Below are positions 1 through 48,651 of a DNA stretch of 48,651 bases, piece after piece. Position 1 is the first letter of the stretch. The number at the start of each line of letters is the position of its first letter. This DNA comes from Betaproteobacteria bacterium HGW-Betaproteobacteria-6 (GTDB lineage: Bacteria; Pseudomonadota; Gammaproteobacteria; Burkholderiales; Rhodocyclaceae), in NCBI GenBank assembly GCA_002842145.1, contig PHCF01000019.1, positions 1 to 48,651 of the forward strand. Reading direction: 5' to 3'. The notes under the pieces were generated by a model. That model did no database searches. It saw only the letters and a list, made by a program, of their open reading frames with translations, and was not told where the DNA came from. The position numbers and the translations under genes were made by a program.

Positions 1-423
1 CAGTCGTGCCTTCTCGATATTATTGAATTCCAGTTCCACATCATCTTTTTCCAGACGCAGACCAACCTTGCCATCCTTGCAACCGAGCAGCTCACCCTGG
101 AAATTGCGGCGACCGCCGTGCGGGATACGCAACTTGATCTGAACATCCTGACCGGCAAAACGCTCGAAATCTTCAGCCTTTTTGACCACGCGATCCAGCC
201 CCGGAGAGGAAATCTCCAGACGGTCAAAATCAAAGTTCTCCACTTCGAAAACCCGAGTCAGCTGATTCGAGACCTTGGCACAATCTTCGACATCGATCCC
301 GGCATCGCGACCCGGCGCGTCGATGAAGACACGAATCGTCCGCCCACGCGGCGACATCTCGACATCAACGAGCTCATAACCCAGACCGACAACCGTCGTT
401 TCAAGCAGTGCGTTTAAATCCAT
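1..423 (-). CDS. rimP: Ribosome maturation factor RimP (3' end cut by window edge)
   Basis: Reading the minus strand from an ATG at 423 gives 141 codons beginning MDLNALLETTVVGLGYELVD and continuing open to base 1. The order of a GYELVDVE strand, the PGRDAGIDVEDC region and the ISSPGLDR motif is typical of RimP, which helps assemble the 30S subunit. The family is about 140-155 residues, so only a short C-terminal tail is missing. It has its own promoter and a structured leader at 433-535. In most proteobacteria rimP heads the rimP-nusA-infB operon; nusA would lie beyond base 1, which is inference. Confidence 0.93.
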   Translation of the reverse strand, partial: MDLNALLETTVVGLGYELVDVEMSPRGRTIRVFIDAPGRDAGIDVEDCAKVSNQLTRVFEVENFDFDRLEISSPGLDRVVKKAEDFERFAGQDVQIKLRIPHGGRRNFQGELLGCKDGKVGLRLEKDDVELEFNNIEKARL

Positions 424-432
424 AGCCACAAA

Positions 433-453
433 TAAAAAATGGGCGAAACGCCC
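433..453 (-). terminator. Terminator-like hairpin 2 in the rimP leader
   Basis: On the minus strand GGGCG-TTT-CGCCC (441-453) is followed directly by ATTTTTTATTT. The T-rich tail ends about 10 bases before the rimP start codon. Because it comes after the strong promoter at 507-535, it is a candidate attenuator. Confidence 0.55.
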
Positions 454-461
454 ACCTCATG

Positions 462-490
462 AAAAAAAGATGCCCGCCGAAAACGGCAGG
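462..490 (-). terminator. Terminator-like hairpin 1 in the rimP leader
   Basis: On the minus strand a 7-bp stem (473-479 with 484-490, one G-U pair, AAAA-type loop) is followed by CATC and seven T residues. It lies just downstream of the predicted rimP start site, so it could stop read-through from rluB, attenuate rimP transcription, or both. Confidence 0.6.
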
Positions 491-506
491 AGGAACAAAC
501 CCGTGA

Positions 507-535
507 ATTATAACGGATTTATTCCCTTTCGACAA
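507..535 (-). promoter_or_regulatory. Sigma-70-type promoter for rimP
   Basis: On the minus strand a perfect -10 TATAAT (507-512) lies exactly 17 bp from a -35 TTGTCG (530-535). Transcription would start near 500, giving a leader of roughly 75 nt before the rimP ATG at 423. The -35 box is only a few bases past the rluB stop codon, so rimP can be transcribed independently of the upstream block. Confidence 0.72.
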
Positions 536-540
536 TCGAT

Positions 541-1566
541 TTAGGTACTCTCAGAGCCCTTTCGCGGCGCCGTGGCCCTGTTTTCGAGGTCGCGCAGGAG
601 CATTTTGATTTCGACCTCTTTAAGCTCTCTCGCCATACCGCGTTTCAATTGCGGCGGCAGCACAAACGGACCATAGCGGACGCGGATCAATCGGCTGACC
701 GTAACGCCGACGGCCTCGAACATGCGACGCACTTCGCGGTTCCGGCCTTCAAAGATGGTCACGCGATACCAGTGATTGGCACCTTCGCCGCCGCCGTCGT
801 GCAATGAACCGAAATTAGCCCGGCCATCCTCGAGCTCAACGCCATGCAGCAACTGCTGCTGGGCTTCGAGCGTCAACTCGCCAAGGACACGCACGGCGTA
901 CTCGCGAACCAGTTGCGAACTCGGGTGCATGAGCTTGTTGGCCAAATCACCGGAGGTCGTGAAAATGAGCAGGCCGGAGGTATTGAAGTCGAGGCGACCG
1001 ACGTTGATCCAGCGACCACCACGCATGCGGGGCAGCGCGGCAAAGACTGACGGGCGGCCATCCGGATCATCACGCGAGACAATTTCGCCTTCCGGCTTGT
1101 GGTACATCAGGACGCGCGGCGGACGCGTGCTGCCGGTAAAGCGGATGTTGATGAGTCGGCCGCCAATCTTGACCTTGTCGGTGGGCACCACGGACTGGCC
1201 GATGGTCGCCACGACGCCGTTGACGGTGACCTTGCCAGCCGAAATCCACTCTTCCATTTCCCGGCGCGAACCGACGCCGGCCTGGGCCAGAATTTTCTGC
1301 AGACGCTCGGGCTTGGCTTCGACGACAGCCTTGCCGTTACGCGCGATGTTGCCGCGGCTGGCCCGGCCAGTTGCCGGCAGCGCGGCGCGGCGACGCGGTT
1401 TTGGCGCCTCGACGACCTCTTCAACCTCCGGCGCCTCTTCGCGAGCGTTGCGGGCGGCACGGCCGCGCGGGACTGGATTGCCACGGTCAACCGGAATTTC
1501 CGGCCTTTTTTGAAATCCGCCCGGCTTGCTGGCGGAACGGAGAGGGGTGCGTTTATTGGTTTTCAT
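541..1566 (-). CDS. rluB: 23S rRNA pseudouridine synthase RluB
   Basis: 341 residues. A basic, low-complexity N-terminal extension (1-85) precedes an S4 RNA-binding domain (about 87-135) and a RsuA/RluB-type pseudouridine synthase domain with the catalytic motif [11 protein letters not shown] (190-200, Asp193). The family isomerises uridine 2605 of 23S rRNA. The start overlaps the scpB end by 14 bp, so the genes are probably co-translated. Residues 16-30 of the N-terminal extension are encoded by a copy of the dispersed repeat (1477-1520), in antisense and in frame. RsuA-type enzymes are similar, but the extension and the operon with scpAB fit RluB. Confidence 0.93.
1477..1520 (+). repeat. 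Dispersed ~43-bp repeat, copy A (inside rluB)
   Basis: Begins attgccacggtcaaccgg, then aatttccggcctttttt and gaaatccgc. GGAATTTC and GAAATCC can pair into a hairpin. It encodes part of the RluB N-terminal extension on the opposite strand, including [11 protein letters not shown]. Confidence 0.8.
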
Positions 1567-2098
1567 AATTCAGCTCCAGCGTCTGGGCGATTTGTTCAAG
1601 CGGCGGCAGTTCGCTGACGCTTCTCAGTCCCAGATCATCGAGAAATTGCTTGGTGGTGGCAAACAGGGCCGGCCGACCTGGTGTTTCGCGATGGCCGACA
1701 ACGTCGATCCAGCCGCGTTCTTCTAGTGTTTTGACAACATTGGTATTGACCGCGACGCCACGAATTTCCTCGATATCGCCACGCGTCACCGGCTGACGAT
1801 AGGCGATGATGGCTAGCGTTTCAAGGACGGCTCGCGAGTATTTCGGTGGCCGCTCCGGGTTCAGGCGCTCCAGGTAAGGAAGGTATTCGGGCCGCGTCCG
1901 GAAGCGCCAGCCGGAGGCGAGCTGGATCAGCTCGACCGGACGTTCGGCCCATTCCTCGCGCAACTCGTCGAGCAGCTTGCGCAGGGTATCGGTCGACAAA
2001 TCCTCGTCGAACATTTTTTTCATATCGCTCGGCGACATCGGCTCGCGTGCAGCGAGCAGCGCAGCCTCAAGCACTCTCTTGACCTGGCTCGGTTCCAC
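1553..2098 (-). CDS. scpB: Segregation and condensation protein ScpB
   Basis: 181 residues with the two winged-helix domains of ScpB and the typical core [20 protein letters not shown] followed by a DIEEIRGV segment. ScpB dimers bind the kleisin ScpA and the SMC ATPase, forming the SMC-ScpAB complex that compacts and segregates the chromosome. It overlaps scpA upstream by 32 bp and rluB downstream by 14 bp, which implies tight translational coupling. Length is normal for the family. Confidence 0.95.
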
Positions 2099-2906
2099 CT
2101 TGATGCACTCGGACGTAAATGGGTTGAAAGGCTTCGGTCTGGGTGATTTCGATCAGTTTTTCGCGACCCAGTTCAAGCATGGCAATGAAATGGACAACCA
2201 GACCCGGCACACCCATTTCGGGATCAAACAAGGTTTCGAACTGGACGAAACCACCTTTGGCCTGCAAGGCGCGCAGGATGATTCCCATGTGCTCGCGCAC
2301 CGACAATTCCTCCCGCCCGATCTGGTGATGCTTTTTCAGGCCAGCCTGACGAACGACCGCCATCCAGGCTTCCTTGAGATCATTGACCGAGACTTCCGGC
2401 TGCCGCACCAACAGCGACTTCTCGACCAGTGTCTCGACCCAGAAAAACTCGCGTTCGGCCTGCGGCATCGCATTCAGGTTCTGGCCGGCGAGCTTCATCT
2501 GCTCGTACTCCATGAGCCGGCGCACCAGTTCGGCACGCGGATCTTCAGCGTCCTCGCCCTCGCCCAACTTGGGGCGCGGCAACAGCATGCGCGACTTGAT
2601 CTCGATGAGCATGGCCGCCATCACGAGATAATCGGCGGCCAGTTCGAGATTGCTCGCCCGCATCGCCTCGACATAATCAAGGTACTGCCGGGTCAGCGGC
2701 GCCATCGGAATATCGAGGATATCGATGTTGGCACGCCGAATCATGTACAGCAGGAGGTCAAGCGGCCCCTCAAAGGCATCGAGCATGACGGCCAGCGCAT
2801 CGGGCGGGATGTACAGGTCGAGCGGCATCTGCTCGAGCGGCTGCCCGTAAACGCGGGCTACCGGCTCGACTTCGCCTCCGGGAAGCACTTCGAGAACGTC
2901 GCTCAT
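2067..2906 (-). CDS. scpA: Segregation and condensation protein ScpA (kleisin)
   Basis: 279 residues. The N-terminal kleisin motif [19 protein letters not shown] and the following [16 protein letters not shown] helix are diagnostic of ScpA. The acidic middle region and the C-terminal winged helix also match. It bridges the SMC heads together with ScpB, whose gene starts inside the 3' end of this one. The ATG at 2906 sits 4 bp after the end of the LAB_N gene. Confidence 0.95.
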
Positions 2907-2910
2907 GCGC

Positions 2911-3201
2911 TCAGGAGGCCGCCGCGCGGCCCTTGCCCTTGTAATGCAGATGCAGATTGCGGATATAGATAACCAGACTGAGTACCTGGCCGAAGATGAA
3001 GACCGGATCCTTGCGGTGGATGGCGTAAATCGCCAGCACGATGCCGCCGGCCAGGCTGAAATACCAGAATGAAACCGGTATCACGACCATCTTGGCTTTT
3101 TCGCTGCTCCACCACTGGATGACGAAGCGCATCATGAACAGCGCCTGGCCACCGAAGCCGATGCCGATCCAGATCAGCGTTTCCCAATCGTAGCCGAACA
3201 T
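2911..3201 (-). CDS. Lipid A biosynthesis N-terminal-domain (LAB_N) membrane protein
   Basis: 96 residues with three hydrophobic segments. The conserved pattern GFGGQALFMMRFVIQWW, then a VIPVSFWYFSL stretch and a final helix containing FIFGQVLSLVIYIRN, matches the LAB_N family. This domain is found fused to some lipid A or dolichol-sugar enzymes and as a stand-alone protein. The start codon overlaps the trpS stop. Role unknown; a membrane partner in lipid or glycolipid metabolism is only a guess. Confidence 0.85.
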   Translation of the reverse strand: MFGYDWETLIWIGIGFGGQALFMMRFVIQWWSSEKAKMVVIPVSFWYFSLAGGIVLAIYAIHRKDPVFIFGQVLSLVIYIRNLHLHYKGKGRAAAS

Positions 3202-4403
3202 CAGTGGTATTCCAGCCCCATCGATTCGCGTACGTCGCGCATGGTTTCACGGGCGTATTCACGCGCCTTCTCGCAACCATCGGCGATGATGTTCTTGACC
3301 AGAGTCGGATCGTCCAGATAAACCTGTGCGCGCTCGCGCATTGGCGCCTGTTCCCTGAGGATCGCGTCGATCACCGGCTGCTTGCATTCGATGCAACCAA
3401 TGCCAGCCGTGCGGCAGCCTTGTTGCACCCATTCCTTGCAAGCATCGTTGGAGTAGACCTGATGCAGTTGCCAGACCGGGCACTTGGCCGGCTCACCCGG
3501 ATCGGTACGGCGCACGCGCGCCGGATCGGTCGGCATGCTGCGCACCTTCTTGGTCACCGACTCTTCGGATTCGCGCATGGTGATCGTATTGTTGTACGAC
3601 TTGGACATCTTCTGCCCATCCAGCCCCGGCATCTTGGAGGCTTCGGTCAGCAGGTAGCCCGGCTCGACCAGGATCATCTTGCCGGTACCTTCGAGGTAAC
3701 CAAACAGACGCTCACGGTCGGCCATCGACAGGTGCTGAACTTCGTCGAGCACGGCCTTCGCCTGCTCGATGGCATCGCGGTCGCCGTTCTGCTGGAAGCG
3801 GGTGCGCATCTCTTCATAGAGGCGAGCCTTCTTGCTGCCCAGTTTCTTGACGGCTTCGCGCGCCTTGTCTTCGAAACCCGGTTCACGGCCATACATGTGA
3901 TTGAATCGACGAGCCAGTTCACGGGTGAATTCGACGTGAGGGATCTGGTCCTCGCCGACCGGGACCTTGTCGGCGCGGTAAATCAGGATATCGGCGCTCA
4001 TCAGCAGCGGATAGCCAAGGAAGCCATAGGTTGTCAAATCCTTGCCGGCCAGCTTTTCCTGCTGGTCTTTGTAGGTCGGCACGCGCTCAAGCCAGCTGAG
4101 CGGCGTCATCATCGACATCAGCAGGTGCAGTTCGGCGTGCTCGGGCACCCGGGACTGGACGAACAACGTCGCCTGGTTGGGATCGACACCTGCCGCCAGC
4201 CAGTCGACCACCATGTCCATTGAAGCCTTCTCGATACCCTGGGGGTTATCGTACTGCGTGGTCAACGCATGCCAGTCGGCCACGAAGAACAGGCAGGGAT
4301 ACTCGTGCTGGAGTTCGATCCAGTTTTTGAGAACGCCATGGTAGTGGCCAAGATGCAGCGACCCGGTCGGGCGCATGCCGGAGAGAACACGTTCTGCGTA
4401 CAT
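3201..4403 (-). CDS. trpS: Tryptophan--tRNA ligase
   Basis: 400 residues, a class I aminoacyl-tRNA synthetase. The HIGH-type motif is GSLHLGHYHG (14-23) and the KMSKS motif is at 265-269. It is about 65 residues longer than E. coli TrpS because of a charged helical insertion at roughly 176-256. A cysteine cluster C308-x21-C330-x6-C337-x2-C340 follows the catalytic domain and resembles the 4Fe-4S site of Thermotoga maritima TrpRS. The gene lies 9 bp after the M50 protease gene and overlaps the next gene by one base, within a long minus-strand operon. Confidence 0.96.
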   Translation of the reverse strand: MYAERVLSGMRPTGSLHLGHYHGVLKNWIELQHEYPCLFFVADWHALTTQYDNPQGIEKASMDMVVDWLAAGVDPNQATLFVQSRVPEHAELHLLMSMMTPLSWLERVPTYKDQQEKLAGKDLTTYGFLGYPLLMSADILIYRADKVPVGEDQIPHVEFTRELARRFNHMYGREPGFEDKAREAVKKLGSKKARLYEEMRTRFQQNGDRDAIEQAKAVLDEVQHLSMADRERLFGYLEGTGKMILVEPGYLLTEASKMPGLDGQKMSKSYNNTITMRESEESVTKKVRSMPTDPARVRRTDPGEPAKCPVWQLHQVYSNDACKEWVQQGCRTAGIGCIECKQPVIDAILREQAPMRERAQVYLDDPTLVKNIIADGCEKAREYARETMRDVRESMGLEYH

Positions 4404-4412
4404 ATTGATTAG

Positions 4413-5069
4413 TTAGTAGAGACCAAAAATAAGTGCGATAAGCCCGGCTGACGTATTGACCAGCGGCGTCATGATTGCGCCGAGAATACCGGTGAACAAC
4501 AGCAGCAGCAAAATCGGAAAGCCCCAGCGTTCGAGCTGCGCGAACTTCCAGGCCATGGCATGCGGCAGCAGGCTGACCGCGATCCGCCCGCCATCAAGCG
4601 GCGGCAAGGGAAACAGGTTGAGCACCATCAACACGCAGTTGATCTGGATGCCCATCTCGGCCATTCGGGCCAGCGGCGTGCTAAAAAATTGCGGCAGCAG
4701 CCATGAAAGCTTGAAGGCCAGGGCCCAGGCGCAAGCCATCAGCAGATTGGCGCCAGGACCGGCTGCAGCAACCCAGAACATGTCTTTTTTTGGCTCGCGC
4801 AGGCGGCTGAAGTCAACCGGCACCGGCTTGGCGTAGCCGAACAGGAAATTGCCGCCGGAAAAGAGCAGGATACCGAGCGGAATCAGGACAGTGCCAACCG
4901 GATCGATATGGCGTAGCGGATTCAGGCTGATCCGTCCCTGCTGCCAGGCGGTCGGATCGCCAAAATGTCGAGCCGCATAGCCATGTGCCGCTTCATGCAA
5001 CGTAATGGCAAATACCAGTGGCAGGGCGAGAATCGCAATGGTCTGAATGATCGCGTTGATGTCCAGCAT
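4413..5069 (-). CDS. Site-2 protease family (M50) membrane metalloprotease
   Basis: 218 residues from ATG 5069 (an in-frame ATG at 5084 would lie inside yciO). The zinc-binding HEAAH motif lies in the first transmembrane helix, and the second metal ligand motif NLFPLPPLDGGR follows; four to six hydrophobic helices are visible. This is the compact, PDZ-less M50 type common next to yciO and trpS in betaproteobacteria. It probably cleaves within the membrane; the substrate is unknown. The start is one base past the yciO stop, supporting the shorter start. Confidence 0.88.
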   Translation of the reverse strand: MLDINAIIQTIAILALPLVFAITLHEAAHGYAARHFGDPTAWQQGRISLNPLRHIDPVGTVLIPLGILLFSGGNFLFGYAKPVPVDFSRLREPKKDMFWVAAAGPGANLLMACAWALAFKLSWLLPQFFSTPLARMAEMGIQINCVLMVLNLFPLPPLDGGRIAVSLLPHAMAWKFAQLERWGFPILLLLLFTGILGAIMTPLVNTSAGLIALIFGLY

Positions 5070-5070
5070 C

Positions 5071-5697
5071 TTAGTCCAGACCAAAGAGTGCCAGCGGACC
5101 GCGCCCGGCCCGAACCAGTTCCGGCGCTGCCCCGGTCAGGTCGATAACCGTCGTCGGCTCGGTTCCACAAGCACCGGCATCGAGAATCAGTTCCAATTGG
5201 TCTTCGAGGCGATCCTGGATTTCCCAGCCTTCGGTCAGTGCGAACTCGTCGCCCGGCAATTGCAGGGTTGTCGTCAGCAAGGGCTCGTTCAGTTCTTCGA
5301 GCAGCGCCAGCGCCACCGGATGATCCGGCACACGTACGCCAATGGTCTTCCGCTTGGGATGCATGACCCGGCGCGGCAATTCCTTGGAGCCTTCAAGAAT
5401 AAAAGTGTAGCTGCCCGGCGTCGCTGCCTTGAGTAAACGATACTGAGCGTTGTCGACCCGGGCAAAATGGGCGATTTCGGAAAGATCGCGGACCATCAGG
5501 GTGAGGTGATGGCGCTCGTCCATCTGGCGAATCAGGCGAATCCGATCCAGCGCCTCCTTGTCGCCGAGATGGCAACCGAGGGCGTAGCAGGAGTCGGTCG
5601 GCAGGGCGACGATGGCACCTTTGCGAATGAAATCGGCAGCCTGGACAAGCAGACGTTGCTGCGGCGATTCCGGATGGATATTGACGACGCGAGCCAT
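5071..5697 (-). CDS. yciO: YciO-type protein of the Sua5/YrdC/YciO family
   Basis: 208 residues. The opening IHPESPQQRLLVQAADFIRK, the PTDSCYALGCHLGD segment, the TLMVRDLSE segment and the KRKTIGVRVPDHP motif closely follow E. coli YciO. It belongs to the fold that makes threonylcarbamoyl-adenylate, but the position of the conserved SxN motif of TsaC/Sua5 reads TTTLQLPG here, as in the YciO branch, so the tRNA t6A role should not be assumed. It lies between the PHP gene (2 bp away) and the M50 protease. Confidence 0.9.
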   Translation of the reverse strand: MARVVNIHPESPQQRLLVQAADFIRKGAIVALPTDSCYALGCHLGDKEALDRIRLIRQMDERHHLTLMVRDLSEIAHFARVDNAQYRLLKAATPGSYTFILEGSKELPRRVMHPKRKTIGVRVPDHPVALALLEELNEPLLTTTLQLPGDEFALTEGWEIQDRLEDQLELILDAGACGTEPTTVIDLTGAAPELVRAGRGPLALFGLD

Positions 5698-5699
5698 GC

Positions 5700-6587
5700 T
5701 CAGACCACCAGACGCCAGACGGGCTTCAGGTCTTCCGGCAATTGCGGAAGCTTGCCGAGATCGACATAGCTCTCGTCCGGCCCGTGAAAATCGGATCCGC
5801 GTGAGGCATGAAATGCGTAATGCCGGGCCAAGCGGGCGAAATGCATGACATGGTCGGGCGAATGACTGCCGCAGGTCACTTCGATGCCCCGCCCGCCGAC
5901 GTCCTTGAAATCATCGAGGAAACGACGCATGTCGGCACCCGACATCTTGTAGCGCGCCGGGTGGGCGACAACCGCCACCCCGCCGGCGCCATTGATCCAG
6001 CCCACCGCTTCTTCAAGCGTAGCCCAGCGATGATCGACGTAGCCCGGCTTGCCCGGCGTCAGGTAATGCTGGAATACCCCCGGCACATCGCGGGAAATGC
6101 CGATCGACACGAGATAGCGGGCGAAATGGGCGCGGGAAATCAGGCTCGGATTGGTTACGAAGCACAGGGCGCCTTCATAGACACCGGGGATGCCGATGGC
6201 AGCCAGCGCGTCGCCCATGCGTTTGGCGCGTTCGATACGTCCGACGCGCAATTCGTCGAGGCCGCCGCTCAATGCCGGGTTGACCGGATCGAAGCCGAGA
6301 CCGACAACATGGATTGGCACACCGCGCCATTCGATGGAGATCTCAACACCGTTAACGAAACCCATGCCTGCTTCTTCAGCCGCCGCCCTGGCCTCATCCA
6401 AACCGCCAAGGTCGTCGTGATCGGTCAGCGCCCAAAGATCGACTGCATTCCCCGCCGCACGCCCCGCTACAACCCGAGGCGGCAGAAAGCCGTCGGAAAC
6501 GATCGAGTGGCTATGAAAATCGAAATTGGCAGGTGTCACAGGTAAGCAGTTGAAGGCAAACGAAGATTCTAGCACGAAGGAGGCCAT
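5700..6587 (-). CDS. PHP-domain phosphoesterase (YciV/RNase AM-like)
   Basis: About 295 residues from ATG 6587. The PHP metal motifs are clear: FDFHSHSIVSDG near the N-terminus, ALTDHDDLGGL, the NGVEISIEWRG strand, VVAHPARYKMS, and a final GSDFHGPDES. E. coli YciV (RnaM/RNase AM) is a 5'-3' exonuclease on RNA and on 3',5'-bisnucleotides, and this is the same subfamily. The reading frame stays open upstream to 6842 but would run antisense through the glycine riboswitch, so I reject that start. A GTG at 6539, directly before the PHP domain, is an alternative. Confidence 0.87.
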   Translation of the reverse strand: MASFVLESSFAFNCLPVTPANFDFHSHSIVSDGFLPPRVVAGRAAGNAVDLWALTDHDDLGGLDEARAAAEEAGMGFVNGVEISIEWRGVPIHVVGLGFDPVNPALSGGLDELRVGRIERAKRMGDALAAIGIPGVYEGALCFVTNPSLISRAHFARYLVSIGISRDVPGVFQHYLTPGKPGYVDHRWATLEEAVGWINGAGGVAVVAHPARYKMSGADMRRFLDDFKDVGGRGIEVTCGSHSPDHVMHFARLARHYAFHASRGSDFHGPDESYVDLGKLPQLPEDLKPVWRLVV

Positions 6588-6617
6588 GCCCTGAGTCCCC
6601 TTGTGCAGTGCAGCAGG

Positions 6618-6646
6618 TTGATCAGACAGCAGCATCCCGTTATAGT
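6618..6646 (+). promoter_or_regulatory. Promoter of the gcv riboswitch operon
   Basis: A -35 TTGATC (6618-6623) and a -10 TATAGT (6641-6646) are separated by exactly 17 bp. The predicted transcript would start near 6653, immediately before the first glycine aptamer. Confidence 0.7.
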
Positions 6647-6656
6647 GCCACCCGTT

Positions 6657-6830
6657 CCATGGGAGAGCGCAGATTCGTCTGCCGCCGAAGGCGCAAATCC
6701 ACCCGAAAACGCTCAGGCAAAAGGACCGCGGAACGAGGCGCAAGCCAAAAAACTCTGGAGAGCGATGGCGGCTATTCCCGACATCCACCGATGGGGCAAA
6801 TCTCTCAGGTATCGAGGACAGAGGGGTGAA
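6657..6830 (+). promoter_or_regulatory. Tandem glycine riboswitch upstream of gcvT
   Basis: Two aptamer-like units lie in a row. Unit 1 opens with GGGAGAGCGCAG, has GCCGCCGAAGGCGCAAAUC and closes at about 6755. Unit 2 has CUCUGGAGAGCG, then GAUGGGGCAAAUCUCUCAGG and ends with GGACAGAGGGG. The GAAGG/GGGGC-AAA and CUCAGGNAAAAGGACnG elements are the conserved core of the glycine (gcvT) class. The last aptamer strand runs into the terminator hairpin at 6824-6862, so glycine binding can control termination before gcvT. An on-switch is expected because the operon degrades glycine. Confidence 0.93.
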
Positions 6831-6862
6831 ACGAAAGAACATTCTTTTGTTTCACCCTTTTC
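6824..6862 (+). terminator. Riboswitch-linked intrinsic terminator before gcvT
   Basis: GGGTGAAAC (6824-6832) pairs perfectly with GTTTCACCC (6849-6857), and the stem extends inward through AAAG/CTTT. TTTTCCCGTTT follows. Its 5' side overlaps the 3' end of the second glycine aptamer, the arrangement expected for an expression platform. Confidence 0.8.
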
Positions 6863-6906
6863 CCGTTTCTAGAACCGACGTTAATAAACGATCGTAAAGG
6901 ATTGAT

Positions 6907-7998
6907 ATGCTGAAGAAAACGGTTTTGAATAACGCCCACCGCGCGATGAATGCCCGGATGGTCGATTTCGGTGGTTGGGACATGCCGGTGAATTACGGCT
7001 CGCAGATCGAGGAGCACAACGCCGTCCGCAACAATTGCGGCATGTTCGACGTCTCGCACATGTGCCCGGTCGATGTGGTTGGCGCCGACTGCCGTGCTTT
7101 CCTCTCCCGCCTCGTCGCCAATGACGTGGCCAAGCTCAAGGTTTCCGGCAAGGCGCTTTACGCCGCCATGCTCAACGACGCCGGCGGCGTCATCGACGAC
7201 CTGATCATCTATTTCCTGACTGACACGCGCTTCCGCATCGTCGTCAATGCCGGCACGGCCGAGAAGGATCTGGCCTGGATGCAGGCCAAGGTGGCCGAAT
7301 GGAAGCTGGACGTGACCATCACCCAGCGCCGCGATGGCGCCAACAACCTCGGCATCATCGCCGTACAGGGCCCGAATGCCCGCGCCAAGGTATGGGAAGT
7401 GCTGCCCCAGGCCAAGGCGGCAACCGAAGGTCTGAAGGCTTTCTTCGCCGCGGAAGTCGATCAGTACTTCATCGCCAGCACCGGCTACACGGGCGAAGAC
7501 GGCTATGAAATCATGCTGCCGGCCGATGAAGCCGAAGCGCTGTGGAACAAGCTCAATGCCGCCGGTGTCGCCCCTTGCGGCCTCGGCGCCCGCGACACGC
7601 TGCGCCTGGAAGCCGGCATGAATCTTTACGGTCAGGACATGGACGAGACGGTTTCGCCGCTCGACGCCGGCTTGGCGTGGACCGTGTCGCTCAACACTGA
7701 GCGCGATTTCGTCGGCAAGGCGGCACTGCTCGCCAATGGCCAGCAGAAACAGTTCCTCGGCCTGATCCTGCTCGACAAGGGCGTACTGCGCGGCCACCAG
7801 AAGGTCATGACCGCGCACGGCGACGGTGAAATCACCTCCGGCAGCTTCTCGCCGACGCTCCAGCAGTCCATCGCCCTCGCCCGCCTGCCGCTCGGCGTGC
7901 AGATTGGCGACGAAGTCGAAGTCGATATCCGTGGCAAGGCGCTCAAGGCCAAGGTCACCAAACCCGTATTCGCCCGCAACGGCAAAGCAGTTCAATAA
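6907..7998 (+). CDS. gcvT: Glycine cleavage system T protein (aminomethyltransferase)
   Basis: 363 residues. Family hallmarks include [14 protein letters not shown] near the start, the tetrahydrofolate-pocket region [14 protein letters not shown], the [12 protein letters not shown] motif and [20 protein letters not shown]. It transfers the methylene group from the lipoyl arm of GcvH to tetrahydrofolate and releases ammonia. AAAGGA lies 6 bases before the ATG. It is first in gcvT-gcvH-gcvP under the glycine riboswitch and is intact and of normal length, unlike gcvH directly after it. Confidence 0.96.
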
Positions 7999-8022
7999 AT
8001 CCCACCCATTCAGGAGAAAACC

Positions 8023-8299
8023 ATGTCCAACGTCCTCGCCAACCTCAAGTACACCGCCTCCCACGAATGGATGCTGCTCAACGCTGACGGCTCCGTCACC
8101 GTCCAAGGCTGCGGCTGATGTCTACGCGCCGATTTCCGGCACGGTGACCGAAGTAAATGAGGCCGTTGTCGATGCACCGGAATCGGTGAATCAGGACGCC
8201 TACGCTGCCTGGCTGTTCAAGATGACCCCGGACAACGCCGCCGACCTCGACAAGATGCTCGACGCCACCGCTTACCAGGCCGTCGCTGACGCCGCCTAA
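8023..8299 (+). pseudogene. gcvH: Glycine cleavage system H protein, disrupted by an internal deletion and frameshift
   Basis: The ATG at 8023 follows AGGAG and encodes a normal GcvH start ([19 protein letters not shown], then NADGSVT), but the frame ends at TGA 8116-8118 after 31 codons. In another frame from about 8102 the C-terminal half resumes from the lipoyl-lysine segment ([15 protein letters not shown]) to ALDATAY-type end at TAA 8297-8299. GcvH is normally about 128 residues; the two halves total about 91, so roughly 105-110 bp (the part between strand 1 and the lipoyl lysine) is missing. The lysine codon itself (8105-8107) remains. As read, no functional H protein can be made. Either a true mutation or an assembly error. 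Confidence 0.88.
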
Positions 8300-8310
8300 A
8301 AGCTGCTGGT

Positions 8311-8377
8311 TGTTCCCCCGCCAGCGGGAACCGAAGAAAAGCAAAGCACGGAATCCCCGACTGCACGGGGGTTCCGT
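8311..8377 (+). other. Two hairpins in the gcvH-gcvP spacer
   Basis: GTTCCC (8311-8316) pairs with GGGAAC (8325-8330). A longer imperfect stem follows, CGGAATCCCC (about 8350-8359) with GGGGGTTCCG (about 8368-8377), with an 8-nt loop. No T-run follows either one, so they look like mRNA processing or stability structures rather than terminators. Confidence 0.5.
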
Positions 8378-8405
8378 ATTCAAGTATTTCCATGCAAGGA
8401 TTCCC

Positions 8406-11246
8406 ATGCCGTTGAATCTTCCCCTTTCCGCCCTTGAGCAGCACGACGAGTTCATTGGCCGCCATATCGGCCCGTGCGCAACCGAAATGGCCGCCATGCT
8501 GGCCGCCATCGGCGCCGACAGCCTCGAACAACTGATCGACCAGACCGTCCCCGCCGCCATCCGTCTGCCGGCCGATTTGCCGCTGCCCGCGCCGCGTCGC
8601 GAACACGAAGCCCTGGCCGATCTGAAGGCCATCGCCGGCAAGAACGTCGTCAACAAGTCGTGCATCGGCATGGGCTATTACGACACCCTGACGCCCAAGG
8701 TCATCGTCCGCAACGTGCTCGAAAACCCGGGCTGGTACACCGCCTACACGCCCTACCAGGCAGAGATCGCCCAGGGCCGCCTCGAAGCGCTGATGAATTT
8801 CCAGCAGATGGTCGTCGACCTGACCGGGCTGGAAATCGCCAACGCTTCGCTGCTCGACGAAGCCACCGCCGCCGCCGAAGCAATGACCATGGCGCGCCGT
8901 GTTTCCAAGTCGAAATCCAACCGTTTTCTGGTCGATGCCAACTGTTTCCCGCAGACCTTCGACGTCGTCAAGACCCGTGCCGGCTACTTCGGCTTCGAAT
9001 TGGTCATTGCTACGGTCAACCCGGAAAATGACCCAAAAATCGAAAGTGAAGACTTCTTCGGCGCCCTGCTCCAATACCCGGGCGACAACGGCGAAGTCCG
9101 CGATCTGACAGCCACCATCGCCGCCCTCAAGGCCAAGGGCACCACCGTTGCCGTCGCCTCCGACCTGATGGCGCTGGTCCTGCTCAAGTCGCCTGGCGCC
9201 ATGGGTGCCGACATCGCCCTCGGCTCGAGCCAGCGTTTCGGCATTCCGATGGGTTTCGGCGGCCCGCACGCTGCCTTCTTCGCCACCCGCGAAGCTTTTG
9301 TCCGCTCCATGCCGGGCCGCATCATCGGCCTGTCCAAGGATGCCCGCGGCAAGACCGCCTACCGCATGGCGCTGCAAACCCGCGAACAGCATATCCGCCG
9401 CGAGAAGGCCAATTCCAACATCTGTACCTCGCAGGTCCTGTTGGCCAACATGGCCGGCATGTACGCCGTCTACCACGGCGCCGAAGGCCTGCGCACCATC
9501 GCCGGCCGCATCCATCGATTGACTGCGATCCTGGCCGAGGGACTCAAGCGCGCCGGCATCAACCTGCTGACCAAGCAGTTCTACGACACCGTCCATTTCG
9601 ACCTCGGCGCCCGGGCTGAAACCGTTTATCTCGACGCCCTGGCAGCCGGCTACAACCTGCGCCGCGTCTCGGCCGGCGTGCTGGGTATTTCGCTCGACGA
9701 GACGACGACGCGCAACGATGTCGCCACGCTGTTCAAGCTGATCACCCAGGTCACGCTCGACATGGAGGTCATCGACGCCCAGGTCGCCGCCGCCGATTCC
9801 GCCCTGCCCGATGCACTGATCCGCAGCGACGCCGTTCTCCAGCATCCGGTGTTCAACACGCACCACACCGAACACGAGATGCTGCGTTACCTGAAGTCGC
9901 TGCAGAACAAGGATCTGGCCCTCGACCACTCGATGATCTCGCTCGGCTCGTGCACGATGAAGCTCAACGCGACCAGCGAGATGATCCCGGTCACCTGGCC
10001 GGAATTCGGCGGCCTGCACCCGTTCGCCCCGCGCGACCAGGCCGTTGGCTATCTGGAAATGATCGCCAGCCTGACCGACTGGCTCAAAACCGTCACCGGC
10101 TTCGACGCCATCTGCATGCAGCCGAACTCCGGCGCCCAGGGCGAATATGCCGGCATGGTGGCGATTGCCCGCTACCACGCCAGCCGCGGCGAAGCGCACC
10201 GCAACGTTTGCCTGATCCCCAAATCGGCCCATGGCACCAACCCGGCCACGGCCCAGATGGCCAACATGAAGGTCGTTGTCGTCGATTGCGATGAAAACGG
10301 CAACGTCGATGTCGCCGATCTCAAGGCCAAGGCCGAAGCGCACAAGGACGATCTCGCCTGCCTGATGATCACCTACCCGTCCACGCACGGCGTGTTCGAG
10401 GAAGCGGTCCGCGAAATCTGCGCCATCGTTCATGCCAACGGCGGCCAAGTGTACATGGACGGCGCCAACCTCAACGCCCAGGTCGGCCTGACCTCGCCCG
10501 GCTTCATCGGCGCCGACGTCAGCCACATGAACCTGCACAAGACCTTCGCCATCCCGCACGGCGGCGGCGGACCGGGCATGGGCCCGATCGGCCTCAAGGC
10601 CCATCTGGCGCCGTTCATGGCCGACCACGTCGTCCAGCCGACCGGCGACGCCGGCCGCGTCAATGCCGGCCAGGGCGCAGTCTCCGCCGCCCCCTTCGGT
10701 TCGGCTTCGATCCTGACCATCTCCTGGATGTACCTCGCCATGCTCGGCGGCGAAGGCGTCAAGAAGGCCACGCAAGTCGCCATCCTCAACGCCAACTACG
10801 TCGCCCAGCAGTTGAAGGCGCACTACCCCGTGCTCTACGTCGGCAAGAACACTGACATCGCCAAGCGCCTGATGGACTACGGCTTCCACGCGCCAACAGT
10901 ATCCTTCCCGGTGGCCGGGACGATCATGGTCGAGCCGACGGAGTCCGAATCGAAGGCCGAACTGGACCGCTTCATCGCAGCCCTGGTCAGCATCCGTGAG
11001 GAAATCCGCCAGATCGAAAATGGCGTCTGGTCGGCCGACAACAACCCGCTCAAGAATGCCCCGCATTCACAGGCGGATGTTATCGACGGCGACTGGAAGC
11101 ACCCGTACAGCCGCGAGCAAGCCGTCTTCCCGCTGCCCTGGGTGGCGGCCAACAAGTTCTGGCCGAGCGTCAATCGCATCGACGATGTGTACGGCGACCG
11201 CAACCTGAACTGCGCCTGTCCGCCGATGGAAGCGTACGAGAGCTGA
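8406..11246 (+). CDS. gcvP: Glycine dehydrogenase (decarboxylating), P protein
   Basis: 946 residues from ATG 8406 (AAGGA 5 bases upstream; the in-frame ATG at 8310 lies in the spacer). It is the single-chain P protein with two aminotransferase-like halves. The PLP-binding lysine is Lys712 in [16 protein letters not shown]. It decarboxylates glycine and loads the aminomethyl group onto lipoyl-GcvH. Residues about 201-214 ([13 protein letters not shown] region) are encoded by a dispersed repeat copy at 9006-9048; from memory of E. coli GcvP this segment is a few residues longer here. The stop overlaps the next start (TGATG). Confidence 0.96.
9006..9048 (+). repeat. Dispersed ~43-bp repeat, copy B (inside gcvP)
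   Basis: Begins attgctacggtcaaccc, then ggaaaatgacccaaaaat and cgaaag. It reads in the coding direction as [14 protein letters not shown] within GcvP, a variable loop of the protein. The 3' hairpin arm is degraded. Confidence 0.65.
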
Positions 11247-11833
11247 TGACAGTCGATCTCTCTGCCATCGCCAAATGGCCCAACGTCCCCGCCTGTTACG
11301 ACTGGTTGTCGCTCGACCGGCGGGGCGACTGGCGATTGCAGGGAGAGCGCGTGACACACAGCGGCCTGATCCAGTTCATCAACCGGCAGTACGGTTGCGA
11401 CGAGTCAGGCTGCTGGTTTCTGCAAAACGGCCCGCAACGGGTTTTCGTTGAACTGGCCTACACGCCGTGGGTCTTCCGCCGCGAAGGCGAATCCTTCATC
11501 AGCCATACCGGCGCACCGGCCGGCGAAATCAAGGCCATTTACCTCGACGAAGAAGGCAGCATCCTGCTCGAAACGAGCCTGGGTATCGGCCTGCTCGATG
11601 ACCGCGATTTGCCTGCTTTTCTCGACCAATGTCGCCAGACGGCAAATGCTACGGTCGACGAGAAAAACTGGTTAAAAATGATGTCCGGTGAAGCCATAGC
11701 CGATATCAACTGGTCCTGTTTGCCATTGCAAACCATCCATCGACAGGATGTCGCCGAGCGTTTCAATTTCCAGCCGAATCCCCGCCCCACAGGCGAATAC
11801 AGTGACACCACTGGTCGCGCGCCTGCCAAGTGA
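11246..11833 (+). CDS. Conserved-looking protein of unknown function coupled to gcvP
   Basis: 195 residues whose ATG shares a base with the gcvP stop, so it is very probably translationally coupled. It has no signal peptide or membrane segment. It begins with an AIAKWPNVPACYDWLSLDRRG segment, has a central FVELAYTPWVFRR strand pattern, is rich in Trp and acidic residues, and ends with a polar tail. I do not recognise a catalytic motif. Its place at the end of the glycine operon suggests a role connected with glycine cleavage or one-carbon flux, but that is context only. Confidence 0.75.
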   Translation: MTVDLSAIAKWPNVPACYDWLSLDRRGDWRLQGERVTHSGLIQFINRQYGCDESGCWFLQNGPQRVFVELAYTPWVFRREGESFISHTGAPAGEIKAIYLDEEGSILLETSLGIGLLDDRDLPAFLDQCRQTANATVDEKNWLKMMSGEAIADINWSCLPLQTIHRQDVAERFNFQPNPRPTGEYSDTTGRAPAK

Positions 11834-11855
11834 CGGTAGACACTCTGCGCTAACA

Positions 11856-14057
11856 TCAGCGCGGCGCGAAGGCAATTTCCTGCTTCGCTTCTGTCATTCC
11901 CTTGCGCAGCCGGACGGTGAACCAGAAAGTACTGCCCTGCCCCACGACGCTCTCTGCACCGGCTTCCCCCCCCATCAATTCGGCCAGCTTCCGGGTTAAG
12001 GCAAGACCGAGGCCAGTGCCGCCATACTTGCGCGTCGTGCTGTTGTCGGCCTGCTCGAACGAGGAAAAAAGTCGGCTCATGGCCTCTGGTGCCACACCAA
12101 TGCCTGTGTCCTTGACAGCGAAGCAGATCAAAACGCTATCGTTCGATTCCTCTTTAATGCGGGCTTGCAGGGTAATGGCGCCGGCTTCGGTGAATTTAAC
12201 CGCGTTGGAGGCATAGTTGAGTAGCGCCTGCTGAAGGCGGACCGGGTCACCGACAAGCGGCTTGGGCATGCAGTCAATATCCGTTTTCAGCACCAGATGC
12301 TTTCCTTGGGCACTATCGCGCACCATTGATTCGACATTGTCGATTACGCTTTCAACACTGACCGGGCATTCCTCCAATTCAAATTTACCTGCCTCTATCT
12401 TGGAAAGTTCCAGGACGGCATTCAGAATCTTCAGCAAATGCTCGCTTGCCGCTTCGAGCTTGCTCATTCGGTCGCTTTGCTCCGGCCTAAGCCCGCCCAT
12501 CCGTATCAGGTGTGCCATGCCCATGATGGCGTTCAAAGGTGTTCTGATTTCGTGGCTCATGTTGGCGAGGAAAGCGCTCTTGGCCAAGTTGGCTGCTTCG
12601 GCAGCGGCCTTGGCGGCGATTAACGCCTGATCGGCAATCTTACGCAGCGTGATGTCCTGAACCGTTCCAATCATCCGTTTCGCCTTGCCGTACTCATCGA
12701 AGAACACTTCGCCCATGCCATGGATGTATCGCTCCTCGCCATCGGGACGAATGATGCGGTGCTCACAATCGTAACAACCGGTGCCCAACAGGGCTTGATC
12801 AAGCAATTCATCCACCAATGGCATGTCGTCTGGGTGAACAGCCTGGTGAAAGATTTCGTAGCTCGGCTGAATGGTCCGCGGTTCCAATCCCCACAGCCGA
12901 TAGTGCTCGTCAGACCACCATAACTCGCCGCTGACAGGATTCCAGTCGAAGCTGCCAACATGGGCGACCGTCTGGGCTTGCCGCAAGCGTTCTTCGCTTT
13001 CCTGAATTTCCCGCTGGGTATGCTCACGCGCACGCCTTATGCTAACGCGCCACGACAACCATAGCTGGATCACGAGGCCGCCAAGAGCCAAGGCGACAAA
13101 CTTAAGTAGTTTGTCATTCAAGCGATCTTGGGACAGATTCTGCATGCTGTCCGTAGCTATCAACTCCAGACCATAATCAAGCCGTTGTCTTGAAAGCAGG
13201 ATGGGGTCGGTCTGGTTCGGCAGTTGATGTAGCAGGGGATATGTTCCTGCTTCCCATGACAAAACGGGCAACAGGAAAAGTCCACTGGACTTGTAACGCG
13301 CCTGTTGCTGCGGCGGCGTCAGTCGATCGACGGTATTCCCGGCAAGCGTCTTTAATTCAAGCCTTTTGTCATACGCTTGGACAATGACGCCATATTCATC
13401 AACCAACAAAGAATTCGCACTTCTCACCCAGGGCTCGAGCTGTTCGAGGTTAATTTTTGCGACTGCTACCCCCAGCAATCGTTCTTTATCCCGAATGGCC
13501 GTACTGAAGAAGAGTCCCGGCTTGTTGGTAATTCGCCCCATGGCATATTGGTAACCACTGCCGTGCTTGAGGGCATTCGTATAGTAGTCGCGGGACTTGT
13601 AGTCTGATCCGATAAAGCTGGTGTCGGTATCTGCATTACTCGAAAGCAAGCATTTTCCCGAGGCGTCCAGGACATAGATCACATCTGCTTTTGTGTAGCC
13701 AACCAACTTGGCAAGGTATGAATTGATCTTTTTAAAATCCTGATCCGCAGACCATTGCCGCCGGCGGTCGTCCTTGGAAAGCGTGGCTGACTCTGCGATC
13801 ACCTTGGATGAAGCCAGTGCCCGCAGGACACTGGTTTCGCTACCAAGAGACTCTGGAATGTGATGAATCTCTTTCAGGAAGGAGACAATTTGTTGCGCTT
13901 GGTAGAAAGCTTTGTCATTCAGCTCTGCGGACATGCCTTGAGACAAAGCGTCAACTTTTTGCTCCGCCCACAACCGGGCCATCTGCCAGGAGCCGACTAA
14001 CCACACAAGCGATATACCAATCGAGAGTACAAAAACTCTCTTGCTTGTCATCCTCAT
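11856..14057 (-). CDS. Membrane sensor histidine kinase with periplasmic Cache-like and PAS domains
   Basis: 733 residues. Transmembrane helix 1 is near 9-28, followed by a periplasmic double-Cache-like sensor (about 30-310), helix 2 (about 318-336), a PAS domain with PAC motif (about 355-470), a HisKA domain with [14 protein letters not shown] (phospho-acceptor His502), and an HATPase domain with the N box [13 protein letters not shown] and the G boxes DTGIGV and [13 protein letters not shown]. There is no receiver domain and no response regulator beside it, so its partner is encoded elsewhere. The Cache domain suggests sensing a small periplasmic ligand. Confidence 0.92.
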
Positions 14058-14538
14058 CCAATACTCCCCGCGAGTGTAAGCCCGTCAACAAACCACCGAG
14101 AATTATTTGCCCCGCCAAACAATTTACAGATATTACGATTTTAGCATATTAAATATTTTTTAGTGCATACTACCTAAGCACATATGCTTTGGCCTTACCC
14201 CGCAGAAATCGGGGTCAGCCTAATGGCAAACATGGAGAAAAGTGACTGGTTGCAGTTGGTAAATCCCTCCCTGCGCGGCAGAGAAAACCCTTCGTAGTGG
14301 CCAATCTAAAGCCAAGCGGAGATAGGCAAGAGCACCACCAAGGATTAGAAAAACTCATTCAAAGCCAGCTCAGGCCAAGGCTATGGCCCATCACCTGCCC
14401 ACAAGAACGACTGCTGGACGCCAATACCTGTTGTTTTACCCCAGACTCATCGAACAGCCCGATTGGGCAAGTCTGCGCTCTTTCCGCTACTGACTGGCAG
14501 GTGTGAATCATGACTATCTGCCATGTATCACGCCTAAC
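14058..14538. other. 481-bp spacer without a supported gene
   Basis: The first 110 bases are AT-rich and lie directly upstream of the sensor kinase, so its promoter is probably there. ACCCCG and CGGGGT (about 14197-14215) could form a 6-bp hairpin. A 69-codon plus-strand frame at 14297-14506 has no start signal, domain or codon bias that I can support. No tRNA or IS end is visible. Confidence 0.55.
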
Positions 14539-15534
14539 TCAATCAGTGCCGTGAGCAACTTGCCAGGCGGAGATTTCCGGCAATGCTACCGCCGCATCGT
14601 CCATCAAGGCCGCATTGGCCTGCTGCAGCAACTTGCGCTGGCGTGCATTGAGTTTCGCTGGGAAAACCGGCTCAAGATCGACGATCAGATCGCCGGGCTG
14701 ACTACGCCCCCGCCCTGGATAGCCCTTGCCGACCAACCGTAGCTGCCGCCGCTCGGGATTGCCAGCATCCAGAGCATGCCCGAAGACGCCATGCAGAGAC
14801 GGTAATTCGATTTCCGCCCCAGCAATCATCGCCAGCGCGCTGACCGGCATCCTGCAGTACAGGTCACGGCCGTCCAACCGGAACAGCGGGTGCGAGCGAA
14901 TGACCAGTGTCAGATACAGGTCACCAGCCTGCAATTCATCGTCGCCCGGCTCCCCCTGCCCGGCCAGTCGCAGTTCGTCGCCTGGCAGCATGCCGTGCGG
15001 CACGCGAATTTCGAGGCTGACGTCTGCCAGTTCCCGACCGCTGCCGCCACAATCCTTGCAAACCCGCTCGGTAAACAGCCCCCTCCCACCGCATTCCTCG
15101 CAACGCACGAGATTGCGTTTGGCGTCATGTACACGGCCGCTGCCATGACAGGCGCTACAAAAGCGCGTCCTGGACATGCCGTGCTCCCCCGTACCGTCGC
15201 AGGTCGGGCAGTCCTTGCCGCGCGCGTAGTGCACTGTCTTGTGGCAGCCGGCGGCGGCCTCTTCGAGGCTGATTTCAAGGTTGAGGTGAATATCGGCGGC
15301 CCGTGCCGCCGCTTCCGTTTCCTCCGGCGCAGCATCGGCCTCTTCGTCTTCCAGATCATCGCCGGCCAGCAAGCGCTCGTAGGCGGCGCCAATCTCCTTG
15401 AAACGCTCCGTCGCGTGCGGATGATCGCTGCGATCAGGGTGCCAGCGCATGGCCAGCCGCCGATAGGCGCGCTTCAGCTCAGCCGGCGTCGCGCCGGGCG
15501 AAACACCGAGAATGTCATGAGGATCGGAATTCAT
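14539..15534 (-). CDS. DnaJ-like co-chaperone with an acidic linker in place of the G/F region
   Basis: 331 residues from ATG 15534 (an ATG at 15543 adds three residues). The J domain has HPD in MRWHPDRSD, which stimulates DnaK ATPase. A zinc-binding domain has four CxxCxGxG repeats: CPTCDGTGE, CSACHGSGR, CEECGGRGL and CKDCGGSGR. Two C-terminal beta domains follow. The usual Gly/Phe-rich linker is absent; an acidic stretch (DLEDEEADAAPEETEA) stands there. At about 330 residues it is shorter than canonical DnaJ (about 375), so it is probably a second, specialised DnaJ. A TATAAT box at 15637-15642 is a possible -10. Confidence 0.88.
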   Translation of the reverse strand: MNSDPHDILGVSPGATPAELKRAYRRLAMRWHPDRSDHPHATERFKEIGAAYERLLAGDDLEDEEADAAPEETEAAARAADIHLNLEISLEEAAAGCHKTVHYARGKDCPTCDGTGEHGMSRTRFCSACHGSGRVHDAKRNLVRCEECGGRGLFTERVCKDCGGSGRELADVSLEIRVPHGMLPGDELRLAGQGEPGDDELQAGDLYLTLVIRSHPLFRLDGRDLYCRMPVSALAMIAGAEIELPSLHGVFGHALDAGNPERRQLRLVGKGYPGRGRSQPGDLIVDLEPVFPAKLNARQRKLLQQANAALMDDAAVALPEISAWQVAHGTD

Positions 15535-15703
15535 TGACTGCATGGACCAGGCTGCCCCTCAACAACGCAAAACCGCCGATGCGCCTTGGGGCGAAAGCCC
15601 GAACAGACCGCAATTCGCAGGGCACAGAAGGGCGCCATTATAAAAGACCCGGCCGCGATTCCAGCGGCTTGGCAAAAATAGCGCAGGGCCGGCGCACAAT
15701 ACC

Positions 15704-17137
15704 TCAGTAGGCGCTCGCGTCCTTGAAGACCAGCCAGACAGTACGGAAAATAATGTAGATATCGAGATTCAGCGACCAGTTGCGCAGGTATTCGAGATCA
15801 TAGTCGATACGCGCCTGCATCTTGTCCAGGGTTTCCGTCTCGCCTCGGTAGCCGTTCACCTGTGCCCAGCCCGTAATACCGGGCTTGACCTTGTGGCGGA
15901 CCATGTAACCCCTGATCAACTTGCGGTACATCTCGTTGTGCGCCACCGCATGCGGCCGCGGACCGACAATGCTCATACGCCCCTGCAGAACGTTCACGAA
16001 CTGCGGCAACTCGTCCAGCGAAGTCCGGCGCAGGATGCCGCCTACCCGCGTCACCCGGGCATCGCCCTTGCGCGCCTGGGGAACGTTCGGGCCGTCCTCG
16101 CAGACGCTCATCGAACGAAACTTGTAAACCATGATTTCTTCGCCATCGAGACCATAGCGGCGTTGCTTGAAGATGATCGGACCAGGCGAACTCAGCCTGA
16201 CCAGCAAGGCAACGACGAGCAGGACCGGCGAAATCAGGATCAGTATCGACAGCGAAAGAACAACGTCCCCCAACCTTTTGACAATCCCGTTCAAGCCGGA
16301 AAATGGTGTGTCGCAGACGGCAACCACCGGCACTCGCCCAACTGCGTCCATACGCGCCTGGATCAAGTCGGTGACGAAAATATCGGGGACGAAATACACA
16401 GAAGCCGTCGTGTCGTTCAAGGACTCCAGCAAGGAAAGAATCCGTGGCTGGGTGGCCATCGGCAAGGCGAGGTAGATCAAATCTATCCGGTTCTCCTTGA
16501 CGTAGTCGGCCACCTCGGTAAAGCACCCGATCAACCGGCTGTTGCCCATCTCCAGCCGGTCGATGTCGCGATCGTCGAAATAGCCGTTGAGCTTGATGCC
16601 CTGCATCGGGTGAGCATCGATCTCGGCGGCCAGGTGACGCCCCAATTCGTTGCAGCCGACCACCACGGCCCGTTTTGGAAAACCGTTGGCAGCGAGCACA
16701 GCAGGCATCGTGACGCGAAACAGAAAATGGCTGGCCAGTTGCGCGGCAGGCGCCATCCACAACCAGTTGAACAACACCTCTTCCGGGAAATGCGTATATA
16801 GCCCGGTGGCCAACCCAAAGAAGACAAGAAGGGCTGAAACGCCCAGCCAGCCGAAAAGCACTTCGCGGACACTACCCCGCACGGTTTCCTGAATCAGGCT
16901 CTTGCCTGGAAAGGTCAGCGAGAAAACCAGCACGCCAAGCACCGCGTAATTGGCGTACTGATCGTCACGAAACCAGAACATCAAGCCGAACAGCGTAACC
17001 AGAACCGACAGCGGATCGACCAGCGACTCAAAAAGCCGAAACAATGCACCGCCAACCCGTTCCATTCCAAAAAAGGGACGATTCGCGGCAACGCCGCCGA
17101 AGCGCGAGGTAGACAGCATGTTCATGGCATCAATCAC
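15704..17137 (-). CDS. Undecaprenyl-phosphate sugar phosphotransferase (WcaJ/EpsB type)
   Basis: 477 residues. The N-terminal half has four or five transmembrane helices and a nucleotide-binding-like fold with RAVVVGCNELGRHLAA; the C-terminal half is the bacterial sugar transferase domain with KFRSMSV, RRTSLDELPQFVNVLQG, MSIVGPRPHAVAHN and HKVKPGITGWAQVNG. Enzymes of this family put the first sugar-1-phosphate, usually glucose, on undecaprenyl phosphate and so start the repeat unit. It is the last gene of the exopolysaccharide locus, 364 bp from vanZ, and may have its own promoter. MLSTSRFGG at 17119 is an alternative start. Confidence 0.93.
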   Translation of the reverse strand: MIDAMNMLSTSRFGGVAANRPFFGMERVGGALFRLFESLVDPLSVLVTLFGLMFWFRDDQYANYAVLGVLVFSLTFPGKSLIQETVRGSVREVLFGWLGVSALLVFFGLATGLYTHFPEEVLFNWLWMAPAAQLASHFLFRVTMPAVLAANGFPKRAVVVGCNELGRHLAAEIDAHPMQGIKLNGYFDDRDIDRLEMGNSRLIGCFTEVADYVKENRIDLIYLALPMATQPRILSLLESLNDTTASVYFVPDIFVTDLIQARMDAVGRVPVVAVCDTPFSGLNGIVKRLGDVVLSLSILILISPVLLVVALLVRLSSPGPIIFKQRRYGLDGEEIMVYKFRSMSVCEDGPNVPQARKGDARVTRVGGILRRTSLDELPQFVNVLQGRMSIVGPRPHAVAHNEMYRKLIRGYMVRHKVKPGITGWAQVNGYRGETETLDKMQARIDYDLEYLRNWSLNLDIYIIFRTVWLVFKDASAY

Positions 17138-17501
17138 GGGTTATATTGAATTTGCATACAAACCGAATTGTATACCAAACGCAAGAAAATGCCGCGCTGC
17201 AGCAATAAACTAAAGCAAGCTAATTCGGTGCATAAACGGCCAATTGAAGCCAACTTTCAGGCTTAAATTACCCCACCATCAAACTTGACATATGCATCAA
17301 TATAAAATATTTGTTAAATAAATATTAAAAACAAACGGCACATACCCATAACTCGATTAAATTAAATACATCATCCTTGCTGCCCCTGTGGCAAAAGGAT
17401 TTAACTTTCCAAATGGACAATCCGCAGATCAATGAGCCCGAGCGGACAAGCTCCCGCGAAGCACGCTGAAACGCGCGACGGTTTTACTTGAACGATAAGT
17501 G
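17138..17501. other. AT-rich spacer between vanZ and the initiating sugar transferase gene
   Basis: No gene is supported in this 364-bp stretch. It is clearly AT-richer than its neighbours and includes an inverted repeat AATATTT / AAATATT (17306-17312 and 17320-17326). On the minus strand a TACAAT box (17167-17172) about 30 bases before the sugar transferase ATG could be a -10, but no good -35 lies at the right distance. It probably carries a regulated promoter for that gene. Confidence 0.5.
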
Positions 17502-17858
17502 CTAGCGATGCCGCCACCAGGCGGCCAGTGCTACGCCGCATAGCCCGGCCAGCCAGTCCTCCAGCCCGGGCTGACGACCCGGTAGGAACATCTGGTGAAA
17601 TTCATCTGCCGCTGAAATCAGCAGTGGAATCATCAACGCCAGCCAGAGCGGCAGGACCAGGGCGCTGTCCAGAATCAGGAAGAAACTGCCGAACACCACA
17701 AAATGCGCCAATTTGTCGAACGGCACGGGTACTAGCCCCACGGCAAAGGGCTGCTCGCCGAGTACGAACAGCGCGCCAACGCCAAGCAGGCCGGCCAGCA
17801 GCCAGCTATAGCTGCGCACCAAGGACTGATTCGCGGTCAAGCCTTCTGCGTTCCTCAA
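17502..17858 (-). CDS. VanZ-like family membrane protein
   Basis: 118 residues with four predicted transmembrane helices. The motif PFDKLAHFVVFGSFF and the C-terminal DEFHQMFLPGRQPGLEDWLAG are the two conserved blocks of the VanZ-like family. VanZ homologues occur repeatedly in exosortase and exopolysaccharide loci; their activity is not established. It lies 11 bp after manC and is probably co-transcribed with it. Confidence 0.88.
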   Translation of the reverse strand: MRNAEGLTANQSLVRSYSWLLAGLLGVGALFVLGEQPFAVGLVPVPFDKLAHFVVFGSFFLILDSALVLPLWLALMIPLLISAADEFHQMFLPGRQPGLEDWLAGLCGVALAAWWRHR

Positions 17859-17869
17859 AGGGCTACTGC

Positions 17870-19309
17870 TCAGTTTCGTCCATAGGTGTCCTCGAAACGC
17901 ACGATGTCGTCTTCACCAAGATAGCTGCCCGATTGCACCTCGATCATTTCGAGCGGAACAATGCCGGGGTTTTCCAAGCGGTGGGTGACGCCGAGCGGAA
18001 TATAGGTCGATTGGTTTTCGGAGACGAGAAAGGTCTCTTCGCCCTTGGTCACGCGCGCGGTGCCGCTGACGACGATCCAGTGTTCGGCGCGGTGGTGGTG
18101 CATTTGCAGCGATAGGGTGCCGCCCGGTTTGACGCCGATGCGCTTGACCTGGAAGCGTTCGCCGGAATCGACACCGTCGTACCAGCCCCACGGACGATAG
18201 ACCTTGCGGTGCCATTGGGCGACGCTCCGCTTATCTGCTTTGAGGCGATCGACGATTTTTTTCACGTCCTGCGTGGCATCGTGATGCACGACGAGGACGG
18301 CATCGTCGGTTTCGACAACGACGAGTTTGCTGACGCCGATGCAGGCGACGAGCCGGCCTTCGGAGACAACCAGGGTGTCGCGGCAGTTTTCGAGCATGAC
18401 GTCACCGCGGGTGGCGTTGCCTTCGCCGCACTTGGGCAGGACTTTCCACAGGGTGTCCCAGGCGCCGACGTCCGACCAGCCGGCGGTGAGCGGGATGACG
18501 GCGGCTTTGGGCAGACCGGCACCACCGGTGGTCAGGCGTTCCATGACGGCGTAGTCGATGGAGTCTGAGGGACAGGCTTTGAAGGCTTCAACATCGACGC
18601 GTACGAAATCGCCGTCGGTCTTGCCACAACTCAGCGCTTGTTGGCAGGCAGCGAGAATGTCGGGACGACAAATACCGAGGGCGGCGATCCAGACGGAGGC
18701 TTTCATGACGAAGATGCCGCTGTTCCAGAGGTAGTCACCGGAGTCGAGGTAGCTTTCGGCGGTCGGGCGGTCGGGCTTTTCGACGAAGCGGGCCAGCGTG
18801 AAGCCGCCGGAGCCGTCGGCCAGGACCTGGCCGCGCTGGATGTAGCCGTAGCCGGTTTCCGGGCAGTCGGGGGTGATGCCGAAGGTGACGGTGACGCCGG
18901 TGGCGGCTAGGGTGACGGCGCGGCTGACGGCGTCACGGAAGGTGGCGCCGTCAGCAATGTCGTGATCTGCCGGCATGACGACGAGGACCGGGTCTTCGCC
19001 GTCACGCACCGCCCACAGGGCAGCCAGAGCGAGGGCAGGTGCGGTGTTGCGGCCAAAGGGCTCAAGCAACACCGAACCCTGCAGACCGAGGGTGCGAACT
19101 TGTTCGGCAACGACGAAGCGATGCTCCTCGTTGCAGACAAGCAGCGGCCCCGCCATGTCGGCCAGGCCGTCGAGACGAGCTACCGTCGCCTGCAACATCG
19201 ACTGTTCGCCGACCAGCGGCAGCAACTGCTTCGGATATTTCTCGCGCGACAGCGGCCACAGACGCGTGCCGGAACCACCGGAGAGTACGACGGGAAGAAT
19301 CTGGGTCAT
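17870..19309 (-). CDS. manC: Mannose-1-phosphate guanylyltransferase / mannose-6-phosphate isomerase
   Basis: 479 residues from ATG 19309; GTG 19321 and ATG 19315 are also in frame, but AGGTG at about 19320-19324 is best spaced for 19309. The N-terminal nucleotidyltransferase domain has GGSGTRLWPLSREKYPKQ and FVEKP; the C-terminal cupin isomerase domain has QMHHHRAEHWIVVSGTA. It makes GDP-mannose, so mannose or a GDP-mannose-derived sugar is probably in the polymer. No phosphomannomutase gene is in the window. A dispersed repeat copy lies 27 bp upstream of the start. Confidence 0.95.
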   Translation of the reverse strand: MTQILPVVLSGGSGTRLWPLSREKYPKQLLPLVGEQSMLQATVARLDGLADMAGPLLVCNEEHRFVVAEQVRTLGLQGSVLLEPFGRNTAPALALAALWAVRDGEDPVLVVMPADHDIADGATFRDAVSRAVTLAATGVTVTFGITPDCPETGYGYIQRGQVLADGSGGFTLARFVEKPDRPTAESYLDSGDYLWNSGIFVMKASVWIAALGICRPDILAACQQALSCGKTDGDFVRVDVEAFKACPSDSIDYAVMERLTTGGAGLPKAAVIPLTAGWSDVGAWDTLWKVLPKCGEGNATRGDVMLENCRDTLVVSEGRLVACIGVSKLVVVETDDAVLVVHHDATQDVKKIVDRLKADKRSVAQWHRKVYRPWGWYDGVDSGERFQVKRIGVKPGGTLSLQMHHHRAEHWIVVSGTARVTKGEETFLVSENQSTYIPLGVTHRLENPGIVPLEMIEVQSGSYLGEDDIVRFEDTYGRN

Positions 19310-19335
19310 GAACATCCACACCTATTAATACGTTG

Positions 19336-19379
19336 ATTGCTACGGTCAACCGGAAATTTAGCCCAAAAACAAAATCCGG
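19336..19379 (+). repeat. Dispersed ~43-bp repeat, copy C (manC upstream region)
   Basis: Begins attgctacggtcaaccgg, then aaatttagcccaaaaac and aaaatccgg; CCGGA and TCCGG can pair. It is intergenic, between rfbC and manC and 27 bp upstream of the manC start. Confidence 0.85.
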
Positions 19380-19432
19380 ATCAGAACTTCATCGCCCTCG
19401 GGACCCGCCCACGGAGCGGCAACACACCGCAC

Positions 19433-19975
19433 CTACGCCCCAACCGCATCCTTGAACCGCTGCCCCGCCGCGTCCTTCGCCGACAGCAGCGGTTCACCTT
19501 CAAGCTGCCAGTCAATCGCAAGATCCGGGTCGTTCCACGCGATGCAGCGTTCATGGGCCGGGGCGTAGTAGTCCGTCGTCTTGTAGAGAAACTCAGCCGT
19601 TTCGGAGAGCACGACAAAGCCGTGGGCCAGGCCGGGCGGGATCCACAATTGGCGTTTGTTGTCCGCCGAGAGGATTTCACCGACCCACTGGCCGTAGGTT
19701 TTCGAGCCTTTGCGGATGTCGACCGCAACATCGAAGACCTCGCCCTGCACCACGCGCACCAGCTTGCCTTGCGGCTGCTGCACTTGATAGTGCAGGCCGC
19801 GCAGCACGTTCCGGGCGGATTTGGAGTGGTTGTCCTGGACGAAGGTCACATCCAGCCCGGTGACCTCCTGAAAAACTTTCTGGTTGTAGCTCTCATAGAA
19901 ATAACCGCGGTCATCGCCAAAAACCTTGGGATAGAGCGCGATCACATCGGGAATGGCGGTAGGTATCGCGCGCAT
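19433..19975 (-). CDS. rfbC: dTDP-4-dehydrorhamnose 3,5-epimerase
   Basis: 180 residues of the RmlC cupin family. FGDDRGYFYESYN, the active-site region VLRGLHYQVQQPQGKLVRV, FDVAVDIRKGS and the PPGLAHGFVVLSETAEFLYK strand are all present, with the catalytic histidine in RGLHY. It performs the third step of dTDP-L-rhamnose synthesis. Its start codon overlaps the rfbA stop by one base (TGATG). Confidence 0.96.
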   Translation of the reverse strand: MRAIPTAIPDVIALYPKVFGDDRGYFYESYNQKVFQEVTGLDVTFVQDNHSKSARNVLRGLHYQVQQPQGKLVRVVQGEVFDVAVDIRKGSKTYGQWVGEILSADNKRQLWIPPGLAHGFVVLSETAEFLYKTTDYYAPAHERCIAWNDPDLAIDWQLEGEPLLSAKDAAGQRFKDAVGA

Positions 19976-20853
19976 CAGAACACCCTTTCCTTGAGCACGC
20001 TCATCAGGTACTGGCCGTAAAGGTTCTTGATCATCGGCTGGGCCAGCTTCTCAAGTTGGCCGGCATCGACCCAACCCTTGCGGTAGGCAATTTCTTCCGG
20101 ACACGCCACTTTGAGGCCCTGACGCTTTTCGATGGTGGCGATGAACTGGCTGGCGTCGAGCAGGCTTTCGTGCGTGCCGGTATCGAGCCAGGCATGGCCG
20201 CGGCCCATGACCTGGACGTTCAACTGCCGACGCTCGAGATAGATGCGATTGACGTCAGTGATTTCCAGTTCGCCACGCGGCGACGGCTTGAGGTCACGCG
20301 AGATGTCGAGCACCTGGTTGTCGTAGAAATAAAGGCCGGTCACGGCGTAATTCGACTTCGGCACCTTCGGTTTCTCTTCGAGGCTGATTGCCTGTCCGGC
20401 AGCGTCGAACTCGACCACGCCGTAACGTTCCGGGTCATGCACGTGATAGGCGAAGACCGTGGCGCCGCTGGTCTGACTACCGGCTGCCGCCAGATCGTTG
20501 GCAAACTCATGGCCGTAGAAAATGTTGTCGCCAAGGACCAGCGCGCAGTCACCATTGCCGACAAAGTCGCGACCGATGATGAAGGCCTGGGCCAGGCCGT
20601 CCGGGCTGGGCTGGATGGCATATTGCAGGTTGAGGCCCCACTGGCTGCCGTCGCCCAAGAGCTGCTCAAAGCGCGGCGTATCCTGCGGCGTCGAGATGAT
20701 CAGGATGTCGCGAATCCCCGCCAGCATCAGCGTTGCCAGCGGGTAGTAGATCATCGGCTTGTCGTGGATCGGCAGCAGTTGCTTGGAAACGGCCAAGGTG
20801 ACCGGGTACAGCCGGGTGCCGGAACCGCCGGCCAGGATGATGCCTTTACGCAT
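19975..20853 (-). CDS. rfbA: Glucose-1-phosphate thymidylyltransferase
   Basis: 292 residues. The nucleotide-binding signature [18 protein letters not shown], the [11 protein letters not shown] segment, the [15 protein letters not shown] segment and the [16 protein letters not shown] region match RmlA closely and at the expected length. It catalyses the first step of dTDP-L-rhamnose synthesis (dTTP plus glucose-1-phosphate). Gene order is rfbB-rfbD-rfbA-rfbC with spacings of 2, 14 and -1 bp. Confidence 0.97.
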
Positions 20854-20867
20854 GATGTGTCCTTAAA

Positions 20868-21755
20868 TCAGAGAATCTGTTGCAGCACATGGTCCAGCCC
20901 GCTCTGCCAATCGGGCAGTTGTAGCCCGAAGGTCTGGCGCAGGCGGCTCGTGTCGAGTCGGGAATTGCTCGGCCGGGGGGCCGGCAGCGGGTAATCGGCG
21001 GTGGTGATCGGCAGTATCTCGTCGGCCGTCAGCTTGAGCGGCTTGCCGGCTGCCAGCGCAGCGCGCACCACCGTCTGGGCGTATTCGTGCCACGTCGTAC
21101 AGCCACCGGCGACCAGATGATACAGGCCAAACGGGAAGCCCCCCCTGCCCTCACGCTGGTAGCGCCCGAGCATCTGTGCCGTCACATCGGCCAGCAAGGC
21201 CGCCGAAGTCGGCGCACCGAACTGGTCGGCAACGATCTTCAGGCCATCGCGCTCGGCCGCCAGACGCAGCATGGTCTTGGCGAAATTGGCGCCGTGCGCA
21301 CCGAACACCCAACTCGTGCGAAAGATCAGATGATCCGCGCCGCTCGCCTGCAAGGCCTGCTCGCCGGCCAGCTTGGTCTGGCCATAAACGCTTTGCGGAT
21401 TGGGCGCATCGGTTTCCTGATAAGCGCCGGACTTGCTGCCGTCGAAGACATAGTCCGTCGAATAATGGATGACCAGCGCGCCGAGACGGGCCGCTTCCTC
21501 GCCGAAGACGCCCGGCGCGGTGCCGTTGATGGCCAGAGCCAGCGCCGGCTCAGCTTCGGCCTTGTCCACCGCCGTATAGGCCGCCGGATTGACGATCACC
21601 TGCGGCTTGACCTCGGCCACCAGCTGGCGAATGGCGTCCGCATTGGCCAGGTCGCACTCGTGATGATCCACCGCAAGCACCTCGCCGAGCGGGGCCAAAG
21701 CCCGCTGCAACTCGAAGCCAACCTGGCCGTTCTGGCCCGTCAGAAGAATTTTCAT
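20868..21755 (-). CDS. rfbD: dTDP-4-dehydrorhamnose reductase
   Basis: 295 residues from ATG 21755, which begins MKILLTGQNGQVGFELQ, the NAD(P)-binding TGxxGQxG motif of the extended SDR fold. The frame is open upstream, but that part lies inside rfbB. VNPAAYTAVDKAE, the catalytic YSTDYVFDG motif and YGQTKLAGE (the YxxxK pair) are present. It performs the final reduction to dTDP-L-rhamnose. It starts 2 bp after the rfbB stop. Confidence 0.96.
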   Translation of the reverse strand: MKILLTGQNGQVGFELQRALAPLGEVLAVDHHECDLANADAIRQLVAEVKPQVIVNPAAYTAVDKAEAEPALALAINGTAPGVFGEEAARLGALVIHYSTDYVFDGSKSGAYQETDAPNPQSVYGQTKLAGEQALQASGADHLIFRTSWVFGAHGANFAKTMLRLAAERDGLKIVADQFGAPTSAALLADVTAQMLGRYQREGRGGFPFGLYHLVAGGCTTWHEYAQTVVRAALAAGKPLKLTADEILPITTADYPLPAPRPSNSRLDTSRLRQTFGLQLPDWQSGLDHVLQQIL

Positions 21756-21757
21756 GA

Positions 21758-22819
21758 TCAGGCGCTGTACTGCTTGCCGACCCAGTTCTGGTAAGCCCCG
21801 CTGGTCACGTTGGCCACCCAGGCCTGGTTGTCGAGATACCACTGCACGGTCTTCTTGATACCGGTCTCGAAGGTTTCAGCCGGCTTCCAGCCCAGTTCGC
21901 GTTCGATCTTGGTGGCATCGATGGCATAGCGGCGATCATGGCCCGGGCGGTCGGTAACGTAGGTGATCTGTTCCTTGTACGGCTTGCCATCAGCGCGCGG
22001 GCTCAGTTCGTCGAGGATGGTGCACAGCGTATGCACGACATCCAGATTCGGCTTCTCGTTCCAGCCACCGACGTTGTAGGTCTCGCCGAGCTGCCCTGCC
22101 TCCAGCACGCGGCGGACGGCCGAGCAGTGGTCTTTGACATACAGCCAGTCACGAATCTGCTGGCCATCGCCGTAGATGGGCAGCGGCTTGCCGGCCAGGG
22201 CGTTGTGAATGACGAGCGGAATGAGCTTTTCCGGGAAGTGGTAGGGACCGTAGTTGTTGGAACAGTTGGTGGTCAGCACCGGCAAGCCGTAGGTGTGGTG
22301 GTAGGCGCGCACCAGATGGTCGCTCGCCGCCTTGCTCGCCGAGTACGGACTGTTCGGCTCGTAGCGGTTGGTTTCGGTAAAGGCCGGGTCATCCTTGGCA
22401 AGCGAACCATAGACTTCGTCGGTCGACACATGGAGAAAACGGAATTCATTTTTGGCCGTTTTTTCCAGTTGACCGTGGAAAGCACGCACAGCCTCCAGCA
22501 GACGGAAGGTGCCGACGATATTGGTCTGGATGAAGTCTTCCGGGCCATGAATGCTACGGTCAACGTGCGATTCGGCCGCGAAATTGACCACCGCTCGCGG
22601 CTGGTGCTCCGCCAGCAACTTCGAAACCAGATCAAAGTCGCCGATGCTGCCCTTGACGAAAATATGCCGCGCATCGCCATCGAGCGAAGCAAGGTTCTCC
22701 AAGTTGCCGGCGTAGGTCAGGTCATCGAGGTTGATGACCGGCTCGTCGGACTGGGCCAGCCAGTCCAACACGAAATTACTGCCAATGAAGCCGGCTGCGC
22801 CGGTAACCAGAACGGTCAT
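21758..22819 (-). CDS. rfbB: dTDP-glucose 4,6-dehydratase
   Basis: 353 residues, extended SDR fold. [13 protein letters not shown] at the N-terminus, [27 protein letters not shown] and [15 protein letters not shown] are the family motifs. It converts dTDP-glucose to the 4-keto-6-deoxy sugar. Residues about 114-127, in the variable stretch before the conserved [13 protein letters not shown], are encoded by a dispersed repeat copy (22440-22480) that reads in the coding direction. This is the first gene of the rhamnose set and follows tviB-like by 47 bp. Confidence 0.96.
22440..22480 (-). repeat. Dispersed ~43-bp repeat, copy H (inside rfbB)
   Basis: Read on the minus strand: ttccacggtcaactgg, then aaaaaacggccaaaaatg and aattccg; GGAA and TTCC can pair. 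It lies in the coding direction of rfbB and encodes [12 protein letters not shown] in a variable stretch. Confidence 0.65.
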
Positions 22820-22866
22820 GAATCACCCCAAAAATATATTTGAGCCACAGCCAAAGCCGCAACCAC

Positions 22867-24147
22867 TTACAAGCGCCAAACCGTCAAGCCTGCCACCTTG
22901 AGCGCCTTATCGTCAAACGCCGCTTTTACGTCGATGAAGCAACCGCCCGAGATCACCTTCCCGGCCAGCTCACCCGCTGCCTTCTCAACGTATTCTTGAT
23001 GCGAAACGGCCGCCACAATTGCTTCCGCACGCGGCAGATCGTCCCATGAAGACAACTCGACGCCATACTCATGAAGCGCCTCCGCCGGATCGCCATACGG
23101 ATCATGCACAAATACCGCAACGCCGTAAGACTTCAGTTCCTTGATGATATCGATCACCCGTGAATTGCGCAGGTCGCCGCAATTTTCCTTGAAGGTCAAG
23201 CCCAGGATATTCACCAGCGCCCCCTTCACCGAACTGCCCCTGGCGATCATCTGCTTTACCGTCTGCTCGGCGATGAACTTGCCCATGCCGTCGTTGATGC
23301 GTCGCCCCGCCAGAATCACCTGCGGGTGATAACCCACCATCTCCGCCTTGTGGGTCAGATAGTATGGATCAACCCCGATACAATGCCCGCCGACCAAACC
23401 CGGCTTGAACTTCAGGAAATTCCACTTCGTCCCCGCCGCCGCCAGCACCTCGCTAGTATCGATACCCAGTTTGTCGAAGATGATCGACAACTCGTTCATC
23501 AACGCAATATTCAAATCGCGCTGCGTGTTCTCGATCACCTTGGCTGCCTCGGCCGCCTTGATGCTGCCACAGCGGTGCACACCTGGCTTGACGATCTTTT
23601 CATAGAGCGCCGCCACCTTCTCCAGCGTCTCCGGGGTATCGCCCGAAACCACCTTGAGAATTGTCGTCAGAGTATGGTCCCGATCACCCGGATTGATCCG
23701 CTCCGGCGAATATCCGACAAAGAAATCCTCTTTCCATTTCATACCCGATTCGCGCTCCAGCACCGGAATGCAAACCTCTTCCGTCGCCCCCGGATACACC
23801 GTGGATTCATAAACCACGATGGCGCCCTTCTTCATGTTGCGCCCGGCACTCATGCTGGCCCCGACCAGTGGCCGAAAATCCGGAATATGCGCATCATCCA
23901 CCGGCGTCGGCACCGCCACGATGATGATGTCTGCCTCGCCCAGACACGTGCCGTCAGACGTGTATTCGGCAAACCTGGCCAGCGCCATTTCCTCGTCCGT
24001 CAGTTCGCGCGAAGGATCGGTACCACGCAGGCACGCCTCCACCTTCGGCACGGCAATATCAAAACCAATCGTGCGCGTGGTTTTACCGAATTCGACAACC
24101 AAAGGCAGACCGACATAACCCAGACCAATAACTGCGACAACCGACAT
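22867..24147 (-). CDS. tviB: UDP-HexNAc 6-dehydrogenase, TviB/WbpO type
   Basis: 426 residues. VIGLGYVGLPLVVEFGK is the NAD-binding motif; VVYESTVYPGATEE, NTQRDLNIALMNELSIIF and the catalytic cysteine Cys256 in GGHCIGVDPYYLTHK match the TviB/VipA/WbpO branch much better than WecC. TviB oxidises UDP-GlcNAc to UDP-GlcNAcA and WbpO oxidises UDP-GalNAc; next to wecB it could also act on UDP-ManNAc. It supplies a uronic acid, so the polymer is probably acidic. The exact substrate cannot be read from sequence alone. Confidence 0.9.
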   Translation of the reverse strand: MSVVAVIGLGYVGLPLVVEFGKTTRTIGFDIAVPKVEACLRGTDPSRELTDEEMALARFAEYTSDGTCLGEADIIIVAVPTPVDDAHIPDFRPLVGASMSAGRNMKKGAIVVYESTVYPGATEEVCIPVLERESGMKWKEDFFVGYSPERINPGDRDHTLTTILKVVSGDTPETLEKVAALYEKIVKPGVHRCGSIKAAEAAKVIENTQRDLNIALMNELSIIFDKLGIDTSEVLAAAGTKWNFLKFKPGLVGGHCIGVDPYYLTHKAEMVGYHPQVILAGRRINDGMGKFIAEQTVKQMIARGSSVKGALVNILGLTFKENCGDLRNSRVIDIIKELKSYGVAVFVHDPYGDPAEALHEYGVELSSWDDLPRAEAIVAAVSHQEYVEKAAGELAGKVISGGCFIDVKAAFDDKALKVAGLTVWRL

Positions 24148-24168
24148 ACTGACTCCCTGAATGAATTG

Positions 24169-24921
24169 TTATTTGCTGACGCGCTTAGGCGCGAAAAACT
24201 CACTGATCAACAGGCCGAAGAAGGCCATGTCATCGATGAAATAGCGCTTGAACATGCGGGTAGGCTCCTGCAGGAAGCGGTAGAACCACTCCAGCCCTGA
24301 CTTCTGCATCCACACCGGCGCCCGCTTGACTCGCCCGACAGCCACGTCAAAGGTACCGCCCACACCCATGGCGAACGGAATCTTCATTTCCGCCTGGTAC
24401 TGCCCCAGGAAATGCTCCTTCTTGGGCGAACTGATCGCCACGAACAACAAATCAGCCTCGGCCTCCCTGATCTGCTGAACGACAGCGCCCTCCTCTTCAG
24501 GCTTCCAGTACCCGTTCCGGTAGCCAGCCAGCTTGAAACCAGGGAAACGCTTTTCGTAGATATCCTTGACCCCCGAAACAACCTCTTCGCGCGCGCCCAG
24601 AAGAAAAACCCGCCAGCCCTTCTCCGCCGACCGCGCCATCAGCGATTCGAACAGATCGACCCCAGCCACGCGCTCCTTCAACGGCTTGCCCAAAAGACGC
24701 GAAGCCCATACAACCGGCATGCCATCGACGTTGATTAGCGCACACTCATTGATGATCTTGCGCAGTTCCTCGTCCCGACTGGCCTTCACCAGTTTGTCCA
24801 CGTTAACCACTACATGCTGGTGGGGCTTGCCGCTCTTGATGAAACCCTCGATGGTCTGCAGCGTATCTTCCATCGACAGGTTGTCGACATAGCACCCCAT
24901 CAGTTCGATACGCTGGCTCAT
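24169..24921 (-). CDS. WecG/TagA/CpsF family glycosyltransferase
   Basis: 250 residues, GT26. The segment ALINVDGMPVVWASRLLGKP, the GWRVFLLGAREEVV strand and a FVAISSPKKEHFL segment are typical. WecG transfers ManNAcA and TagA ManNAc to a polyprenyl-diphosphate-linked HexNAc, which fits its place right after wecB and just before tviB. The ATG overlaps the wecB stop (ATGA). The C-terminal basic amphipathic end (about 215-250) fits peripheral membrane binding, as in TagA. Confidence 0.9.
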   Translation of the reverse strand: MSQRIELMGCYVDNLSMEDTLQTIEGFIKSGKPHQHVVVNVDKLVKASRDEELRKIINECALINVDGMPVVWASRLLGKPLKERVAGVDLFESLMARSAEKGWRVFLLGAREEVVSGVKDIYEKRFPGFKLAGYRNGYWKPEEEGAVVQQIREAEADLLFVAISSPKKEHFLGQYQAEMKIPFAMGVGGTFDVAVGRVKRAPVWMQKSGLEWFYRFLQEPTRMFKRYFIDDMAFFGLLISEFFAPKRVSK

Positions 24922-26021
24922 GACAACTCCTTGGCCAGCACCGCAACGACCCGCTCAGCCGCCTTACCATCCCACAACTGCGGCCGGCGCCCCCGCTTGC
25001 CCTCGCCGCGCATGATCTTGCGCGCTTCGGCCACAATACGCACCGGGTCCGTGCCCGCCAGCACGTTCGAACCTTCATCCACCGTCACTGGGCGCTCCGT
25101 ATTCTCGCGAATCGTGATGCAAGGCACGCCCAGCGCCGTGGTCTCCTCCTGCAAACCACCGCTGTCGGTCAGCACAACGGCCGCATCCTTCCACAGACTC
25201 AGGAAAGCCATGTACGCCTGCGGCCCGGCCAACGTGACATTCGGCCCGAGATCAACACCAAATTTCTCCAGATTGGCCCGAGTCCGCGGATGCACCGGGA
25301 AGATCAACGGCAGTTCAGCCGCAATCTCGCGTAGCGCACCACCAATCTGCGCCATCATCGCCGCATCATCCACATTGCTCGGCCTGTGCAGCGTCACCAC
25401 GCCATATCTACGGTCAACCGGAATTTTGGCCGAAATTTCAAATGCCGACGCATCAACATCCTTCAGCTTTTCAGCCTGATACAGCAGGTTATCGACCATC
25501 ACATGGCCGACATAATGAATCGCCGAATCCGCCTTGCCCTCGCGCTGCAAGTGCGAAACACCGCTCGGCTCGGTAACGAAAAACCAGTCCGAAATACTGT
25601 CCGTCACCAGACGGTTGATCTCTTCCGGCATCGCCATGTCGCCGCTGCGCAAACCCGCCTCGACGTGCGCCACCGGAATGTTCAACTTCTTCGCAACAAT
25701 TGAGCAGGCCAGAGTCGAGTTCACATCACCAACGACCAGCACCACATCAGGCAGCTCGGCCTGGCACAACTCCTCGAAAGCCACCATGATCTTTGCCGTT
25801 TGCTGGGCGTGGCTACCGCCGCCAGCCGCCATGAAGACATCAGGCTCTGGAATCCCCAACTCCTCAAAAAAAACATCATTCATTTCACGGTCATAATGCT
25901 GGCCGGTGTGAATGATCTTGAAAACCAGGCCACCATGCGCCTGCAAGGCACGCACGATAGGCGCGATCTTCATAAAATTTGGTCGCGCACCAGCGACAAG
26001 ATAAACAAGTGGCGATTGCAT
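24918..26021 (-). CDS. wecB: UDP-N-acetylglucosamine 2-epimerase (non-hydrolysing)
   Basis: 367 residues. GARPNFMKIAPIVRAL, IHTGQHYDREMNDVFFEELG, VVGDVNSTLACSIVA, HVEAGLRSGDMAMPEEINR and TDSGGLQEETTALGVPCI are the family motifs. It interconverts UDP-GlcNAc and UDP-ManNAc. Residues about 192-206, in the linker before VVTLHRPSNVD, are encoded by a dispersed repeat copy (25404-25446) read antisense to the repeat orientation. Together with the WecG-like and TviB-like proteins it forms a HexNAc/HexNAcA module. Confidence 0.95.
   Translation of the reverse strand: MQSPLVYLVAGARPNFMKIAPIVRALQAHGGLVFKIIHTGQHYDREMNDVFFEELGIPEPDVFMAAGGGSHAQQTAKIMVAFEELCQAELPDVVLVVGDVNSTLACSIVAKKLNIPVAHVEAGLRSGDMAMPEEINRLVTDSISDWFFVTEPSGVSHLQREGKADSAIHYVGHVMVDNLLYQAEKLKDVDASAFEISAKIPVDRRYGVVTLHRPSNVDDAAMMAQIGGALREIAAELPLIFPVHPRTRANLEKFGVDLGPNVTLAGPQAYMAFLSLWKDAAVVLTDSGGLQEETTALGVPCITIRENTERPVTVDEGSNVLAGTDPVRIVAEARKIMRGEGKRGRRPQLWDGKAAERVVAVLAKELS
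25404..25446 (+). repeat. Dispersed ~43-bp repeat, copy D (inside wecB)
   Basis: Begins atatctacggtcaaccgg, then aattttggccgaaattt and caaatgcc. It is antisense to wecB and encodes AFEISAKIPVDRR, sharing the IPVDR core with copies A and F. Confidence 0.78.
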
Positions 26022-26067
26022 ACTTAAGCCCTATAAAAACGAAAATCGAGTTCCCCGGCGCGATTCT

Positions 26068-27117
26068 CTACGCACCTAAAGCTATATTTACAGAAGAAAA
26101 CTGCTCATCCGTCCAACTGTTTAGGCGTGCCATGGCGAGTTTGGATGAAAGCTCCGAACGCAAAAGTGGGTCAGCAATTGCCTCCCTACAACCATCCGCA
26201 ATGCTTCTCGGATCGCTAGTCGAAACCATCACAGCGGCGGCTGAAAACAATTGGCGAAGAATCGCCGTATCCGAAGTAACCAAGGGGCGGCGAAACCCAA
26301 GAGCCTCATTGCAAACACTTAGTTGAATCCCCTCTTCCCGCGTCAAGCCCAAAACAACATCTGCCTCGCGCAGGAGGTCATCGAAAATATCAATCGACAG
26401 AAATCCCGGCAAACGCATGTTTGGGGGAAGCTGACTAAGATCGTGGCCATTCCTCGCAGCTCGTTCCGGACGACCAGTAATGATGAAGGTTAGGTCAGGA
26501 GCAAGACGCGCAGCTTCCATCACTTCGGCAATCGGTTCATCTGCTGCAAACGACCCAGGAAACACTACCCACGGCTTGGGCGCATCTATCTGCGACCTTG
26601 CCAACCCAGTTGGTTTGACGTCGCTTAGCACAGGTGGAACATCCTCAAGCACATGAACTTTGTTCATCGGCCAGCCGATTGCCTTGGCCTGTTCGAACAT
26701 AGCTTCGTTGTGAACCAGTATTACATCAGCACGGCGCAACGACGACAACGCCAGCGGAAAACGACACCATGGAGCGCGCAACTGGGCGTTGTGGCAATCC
26801 GCAACGATCTTGGCAGCAGGACAGTACAGCGCGCGATACAGCAAAGCCGCCCACAATGCCGGCACTTGCGGCAGTTGGACCCAAACCACCGGAGGACGCT
26901 GGCGTTTGAGAACGCCAACTGTTTGAACGAGGGTACGCAAATACCCGAAAGCCTTGCTCAGCTTGCCTTTTGCCTGAATCGGCAAAAACACACACTCAAA
27001 GCCGGCCGCCTGCGCCATCGAAACCTGCCTGCGCTGAAAAGCAGTCCAGGCCAAATGTATCGGCGTACCGACTGGCTGCACTATCCCTATTTTTTTATTC
27101 TCATTCACCATATTCAA
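26068..27117 (-). CDS. Glycosyltransferase, GT4-like (GT-B fold)
   Basis: 349 residues. An N-terminal Rossmann half with VWVQLPQVPALWAALLY and IVADCHNAQLR, and a C-terminal half with PWVVFPGSFAADEPIAEV, DLTFIITGRPER, LREADVVLGLTREEGIQLS and CNEALGFRRPLVTSD. The last block, with Glu in NEALGFRRP, corresponds to the donor-binding EX7E region of GT4. The donor sugar is unknown; rhamnose or mannose are candidates because their nucleotides are made by the same locus. MVNENKK at 27111 is an alternative start. Confidence 0.82.
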   Translation of the reverse strand: MNMVNENKKIGIVQPVGTPIHLAWTAFQRRQVSMAQAAGFECVFLPIQAKGKLSKAFGYLRTLVQTVGVLKRQRPPVVWVQLPQVPALWAALLYRALYCPAAKIVADCHNAQLRAPWCRFPLALSSLRRADVILVHNEAMFEQAKAIGWPMNKVHVLEDVPPVLSDVKPTGLARSQIDAPKPWVVFPGSFAADEPIAEVMEAARLAPDLTFIITGRPERAARNGHDLSQLPPNMRLPGFLSIDIFDDLLREADVVLGLTREEGIQLSVCNEALGFRRPLVTSDTAILRQLFSAAAVMVSTSDPRSIADGCREAIADPLLRSELSSKLAMARLNSWTDEQFSSVNIALGA

Positions 27118-27159
27118 AGCAAACTTCCAGTCCAGAAAACACTCAAGTAGAAAAAGGCT

Positions 27160-27966
27160 TTAGTTCCGCTCGCCGCGAATTACGAAATCCGAAAAATCGA
27201 TGTGCGTATCGGCAGGCGGCGCCCATGAATTGTCGTTTCCGCCAAAAAACACGTCGAAGAACAAACCATTGATTCCCAGTTCCTCAACCGTGCGGACCAA
27301 AACAGTAGACTCCTCGCCAACAAACCGGCCATCCATCCACAAGCGGAACACGCCATTGGCCCGACCAGGATCATTCAAAATCAACTCCTGAGTAATTTGA
27401 TGCCAGCCCCCCGTCTGAAAATGAAACTTGTGGACCAACAAGCCGCTCCCGTACCGCACGCTGGACGGCAGGTAGGCATATACAGTTCCACGGCCCCCGA
27501 GGCCCCATACAAGCCTGAACGAGAAGCCATCTGTCCCATCCGGAATCTTTCCGCCGGAATTCCCCTTTCCACCATACAAACCGGGAAGCTTGCCCCCGCG
27601 GACAAAATCAAAACCGACAGGGAAACGAACCCGATACGATAAAAGTGCACGACGAACGCCATCGGGAAAAACTTTGCTCTTGAAACCGGCGCCCCCCTGC
27701 CGCATGCTGCGTGCACGCATCGTGCCGGGATCAATGGCGCCACGCGGAACGAATACCCGCATGTATTTACCGGGCTTGTTTGGCAAAGGGAAAAACGTCA
27801 GGTTCTCCATTCCCCAGGCATTCTGCGTTGCCGGAAAACTGGCGAAATCCTGATTAAGATTCGAGAACTGCGTCTGAATTACTTCGCTTGCTGCAATACA
27901 GGAGATCGATAGCAAGCCCAAAAAGCCACCGAGAAATAGTGTGCGAAATCGAAATACCAGGCCCAT
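27160..27966 (-). CDS. Secreted polysaccharide-lyase-like protein (PL14-type fold)
   Basis: 268 residues from ATG 27966, preceded by GAGGT at a good distance and placed 8 bp after the GT2 gene; the longer frame would overlap that gene. A signal peptide (LFLGGFLGLLSISCIAAS) is followed by a beta-jelly-roll-like chain with LSYRVRFPVGFDF, GGKLPGLYGGKGNSGG, FSFRLVWGLGGRGTVYAYLP and FFGGNDNSWAPPADTHIDF. The GGKLPGLyGG segment is characteristic of the family 14 alginate-lyase-like group. It is probably periplasmic or exported and may trim the polymer or clear failed chains; catalytic activity is not proven. Confidence 0.75.
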   Translation of the reverse strand: MGLVFRFRTLFLGGFLGLLSISCIAASEVIQTQFSNLNQDFASFPATQNAWGMENLTFFPLPNKPGKYMRVFVPRGAIDPGTMRARSMRQGGAGFKSKVFPDGVRRALLSYRVRFPVGFDFVRGGKLPGLYGGKGNSGGKIPDGTDGFSFRLVWGLGGRGTVYAYLPSSVRYGSGLLVHKFHFQTGGWHQITQELILNDPGRANGVFRLWMDGRFVGEESTVLVRTVEELGINGLFFDVFFGGNDNSWAPPADTHIDFSDFVIRGERN

Positions 27967-27973
27967 AACTACC

Positions 27974-29014
27974 TCACGCTTTGAATGGCAGGCCAAACAT
28001 GGCCCGCATACGCACAAGAAATCGGGAAACATCACCGCCGACAACAGCGCGTGCCCCCTGGACGATGGTGAATACGATCACGCCAGGCAAATGCCAAGGA
28101 TAAAACTTCTGCGTAAAACGAAGGCGACTCCGGACCAAATAGTGTTCCGAGAGAAGGCTTCTAGCCCCCTTCTTGGAACTCGATCCAATTGTCCCCCCCT
28201 CCTTGTGATAAACCACCGCATCGGGTGCATACCCAAATGAGAAACCGGCCCGCGCAGCGCGTGTCGCCCAGTCGACCTCTTCAAAATAGAGAAAATAGGA
28301 CTCCTCCATAAGGCCAATCTGCTCAAGACAAGGACGAGAAATCATCAAGGCTGCGCCCAATATGTAATCCAGCCTAGCCTCGACGCCGGCCGCATCACGC
28401 GGCGCGCTAACCGGTAAATGAGCGCCAATATGCACCGCCCGGCCGAGCCAAGGGGCAAACGAAGCCCCCCCGTAGGCCTGAACCTGCGAGGGCGTATGGT
28501 GATAGATGACAGTGCAACCGCACATGCCGGTCTGCTCCCCCTCCGCAAATCTGCCAACCATTCCTGAAACAGCGCCCGGTGCTAGCAAGGCATCGTTATT
28601 CAATAGAAACAGATAATCAAATGCCTTTGAGTGCTGAACATACCGAATACCGACATTGTTACCGCCTGCAAACCCAAGATTGGCCCCTGTATGAACCAGT
28701 GCAAACTCAATTGAACTATCGGTGGCTTCACAATTCCCTGCGCCAACGCTTAAGAATTCCCCGTCAGACCATTTCGCTTCAGAGAAACAAAATCCGGAAT
28801 TAGAAAACCAGTTGCGAATCAATACATCTGAACCATCGCCAGAAGCGTTGTCACAAACAACCACACCAGCCACACATGGATCGTTAGATGAAATAATTGA
28901 CTCAAGACACTCAAGAGTATCCGGCCCATTTTTCCAATTCAAGACCACGATCCAAACCCCGATATCCGATTTATCAGAACCCGACATACCGGGGATCGCA
29001 CAATCTAACGTCAT
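27974..29014 (-). CDS. Glycosyltransferase family 2
   Basis: 346 residues. WIVVLNWKNGPDTLECLESI is the GT2 start, GANLGFAGGNNVGIRY and the metal-binding LLNNDALLAPGAV follow, and YFLYFEEVDWATRAARAGF is the acceptor-side motif of the rhamnosyltransferase-like branch. A C-terminal hydrophobic segment (about 303-322) probably contacts the membrane. Its ATG overlaps the stop of the 58-aa ORF upstream (ATGA), and the last residues (MRAMFGLPFKA) resemble the end of that small ORF (MRGMFGIKFL). Confidence 0.9.
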   Translation of the reverse strand: MTLDCAIPGMSGSDKSDIGVWIVVLNWKNGPDTLECLESIISSNDPCVAGVVVCDNASGDGSDVLIRNWFSNSGFCFSEAKWSDGEFLSVGAGNCEATDSSIEFALVHTGANLGFAGGNNVGIRYVQHSKAFDYLFLLNNDALLAPGAVSGMVGRFAEGEQTGMCGCTVIYHHTPSQVQAYGGASFAPWLGRAVHIGAHLPVSAPRDAAGVEARLDYILGAALMISRPCLEQIGLMEESYFLYFEEVDWATRAARAGFSFGYAPDAVVYHKEGGTIGSSSKKGARSLLSEHYLVRSRLRFTQKFYPWHLPGVIVFTIVQGARAVVGGDVSRFLVRMRAMFGLPFKA

Positions 29015-29187
29015 AAAAATTTAATTCCAAACATGCCGCGCATGATTGATCTATCGTGTTTGGTAATATTTCGTATTTTCTGCTTACCAAACATTCTATT
29101 GGCAAATGCGATTTGTGACGCGCCGATATTACGCACATTAACAAATAGTCGACGAATCAACGAAATAATATGCAAAGCGTTAACCAT
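29011..29187 (-). CDS. 58-aa ORF overlapping both neighbours in the exopolysaccharide operon
   Basis: The ATG at 29187-29185 lies inside the last codons of the acyltransferase gene, and the TGA at 29013-29011 overlaps the GT2 ATG. The product begins MVNALHIISLIRRLFVNVRN and ends with RSIMRGMFGIKFL; it is strongly basic. Perfect overlap at both ends argues for translation. The C-terminal 12 residues resemble the end of the following GT2 protein, so it may be the leftover 3' end of a second GT2 gene, or a small coupled protein. Function unknown. Confidence 0.55.
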   Translation of the reverse strand: MVNALHIISLIRRLFVNVRNIGASQIAFANRMFGKQKIRNITKHDRSIMRGMFGIKFL

Positions 29188-31201
29188 TTGACTTCCAAAT
29201 CAACTGCACCAGTGAAAGGAACGATGGGTAGAGTCGCCGGTTTCCATAACCACTCAAGTGATCGCCATCAAAAAACAGGGGAAGATTGTTGTCAGTAGTC
29301 ATGCAAATATCAGAAGGGCACAGTATAGGAAACGGATCCCAAATTATTAACTTTGGATCCAACCTTGCCAACTCCCCCAAGTTTTCCATTATTGGTTTGC
29401 GATGGTTTAATAAAAACTCGCGACTTAGTTGCCCCCCACCTTTGCAGATCGGATTACCTGAATTGAACCAATCTGAACAACGGAATGGCGGCGACTTGAA
29501 AATTGGCTTCGGAGCATCAATAACAACTGTCAGGTCACTAGACTCAAAACTATCGACAATATGTTTTGCCTCTTTTAATGCAGCTAATCTATTCTGCACA
29601 GAATTTGGTCCTGACTGCTTTTTTTCGACGTCAGACTCATCAAACGTGCGCCATTGATCACCAAGTCGATTCATCCGCAGCGATGCTAGAAAAACAACAT
29701 CCCCGGGTTTAGCATTAGCCTTAATTTTTGCAATACTATCTTCGATAAATTTGGCACACTCAGGACTGGACTCAATAAGCAAGTTTGCGACGGCACATCC
29801 TGCCTTCGAGAATTGCTTAACCGCTACTCCCTGCTCATTTTCAAGCATACGCAACATCGTGCTGTACGCGCCGGCATGCGAATCGCCCAACACATAAATT
29901 GATCGACCTTGGTATAAGTGATTTGACATTTTAGATGCGTTGGGTGAAACCGATTTTTCCTTTGGGTATGGATACCAATTGCTCTCGTCTTTTGTGACGC
30001 TTAGACTTAAGTAAGGCTGCCCAACGAATATACCCATAGCAACAATTGCTGACACCACTATAGTTGCCCCCCCCCTAGATACAACTATCCAGTTTGATTT
30101 TGAGGAAACAAATGAACCATGTCGAATTGGGCGTTCAATCAAATGATATGAAAAAACACTCATCATTACAGTACATAGAACTGCGGCAATAATGGCGACT
30201 GGATTTTCCAGTCCAACTGTCCATCTAAAAACTACTGCAATAGGCCAATGCCAAAGATACAGTGAATACGATATCTTCCCGATATAGACAATAGGTGCAT
30301 TGTTCATCAACCGTCCAAATCTCGAGTCCCCCTGAATGTCGCTAGTAACGCCAGCAATTAGGATCATCGCGCCGAGAACTGGCAACATAGCCCACGGGAA
30401 TGGGAAGGCTTTCGGATCAGCGAATGCAAACCCGAGGCTGAGCAGAATTAGCCCGCAAATAACACTAATTTCAATATATTTTTTTGATTCAAAAAATAGT
30501 ATATTTTTAGCGTGAAGCTTATATAACACAGCCCCGCAAGCTAACTCCCAAAACCTACTCGGCAAAAGATAGTAGGCGTGATCTGGCAAAAAATCAGTTT
30601 GGTACCAAGAAATGAGAAGTGAGATTACCAGCAAGAACACGAGCATCCATTTGGAAATGGTGCCAAAAAAATCATTTCTTTCTCTGTTCTTTAACCAAAT
30701 GAAGAAGACTATGGGAAAAAGGAGATAGAACTGCTCTTCGACAGCAAGTGACCAAGTATGAGTAAATGTATTGAACTCCACCCGCGGTGAGAAGTATCCA
30801 TCATTGAACCAGATTAGCGCAAAGTTGCTCATCCCGAAGAACGCTGCAATACCAGTCTTAGATGATGTTGTACTTAACCACGACGGAGGGACCAACAAGG
30901 ACTGTAATAAAGCTGTAGCCAGCAAGCACAAAACAAGTGCTGGATAAATACGAATAATTCGACGGGAATAAAAATCAATAGCGAAACGCCAAAAGCTACC
31001 TAGCTGCTCTTTAGCAAGGCTAGCGCTAACCACATAACCTGATATTACGAAAAAAACATCTACTCCGGAAAATCCACCTGGCAACAAATTCGCATCTAAA
31101 TGAAAAATCATTACAGAAAGAACTGCGAGCGCGCGTAGCCCGTCAATTCCGGGTATATAGCCATGCTTTGTGGCATTTATATTGGAGGATGAGTAAATCA
31201 T
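29180..31201 (-). CDS. OafA/YrhL-type acyltransferase with C-terminal SGNH domain
   Basis: 673 residues from ATG 31201. The N-terminal acyltransferase-3 domain has about ten transmembrane helices with YIPGIDGLRALAVLSVMIFH, GGFSGVDVFFVISGYVVS and HTWSLAVEEQFYLLFP. The periplasmic SGNH esterase-like domain (about 440-670) has YVLGDSHAGAY (GDSH block) and FDGDHLSGYGNRRLY (DxxH block). Such fusions O-acetylate surface polysaccharides. This gene and the next are much AT-richer than the rest of the window. Upstream in-frame codons to 31258 lack support. Confidence 0.93.
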   Translation of the reverse strand: MIYSSSNINATKHGYIPGIDGLRALAVLSVMIFHLDANLLPGGFSGVDVFFVISGYVVSASLAKEQLGSFWRFAIDFYSRRIIRIYPALVLCLLATALLQSLLVPPSWLSTTSSKTGIAAFFGMSNFALIWFNDGYFSPRVEFNTFTHTWSLAVEEQFYLLFPIVFFIWLKNRERNDFFGTISKWMLVFLLVISLLISWYQTDFLPDHAYYLLPSRFWELACGAVLYKLHAKNILFFESKKYIEISVICGLILLSLGFAFADPKAFPFPWAMLPVLGAMILIAGVTSDIQGDSRFGRLMNNAPIVYIGKISYSLYLWHWPIAVVFRWTVGLENPVAIIAAVLCTVMMSVFSYHLIERPIRHGSFVSSKSNWIVVSRGGATIVVSAIVAMGIFVGQPYLSLSVTKDESNWYPYPKEKSVSPNASKMSNHLYQGRSIYVLGDSHAGAYSTMLRMLENEQGVAVKQFSKAGCAVANLLIESSPECAKFIEDSIAKIKANAKPGDVVFLASLRMNRLGDQWRTFDESDVEKKQSGPNSVQNRLAALKEAKHIVDSFESSDLTVVIDAPKPIFKSPPFRCSDWFNSGNPICKGGGQLSREFLLNHRKPIMENLGELARLDPKLIIWDPFPILCPSDICMTTDNNLPLFFDGDHLSGYGNRRLYPSFLSLVQLIWKSNG

Positions 31202-31357
31202 ATACACACTCAGTCTGCGAAGGCACACAGGACGCCGATTGTAGAAATCTAATAGCAACTACACACGACTCCAACCCATGGCAATTTAAATTAACCACCA
31301 AAAATATTCAACACACAGGACACTTCGCACAATTGACCAATATCATTAAACACAAGA

Positions 31358-32893
31358 TCAATTACGTAAAACACCCCTACAATATTCCAGCGAAGAGCCT
31401 CGGATAAAAAATCTCGATTCCATTGAATTTTTATTTGAAAATAGCCAAAAAAGGCAGCCGATAAATATCATCACCAAACCGTGATTGTGCGTCGTCGACA
31501 AAATTGACTTTATGAGAAAAAAACCAATCAGCGCAGACAAAAACATCAAGGCAGGGAAAGAATACTCACTCGCCCTCATTCCAAATCCTAACGACTTAAC
31601 GACAACAAAAACAATCATTGCGACATAGACCAATAAGCTAATCACACCCGATTCAAGCAAAATACTCAAATAGTAGCTGTCAATGGTGACCGCACCGCCG
31701 TAACCAGAAAACCCAAGTATCCCAGCAGCCATATCCTGCCCATAACCTAAAATCGGGCTATCCGCCGCCAGACGCAAACCGTGTTTCCACATATCCAGGC
31801 GAACCATCCCACTGTTGTATTCGCGAAGTGTTCGACCTACCAGGAGATCGCTAATTAAATAAGCACCAATTGCTGCACAGCCGACAATAGCAATGAACAC
31901 CAAAACATAAAAACCTGTCGCAACCCCACTTCTCTGATTCTTTATTTCTCTGGCACACATCAAAAACAAGGCACAAACAGCAATTGCAAAGAAAGCGCCC
32001 AACCCTGACCTAGAGCCTGTTTTCAAAACAACAAATGCACCCAACGCAAGAAGCAACATAAAAACAGAAGCTCTAAATACGGTAATTTTCTTGCCAAAAA
32101 ATAGTATCGCAACCAATGGCATTGCCATTACAACGCATTCAGAAAGCGTAAGCGGATGACTGAATGTTGATTGGATCCGATACGCACCAGCTCGATCCTT
32201 GTCGCGCAACACGTGATACAAATAGTCGGAATCCACTTCAAGGAGACCAAAAAACACATTTCTTCCAACATAGAACTCGTACACACCGACAACACAAACA
32301 ACCAGAAATGCAAGCGTGAACGATTTCAAAATTAAATGAAAATCATCTCTCGACTCAATGACCGACAATGCAATAAAAAACAGAACGTAGAACGAAAGTA
32401 ATTCATTCATCCAGCCCTTGGCTGACTGCATGGGGAAGTCGGATATAAATATTGAGAAAAACTTTAATCCAATAAATACACTCAACATTATTATGAACGG
32501 TTTCGCAACACCAAAGCGTTCAAAGGCACGTTCGCGAAAATTATCAGATTTTATTATCAGATACGTCCATAACAATAAAACGCCTAACTGAACCAGTCGG
32601 GGCGGGGATAAACCGGGAAGACCGGGAAGTCGGACAAGCGCATATCGCGGCCAGACAACCAGCAAAAACAGGTATAGACATAACAGATAAAAGCAATATC
32701 TCCGAACATTCTCATTTGGTTTCGGAAGAACCGCCAGCAATAGGGCGCCGACGAAGCCAAAGACCAGTCCGATAATTGCAATCGATATAACAGGAGCCCC
32801 GCCTGAAAAGAAAACCGCCAATGCAGTACAAGCGGCAAGAAGAAACCACCCCACTGAGATTAATAGCCATTCCACCCAAATGTTCATTTTCAT
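31358..32893 (-). CDS. O-antigen polymerase/ligase-like protein (Wzy)
   Basis: 511 residues from ATG 32893, which overlaps the previous stop (TGATG); ATG 32887 is also possible. It has about a dozen hydrophobic segments and a large periplasmic loop. In the C-terminal half KTGSRSGLGAFFAIAV and RLDMWKHGLRLAADSPILGYGQDM carry the Wzy_C/O-antigen ligase pattern. With Wzx and the EpsE/EpsF export proteins it fits a Wzx/Wzy-dependent pathway in which it polymerises repeat units in the periplasm. AT-rich like the acyltransferase gene; such genes are often exchanged between strains. Confidence 0.87.
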   Translation of the reverse strand: MKMNIWVEWLLISVGWFLLAACTALAVFFSGGAPVISIAIIGLVFGFVGALLLAVLPKPNENVRRYCFYLLCLYLFLLVVWPRYALVRLPGLPGLSPPRLVQLGVLLLWTYLIIKSDNFRERAFERFGVAKPFIIMLSVFIGLKFFSIFISDFPMQSAKGWMNELLSFYVLFFIALSVIESRDDFHLILKSFTLAFLVVCVVGVYEFYVGRNVFFGLLEVDSDYLYHVLRDKDRAGAYRIQSTFSHPLTLSECVVMAMPLVAILFFGKKITVFRASVFMLLLALGAFVVLKTGSRSGLGAFFAIAVCALFLMCAREIKNQRSGVATGFYVLVFIAIVGCAAIGAYLISDLLVGRTLREYNSGMVRLDMWKHGLRLAADSPILGYGQDMAAGILGFSGYGGAVTIDSYYLSILLESGVISLLVYVAMIVFVVVKSLGFGMRASEYSFPALMFLSALIGFFLIKSILSTTHNHGLVMIFIGCLFWLFSNKNSMESRFFIRGSSLEYCRGVLRN

Positions 32894-34113
32894 CACAGCT
32901 TCCCGGCAATAATCCGCTTCACTGCGCCGGTGAATGCTTTCGCACGTAAGCCAAGTGAAAGCTGTTTAGCACATTGGCGCAAATGCAAGTTTTTGTATTT
33001 TGGCCAAGGCTTTGCGCAGATACTCGCCGCCAAAGCGCGTGCCCTCATTTCCTGTTTCCGCCGGCGCTGATAAGGTTGGATGGCGTTGAGGTCTTCGATG
33101 GGAAACGGCTCAATCGCGATAGTCCCAGCATCAATAGCCCCAGATACCAGCCTTGAGCCAGTATCGGTTCTGGCCAGCACCAGACTGCGGCCTTCCGCCT
33201 CGGCGAAATCCGGGTAGCCATCCTTGCCGCGCCATGCGTCGGCGCCGACAACGTCGGCAAACTCTCCCGTTCCATCAGCACACATCTTGCAGCGCGGCTG
33301 CAAATGGCGGTTCAGTATCGTGCCCCATGCTGTGTTGTAGTCCATGGTTTCACGCCGACCGTTGGTTGTTTCCGCACATGCCAGCCCGGGCCACCCATCG
33401 CCGCGATAGCGAAATCCGACAACCTCGTCCGCTTTCATCTTGAAACGTTGCAGTATTTCGTGCGTTCCCTTCATGCTCGGCGTACCGGCACACATGAAGG
33501 ACAACAAATAGGGAATGCGCGCGGCAAGCTCCGGGCGTGCCAGCACGATCTTGCGTACTGCTGCCACGTCGCATGGCTTGCCAACGAATGCAAATTTCCC
33601 CGGTCGCGCCAGGGCTTCGCGTAACGCTGCCACTGGCGACGCCGGCGCGTAGCGGGAGCCTGCCGCAGCAATAACCTCGTCCCGCGTGCAGCTGAAAACA
33701 CTTTCATTCTTCAGCGGTTGTGTTTCAGAGACACGGGTATGCAAGACAAAATCAATTTTTCCGGTTTCAAGGAGATGGATGAGCAGACCGGAAAGCGCAC
33801 CGCCGGACGAGCCTTTATGGCGGACATCGGGATCGATAGCATGACCGGCGGCCAGTTTTGAGACAGGCCCCCAAACCGGGTGGTAGCTCACGCCCTTATC
33901 GAACTGCTCCGGGTGTTGAAGCGCGATGCCAGGGCAAAATTGACGGATGCTGGATTGCTCGGTTTCATTGAGCGCCCTCAATGCAACGGGGCGCTGAAAA
34001 CCATCGCCGTCAAGGCGCATTTCCACAGCCCCTTGGGCGGTGGCAAACACGCAAGCACCACAACCGGAACAGAGTCCGGCTGCGACGATTTTTTCCATAG
34101 TCATTTCAGCCAT
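32893..34113 (-). CDS. Coenzyme F420 hydrogenase/dehydrogenase beta-subunit (FrhB) family protein
   Basis: 406 residues from ATG 34113, overlapping the pyruvyltransferase stop by 8 bp. The N-terminus has a ferredoxin-like CSGCGACVFA with three of the usual four cysteines. FrhB hallmarks HKGSSGGALSGLLIHLLE, FVGKPCDVAAVRK, SFMCAGTPS and CKMCADGTGEFADVVGADAWRG follow. Family members are flavin and Fe-S oxidoreductases; in polysaccharide loci they often accompany pyruvyltransferases, with unknown chemistry. Nothing here indicates use of F420. Confidence 0.9.
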   Translation of the reverse strand: MAEMTMEKIVAAGLCSGCGACVFATAQGAVEMRLDGDGFQRPVALRALNETEQSSIRQFCPGIALQHPEQFDKGVSYHPVWGPVSKLAAGHAIDPDVRHKGSSGGALSGLLIHLLETGKIDFVLHTRVSETQPLKNESVFSCTRDEVIAAAGSRYAPASPVAALREALARPGKFAFVGKPCDVAAVRKIVLARPELAARIPYLLSFMCAGTPSMKGTHEILQRFKMKADEVVGFRYRGDGWPGLACAETTNGRRETMDYNTAWGTILNRHLQPRCKMCADGTGEFADVVGADAWRGKDGYPDFAEAEGRSLVLARTDTGSRLVSGAIDAGTIAIEPFPIEDLNAIQPYQRRRKQEMRARALAASICAKPWPKYKNLHLRQCAKQLSLGLRAKAFTGAVKRIIAGKL

Positions 34114-35275
34114 GTTTAGCCTCAGCCAACAACTCGGCAAGCAGCCGACGGTACTTTTCCAAGCGCTGCTGGGCTATTTCGTTACCCCTCCTTGTCTCTT
34201 CCCGCAATTGCTCACGACCAGAAAAGGCGGTTTTCATCCTGCTAACGACTTGCGCCTGCGTTTCCTTGGTGCAATCGGCCACATGGGTGTAATTCATGGT
34301 GTTGAATAGGCCTGCAAACTTGCGGCTGTAGGCCATAGGCACACAAGGCACCCCTGACGAAAAAGCAGCGATGCAGGCATGCATGCGCGCACCGGTAAAG
34401 AAACCAAAGCCGGCGATGTAGCCCTTCGCCTCCATGGCCGAGGCAAATGGCCCGGCAACGCTAACAGCCGGGCGGATGCTTGCAATGCGCTGTGATGCGC
34501 GGAGATCATCCTCGGCTTCGCGTTCAGCATTGACGACATGAGGAACGAGAACGACCTCGACGTTAGGTTGTTCGAGGAAATAGTCGATGAGTTCCAGAAC
34601 GGTAGCTTGATAGTCAAGTGTTAAGCCAAACTGGTTATTTCCGGAATATCCACCACCCCAAAGCAGACCGGAAACATTGATGCCCACGCGTATTTTCTCG
34701 CTGCTCCGTGGCACGGCTTCAAACGGCAAAGCGAATGCCACATCAATGATTTCATTGACGGGCTTATTCAGCTTTCTACTTTGAAAATAGGCGGTAGATA
34801 AAGCATCCCGCGAACATACTGCGCGCGCTCTCCGCATCGCCAGATCACCTAGCCAGGCAGCAACAGGGTGTTTAAAAGGCCCGAGCGTCTGGGGACTAAG
34901 CACAAGGGGACGCCCGCCCCGGCTGGCAAGAAGCTTGGTGCCGATCAAGAAGGCAAGACGCTTCCAACCGTATATGTCGGAAAAACTGTCACCCTCGCCA
35001 ATATCAAGTACAAGATCGCACCCTGCGAAGGCTTGACGAAGACTTTTGTCCAGCCCGAGCAAACGCCGACCATTTACCTGGCAAGCCTTGGTGATGCGCG
35101 AATCCGCCAGGCGAGCACCTTCCCGCGTCCAGCCAATAATCGTGAACTTGACCTCAACTTCAGCCATACGCGCAGCCTGCTCGACCAGATGCATTTGCGA
35201 ATAGGTCAAGGCGCCCACGCCAAGATTGGCTGAATCGACGCTGTGCCAGAGCAGTCCTACGTTTAGTAATTTCAT
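34106..35275 (-). CDS. Polysaccharide pyruvyl transferase family protein
   Basis: 389 residues. The N-terminal LLWHSVDSANLGVGALTYSQ, DLVLDIGEGDSFSDIYG and LSPQTLGPFKHP, and the C-terminal GFGFFTGARMHACIAAFSSG, are the WcaK/CsaB family signatures. Members transfer pyruvate from phosphoenolpyruvate to form a ketal on a sugar of the repeat unit, adding negative charge. It lies between the flippase and the FrhB-like gene, with which it overlaps. Confidence 0.9.
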   Translation of the reverse strand: MKLLNVGLLWHSVDSANLGVGALTYSQMHLVEQAARMAEVEVKFTIIGWTREGARLADSRITKACQVNGRRLLGLDKSLRQAFAGCDLVLDIGEGDSFSDIYGWKRLAFLIGTKLLASRGGRPLVLSPQTLGPFKHPVAAWLGDLAMRRARAVCSRDALSTAYFQSRKLNKPVNEIIDVAFALPFEAVPRSSEKIRVGINVSGLLWGGGYSGNNQFGLTLDYQATVLELIDYFLEQPNVEVVLVPHVVNAEREAEDDLRASQRIASIRPAVSVAGPFASAMEAKGYIAGFGFFTGARMHACIAAFSSGVPCVPMAYSRKFAGLFNTMNYTHVADCTKETQAQVVSRMKTAFSGREQLREETRRGNEIAQQRLEKYRRLLAELLAEAKHG

Positions 35276-35305
35276 TCGAAATATCCGAAAAATTTCTGTT
35301 GAGTA

Positions 35306-36535
35306 TTAGCGATTGAATTGCTGTCGAAATGCCAGCCACTGCCTCGCATAAAGGGCAGCCATAGAAAATACAGACAAGGCGTAAGCCAACAGGAAGTACT
35401 TAATCTCAAGCTCGTTGTAAAAAATCAGCGTAATCAACGCCGCGAAAACCGCCATCGCCGCAATCTGTGAAATGACTCGTTTCGCCTGCAGGCCTGCAGA
35501 GGTGATAACGATTCCAGATCCTGCAGCTAGGTACTTGAGCGCCAGAATCAGTGCAAAGAAGGGCATGAGTTGGCCTAGGCCCTGAAATTTTTCACCAAAC
35601 AGAAACGACGATACCTGTTCCGGCATGGCGAGCATCGGGGCAGCAAACAGACTGCCGATGCCGAGCATGGCCCCTGCAGTCAGGAGCGCTGTTCGCTGCA
35701 AACGAGAATCACCGGATTTTGCCTGACGTGCCAGTTTCGGAATCATGACGTTGCCAACCACTGGGGCGAGAGCTGAGACTCCCTGAATGATTTTTTGTCC
35801 GGCGGCATAGATGCCGACAGCCTGCGTTCCGTAAAGCGCGCGAACGACGATGACATCGAGTTGCCCCCAGGCGGTGGTCAGGGCGCCGTCGATCCCATAG
35901 GACCAGACTCGCTTGAAGGTCAGATGCGGCGCTGTTGCATCGCTTTTTCCCAAGGATAGCGATGGAATGACCCGATAGAGGACATGAATGGCGAGCGCCA
36001 GGTAAAACATTCTGGAGGCAAAAAATGCCCAGGCAACAGCTACCGGCGATCCGCCTGACCACGCCACACTCCCGGCGATTACAAACTGCAATGCGTTTGT
36101 GCTCGTGACAATGCCTGTTTCAGCGTCGTATCTTCCAAGCGCCCGCAAGGGGGCCGCGAAAAAATCGGCAAATGACAATGCGATGGCGGCAAGCAGCAAT
36201 GGCAGCGCAAGTTGAAGGGGGAAAACCGAAGTCCCAAGTAAGTATCCTGATGCACTGGCCACAACTAACAAAATCAGCAGCAGGCTGAGCTTCGCCCAAA
36301 AAGCATCCTTGATCAGGCGAACTGCACTATCTGGCTCAGCGCCCAGTTCTCGCAAGATGTAACCAGAGAAACCAAAGTCGACGATTAGCGTCAGCAGTGC
36401 GCTGGCACTAAATGCAAAACTAAACATACCAAAATCAACCGGCCCCCAGAGCCGGGCGAGCAGAACAAATATGACCAAACCCGTCAGCAAGCGACTCCCA
36501 ATGGAAACAGCCGTAAAAAGAAAATTCTTTTTCAT
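35306..36535 (-). CDS. wzx: Oligosaccharide flippase (Wzx family)
   Basis: 409 residues with about twelve transmembrane helices and the MOP-superfamily pattern: an N-terminal FGMFSFAFSASALLTLIVDFG, a middle GIDGALTTAWGQLDVIVV and GIYAAGQKIIQGVSALAPVV, and a late FGEKFQGLGQLMPFFALILAL. It should flip the completed undecaprenyl-linked repeat unit to the periplasm. It is separated from epsI by 145 bp and from the pyruvyltransferase gene by 30 bp. Confidence 0.92.
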   Translation of the reverse strand: MKKNFLFTAVSIGSRLLTGLVIFVLLARLWGPVDFGMFSFAFSASALLTLIVDFGFSGYILRELGAEPDSAVRLIKDAFWAKLSLLLILLVVASASGYLLGTSVFPLQLALPLLLAAIALSFADFFAAPLRALGRYDAETGIVTSTNALQFVIAGSVAWSGGSPVAVAWAFFASRMFYLALAIHVLYRVIPSLSLGKSDATAPHLTFKRVWSYGIDGALTTAWGQLDVIVVRALYGTQAVGIYAAGQKIIQGVSALAPVVGNVMIPKLARQAKSGDSRLQRTALLTAGAMLGIGSLFAAPMLAMPEQVSSFLFGEKFQGLGQLMPFFALILALKYLAAGSGIVITSAGLQAKRVISQIAAMAVFAALITLIFYNELEIKYFLLAYALSVFSMAALYARQWLAFRQQFNR

Positions 36536-36680
36536 GAAGCATCCGAACGGCCAAAGGGCGTAACAAAGCTACCGAGGTTAGAAAACCTTGTATCTCGGCC
36601 CGCCCCTCCATCGCATGCAAAAAACATACTTGGTGCGCATACCGCCCCTGACAAATTGCCATTCATCACAGCCATCGGCC

Positions 36681-37376
36681 TTAGTGTTTACCCAAACTGC
36701 CGACAAGAAAGGGAACGTCCTCGGGCTTGAGTGCCGCTAGAAGGTCTCGGATAAAGCGATCCTGAATCTCGTATGAAAGGCTCGAATCAGCACTTATGGT
36801 GGAAGTGCGAAAGAGCAAACCATCAGCGAACTGGCCCGAAACACCTTGTTTCACGACTGCGATTTTTTGCCCGATCCATCCTTCGGCCAAACTGTCACCA
36901 ACCCTTATCCAATAGGTAATTGGTTCGCTTCTCTGCGACTGAACAGCCAATAGTCTTCTGACTGGAACAGTTCCAATTGAAGTATCGATCTGACCTTTGT
37001 TGCTTTGGCTAACCTGAAATCCCTGCGCCGGGTAGCAAACCTCCGGCCGGTGCACTTGGGACTGTTTGGATTGAACGCCGCCATAAGCTATCGATAGCAT
37101 GACGACTTGCCCACTCTTTGAATCAAGATAGGACCGATCAAGTGTTTGCGAGTAAATGGAGTCGAGTAATTCTTGTTGTTGTGGATTTACGAGGATTACG
37201 TCTGCGCGGCTTAATGTCGACCAAGTTGAAAATGTCTGAGGGATGATTCGCTGGAGGTCAATAGCCTGCAGTTGTTCGCTTGTTGGCAGGGCTGGCTTCA
37301 GAGCAATGGCCATCCCGGCCGCAGCCAGCATGAAGCAAAGCAATATGGGATTACGGAGCGGAAGTTTCATTTTCAT
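36681..37376 (-). CDS. epsI: Exosortase-associated protein EpsI
   Basis: 231 residues. A signal-anchor (about 10-26) is followed by the EpsI domain with YGGVQSKQSQVHRPEVCYPAQGFQV; the cysteine in PEVCYPAQG is conserved in the family. EpsI proteins are periplasmic-side partners of exosortases, either as separate proteins or fused to them; their activity is unknown. The ATG overlaps the xrtB stop (ATGA), so production is coupled. Confidence 0.92.
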   Translation of the reverse strand: MKMKLPLRNPILLCFMLAAAGMAIALKPALPTSEQLQAIDLQRIIPQTFSTWSTLSRADVILVNPQQQELLDSIYSQTLDRSYLDSKSGQVVMLSIAYGGVQSKQSQVHRPEVCYPAQGFQVSQSNKGQIDTSIGTVPVRRLLAVQSQRSEPITYWIRVGDSLAEGWIGQKIAVVKQGVSGQFADGLLFRTSTISADSSLSYEIQDRFIRDLLAALKPEDVPFLVGSLGKH

Positions 37377-38269
37377 ACGGAACCGTTCACAGGGCTGCCA
37401 CGCCAGCGTTTTTCGCCAAGTTGCAGCAACGAATCGACCCCCATGATGATGATCAGCGCGGTGATGAAGAGCACCATGCCGGCAAAGCCGTGCAGGAAGC
37501 CTTGGCCTGCTTCGTCACCGAAGTGGTAGGTAATGAGCGTGAGGACCATGACGCGGATGACGTTGGCCGTGAAGGAGATGGGGATGATCAGGATGGCCAG
37601 CGCGACGTTGCGGAACAGGGAGTCGTGGCGAACGATGTTGAGGTAGAGCAGGCCGAGTGCTTCGAGGGTGAACAGGGTTTGCAGTCCGGCGCACGCGTCG
37701 GCGACGAGCAGTTTGTACTGGCCGATCTGCAGGATGACGCCGGTGCGCGAGATGGGGTAGCCGACCCAGTAGAGGACGTTTTCGGCGACATAGGAGACGG
37801 CCATCTTCATGGGCAGCGTCAGCGCGTCGACGAAGGCACCGGGCAGCGGGATCATGAAGAGCATGAAGAAGAGCGGGAACCAGGCGGCGCCGAGGGCTGA
37901 CCAACCGCGCAGGATGAGCAGCAGACTGGCAATGACGACGATTTGCGAACCGACTTCAAAGAGCAGGATGTCTTGCGAGCGGCCGATGGCGTAGAGCAGC
38001 AGGCCGAGGATGAAGAGCGGCCAGCCGGCTTTTGAGGGGGCCGCAGGCACGCCGTGGATGGTCGGGCCTTGTTTCCAGAAAAACCAGACGGCGACGCTGA
38101 GAATGATGGGGCCGTGGGCCTGCGCTTCGGTGGCCCAGATGGTGCGCGAGAGATCGATCCACGTGGGCACGTAGAGGGCGATGAGGCCGAGGAGAATGGG
38201 GAACCATTCGGCGATGGCCGGGCGGGTTTGATCAGGCAGCATCAGCGCCTTGTCTGCCGTGGAGTTCAT
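37373..38269 (-). CDS. xrtB: Exosortase B (EpsH family, cysteine transpeptidase-like)
   Basis: 298 residues with about eight membrane helices. The proposed catalytic triad is intact: Cys193 in LLVADACAGLQTLF, Arg239 in FTANVIRVMVL and His260 in GQGFLHGFAGM. Exosortases recognise the C-terminal PEP-CTERM signal, cleave after it and probably attach the protein to an envelope component. The co-encoded epsLDEFG and epsI genes identify the XrtB subtype. No PEP-CTERM substrate is encoded in the window. An intrinsic terminator and a dispersed repeat copy lie between epsG and this gene. Confidence 0.95.
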   Translation of the reverse strand: MNSTADKALMLPDQTRPAIAEWFPILLGLIALYVPTWIDLSRTIWATEAQAHGPIILSVAVWFFWKQGPTIHGVPAAPSKAGWPLFILGLLLYAIGRSQDILLFEVGSQIVVIASLLLILRGWSALGAAWFPLFFMLFMIPLPGAFVDALTLPMKMAVSYVAENVLYWVGYPISRTGVILQIGQYKLLVADACAGLQTLFTLEALGLLYLNIVRHDSLFRNVALAILIIPISFTANVIRVMVLTLITYHFGDEAGQGFLHGFAGMVLFITALIIIMGVDSLLQLGEKRWRGSPVNGSV

Positions 38270-38289
38270 TGCTCGCCGCCAAACGACGG

Positions 38290-38332
38290 ATTGCCACGGT
38301 CAACGGGAAATATTGCCAAAAAATGAAATGTC
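38290..38332 (+). repeat. Dispersed ~43-bp repeat, copy E (xrtB upstream region)
   Basis: Begins attgccacggtcaacggg, then aaatattgccaaaaaatg and aaatgtc. Intergenic, between the epsG terminator and the xrtB start (21 bp from the start codon). Confidence 0.8.
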
Positions 38333-38350
38333 ATAGCCGGCGCGTCTCGC

Positions 38351-38373
38351 AAAAACCGGGGATTGTCCCCGGT
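38351..38373 (-). terminator. Intrinsic terminator between epsG and xrtB
   Basis: On the minus strand a perfect 8-bp stem ACCGGGGA-CAA-TCCCCGGT (38355-38373) runs straight into TTTTTG. It is the best intrinsic terminator in the locus and stands about 95 bp after the epsG stop, upstream of xrtB. Confidence 0.82.
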
Positions 38374-38469
38374 CCTGTTGACGCCCAAGACGATCGAAGG
38401 TCCCTTCCTCTGGCGGAAATGGGCGGCTGAAAGACAAAGCGAGCACGGGCTCATCTGCATTTTCTTGGC

Positions 38470-39339
38470 CTACCCGTTGTTGAGGACAGCGCCGACAACG
38501 GCAACGCCGCTGTGCTGCAGCGAGGTGATGAAGGCTTGCAGGGTCGGGGCGGATGACATGTCCTTGCGGGCGACGACGACGGCGCCGCGGGAGCGGGCGG
38601 CGATGGTCTGGCTGTCGGCGGTTTCAGCGCCGGCCGGGGTATCGACGATCACGATGTCGTACTGGCCGGCGACGGTGGCCATCAGCGCATTAAAAACCGG
38701 GCGTGCGAGCAGTTCCTGTGGATTGGGCGGAGTGGCGCCGGCGGGCAGAACGGATAGATCGACCAGGCCGGGGATGCGGGTGACGGCTTCGGCCAGTTCG
38801 GCGCGGCCGGCCAACAGGCTGGAGAGGCCGAGCTTGTTTTCAAGGCGGAAGAACTGGTGCTGGCTCGGGTTGCGCAGATCGGCATCGATCAGCAGCGTGC
38901 GTTCGCCAAGCTGCGAGAAGACGACTGCGAGGTTGGCGGCGGTGAAGCTGCGGCCATCGGCCCTGCTCGCGCTGACGACAGCCAGCGTCTTGTGGCCGAT
39001 TTCGGCGTCGAACCAGCGCAGCATGAGCTGGCTGCGCACGGCGCGCAGTTGTTCGACGATGGGGCTGAAGGGTTTGAAGGCGGCAACGACTGCTTCGCTG
39101 ACGCGCTCGTCGCCGGGCATCAGATAGGGGTAGTCGTACTGGCGGGAGAGCGCCTGCTGGATGTCGGCTTCGGTGAGCAGGCCAAGCTGGATGGCGGCGT
39201 CTCCGAAGCGCAAGCCCTGCTCTTTTTGCAGCTTGAGGATGCGCTCGGCGGCATCCGGCGTGAGGCCGCCGCTGTCGATGAGGATGGCGCCGATAGAACG
39301 GCCGGCACCGGTGTCGAGTTTGTCGGTCATGGCGTTCAT
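38470..39339 (-). CDS. epsG: Chain-length regulator ATPase/kinase EpsG (CpsD/BY-kinase-like)
   Basis: 289 residues. An N-terminal segment (about 10-75, ILIDSGGLTPDAAERILKL and a QLGLLTEADIQQALSRQY helix) resembles the MshE/GspE N-terminal domain. The MinD-like ATPase fold follows with Walker A-like SRADGRSFTAANLAVVFSQ, Walker A' LLIDADLRNP and Walker B DIVIVDTPAGAE. The Walker A lysine is replaced by arginine (GRS), and the chain ends at VLNNG without the tyrosine cluster of BY-kinases. It pairs with EpsF 6 bp upstream. Confidence 0.92.
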   Translation of the reverse strand: MNAMTDKLDTGAGRSIGAILIDSGGLTPDAAERILKLQKEQGLRFGDAAIQLGLLTEADIQQALSRQYDYPYLMPGDERVSEAVVAAFKPFSPIVEQLRAVRSQLMLRWFDAEIGHKTLAVVSASRADGRSFTAANLAVVFSQLGERTLLIDADLRNPSQHQFFRLENKLGLSSLLAGRAELAEAVTRIPGLVDLSVLPAGATPPNPQELLARPVFNALMATVAGQYDIVIVDTPAGAETADSQTIAARSRGAVVVARKDMSSAPTLQAFITSLQHSGVAVVGAVLNNG

Positions 39340-39345
39340 CTGGAA

Positions 39346-40716
39346 TCAGGCTTTCGTAGCGGCGGGCTGATGGCCCGTTTTGAAGGGGGTTTCACGATTG
39401 CTACGGTCAACCGGATTTTTTGCCCAAAATCGAAATCCTCTTTTTCCCTTGGGCTGCGCGGAATCGAGTTCGGCCAGCACGGGCAGATCGAGGGCCAGGG
39501 CGAGGTCTTCGGCCGAACGGATGCGGCGTTGGCTAAGCTCGAGTACGAGCGCGGCGCCGACACCGAGCATGCCGCCGAGGAAGATGGAAACCAAAACGTT
39601 GAGGAAAACCTTGGGCCGGGAATGCTGGGTCGGCTCGGTAGCCGGGCTGAGGACGAGCACGTTGGTCTGTTGAGACTGCCCCTCGAGGTTGGTTTGCATC
39701 ATGCGCTGGCCGACAGCCTCGTAGGCGCGGCGGGCGGTTTCGACATCGTTGACCAGCACGGAAAGTTCATCGCGCTGCGAGCGCAGGTCAAGCACCCGTT
39801 TCTTCTGTTCTTCGATCGCCTTCTTCAGTTCTTCCTGCTTGACGATGCCAAACTTGCTGGCGACGGCATTGCCGCCGGAGATACGGCCGATTTCCTGACG
39901 AAGTTGCTGGCGCTGCTCGGCGATCTGGGCCTCGAGCTGCAGGACTTGCGGATGGTTCTTGCCGAGGTTGCTGCCGATTTGCGAAAGCTGCGATTCGGCG
40001 CGGGCAATTTCGGCTTTGAGGCCTTGCACCAACGGGTTTTGCAGGACTTCGAGCGAGAGTTCGCTGGTGCCGCTCTTTTGCCGGCTGGAGGCGTCGGCAC
40101 GTTGCGCCTGGGCTGCCGAAAGCTGCATGGTCAGGTCGTTGAGGCGGGCGGTCTCGTTGTCCATCATGCGGTCGTCGGTGACGACGATGCCCTTTTCCTG
40201 CTGGTAGGCGGACAGGCGGGACTGGGCCTTTTCCAGATTGGCGCGCAAACCTTTTTGGCGCTCTTCAAACCAGGCGCTGTACTGGCGAGCCGGCTCGACG
40301 CGCATTTCGATGGAGGTGTCGATATAGGCCTGGGCAAAGGCGTTGGCGACGGCCGCGGCAAAAATCGGATCGGCGCCGGAGAAGCTCACGCTGATGACAT
40401 TGCTCTCCCGGGAAGGCTTGATGTCGAGCTTCTTTTGCAGGATTCCGGCGTAGTAGCCTTCCAGCGTGCCCTTGCCCTCGCTGGCTTCCTTCCAGCTCTC
40501 GACGGCTTCGGCACTCTTCTCGAAGCCCAGCAGCTTGACGACACGGGTGGCGACGCGCTCGCTGTTGATGATGTCCATCTGCGTCGCCATGTAGCCGGGC
40601 GCCATCATGCCCTGCATGATCATGCCGGCGATGGGGTCGGGCACGGTAACGCCAAAAATTGACAACGCCAGCTTGCGGCGAGCCCAGAGGATGAGGAGAA
40701 ATTGCTGAAAAGTCAT
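39346..40716 (-). CDS. epsF: Chain-length determinant protein EpsF (Wzz/PCP family)
   Basis: 456 residues. An N-terminal Wzz membrane helix (about 10-35), a long periplasmic coiled coil (about 170-340) and a second membrane helix (about 375-397, VFLNVLVSIFLGGMLGVGAAL) show the polysaccharide co-polymerase layout. It controls polymer length and links Wzy to the outer-membrane export complex. The cytoplasmic tail (after about 400) contains a dispersed repeat copy (39396-39438, residues about 427-440), with the common peptide core KNPVDRSN. Confidence 0.93.
   Translation of the reverse strand: MTFQQFLLILWARRKLALSIFGVTVPDPIAGMIMQGMMAPGYMATQMDIINSERVATRVVKLLGFEKSAEAVESWKEASEGKGTLEGYYAGILQKKLDIKPSRESNVISVSFSGADPIFAAAVANAFAQAYIDTSIEMRVEPARQYSAWFEERQKGLRANLEKAQSRLSAYQQEKGIVVTDDRMMDNETARLNDLTMQLSAAQAQRADASSRQKSGTSELSLEVLQNPLVQGLKAEIARAESQLSQIGSNLGKNHPQVLQLEAQIAEQRQQLRQEIGRISGGNAVASKFGIVKQEELKKAIEEQKKRVLDLRSQRDELSVLVNDVETARRAYEAVGQRMMQTNLEGQSQQTNVLVLSPATEPTQHSRPKVFLNVLVSIFLGGMLGVGAALVLELSQRRIRSAEDLALALDLPVLAELDSAQPKGKRGFRFWAKNPVDRSNRETPFKTGHQPAATKA
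39396..39438 (+). repeat. Dispersed ~43-bp repeat, copy F (inside epsF)
   Basis: Begins attgctacggtcaaccgg, then attttttgcccaaaat and cgaaatcc; GGATTT and AAATCC pair around TTTT-GCCC-AAAA. Antisense to epsF, encoding RFWAKNPVDRSNR in the cytoplasmic tail. One of the best-preserved copies. Confidence 0.85.
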
Positions 40717-40740
40717 GCGGGGCTTTCAGATATCTTCTGT

Positions 40741-41550
40741 TTAGAAGAAGCTTTCCTGGACGTAGAGCACATCGTCGGCTTGAATGAGGTCGGATTTTTC
40801 CGGGGAGATGACTTGCACCTTGCCGTCCGGACCGCGTCGGTGAATGCGCAGACCGCGTTCGGTGCCGCGAACGGTCAGGCCGGCCCCCTGGGCAAGGCCC
40901 TGAAGCACGGTCATATTGCGTTCGAGGCGGTAGGAGCCGCCGCGCTGGACTTCGCCGTAGATGTAGAAAACCGGGGCGCGATGAACGTAGATGATGTCGC
41001 CACCAGCCACGCGCACATCAAGCTCGGTATCGCCGCTGAGAAGCATGTCCGGAATGTCGATTTCCCGCCGAAAGGCCTTGCCGTCGCGCACACCGGAAAG
41101 AATGATGACATCGGTGCCGCCGCTTGGGATGGCGCCTCCAGCCGTGGCCAGCATGTCGGTCAGCCGGGTGTTGCCCGTTTCGATGGGATAGCGGCCCGGC
41201 CGATTGACCATGCCAAGGACGGAAACCTGGTTGCCCTTGAATTGCATGAGCAGGATATTGACCTGTGGCTTTTGCACGAAGCCGCCGTCGCGCAGCTTGT
41301 TGGCGATGGCCCGTTCGGCATCGGCAATCGACAGCCCGCCAAGTTGCACAGCGCCGATCAACGGATAGGTGATGGTGCCGCTTTCAGCGACGCGGGTTTC
41401 AACGGTGAGGTCCGGATTCTGGAAGACGCTGATCTTGATGGCGTCGCCGGCCCCCAGGCGGTAATCGACCGGCTTGCCTTGCGCCTGAGCGCCGGAGATG
41501 AGGCCGAAGGTGAGGAGAACGCCGAGGAAAAGTCTGTTTAGGTAGCTCAT
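40741..41550 (-). CDS. epsE: Polysaccharide export protein EpsE (Wza family)
   Basis: 269 residues. A signal peptide (LGVLLTFGLISGAQAQ) is followed by the Poly_export domain (YRLGAGDAIKISVFQNPDL, then TRVAESGTITYPLIGAV) and SLBB domains, with VSVLGMVNRPGRYPIE and FYIYGEVQRGGSYRLE. No lipobox cysteine is seen at the cleavage site, unlike E. coli Wza. It forms the periplasmic and outer-membrane channel ring with EpsF. It lies 18 bp after epsD and 24 bp before epsF. Confidence 0.93.
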   Translation of the reverse strand: MSYLNRLFLGVLLTFGLISGAQAQGKPVDYRLGAGDAIKISVFQNPDLTVETRVAESGTITYPLIGAVQLGGLSIADAERAIANKLRDGGFVQKPQVNILLMQFKGNQVSVLGMVNRPGRYPIETGNTRLTDMLATAGGAIPSGGTDVIILSGVRDGKAFRREIDIPDMLLSGDTELDVRVAGGDIIYVHRAPVFYIYGEVQRGGSYRLERNMTVLQGLAQGAGLTVRGTERGLRIHRRGPDGKVQVISPEKSDLIQADDVLYVQESFF

Positions 41551-41568
41551 GGATGGGTGTTTTCCGCC

Positions 41569-42507
41569 TTACTTGAGACCGGCAATGCCTTTGATGACGG
41601 CAGCCTCGGTGGCGCTGGGCGCCGCTTTTTCCGGTTCGGCAGCAGCCGGGGCGGCAGCGACAGCCGGCTCGCTGCGGACAAATTCGCCGACGTATTCGAT
41701 CTTGGCTTTTTCGCGCAACTCCTTCATGGCGCTGCGCGCGGCTTCCGATTTCTGCTTGTTGTTGATGAAGTTTTCAATGAAGGGCTGGGCCTTCACTTCA
41801 TCCATCGGCTCGGACTTGCTGGCCAGCACGGTGATCAGCGCAGCACGCCCCTGGTTCTCGATCATCTGGACCTGACCATCCTTGACCTGGGAAAGACGCG
41901 GCAGCAGTTCGAGCGCGAGTTGCTCGGCCGCCTTGACGCTGACGCCGCCGGCAACTTGAATGCCCTTCTCCTTGAGCCCGGTGACTACTTCGGCCACCGA
42001 GGATTTGCCAGTGCCCAGTTGCGCCTTCACGCCATCAATGATGTCCTGGCTGGCGGCAAAGGCGATTTCTTCGATACGGTAGATCTTGCGGTTGGCAAAC
42101 AGCTCCGGGTGATCGTTGTAGAACTTGCGAATCTCATCAATCGAGGGCTTGGTCTGCTTGGCCACCTTTTGCTCGATAAAGGCGCGGGCAAGAATGTCGC
42201 GGCGGGCGCCTTCGATGGCCTGCATGACGTTGGGCGTGCGCTCCAGTTTGGCCTCCAGCGCCTGCTGCACGGCTAGTTCCTGATCGATCAGGCTTTCCAG
42301 CACCTGGTGCTTGGCGGCTTCGGCCTTGGCTGCAGGAATGTTGGGGGTGCGCTGCAGGACGAAATTGATCTGATGAACGGAGATTTCGCCGTCATTCACT
42401 TTCGCGGCGACCTGTGAGGCTGCCTTTTTCTCCGGTGGGCGATCGCCGCATGCGCCAAGCACCAGGGTGGAAAGAACGACGGCGGAGATGGTTTTGAGCT
42501 TGTTCAC
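41569..42507 (-). CDS. epsD: EpsD family peptidyl-prolyl cis-trans isomerase-like lipoprotein
   Basis: 312 residues. A lipoprotein signal with lipobox LVLGAC (Cys at about residue 20) is followed by a SurA/PpiC-like N-terminal helical domain (VNDGEISVHQINFVLQRTP) and a divergent parvulin-like region, then an Ala/Pro/Glu-rich tail. It is probably periplasmic and may help fold or assemble the EpsE/EpsL export machinery; isomerase activity is not evident from the parvulin region. Confidence 0.88.
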   Translation of the reverse strand: MNKLKTISAVVLSTLVLGACGDRPPEKKAASQVAAKVNDGEISVHQINFVLQRTPNIPAAKAEAAKHQVLESLIDQELAVQQALEAKLERTPNVMQAIEGARRDILARAFIEQKVAKQTKPSIDEIRKFYNDHPELFANRKIYRIEEIAFAASQDIIDGVKAQLGTGKSSVAEVVTGLKEKGIQVAGGVSVKAAEQLALELLPRLSQVKDGQVQMIENQGRAALITVLASKSEPMDEVKAQPFIENFINNKQKSEAARSAMKELREKAKIEYVGEFVRSEPAVAAAPAAAEPEKAAPSATEAAVIKGIAGLK

Positions 42508-42558
42508 AGATTCACCTTAAATTTAGTCGGAGCAGATTCTTGAATGGCTTTGGGCGCG

Positions 42559-43809
42559 TCAGTACTGGGCGCTGAGAGAGACATAAGTGGTACGGTCTTT
42601 GTAGTCGTAGCGGTTATCGTTGACGTTGCGCTTCTCGAAGTTCATGCCGGCCTTGAGTTCAAGCCAGCGCGCGGGGCGGTAGCCAAGATCCAGGCCGGCC
42701 CGGGAAATTTTGTCTTCGCGCTGCGCAACACCGGCCGGCAGCGGAGTAATTTCGCCGCGATAGCTGCGCTTGCCATAGCCCAGCCGGGCGCCGGCCGACA
42801 TCTTGTCGGTAGCGGCCCAGCGGGCACCGAGATTGAGTTCGTCGAGCTCGTAGTAGCTGGAGGTGATCAACCCGAAAGGCGGCTGCGCCTCCCGGTAGCT
42901 TCCCTGGAAGCCGACGAGGTCGTGCTTGTAGCCAATCGTAAAACTGCTCTTGCCGGTGGCGGCATAGACAAAATCCAGATTGCCGATCCAGCCGCTGTAA
43001 TCGCGCGAGAAAAAATGGTCGTGCTTGCGCTCAAGATATTCGACCCGGCTGCGCAACTGGACCTTGCCGGTGAGCAACCAGCTGACATCAACCTCGACCC
43101 CGCTATGCGTAAAACCGTTGTCGGACTGGGCTACCGCGTTGAACGGGCGATTCGAGTAACTGCCGTCAAGCTGCTTGGCGCGCAGGGTGACGGTGTTGCC
43201 GGATACGGGACGGAAACGGAAGCCAAAATTGAAGCCGCTGGCTTCGTAGTCGTTTTCGGCCAGAACTGCCTGTTCGTTGCTCACGCTGGTCCGCGACACA
43301 CCGAGCAACGCCGCCCAGTTGCTGTGAAACCAATAGTTGGCGGTAAACCGCTCGTTCTCGATCAGGCGGACGTTACGCGCCCGATAGTTGTTGGTGATGT
43401 AGTCGGAATAGGTGTTGAGCGATTCGGTACGATCAAGCGAAAGATCGCCCGTCCACCGGGTGCCGATGGCCCACAGCCACTTGCCGTCGTAGTTCAGAGC
43501 CAGGAAATCGAGATAGCCGTTGCGCTGGTAGCTGGTGTCGACAAAATTGATATTGCCGATCAGTTGCTGGCGGCCGAGCGTCTTGGCGGCGTTGAACCCC
43601 ACCGAGGCCATGGTGATGGTGTCGGAGCGCCCGTCAAGGCCGTAATTTGCCGGGTTTGCCGAGGGCGCCAGGCGGAACATATTGTTGTCATGCATCATCG
43701 TGATGGCGGCGCTCAGATTAATGACATCGCCTTCATTCGCCACCGTAGCGGGAGCATGAACGAGGAGCAACACAGCCAATGCGAAAAGGATTTTTTGACA
43801 TGACATCAT
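42559..43809 (-). CDS. epsL: XrtB/PEP-CTERM-associated outer-membrane protein EpsL
   Basis: 416 residues (ATG 43809, or 43806). A signal peptide ending near ATVANEG is followed by a chain of alternating amphipathic strands with Tyr/Phe-rich turns, ending in a terminal aromatic (VSLSAQY), as expected for an outer-membrane beta barrel. It matches the EpsL family that accompanies exosortase B and probably forms the exit pore for the polymer. It is the first gene of the locus and lies downstream of a region with repeats and a possible promoter. Confidence 0.92.
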   Translation of the reverse strand: MMSCQKILFALAVLLLVHAPATVANEGDVINLSAAITMMHDNNMFRLAPSANPANYGLDGRSDTITMASVGFNAAKTLGRQQLIGNINFVDTSYQRNGYLDFLALNYDGKWLWAIGTRWTGDLSLDRTESLNTYSDYITNNYRARNVRLIENERFTANYWFHSNWAALLGVSRTSVSNEQAVLAENDYEASGFNFGFRFRPVSGNTVTLRAKQLDGSYSNRPFNAVAQSDNGFTHSGVEVDVSWLLTGKVQLRSRVEYLERKHDHFFSRDYSGWIGNLDFVYAATGKSSFTIGYKHDLVGFQGSYREAQPPFGLITSSYYELDELNLGARWAATDKMSAGARLGYGKRSYRGEITPLPAGVAQREDKISRAGLDLGYRPARWLELKAGMNFEKRNVNDNRYDYKDRTTYVSLSAQY

Positions 43810-43878
43810 TCTTTAAATGTTACCACATTGCACCGCAGCATTTTTCCTATAAACGCCGATTTCGCCCATGAACAATGG

Positions 43879-43907
43879 GTTACAGACAAAATCAGGATCA
43901 ATTACAA
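43879..43907 (-). promoter_or_regulatory. Possible promoter of the eps operon
   Basis: On the minus strand TTGTAA (43902-43907) and TGTAAC (43879-43884) have 17-bp spacing, each matching four of six consensus bases. The next bases form an inverted repeat CCCAT-GAACA-ATGGG (43865-43879), placed where the transcript would start, about 60 nt before the epsL ATG. No sigma-54 GG-N10-GC site could be found. Confidence 0.4.
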
Positions 43908-43942
43908 ATTCATTTAACATGAAGCATTGAAACAGGATCAAT
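43893..43942. repeat. Direct repeat CAGGATCAAT upstream of epsL
   Basis: The 10-mer CAGGATCAAT occurs at 43893-43902 and 43933-43942, exactly 40 bp apart, about four helical turns. The proximal copy overlaps the candidate -35/spacer of epsL, so the pair could be binding sites for a regulator. Confidence 0.5.
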
Positions 43943-44187
43943 CCACCCAACCTTGACCCAAAAGAGATCCATTCGGAATAACCCGTGATTATCTTCACAA
44001 TCCACTGAGCGGAACATCCAAGCCACGCGTCATTTTGTCGCGGTCAAGTCTGTGAGCTTAGATGAGGTGTGTTGCATTTGAATGACGCCCGACTCCAGCC
44101 TGCTGATCTGCAGAATGGTCACTCCGTCGCCGTCAAAGGGGGGGGCCAGTCGCAACGCCATTGCGACGTCGCTGGCGACCTGAAATA

Positions 44188-45084
44188 CTACAGACCGGGG
44201 GCCAGCAGTTCCCCGACCAGATCCGAGATCAGTTCGGCCGTAGCGCCGTGGCGGTCGCGGTCGGGGTTGTATTCGACGATTTCCAGCGCCTTGAGGCCGG
44301 GCAAACCGCCAATCCGGCGCATGGCTTCGAGCACGTCGTGCCCGACAAGGCCATCCGGTTCCGGGCTGCCGACGCCCGGCGCCAGACGCGGGTCGATGGC
44401 ATCGAGGTCGACCGTGACACCAAAACCGGCCGGCGCGCTGGCCACGACGGCAAGCGCTTCATCGAGACAGTCGGCAAAGCCACGGCGGAGAATTTCGTCG
44501 CTGTCGATGATGCGAACCTGCATGCCCCGGAGAAACTCAAGCTCTTCCGGTTCGTAACTGCGCGGACCGAGGACGACAGTGTGGGCCGAACTGATCTGCC
44601 GGCCGGCGAGGCCGATGTTGAGCAGGCGTTTGTCGCCACGCCCGAGCAGGCAGGCCAGCGGCATGCCGTGGATGGCGCCGGAGTAACTGGTTTCCGGGGT
44701 GTGGCTGTCGAGATGGGCGTCGATCCAGAGCAGGCCGATCGGCTCGCCTTGGGCGCGGGCAACGCCACTCCAGGTGCCGATAGCGACCGAGTGATCGCCT
44801 CCGATGACGACCGGAAATTCGTTGCTGCCTATCGCCAGAGCAACCTCATCGGCAAGATTGCGGCACAACCCGGCAATGCGGGCGACGGTCGAGGCGCCAT
44901 CGCCTTCGGGTGCAAACAGCGTCCTGCCCCAGTCGATGCGCGGGTGATGTTCCAGTTCGTGCCAGGCTTGCGAACGGTGAAAGGCAACCGGACCATCTGC
45001 GCAGGCACGATCCTGGGCACCGATGCCGCTGGCGGCACCGATGATGCGGATGTGGGCAGCGTGTTCCGGATCGCGCCGTTTCAT
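44188..45084 (-). CDS. rocF: Arginase/ureohydrolase family protein (probable arginase)
   Basis: 298 residues from ATG 45084, which overlaps the yceH stop (ATGA). The frame is open further upstream, but only in the shadow of yceH. The metal ligands of the ureohydrolase fold are present: VIGGDHSVAIGTWSG, WIDAHLDSHTPET and VDLDAIDPRLAPGVG with SPEPDG. The SGAIHGMPLACLLG segment and the ALEIVEYNP region are typical of arginase rather than agmatinase. It should hydrolyse arginine to ornithine and urea. Confidence 0.9.
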   Translation of the reverse strand: MKRRDPEHAAHIRIIGAASGIGAQDRACADGPVAFHRSQAWHELEHHPRIDWGRTLFAPEGDGASTVARIAGLCRNLADEVALAIGSNEFPVVIGGDHSVAIGTWSGVARAQGEPIGLLWIDAHLDSHTPETSYSGAIHGMPLACLLGRGDKRLLNIGLAGRQISSAHTVVLGPRSYEPEELEFLRGMQVRIIDSDEILRRGFADCLDEALAVVASAPAGFGVTVDLDAIDPRLAPGVGSPEPDGLVGHDVLEAMRRIGGLPGLKALEIVEYNPDRDRHGATAELISDLVGELLAPGL

Positions 45085-45719
45085 GCGCCGATGGCGGCAA
45101 GCCTGGTTTTCATCTCGACCAGTTCGGCCTCGAGCACGGCCACCCGCGTTTTCAGTTCCTCGATTTCCTGATTGGCTGAATGGGTGGCTCTGGCCGTTGG
45201 CGCCGCTTCGATTTCCGGCTGGCCGCTGAGCAGGTGCGCCCAGCGGTTTTCGCGGGCACCCGGCAGGCGTGGCAATTCGACGACGAGAGCGCCCGCGTCC
45301 CGGCTGGCCAATTCTTCGAGGAAGGCTTCGACCGAGGATATGTCGGCAAAGCGGTGCAGGCGGTCGCAATTGAGGCGCAACTCGCCGGCCGTCTGCGGGC
45401 CGCGCAGCATGAGCACGGTGAGCAGCGCCGAGGCCTGGGTCGGAACACCGAGTATCTTTTCGAGGCGGTGCTCGAAGCGGCTGACGCGACTGCCGCTGAC
45501 TTCATTGACCAGCCACAGGCTCTTGAGCGTATCAAGGGCCTGCACGATGTCGGGTTCGCTGGCTTCGATGACCGGATTGCGGCTGGTCTTCTGATTGCAG
45601 CCGGCTTGCAGGGCATTGACCGAAAGCGGGTAGGTATCGGGCACGGTGCGCTGCTTTTCGACCAGCGTTCCGAGTACACGGGTTTCAAGCAGCGTGAGCG
45701 GGGGCAGCGGATTGGCCAT
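45081..45719 (-). CDS. YceH family (DUF480) winged-helix protein
   Basis: 212 residues. LTLLETRVLGTLVEKQRTVPDTYPLSVNAL and NQKTSRNPV near the start, and SRVSRFEHRLEK in the middle, are the conserved parts of the YceH family (two winged helices); the first stretch is listed only by its start. The C-terminal end carries a short coiled coil (about 175-208). Function is not established; the fold suggests nucleic-acid binding. It is translationally coupled to the arginase gene. Confidence 0.9.
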   Translation of the reverse strand: MANPLPPLTLLETRVLGTLVEKQRTVPDTYPLSVNALQAGCNQKTSRNPVIEASEPDIVQALDTLKSLWLVNEVSGSRVSRFEHRLEKILGVPTQASALLTVLMLRGPQTAGELRLNCDRLHRFADISSVEAFLEELASRDAGALVVELPRLPGARENRWAHLLSGQPEIEAAPTARATHSANQEIEELKTRVAVLEAELVEMKTRLAAIGA

Positions 45720-45738
45720 GATGTTTTTTTCCCTGGTG

Positions 45739-46416
45739 TTATCGTTGATCGTTTACCAGCGCCTTTTGTTCCGGGTCGCGCAGCCAGGCGCGGTAGATTT
45801 GCAAGGCGACGTGGGCATCGTTGGCAGCGTAAAGCAATTGTCTCTCGTTGAGACGGGTGCTGGCCCAGTTACTGGTGCCAACCTTCTTGGATTTCTGGAG
45901 TTTTTGCCCGAAATAGTGGGCCACCGCCACCTTGGCACCGACGGTGCCGCGATGCCCCGGCCCGCGCAGCACTTCGCCGAGGTCGAGCACGTTGTTGAGT
46001 TCGATGCCCAGGCGCGAACGCAGGGCGCTCCGGTCGTTGCCCAGCCCGAAACCGATCTTGAGCAGATTAGGCGCCGCAAGTATCTGGCGCAAAACGTCAT
46101 GGTTGGCGGCGAAAGCGACGGGGAAGAGATAGACGTGCTCATCGGTAGCCAACTGGACCAGATGCGGCCCGGTCGAAATTTCCCCCTTGAGGAAGGTTGG
46201 CTTGGATTCGGTATCGAAACCGATCGCCGGGGCTGCCTGCAATGCGGCCAGGGCACGGTCAGCGAGCAACGCATCGACAACCAGGCTGATCCTGTCCAGA
46301 CCGATGCCGGGGTAGATCGGCAATTCGCTCACGGCAAGTTGGCGTCGACTGATGGTGACTTCGCTCAATTGCCTGCACTCCTGGCTTGTTTCATCGTCGT
46401 GACCGGCGGCATCCAT
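45739..46416 (-). CDS. 3'-5' exonuclease, RNase D-like
   Basis: 225 residues from ATG 46416. The DEDDy exonuclease motifs are visible: AIGFDTESKP (Exo I), LLKIGFGLGNDRSALRS (Exo II) and LLYAANDAHVALQIYRAW (Exo III, with the tyrosine of the y-type). There is no HRDC domain, so it is a short stand-alone form. Its start is only 32 bp from the divergent gene at 46449, so the two promoters must overlap. The in-frame ATG at 46458 would run into that gene. Confidence 0.9.
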   Translation of the reverse strand: MDAAGHDDETSQECRQLSEVTISRRQLAVSELPIYPGIGLDRISLVVDALLADRALAALQAAPAIGFDTESKPTFLKGEISTGPHLVQLATDEHVYLFPVAFAANHDVLRQILAAPNLLKIGFGLGNDRSALRSRLGIELNNVLDLGEVLRGPGHRGTVGAKVAVAHYFGQKLQKSKKVGTSNWASTRLNERQLLYAANDAHVALQIYRAWLRDPEQKALVNDQR

Positions 46417-46448
46417 GTATCCTTCAGCTTTTATCCAGAAGCAAGTGT

Positions 46449-46700
46449 ATGGGATCACGTTGGCTCCCGGGCCTTTTCTCGCGCCTCAAGGCGCTGTTTT
46501 TCGGCCGCACCACCCCGCTTTCCGACTATGCCCGCGCCCGGCAACTGATTGCCGCCGTCGACCGTGGTGGCATCCCGCTCAATCCGGCCAAGGTCAACGC
46601 CATCGCCCGCAGCCTCGGCCTTGAAGTTGCCCGCAACGCGCCGATCGAGGCCACGCTGGAGCGCATCCGCCTCGCCTTGGCGCGCGCCACCGAACCATGA
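46449..46700 (+). CDS. Small conserved-looking protein of unknown function
   Basis: 83 residues from ATG 46449. A short hydrophobic and basic N-terminus (WLPGLFSRLKALFFGR) is followed by a helical part (DYARARQLIAAVDRGGIPL), then KVNAIARSLGLEV and EATLERIRLALAR. The 3' end overlaps the GIY-YIG start (ATGA), so the two are translated together. I recognise no family with certainty. Confidence 0.7.
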   Translation: MGSRWLPGLFSRLKALFFGRTTPLSDYARARQLIAAVDRGGIPLNPAKVNAIARSLGLEVARNAPIEATLERIRLALARATEP

Positions 46701-46963
46701 GCAAGCCCTGGTTTCTGTACATGATCGAGTGTGTCGATGGCAGTATCTACACCGGCATCACCGTGGACGTCGAAAGCCGCTACGCCGCCCATTGCACCGG
46801 AGCAGGCGCACGGTATACGCGCTCGCATCCCCCGCTCCGCCTGCTCGGCTATGAAAATCATCCTGATAGATCATCGGCGTCGAGAGCGGAATACTGGATC
46901 AAGCAACTGACACCCGGCGAGAAGCGTCAGTACGCCGCATCGCTGCACCCCGTCACCGCCTAA
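46697..46963 (+). CDS. GIY-YIG nuclease family protein (UPF0213/YhbQ type)
   Basis: 88 residues. WFLYMIECVDGSIYTGITVDVESR carries the GIY-YIG core (MIE...YTG), and HPPLRLLGYENHPDRSSASR and EYWIKQLTPGEK follow, typical of the short YhbQ/UPF0213 group. Some members nick or degrade DNA; a role in DNA repair or in limiting foreign DNA is possible. It lies immediately upstream of an intergenic dispersed repeat copy. Confidence 0.9.
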   Translation: MSKPWFLYMIECVDGSIYTGITVDVESRYAAHCTGAGARYTRSHPPLRLLGYENHPDRSSASRAEYWIKQLTPGEKRQYAASLHPVTA

Positions 46964-46983
46964 AAGCACAACTAAAACCGGAA

Positions 46984-47027
46984 ATTTCCGTTTCAATTTT
47001 GGGCAAAAATTCCGGTTGACCGTGGGA
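46984..47027 (-). repeat. Dispersed ~43-bp repeat, copy G (downstream of the GIY-YIG gene)
   Basis: Read on the minus strand: tcccacggtcaaccgg, then aatttttgcccaaaatt and gaaacgg. An adjacent CGGAAATTTCCG palindrome (46979-46990) lets CCGGAA pair with TTCCGG across the whole element. Intergenic. Confidence 0.85.
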
Positions 47028-47181
47028 GTCCATCGTCGCCGCATGATCAGCCGTCGCCCTTGAATGCCAAGAGAATTGCTCTATGCTATTCACATGGAGC
47101 ATGGACTCATGAGGCGCTGACCGGCAGCGATTCAGCCAACCACGACGGGTGCTCCGCTAACGTAGAACAGGAGCCTCTCCC

Positions 47182-47811
47182 ATGCCTAACTTCACCATCC
47201 CCGCCACCAAACTCGGTGGCACCGTTACCCTGCGTCCCCCGTTCCGCCAGCATCCAAATATCTGGAGAACGGTAACCCTGACCTTCGATGACGTTGCCCA
47301 TGGCACGGCGGTTGATACCACCTATGCCGGCACCGGCGTCACACTGGCCAGTGTGACGTACCCACCCCGCACGTGGTCCGCATACGCCCGACAAATGCCC
47401 CAGGGCGCCAATGGCCAGAGCGGCAAAAACGTGCTGTCGATCATCGACAACGACCCCGCCTACCCCTGGTTCGATGCGCGTTACGGCGCCATTGAAGCGA
47501 CCTTTTCACAATTGCAGCAATCAGTCAGCGTCTGGGCCTACGCAATGAATTCACCCGAAGGCGCCGGAACTGCCGATAACCGCCCGTTCCTCGAAGCCTA
47601 CGATGCAAGCGGGAAGTATCTCGGAAAAGCGCTGACGCAACTCGGCATACACGACGCCAATTTCATAGGGCACTGGCATCCACTCAGTTTTTCATCGGCA
47701 AGCCGAAACATCGCGAAGGTCCGCCTCTCGTCGCAGGCAAACGGACTACCCTGGACCTACACGGCCTTCGACAATCTGACGTTCGATCGAAACATATTCG
47801 CCAGTCCCTAG
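47182..47811 (+). CDS. Beta-rich protein of unknown function
   Basis: 209 residues from ATG 47182 (GGAG at 47171 is about 9 bases upstream). No signal peptide or membrane segment is visible. The TLTFDDVAHGTAVDTTYAGTGV stretch resembles the first strands of the jelly-roll-like domains seen in many PEP-CTERM proteins, but the C-terminus (FDRNIFASP) has no PEP-CTERM tail. It ends 20 bp before a strong terminator. Possibly a carbohydrate-binding-like fold; I cannot assign a function. Confidence 0.78.
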   Translation: MPNFTIPATKLGGTVTLRPPFRQHPNIWRTVTLTFDDVAHGTAVDTTYAGTGVTLASVTYPPRTWSAYARQMPQGANGQSGKNVLSIIDNDPAYPWFDARYGAIEATFSQLQQSVSVWAYAMNSPEGAGTADNRPFLEAYDASGKYLGKALTQLGIHDANFIGHWHPLSFSSASRNIAKVRLSSQANGLPWTYTAFDNLTFDRNIFASP

Positions 47812-47830
47812 CGACAAACAGGCGAAATCG

Positions 47831-47861
47831 AAAAAGCGCCAATTTCGGCGCTTTTTCTTTG
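47831..47861. terminator. Strong bidirectional-looking intrinsic terminator
   Basis: AAAAAGCGCC (47831-47840) pairs perfectly with GGCGCTTTTT (47847-47856) around a 6-nt loop, followed by CTTT. A-rich on the left and T-rich on the right, it can end transcription of the plus-strand gene before it and of the minus-strand DUF4124 gene after it. Confidence 0.88.
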
Positions 47862-47888
47862 CCATCATTCAGGATTGAACCCCCAAAA

Positions 47889-48251
47889 TCACCGCGTATT
47901 GGGGGGCGTCGGTGACGGCCCGGACGACGACGGAGACAAGGGGGTCGGCGTTGACGGCGAGCGAGGAGGACTGACGTACTCAGGAAGGATAGCCGGCATT
48001 GGCGAGGAAGCCCTGGCCCGCGCATTCTCGGCAGCCTGACGCTCGGTGTACGCCTTCTGTCTTTCAAGCTCTTTTTGGGCGGCGACAGGGTCGTGGACCG
48101 ATTCGCTCGGACTTATCTTCTCGATAATAGCCCCTTTCCCGCAAGGCAGGTCTGAATAGACGGTCTCTCCGGAGGGCATTTGACACGTGAACACGTCCGC
48201 ATATGCCACATTGAAACAAAGCAGACATACTGGAAAGATGCTGTAGCGCAT
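47889..48251 (-). CDS. DUF4124 domain-containing exported protein
   Basis: 120 residues. A signal peptide (IFPVCLLCFNVAYAD) is followed by the DUF4124 pattern VFTCQMPSGETVYSDLPCGKG, with its two cysteines probably forming a disulfide, then a charged helix (about 57-82) and a Pro/Ser/Thr-rich tail. Such short periplasmic proteins are common in betaproteobacteria and have no known function. Confidence 0.86.
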   Translation of the reverse strand: MRYSIFPVCLLCFNVAYADVFTCQMPSGETVYSDLPCGKGAIIEKISPSESVHDPVAAQKELERQKAYTERQAAENARARASSPMPAILPEYVSPPRSPSTPTPLSPSSSGPSPTPPNTR

Positions 48252-48325
48252 GGATACCTCCTTTCGGCCCCATCTAATCTACGCCCCAAACAGCTACGCT
48301 TCAAGTTGGGGATCAAGGCACCGTA

Positions 48326-48430
48326 CTAGTGCTTGGATTTGTTCCTCAGCCAATTCCAGATAGCCTCGCCAACGTAGGGCAAAATTGCGATACAACCAAG
48401 AGCAACAAGGGTTTCCGGCTCCAGCATCAT
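48326..48430 (-). CDS. Small single-span membrane protein (34 aa)
   Basis: Two adjacent ATG codons (48430 and 48427) follow an excellent GAGGTG ribosome binding site. The product, starting MMLEPETLVALG and ending NWLRNKSKH, has one hydrophobic segment (about 8-27) and a basic C-terminal end, like many bacterial small membrane proteins. The frame is open upstream to 48631, but that part would overlap tRNA-Ser and its terminator, so I do not accept the longer version. Function unknown. Confidence 0.55.
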   Translation of the reverse strand: MMLEPETLVALGCIAILPYVGEAIWNWLRNKSKH

Positions 48431-48514
48431 GATCACCTCATCGAAGGAAGTCCGAGACACGATTTCCCACGCATCAGTTATGCCAACCGGAAAGACAAGC
48501 CGAATGACGGCAAC

Positions 48515-48538
48515 AAAAAAGCGCCCCGAAAGGCGCTT
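48515..48538 (-). terminator. Intrinsic terminator downstream of tRNA-Ser
   Basis: On the minus strand AAGCGCC-TTTCGG-GGCGCTT (48519-48538) is followed by TTTT. It stands about 15 bp past the tRNA 3' end and is its likely terminator. Confidence 0.82.
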
Positions 48539-48552
48539 GATTGCTTGTTGCT

Positions 48553-48645
48553 TGGCGGACACGCAGGGATTCGAACCCTGGATCCAGGTTTTGCCCGGAT
48601 GCACCCTTAGCAGGGGTGTGCCTTCGACCACTCGGCCACGTGTCC
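48553..48645 (-). tRNA. tRNA-Ser (anticodon GCU)
   Basis: On the minus strand a GGACACG acceptor strand pairs with CGTGTCC, followed by discriminator G and an encoded CCA. The D-arm GGCCGAGTGG, the anticodon stem CACCC/GGGTG with loop CTGCTAA (anticodon GCT), a long variable arm, and the T arm GGGTTCGAATCCC are all present. The long variable arm is the class II serine form; it reads AGC and AGU codons. Confidence 0.96.
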
Positions 48646-48651
48646 TTGCCT

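Follow-up and report, generated by a model that had tools for sequence, protein, structure and literature searches.

A dispersed, lineage-restricted sequence element in Azonexus/Dechloromonas genomes: a probable DNA uptake sequence

Introduction

Why does a single stretch of bacterial DNA carry the same short element eight times, with five of the copies inside genes? The stretch, hereafter the window, is 48,651 nucleotides long and comes from a genome whose genus we take to be Azonexus/Dechloromonas (Rhodocyclaceae). A sequence-only reading had described the element as uncatalogued and dispersed, which holds, and had suggested three possible roles: a mobilised REP-like element, a protein-binding site or selfish DNA. 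The evidence presented here indicates that the element is probably a DNA uptake sequence of this genus, one that would be recognized by a receptor and favoured by molecular drive. The second and third of the suggested roles come close to this interpretation, because an uptake sequence would be bound by a surface receptor and could spread by molecular drive, whereas the REP-like role was not supported.

Results

A weight matrix of 40 bp, running from -5 to +34 relative to the core, recovered in the window the same eight copies as the sequence-only reading, within a few bases of the positions given there (44.8-57.8 bits), and one weak copy. The five copies placed in genes are indeed genic (positions 1483, 9012, 22476, 25410 and 39403), and the ORF lists place the other three between genes. 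Element 1 (ATTGCCACGGTCAACCGGAATTTCCGGCCTTTTTTGAAAT; 1477..1516, plus strand, 46.6 bits) lies in an RNA pseudouridine synthase gene (541-1566, minus strand), near the N-terminus; the ortholog in the relative G177 aligns with it without gaps and carries a different dialect. Element 2 (9006..9045, plus strand, 44.8 bits) is translated as 13 residues within glycine dehydrogenase GcvP (gene 8310-11246, plus strand). Element 3 (19336..19375, plus strand, 57.8 bits) is intergenic, between 17870-19321 and 19433-19975 (both minus strand). Two further copies lie in sugar-nucleotide genes: element 4 (22443..22482, minus strand, 53.9 bits), which has a gapless counterpart in G177, in a nucleotide-sugar dehydratase/epimerase gene (21758-22819, minus strand), and element 5 (25404..25443, plus strand, 46.5 bits) in the UDP-GlcNAc 2-epimerase gene (24918-26021, minus strand). 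A low-G+C block of polysaccharide genes follows (26068..37376; G+C 0.48 at 30-35 kb) and is free of elements, with no match of at least 14 bits. Element 6 (38290..38329, plus strand, 55.6 bits), with a counterpart in G333, is located between genes for an exosortase (37373-38269, minus strand) and a ParA-like ATPase (38470-39339, minus strand). Element 7 (39397..39436, plus strand, 53.5 bits) occupies the 3' end of a gene for a GNVR-domain protein (39346-40716, minus strand) and has a counterpart in G347; those in G333 and G177 align with small gaps. Element 8 (46990..47029, minus strand, 54.7 bits) is intergenic, upstream of the ORF at 47182-47811 (plus strand). The weak ninth copy (11645..11684, plus strand, 32.2 bits; core ACGGTCGAC at position 11651), within the ORF at 11246-11833 (plus strand), was missing from the earlier list.

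In the whole genome of the window (4.3 Mb), 471 YACGGTCAACCGGAA heads with at most one mismatch were counted (241 forward and 230 reverse) and none in the reversed control, so that the further copies sought by the sequence-only reading are neither few nor at chance level. The matrix gave 106 matches of at least 10 bits, versus 0 in reversed sequence, in 437 kb of this genome, a sample made up of the window and 20 stretches chosen for containing matches. Given this choice of stretches, and because none of the 89 seeds of the matrix had more than one mismatch over 14 bases, the 47 bits of the matrix should be taken as an upper value. In 400 kb sampled evenly from G305, a genome in a single contig, the same own-genome matrix found 73 elements (control 0), or about 757 by extrapolation, and their letter frequencies nearly match those of the window's genome. 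Copies in the hundreds, far above chance, are what the uptake-sequence class requires.

In both genomes, the element consists of a near-invariant core, ACGGTCAAC, followed by A/T tracts at +13..18 and +24..28, about one helical turn apart, and at +31..34; A and T are interchangeable within the tracts, and conservation is confined to about -6..+34. The copies have columns and these interchangeable tracts in common and are not decayed versions of one sequence. For the 9-mer ACGGTCAAC, which was picked after the matrix had been seen, 89 perfect (control 5) and 163 singly mismatched (control 168) occurrences were found in the stretches of the window's genome, and 64 (control 5) and 143 (control 122) in those of G305. 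Above background, perfect cores therefore exceed singly mismatched ones, as the class requires, and such an excess is called typical of the uptake sequences of Pasteurellaceae (USS) and Neisseriaceae (DUS) in passages of PMC1626085. With a longer 14-mer, mismatched copies are common: perfect, one-mismatch and two-mismatch copies numbered 44, 28 and 22 in the own genome and 26, 26 and 15 in G305.

Being long and well defined, with helically phased A-tracts, and present in both orientations and hundreds of times per genome, the motif would also suit an intracellular DNA-binding protein (nucleoid-associated, or serving segregation, replication or regulation) that uses the element as its site. The few singly mismatched cores are unlike the relaxed sites of such proteins, as passages of PMC1626085 describe them, and the placement of the copies makes this alternative unlikely. 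Elements occur in 19 of the 20 sampled stretches of G305, that is, chromosome-wide; they are absent from acquired DNA; and housekeeping genes tolerate them at the price of protein changes. The raw strand counts in G305, 29 forward and 44 reverse, are a point against an uptake sequence. Relative to replication, a manual count, for which the replichores were guessed from the GC skew, put 39 of 73 elements on one strand. Both orientations are therefore used with no replication-strand bias, as expected of an uptake sequence and contrary to an intracellular binding site.

Counts of genic and intergenic copies rest on a home-made gene caller, which took 38857-40662 (plus strand) over the Pfam-supported 39346-40716 (minus strand), so that single entries may be wrong. 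By these counts, 53 of 98 copies in the window's genome lie within genes and 37 outside (expected 90% and 5.6%), and G305 has 50 and 19 of its 73 copies, respectively; many elements are thus genic and yet enriched intergenically, as the uptake-sequence class requires. Of the copies on the coding strand, 24 of 32 in the window's genome and 23 of 31 in G305 share a preferred reading frame. Spacing is regular, as neighbours less than 500 bp apart were found once in 77 in the window's genome (9.8 simulated, P=0.0002) and in none of 54 in G305 (5.5 simulated, P=0.004), where the density is about one element per 5.5 kb. Density rises from 0.17 per 5 kb at G+C below 0.52 to 1.23 per 5 kb at G+C of at least 0.60. 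In two element-rich relatives, comEC is split by inserts of ~43 kb (G335) and ~34 kb (G322) that carry recombinase or transposase genes. These 77 kb of mobile DNA contain 0 elements versus 14 predicted from the density in G305, and the sole match in each retrieved stretch adjoins the comEC pieces. Rarity in recently acquired DNA is likewise a property of the class.

The element is restricted to a lineage. Twelve of 76 genomes of the genus carry 140-393 copies (hereafter rich genomes), whereas each of 393 genomes from the order's other genera carries 0-1. The 11 rich genomes that were compared form nearly one clade (2 changes versus 10.1 when shuffled). Lineages also have their own dialects: G177 has 246 copies by a tolerant pattern and 107 by the own-dialect pattern, its copies differ from the dialect of the window's genome at the same orthologous sites, and GCGGTC occurs in 10 of the 15 G281 matches listed. 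When 80 kb of G301 and 20 kb of G358, both element-poor, were searched de novo for 10-mers that might represent a further dialect, these small samples gave nothing convincing.

Orthologous loci indicate an origin of the elements in place and not through whole-element insertion, again as the class requires. Across 218 orthologous comparisons, 65 of which were gapped, the check for empty sites that had been proposed from the window revealed no clean one (at least 30 of the 40 element bases missing). The element was present in 74 of 104 comparisons with a rich genome and in 7 of 114 others, eight named records being classed as rich without a copy count. Element 5 is present in G333, G177, G347 and G281 and is replaced base for base in the element-poor G301, G112, G358 and G317, which match just 18-28 of its bases while the flanks are ~78-86% identical. 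At this locus, the best testable one, the idea that distant relatives carry the same bases merely as conserved coding sequence fails. In a 50-genome codon alignment of GcvP, five codons at the element are present in 11 of 11 rich genomes and absent from 37 of 39 others; given this length difference, the GcvP copy is not purely the product of substitution.

A REP- or MITE-like repeat, mobilised and inserted by a transposase, would likewise be dispersed, in both orientations and confined to a lineage, and Y1 (REP-type) transposases are present in 5 of the 12 rich genomes as well as in many poor ones. A search for such a TnpA-REP-like gene nevertheless found it absent from the other 7 rich genomes (G305, G310, G322, G325, G331, G335 and G336). 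The pairing of the element halves noted in the sequence-only reading, on which a hairpin would depend, was not borne out: in a test of 8 column pairs on 137 copies of at least 30 bits, the four inner tract pairs were complementary in 31-41% of copies versus 32-41% after shuffling, and the A/T tracts do not co-vary. We therefore rejected the hairpin or REP interpretation and, on the lack of any empty site in the 218 comparisons, a MITE or other insertion element. Shared columns in place of one decayed sequence and the regular spacing also argue against mobilisation, which we consider very improbable. Viral spread was discarded as well: among the viral contigs scanned, one strict form of the element was present in just 2, which does not favour a mobilised repeat either. 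REP elements with their RAYT (Y1) transposases resemble the present element in being short, dispersed and numerous, but the latter has neither their palindrome nor empty sites.

Discussion

The closest parallels of the element are found among known uptake sequences. Passages of PMC1626085 describe two USS types in Pasteurellaceae, Hin (AAGTGCGGT) and Apl (ACAAGCGGT), each with a strong core and two A/T segments, the second centred 12 bp past the first in the Hin type; these USS occur in genes but preferentially between them, are somewhat regularly spaced and form subclade-specific types. The present element shares the core-plus-A/T design (tracts at 13-18 and 24-28, about one helical turn apart and downstream of the core), the genic and intergenic placement, spacing, core strictness and lineage types, and some of its dialects contain GCGGTC, as does the Apl 10-mer ACAAGCGGTC. 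It differs in its own core, ACGGTCAACCGG and not ANNNGCGGT, the GCGGTC of the relatives' dialects being compared without the remaining letters; in a third A/T block at +31..34; in belonging to another bacterial family; and in a density lower than that of H. influenzae, which the source text gives as ~1 per kb.

In older naming, the Neisseriaceae are Betaproteobacteria too. Their DUS is GCCGTCTGAA and its dialects, which follow lineages, have 10-12 bp and reach ~900-5900 copies per genome (passages of PMC3630211); few are found in low-G+C acquired DNA (passages of PMC2397512). Lineage dialects and scarcity in low-G+C acquired DNA are thus shared with the present element, but its core is unrelated and lacks the invariant CTG centre of the GCCGTCTGAA dialects, and its phased A/T tracts have no counterpart in the passages describing DUS.

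We propose that one of the minor pilins of type IV pili would bind ACGGTCAAC(CGG), the near-invariant core. Retraction of the pilus would pull the bound DNA through the outer membrane and, if H. influenzae is a guide, the A/T tracts located one helical turn downstream may help it to bend or melt during passage. ComEA, ComEC and DprA would then bring a strand in and protect it, and recombination would exchange it for the homologous stretch. As better-matching fragments would enter cells more often, the motif would build up in the shared DNA of the species, by mutation and recombination and not by transposition; recently acquired DNA would have yet to gain it, and shifts of the core between lineages have produced dialects, through which close kin would become the preferred source of DNA.

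The competence genes give a mixed picture. DprA is above the cut-off in all 12 rich genomes, ComEC in 11 and ComEA in 9; ComEA falls below it in G281, G315 and G325, one of which is a complete chromosome. In the window's own genome comEC spans two frames, and with the split genes of G335 and G322 this means that those strains may not transform now. Such damaged or missing genes count against present-day uptake in the strains concerned, and the many copies kept there would also be explained by an intracellular binding protein. As for the receptor, the ComP_DUS pilin family (PF16732) was rejected as a discriminating gene: it is found in 70 of the 76 genomes of the genus, rich and poor alike and unrelated to element count, and its matches are assorted pilins of several types, so that the family singles out no receptor.

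Pasteurellaceae and Neisseriaceae are the families with sequence-tagged uptake in passages of a 2016 review (PMC5031613) and are named likewise in a 2020 study of H. influenzae (PMC7811141). Among the matches listed from the open-licence PMC literature, none dealt with an uptake sequence of the Azonexus/Dechloromonas group, and 'Dechloromonas' does not occur in the main text of a 2017 survey of spaced motifs. On balance, we favour the view that the element represents a third family of self-recognising uptake sequences, which evolved independently in a genus of Rhodocyclaceae, with dialects acting as partial mating barriers and with convergence on the core-plus-phased-A/T-tract design of Pasteurellaceae, in some dialects down to the letters GCGGTC. 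If so, it would offer an independent test of whether uptake tags spread by drive alone, and, because rich, dialect-shifted and near-empty relatives occur in one genus, gain, change and loss of the element could be traced directly. Natural transformation with favoured partners would also be predicted in bacteria not known for transformation.

A function at the RNA level, as a transcription terminator or regulatory structure, would fit the intergenic enrichment and the inverted pairs met now and then. It would require pairing, for which no signal exists, and it sits poorly with the genic copies, which are in the majority in both genomes; the only Rfam families matched in the window, a glycine riboswitch in tandem form and a tRNA, do not overlap an element. 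We judge it the least probable of the readings. Terminator pairs were rejected, as no inverted pair closer than 150 bp exists in the samples of the window's genome and G305. One close inverted pair each was observed in L002 and in contig C101.

Structure of the element

All eight copies named in the sequence-only reading are present in the window, with matrix scores of 44.8-57.8 bits, and a 40-bp weight matrix adds a ninth, weak copy at 11651. Across the 4,315,322-bp genome to which the window belongs (the own genome, G000), the head YACGGTCAACCGGAA with at most one mismatch has 241 forward and 230 reverse matches, and the reversed pattern has none. We derived a consensus from 89 own copies and from the single-contig rich genome G305, where this matrix gave 73 hits in 20 stretches of 20 kb sampled at even intervals: ATTSCY ACGGTCAACCGGAA WWWW N GSCM AAWWT YG AAAT. 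Its core hardly varies; the A at +7 is replaced by G in 6% of the own copies and in 14% of those in G305. A/T tracts lie at +13..18, +24..28 and +31..34, the first and second one helical turn apart, and the own and G305 copies show no conservation beyond about -6..+34. A hairpin had been proposed for these tracts; in 137 copies their complementarity was at the level of shuffled columns, and the proposal therefore reflects copies that happen to have a T-type first tract.

In own stretches, ACGGTCAAC was found perfect 89 times (reversed control 5) and with one mismatch 163 times (control 168); in G305 stretches the counts were 64 (control 5) and 143 (control 122). In own DNA the surplus over control comes entirely from perfect copies, and in G305 most of it does. 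With 0, 1 and 2 mismatches, the 14-mer had 44, 28 and 22 own and 26, 26 and 15 G305 copies. An excess of perfect over singly mismatched cores is described, in part of the work of Redfield and colleagues, as a puzzling trait of the Pasteurellaceae uptake signal sequence (USS) and the Neisseriaceae DNA uptake sequence (DUS) (PMC1626085).

Placement along the chromosome

The G305 stretches, picked without regard to hits, hold 73 copies in 400 kb (control 0), with 2-6 copies in 19 of 20. Neighbouring copies less than 500 bp apart are too few, both in own DNA, where stretches were picked for containing hits (1/77; simulation 9.8; P = 0.0002), and in G305 (0/54; simulation 5.5; P = 0.0036). Among 98 own copies, 53 lie within genes, 37 outside and 8 straddle a boundary, and the 73 G305 copies divide into 50, 19 and 4; by chance about 90% would be within and 5.6% outside. 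Coding-strand copies are predominantly in the frame ACG GTC AAC (24/32 own, 23/31 G305). Despite the A/T-rich motif, copies favour high-G+C DNA: pooled 5-kb bins from both genomes gave a single hit for the 6 bins with G+C below 0.52, then 7 in 18 and 23 in 32 in successive classes, and 133 for the 108 bins with G+C of at least 0.60. No element occurs in the low-G+C polysaccharide block of the window, and none in L162, a catabolic island of G305 that spans 20 kb and is likewise low in G+C. Counted by hand, with GC skew as a rough guide to the replichores, 39 of the 73 G305 copies are co-oriented with replication; the raw strands are 29 forward and 44 reverse.

Orthologous sites

From the orthologues of all fetched loci we kept 218 comparisons in which flank identity reached 72% (another 116 fell below this and were discarded). 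They represent 66 different sites, some of which contribute many comparisons; gene status was known for only 27 of the sites. The element was present in 81, absent without gaps in 72 and gapped in 65 of the 218, and in no comparison were as many as 30 of the 40 bases missing. The UDP-GlcNAc 2-epimerase element is present in G177, G347, G281 and the intermediate genome G333. In element-poor G301, G112, G358 and G317, whose genes are 75-81% identical overall, substituted bases take its place one for one. At the GcvP site (window 9006-9045), five codons are common to all 11 rich genomes aligned and absent in 37 of 39 others, where heads such as ATT GCT GCG GTC GAC are common. These codons also occur in G323 and G326; in G062 this loop carries a different insert, nine codons long. 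The glycine cleavage genes are preceded by a tandem glycine riboswitch (window 6650-6831).

Range and dialects

A search of 297 family genomes for exact own-type heads gave 227 in G000, 152 in G281 and 12 in G177, 0-5 in each of nine other genus members sampled, and one each in five genomes outside the genus. One 30-base form was found in 18 stretches of named species genomes, which bear the names Azonexus, Dechloromonas, Azonexaceae or Rhodocyclaceae or just that of a class or phylum; we infer the genus to be Azonexus/Dechloromonas. A dialect-tolerant pattern finds at least one copy in 58 of the 76 genus genomes, with no control hits in any: 12 rich genomes have 140-393 copies (G000 305, G177 246, G281 255, G305 393, G310 347, G315 353, G322 365, G325 140, G331 365, G335 391, G336 347 and G347 306), and the remaining 64 have 0-53. 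An order-wide scan of 399 genomes gave 2-305 copies in 6 genus members and one copy in 4 of 393 genomes of other genera (two control hits). In a rapidly built GcvP tree covering 50 genomes, with rich genome G331 left out, the 11 rich genomes need two changes (shuffled 10.1; 0/500 as low).

Dialect preferences differ: G177 prefers CGGTCRACGGC, G281 often has TGCGGTC (10/15 hits) and G333 has TTTGACGGTC (2/3 hits); at certain shared sites the dialect differs between genomes with the register unchanged. G281 (a 3,463,890-bp contig), with a softer consensus, many GCGGTC cores and no ComEA above cut-off, could be in the course of losing competence or of shifting its dialect. Two viral contigs (L239, L240) carry one exact copy each. 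Other over-represented words are CCCTCTCCCC in G112 (L129-L132; 9 copies in 80 kb) and words around TTTACTCCCTCATTTAC in G347 (L145-L146; 7-8 copies in 28.6 kb), the latter probably one tandem array.

Relation to uptake sequences

The combination of traits is consistent with biased DNA uptake. For H. influenzae, parts of PMC7811141 describe a short inner core essential for uptake, A/T tracts whose contribution comes from DNA shape and possibly from separation of the strands, and uptake sequences that build up by drive, show a deficit in new DNA and are distributed rather evenly. Passages on DUS report that they are scarce in low-G+C acquired DNA (PMC2397512) and that their dialects hamper interspecies transformation (PMC3630211). 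The same chain probably applies here, with the core recognized, the A/T tracts assisting and copies accumulating by drive. As far as sequence can say, the element would work like USS and DUS; it did not match either in their core tests, however, and so belongs to neither family. It is probably a third family of uptake sequences.

DprA is above cut-off in 12/12 rich genomes, ComEA in 9/12 and ComEC in 11/12 (68/76 of the genus); these are general genes that do not discriminate. Matches to PF16732, the ComP family, occur in 70/76 genus genomes and are assorted pilins. The solved relatives of the own-genome protein are pilins, including PilE, and its gene adjoins what we take to be pilY1-like and ispH-like genes.

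Mobile DNA in comEC

In two rich genomes, the comEC match lies in two pieces on one contig, about 43 kb apart in G335 (C1:2720194-2765330) and 34 kb in G322 (C33:109264-144789). In G335 the insert encodes a transposase set of the Mu/Tn7 type (rve, TniB, TniQ), and in G322 a serine recombinase, a phage integrase, a restriction enzyme and other genes; both inserts have recombinase or transposase genes as well as defence-type genes. Together (77 kb) they contain no element, where 14 were expected at G305 density, and the sole hit in each set of stretches adjoins the comEC pieces, beyond the insert. With these inserts, comEC is interrupted in both strains. If uptake is biased, we speculate that rich genomes with an interrupted comEC would have ceased uptake a short time ago, or that the insert leaves now and then.

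A comEC split within a single contig, with 20-64 kb between the pieces, is found in at least 8 of the 76 genus genomes (also G342, G297, G201, G333, G303 and G359), as though the gene were a target of mobile DNA. In the own genome, the comEC match (C145:64643-66402) is in two frames, the gene being either broken or mis-assembled.
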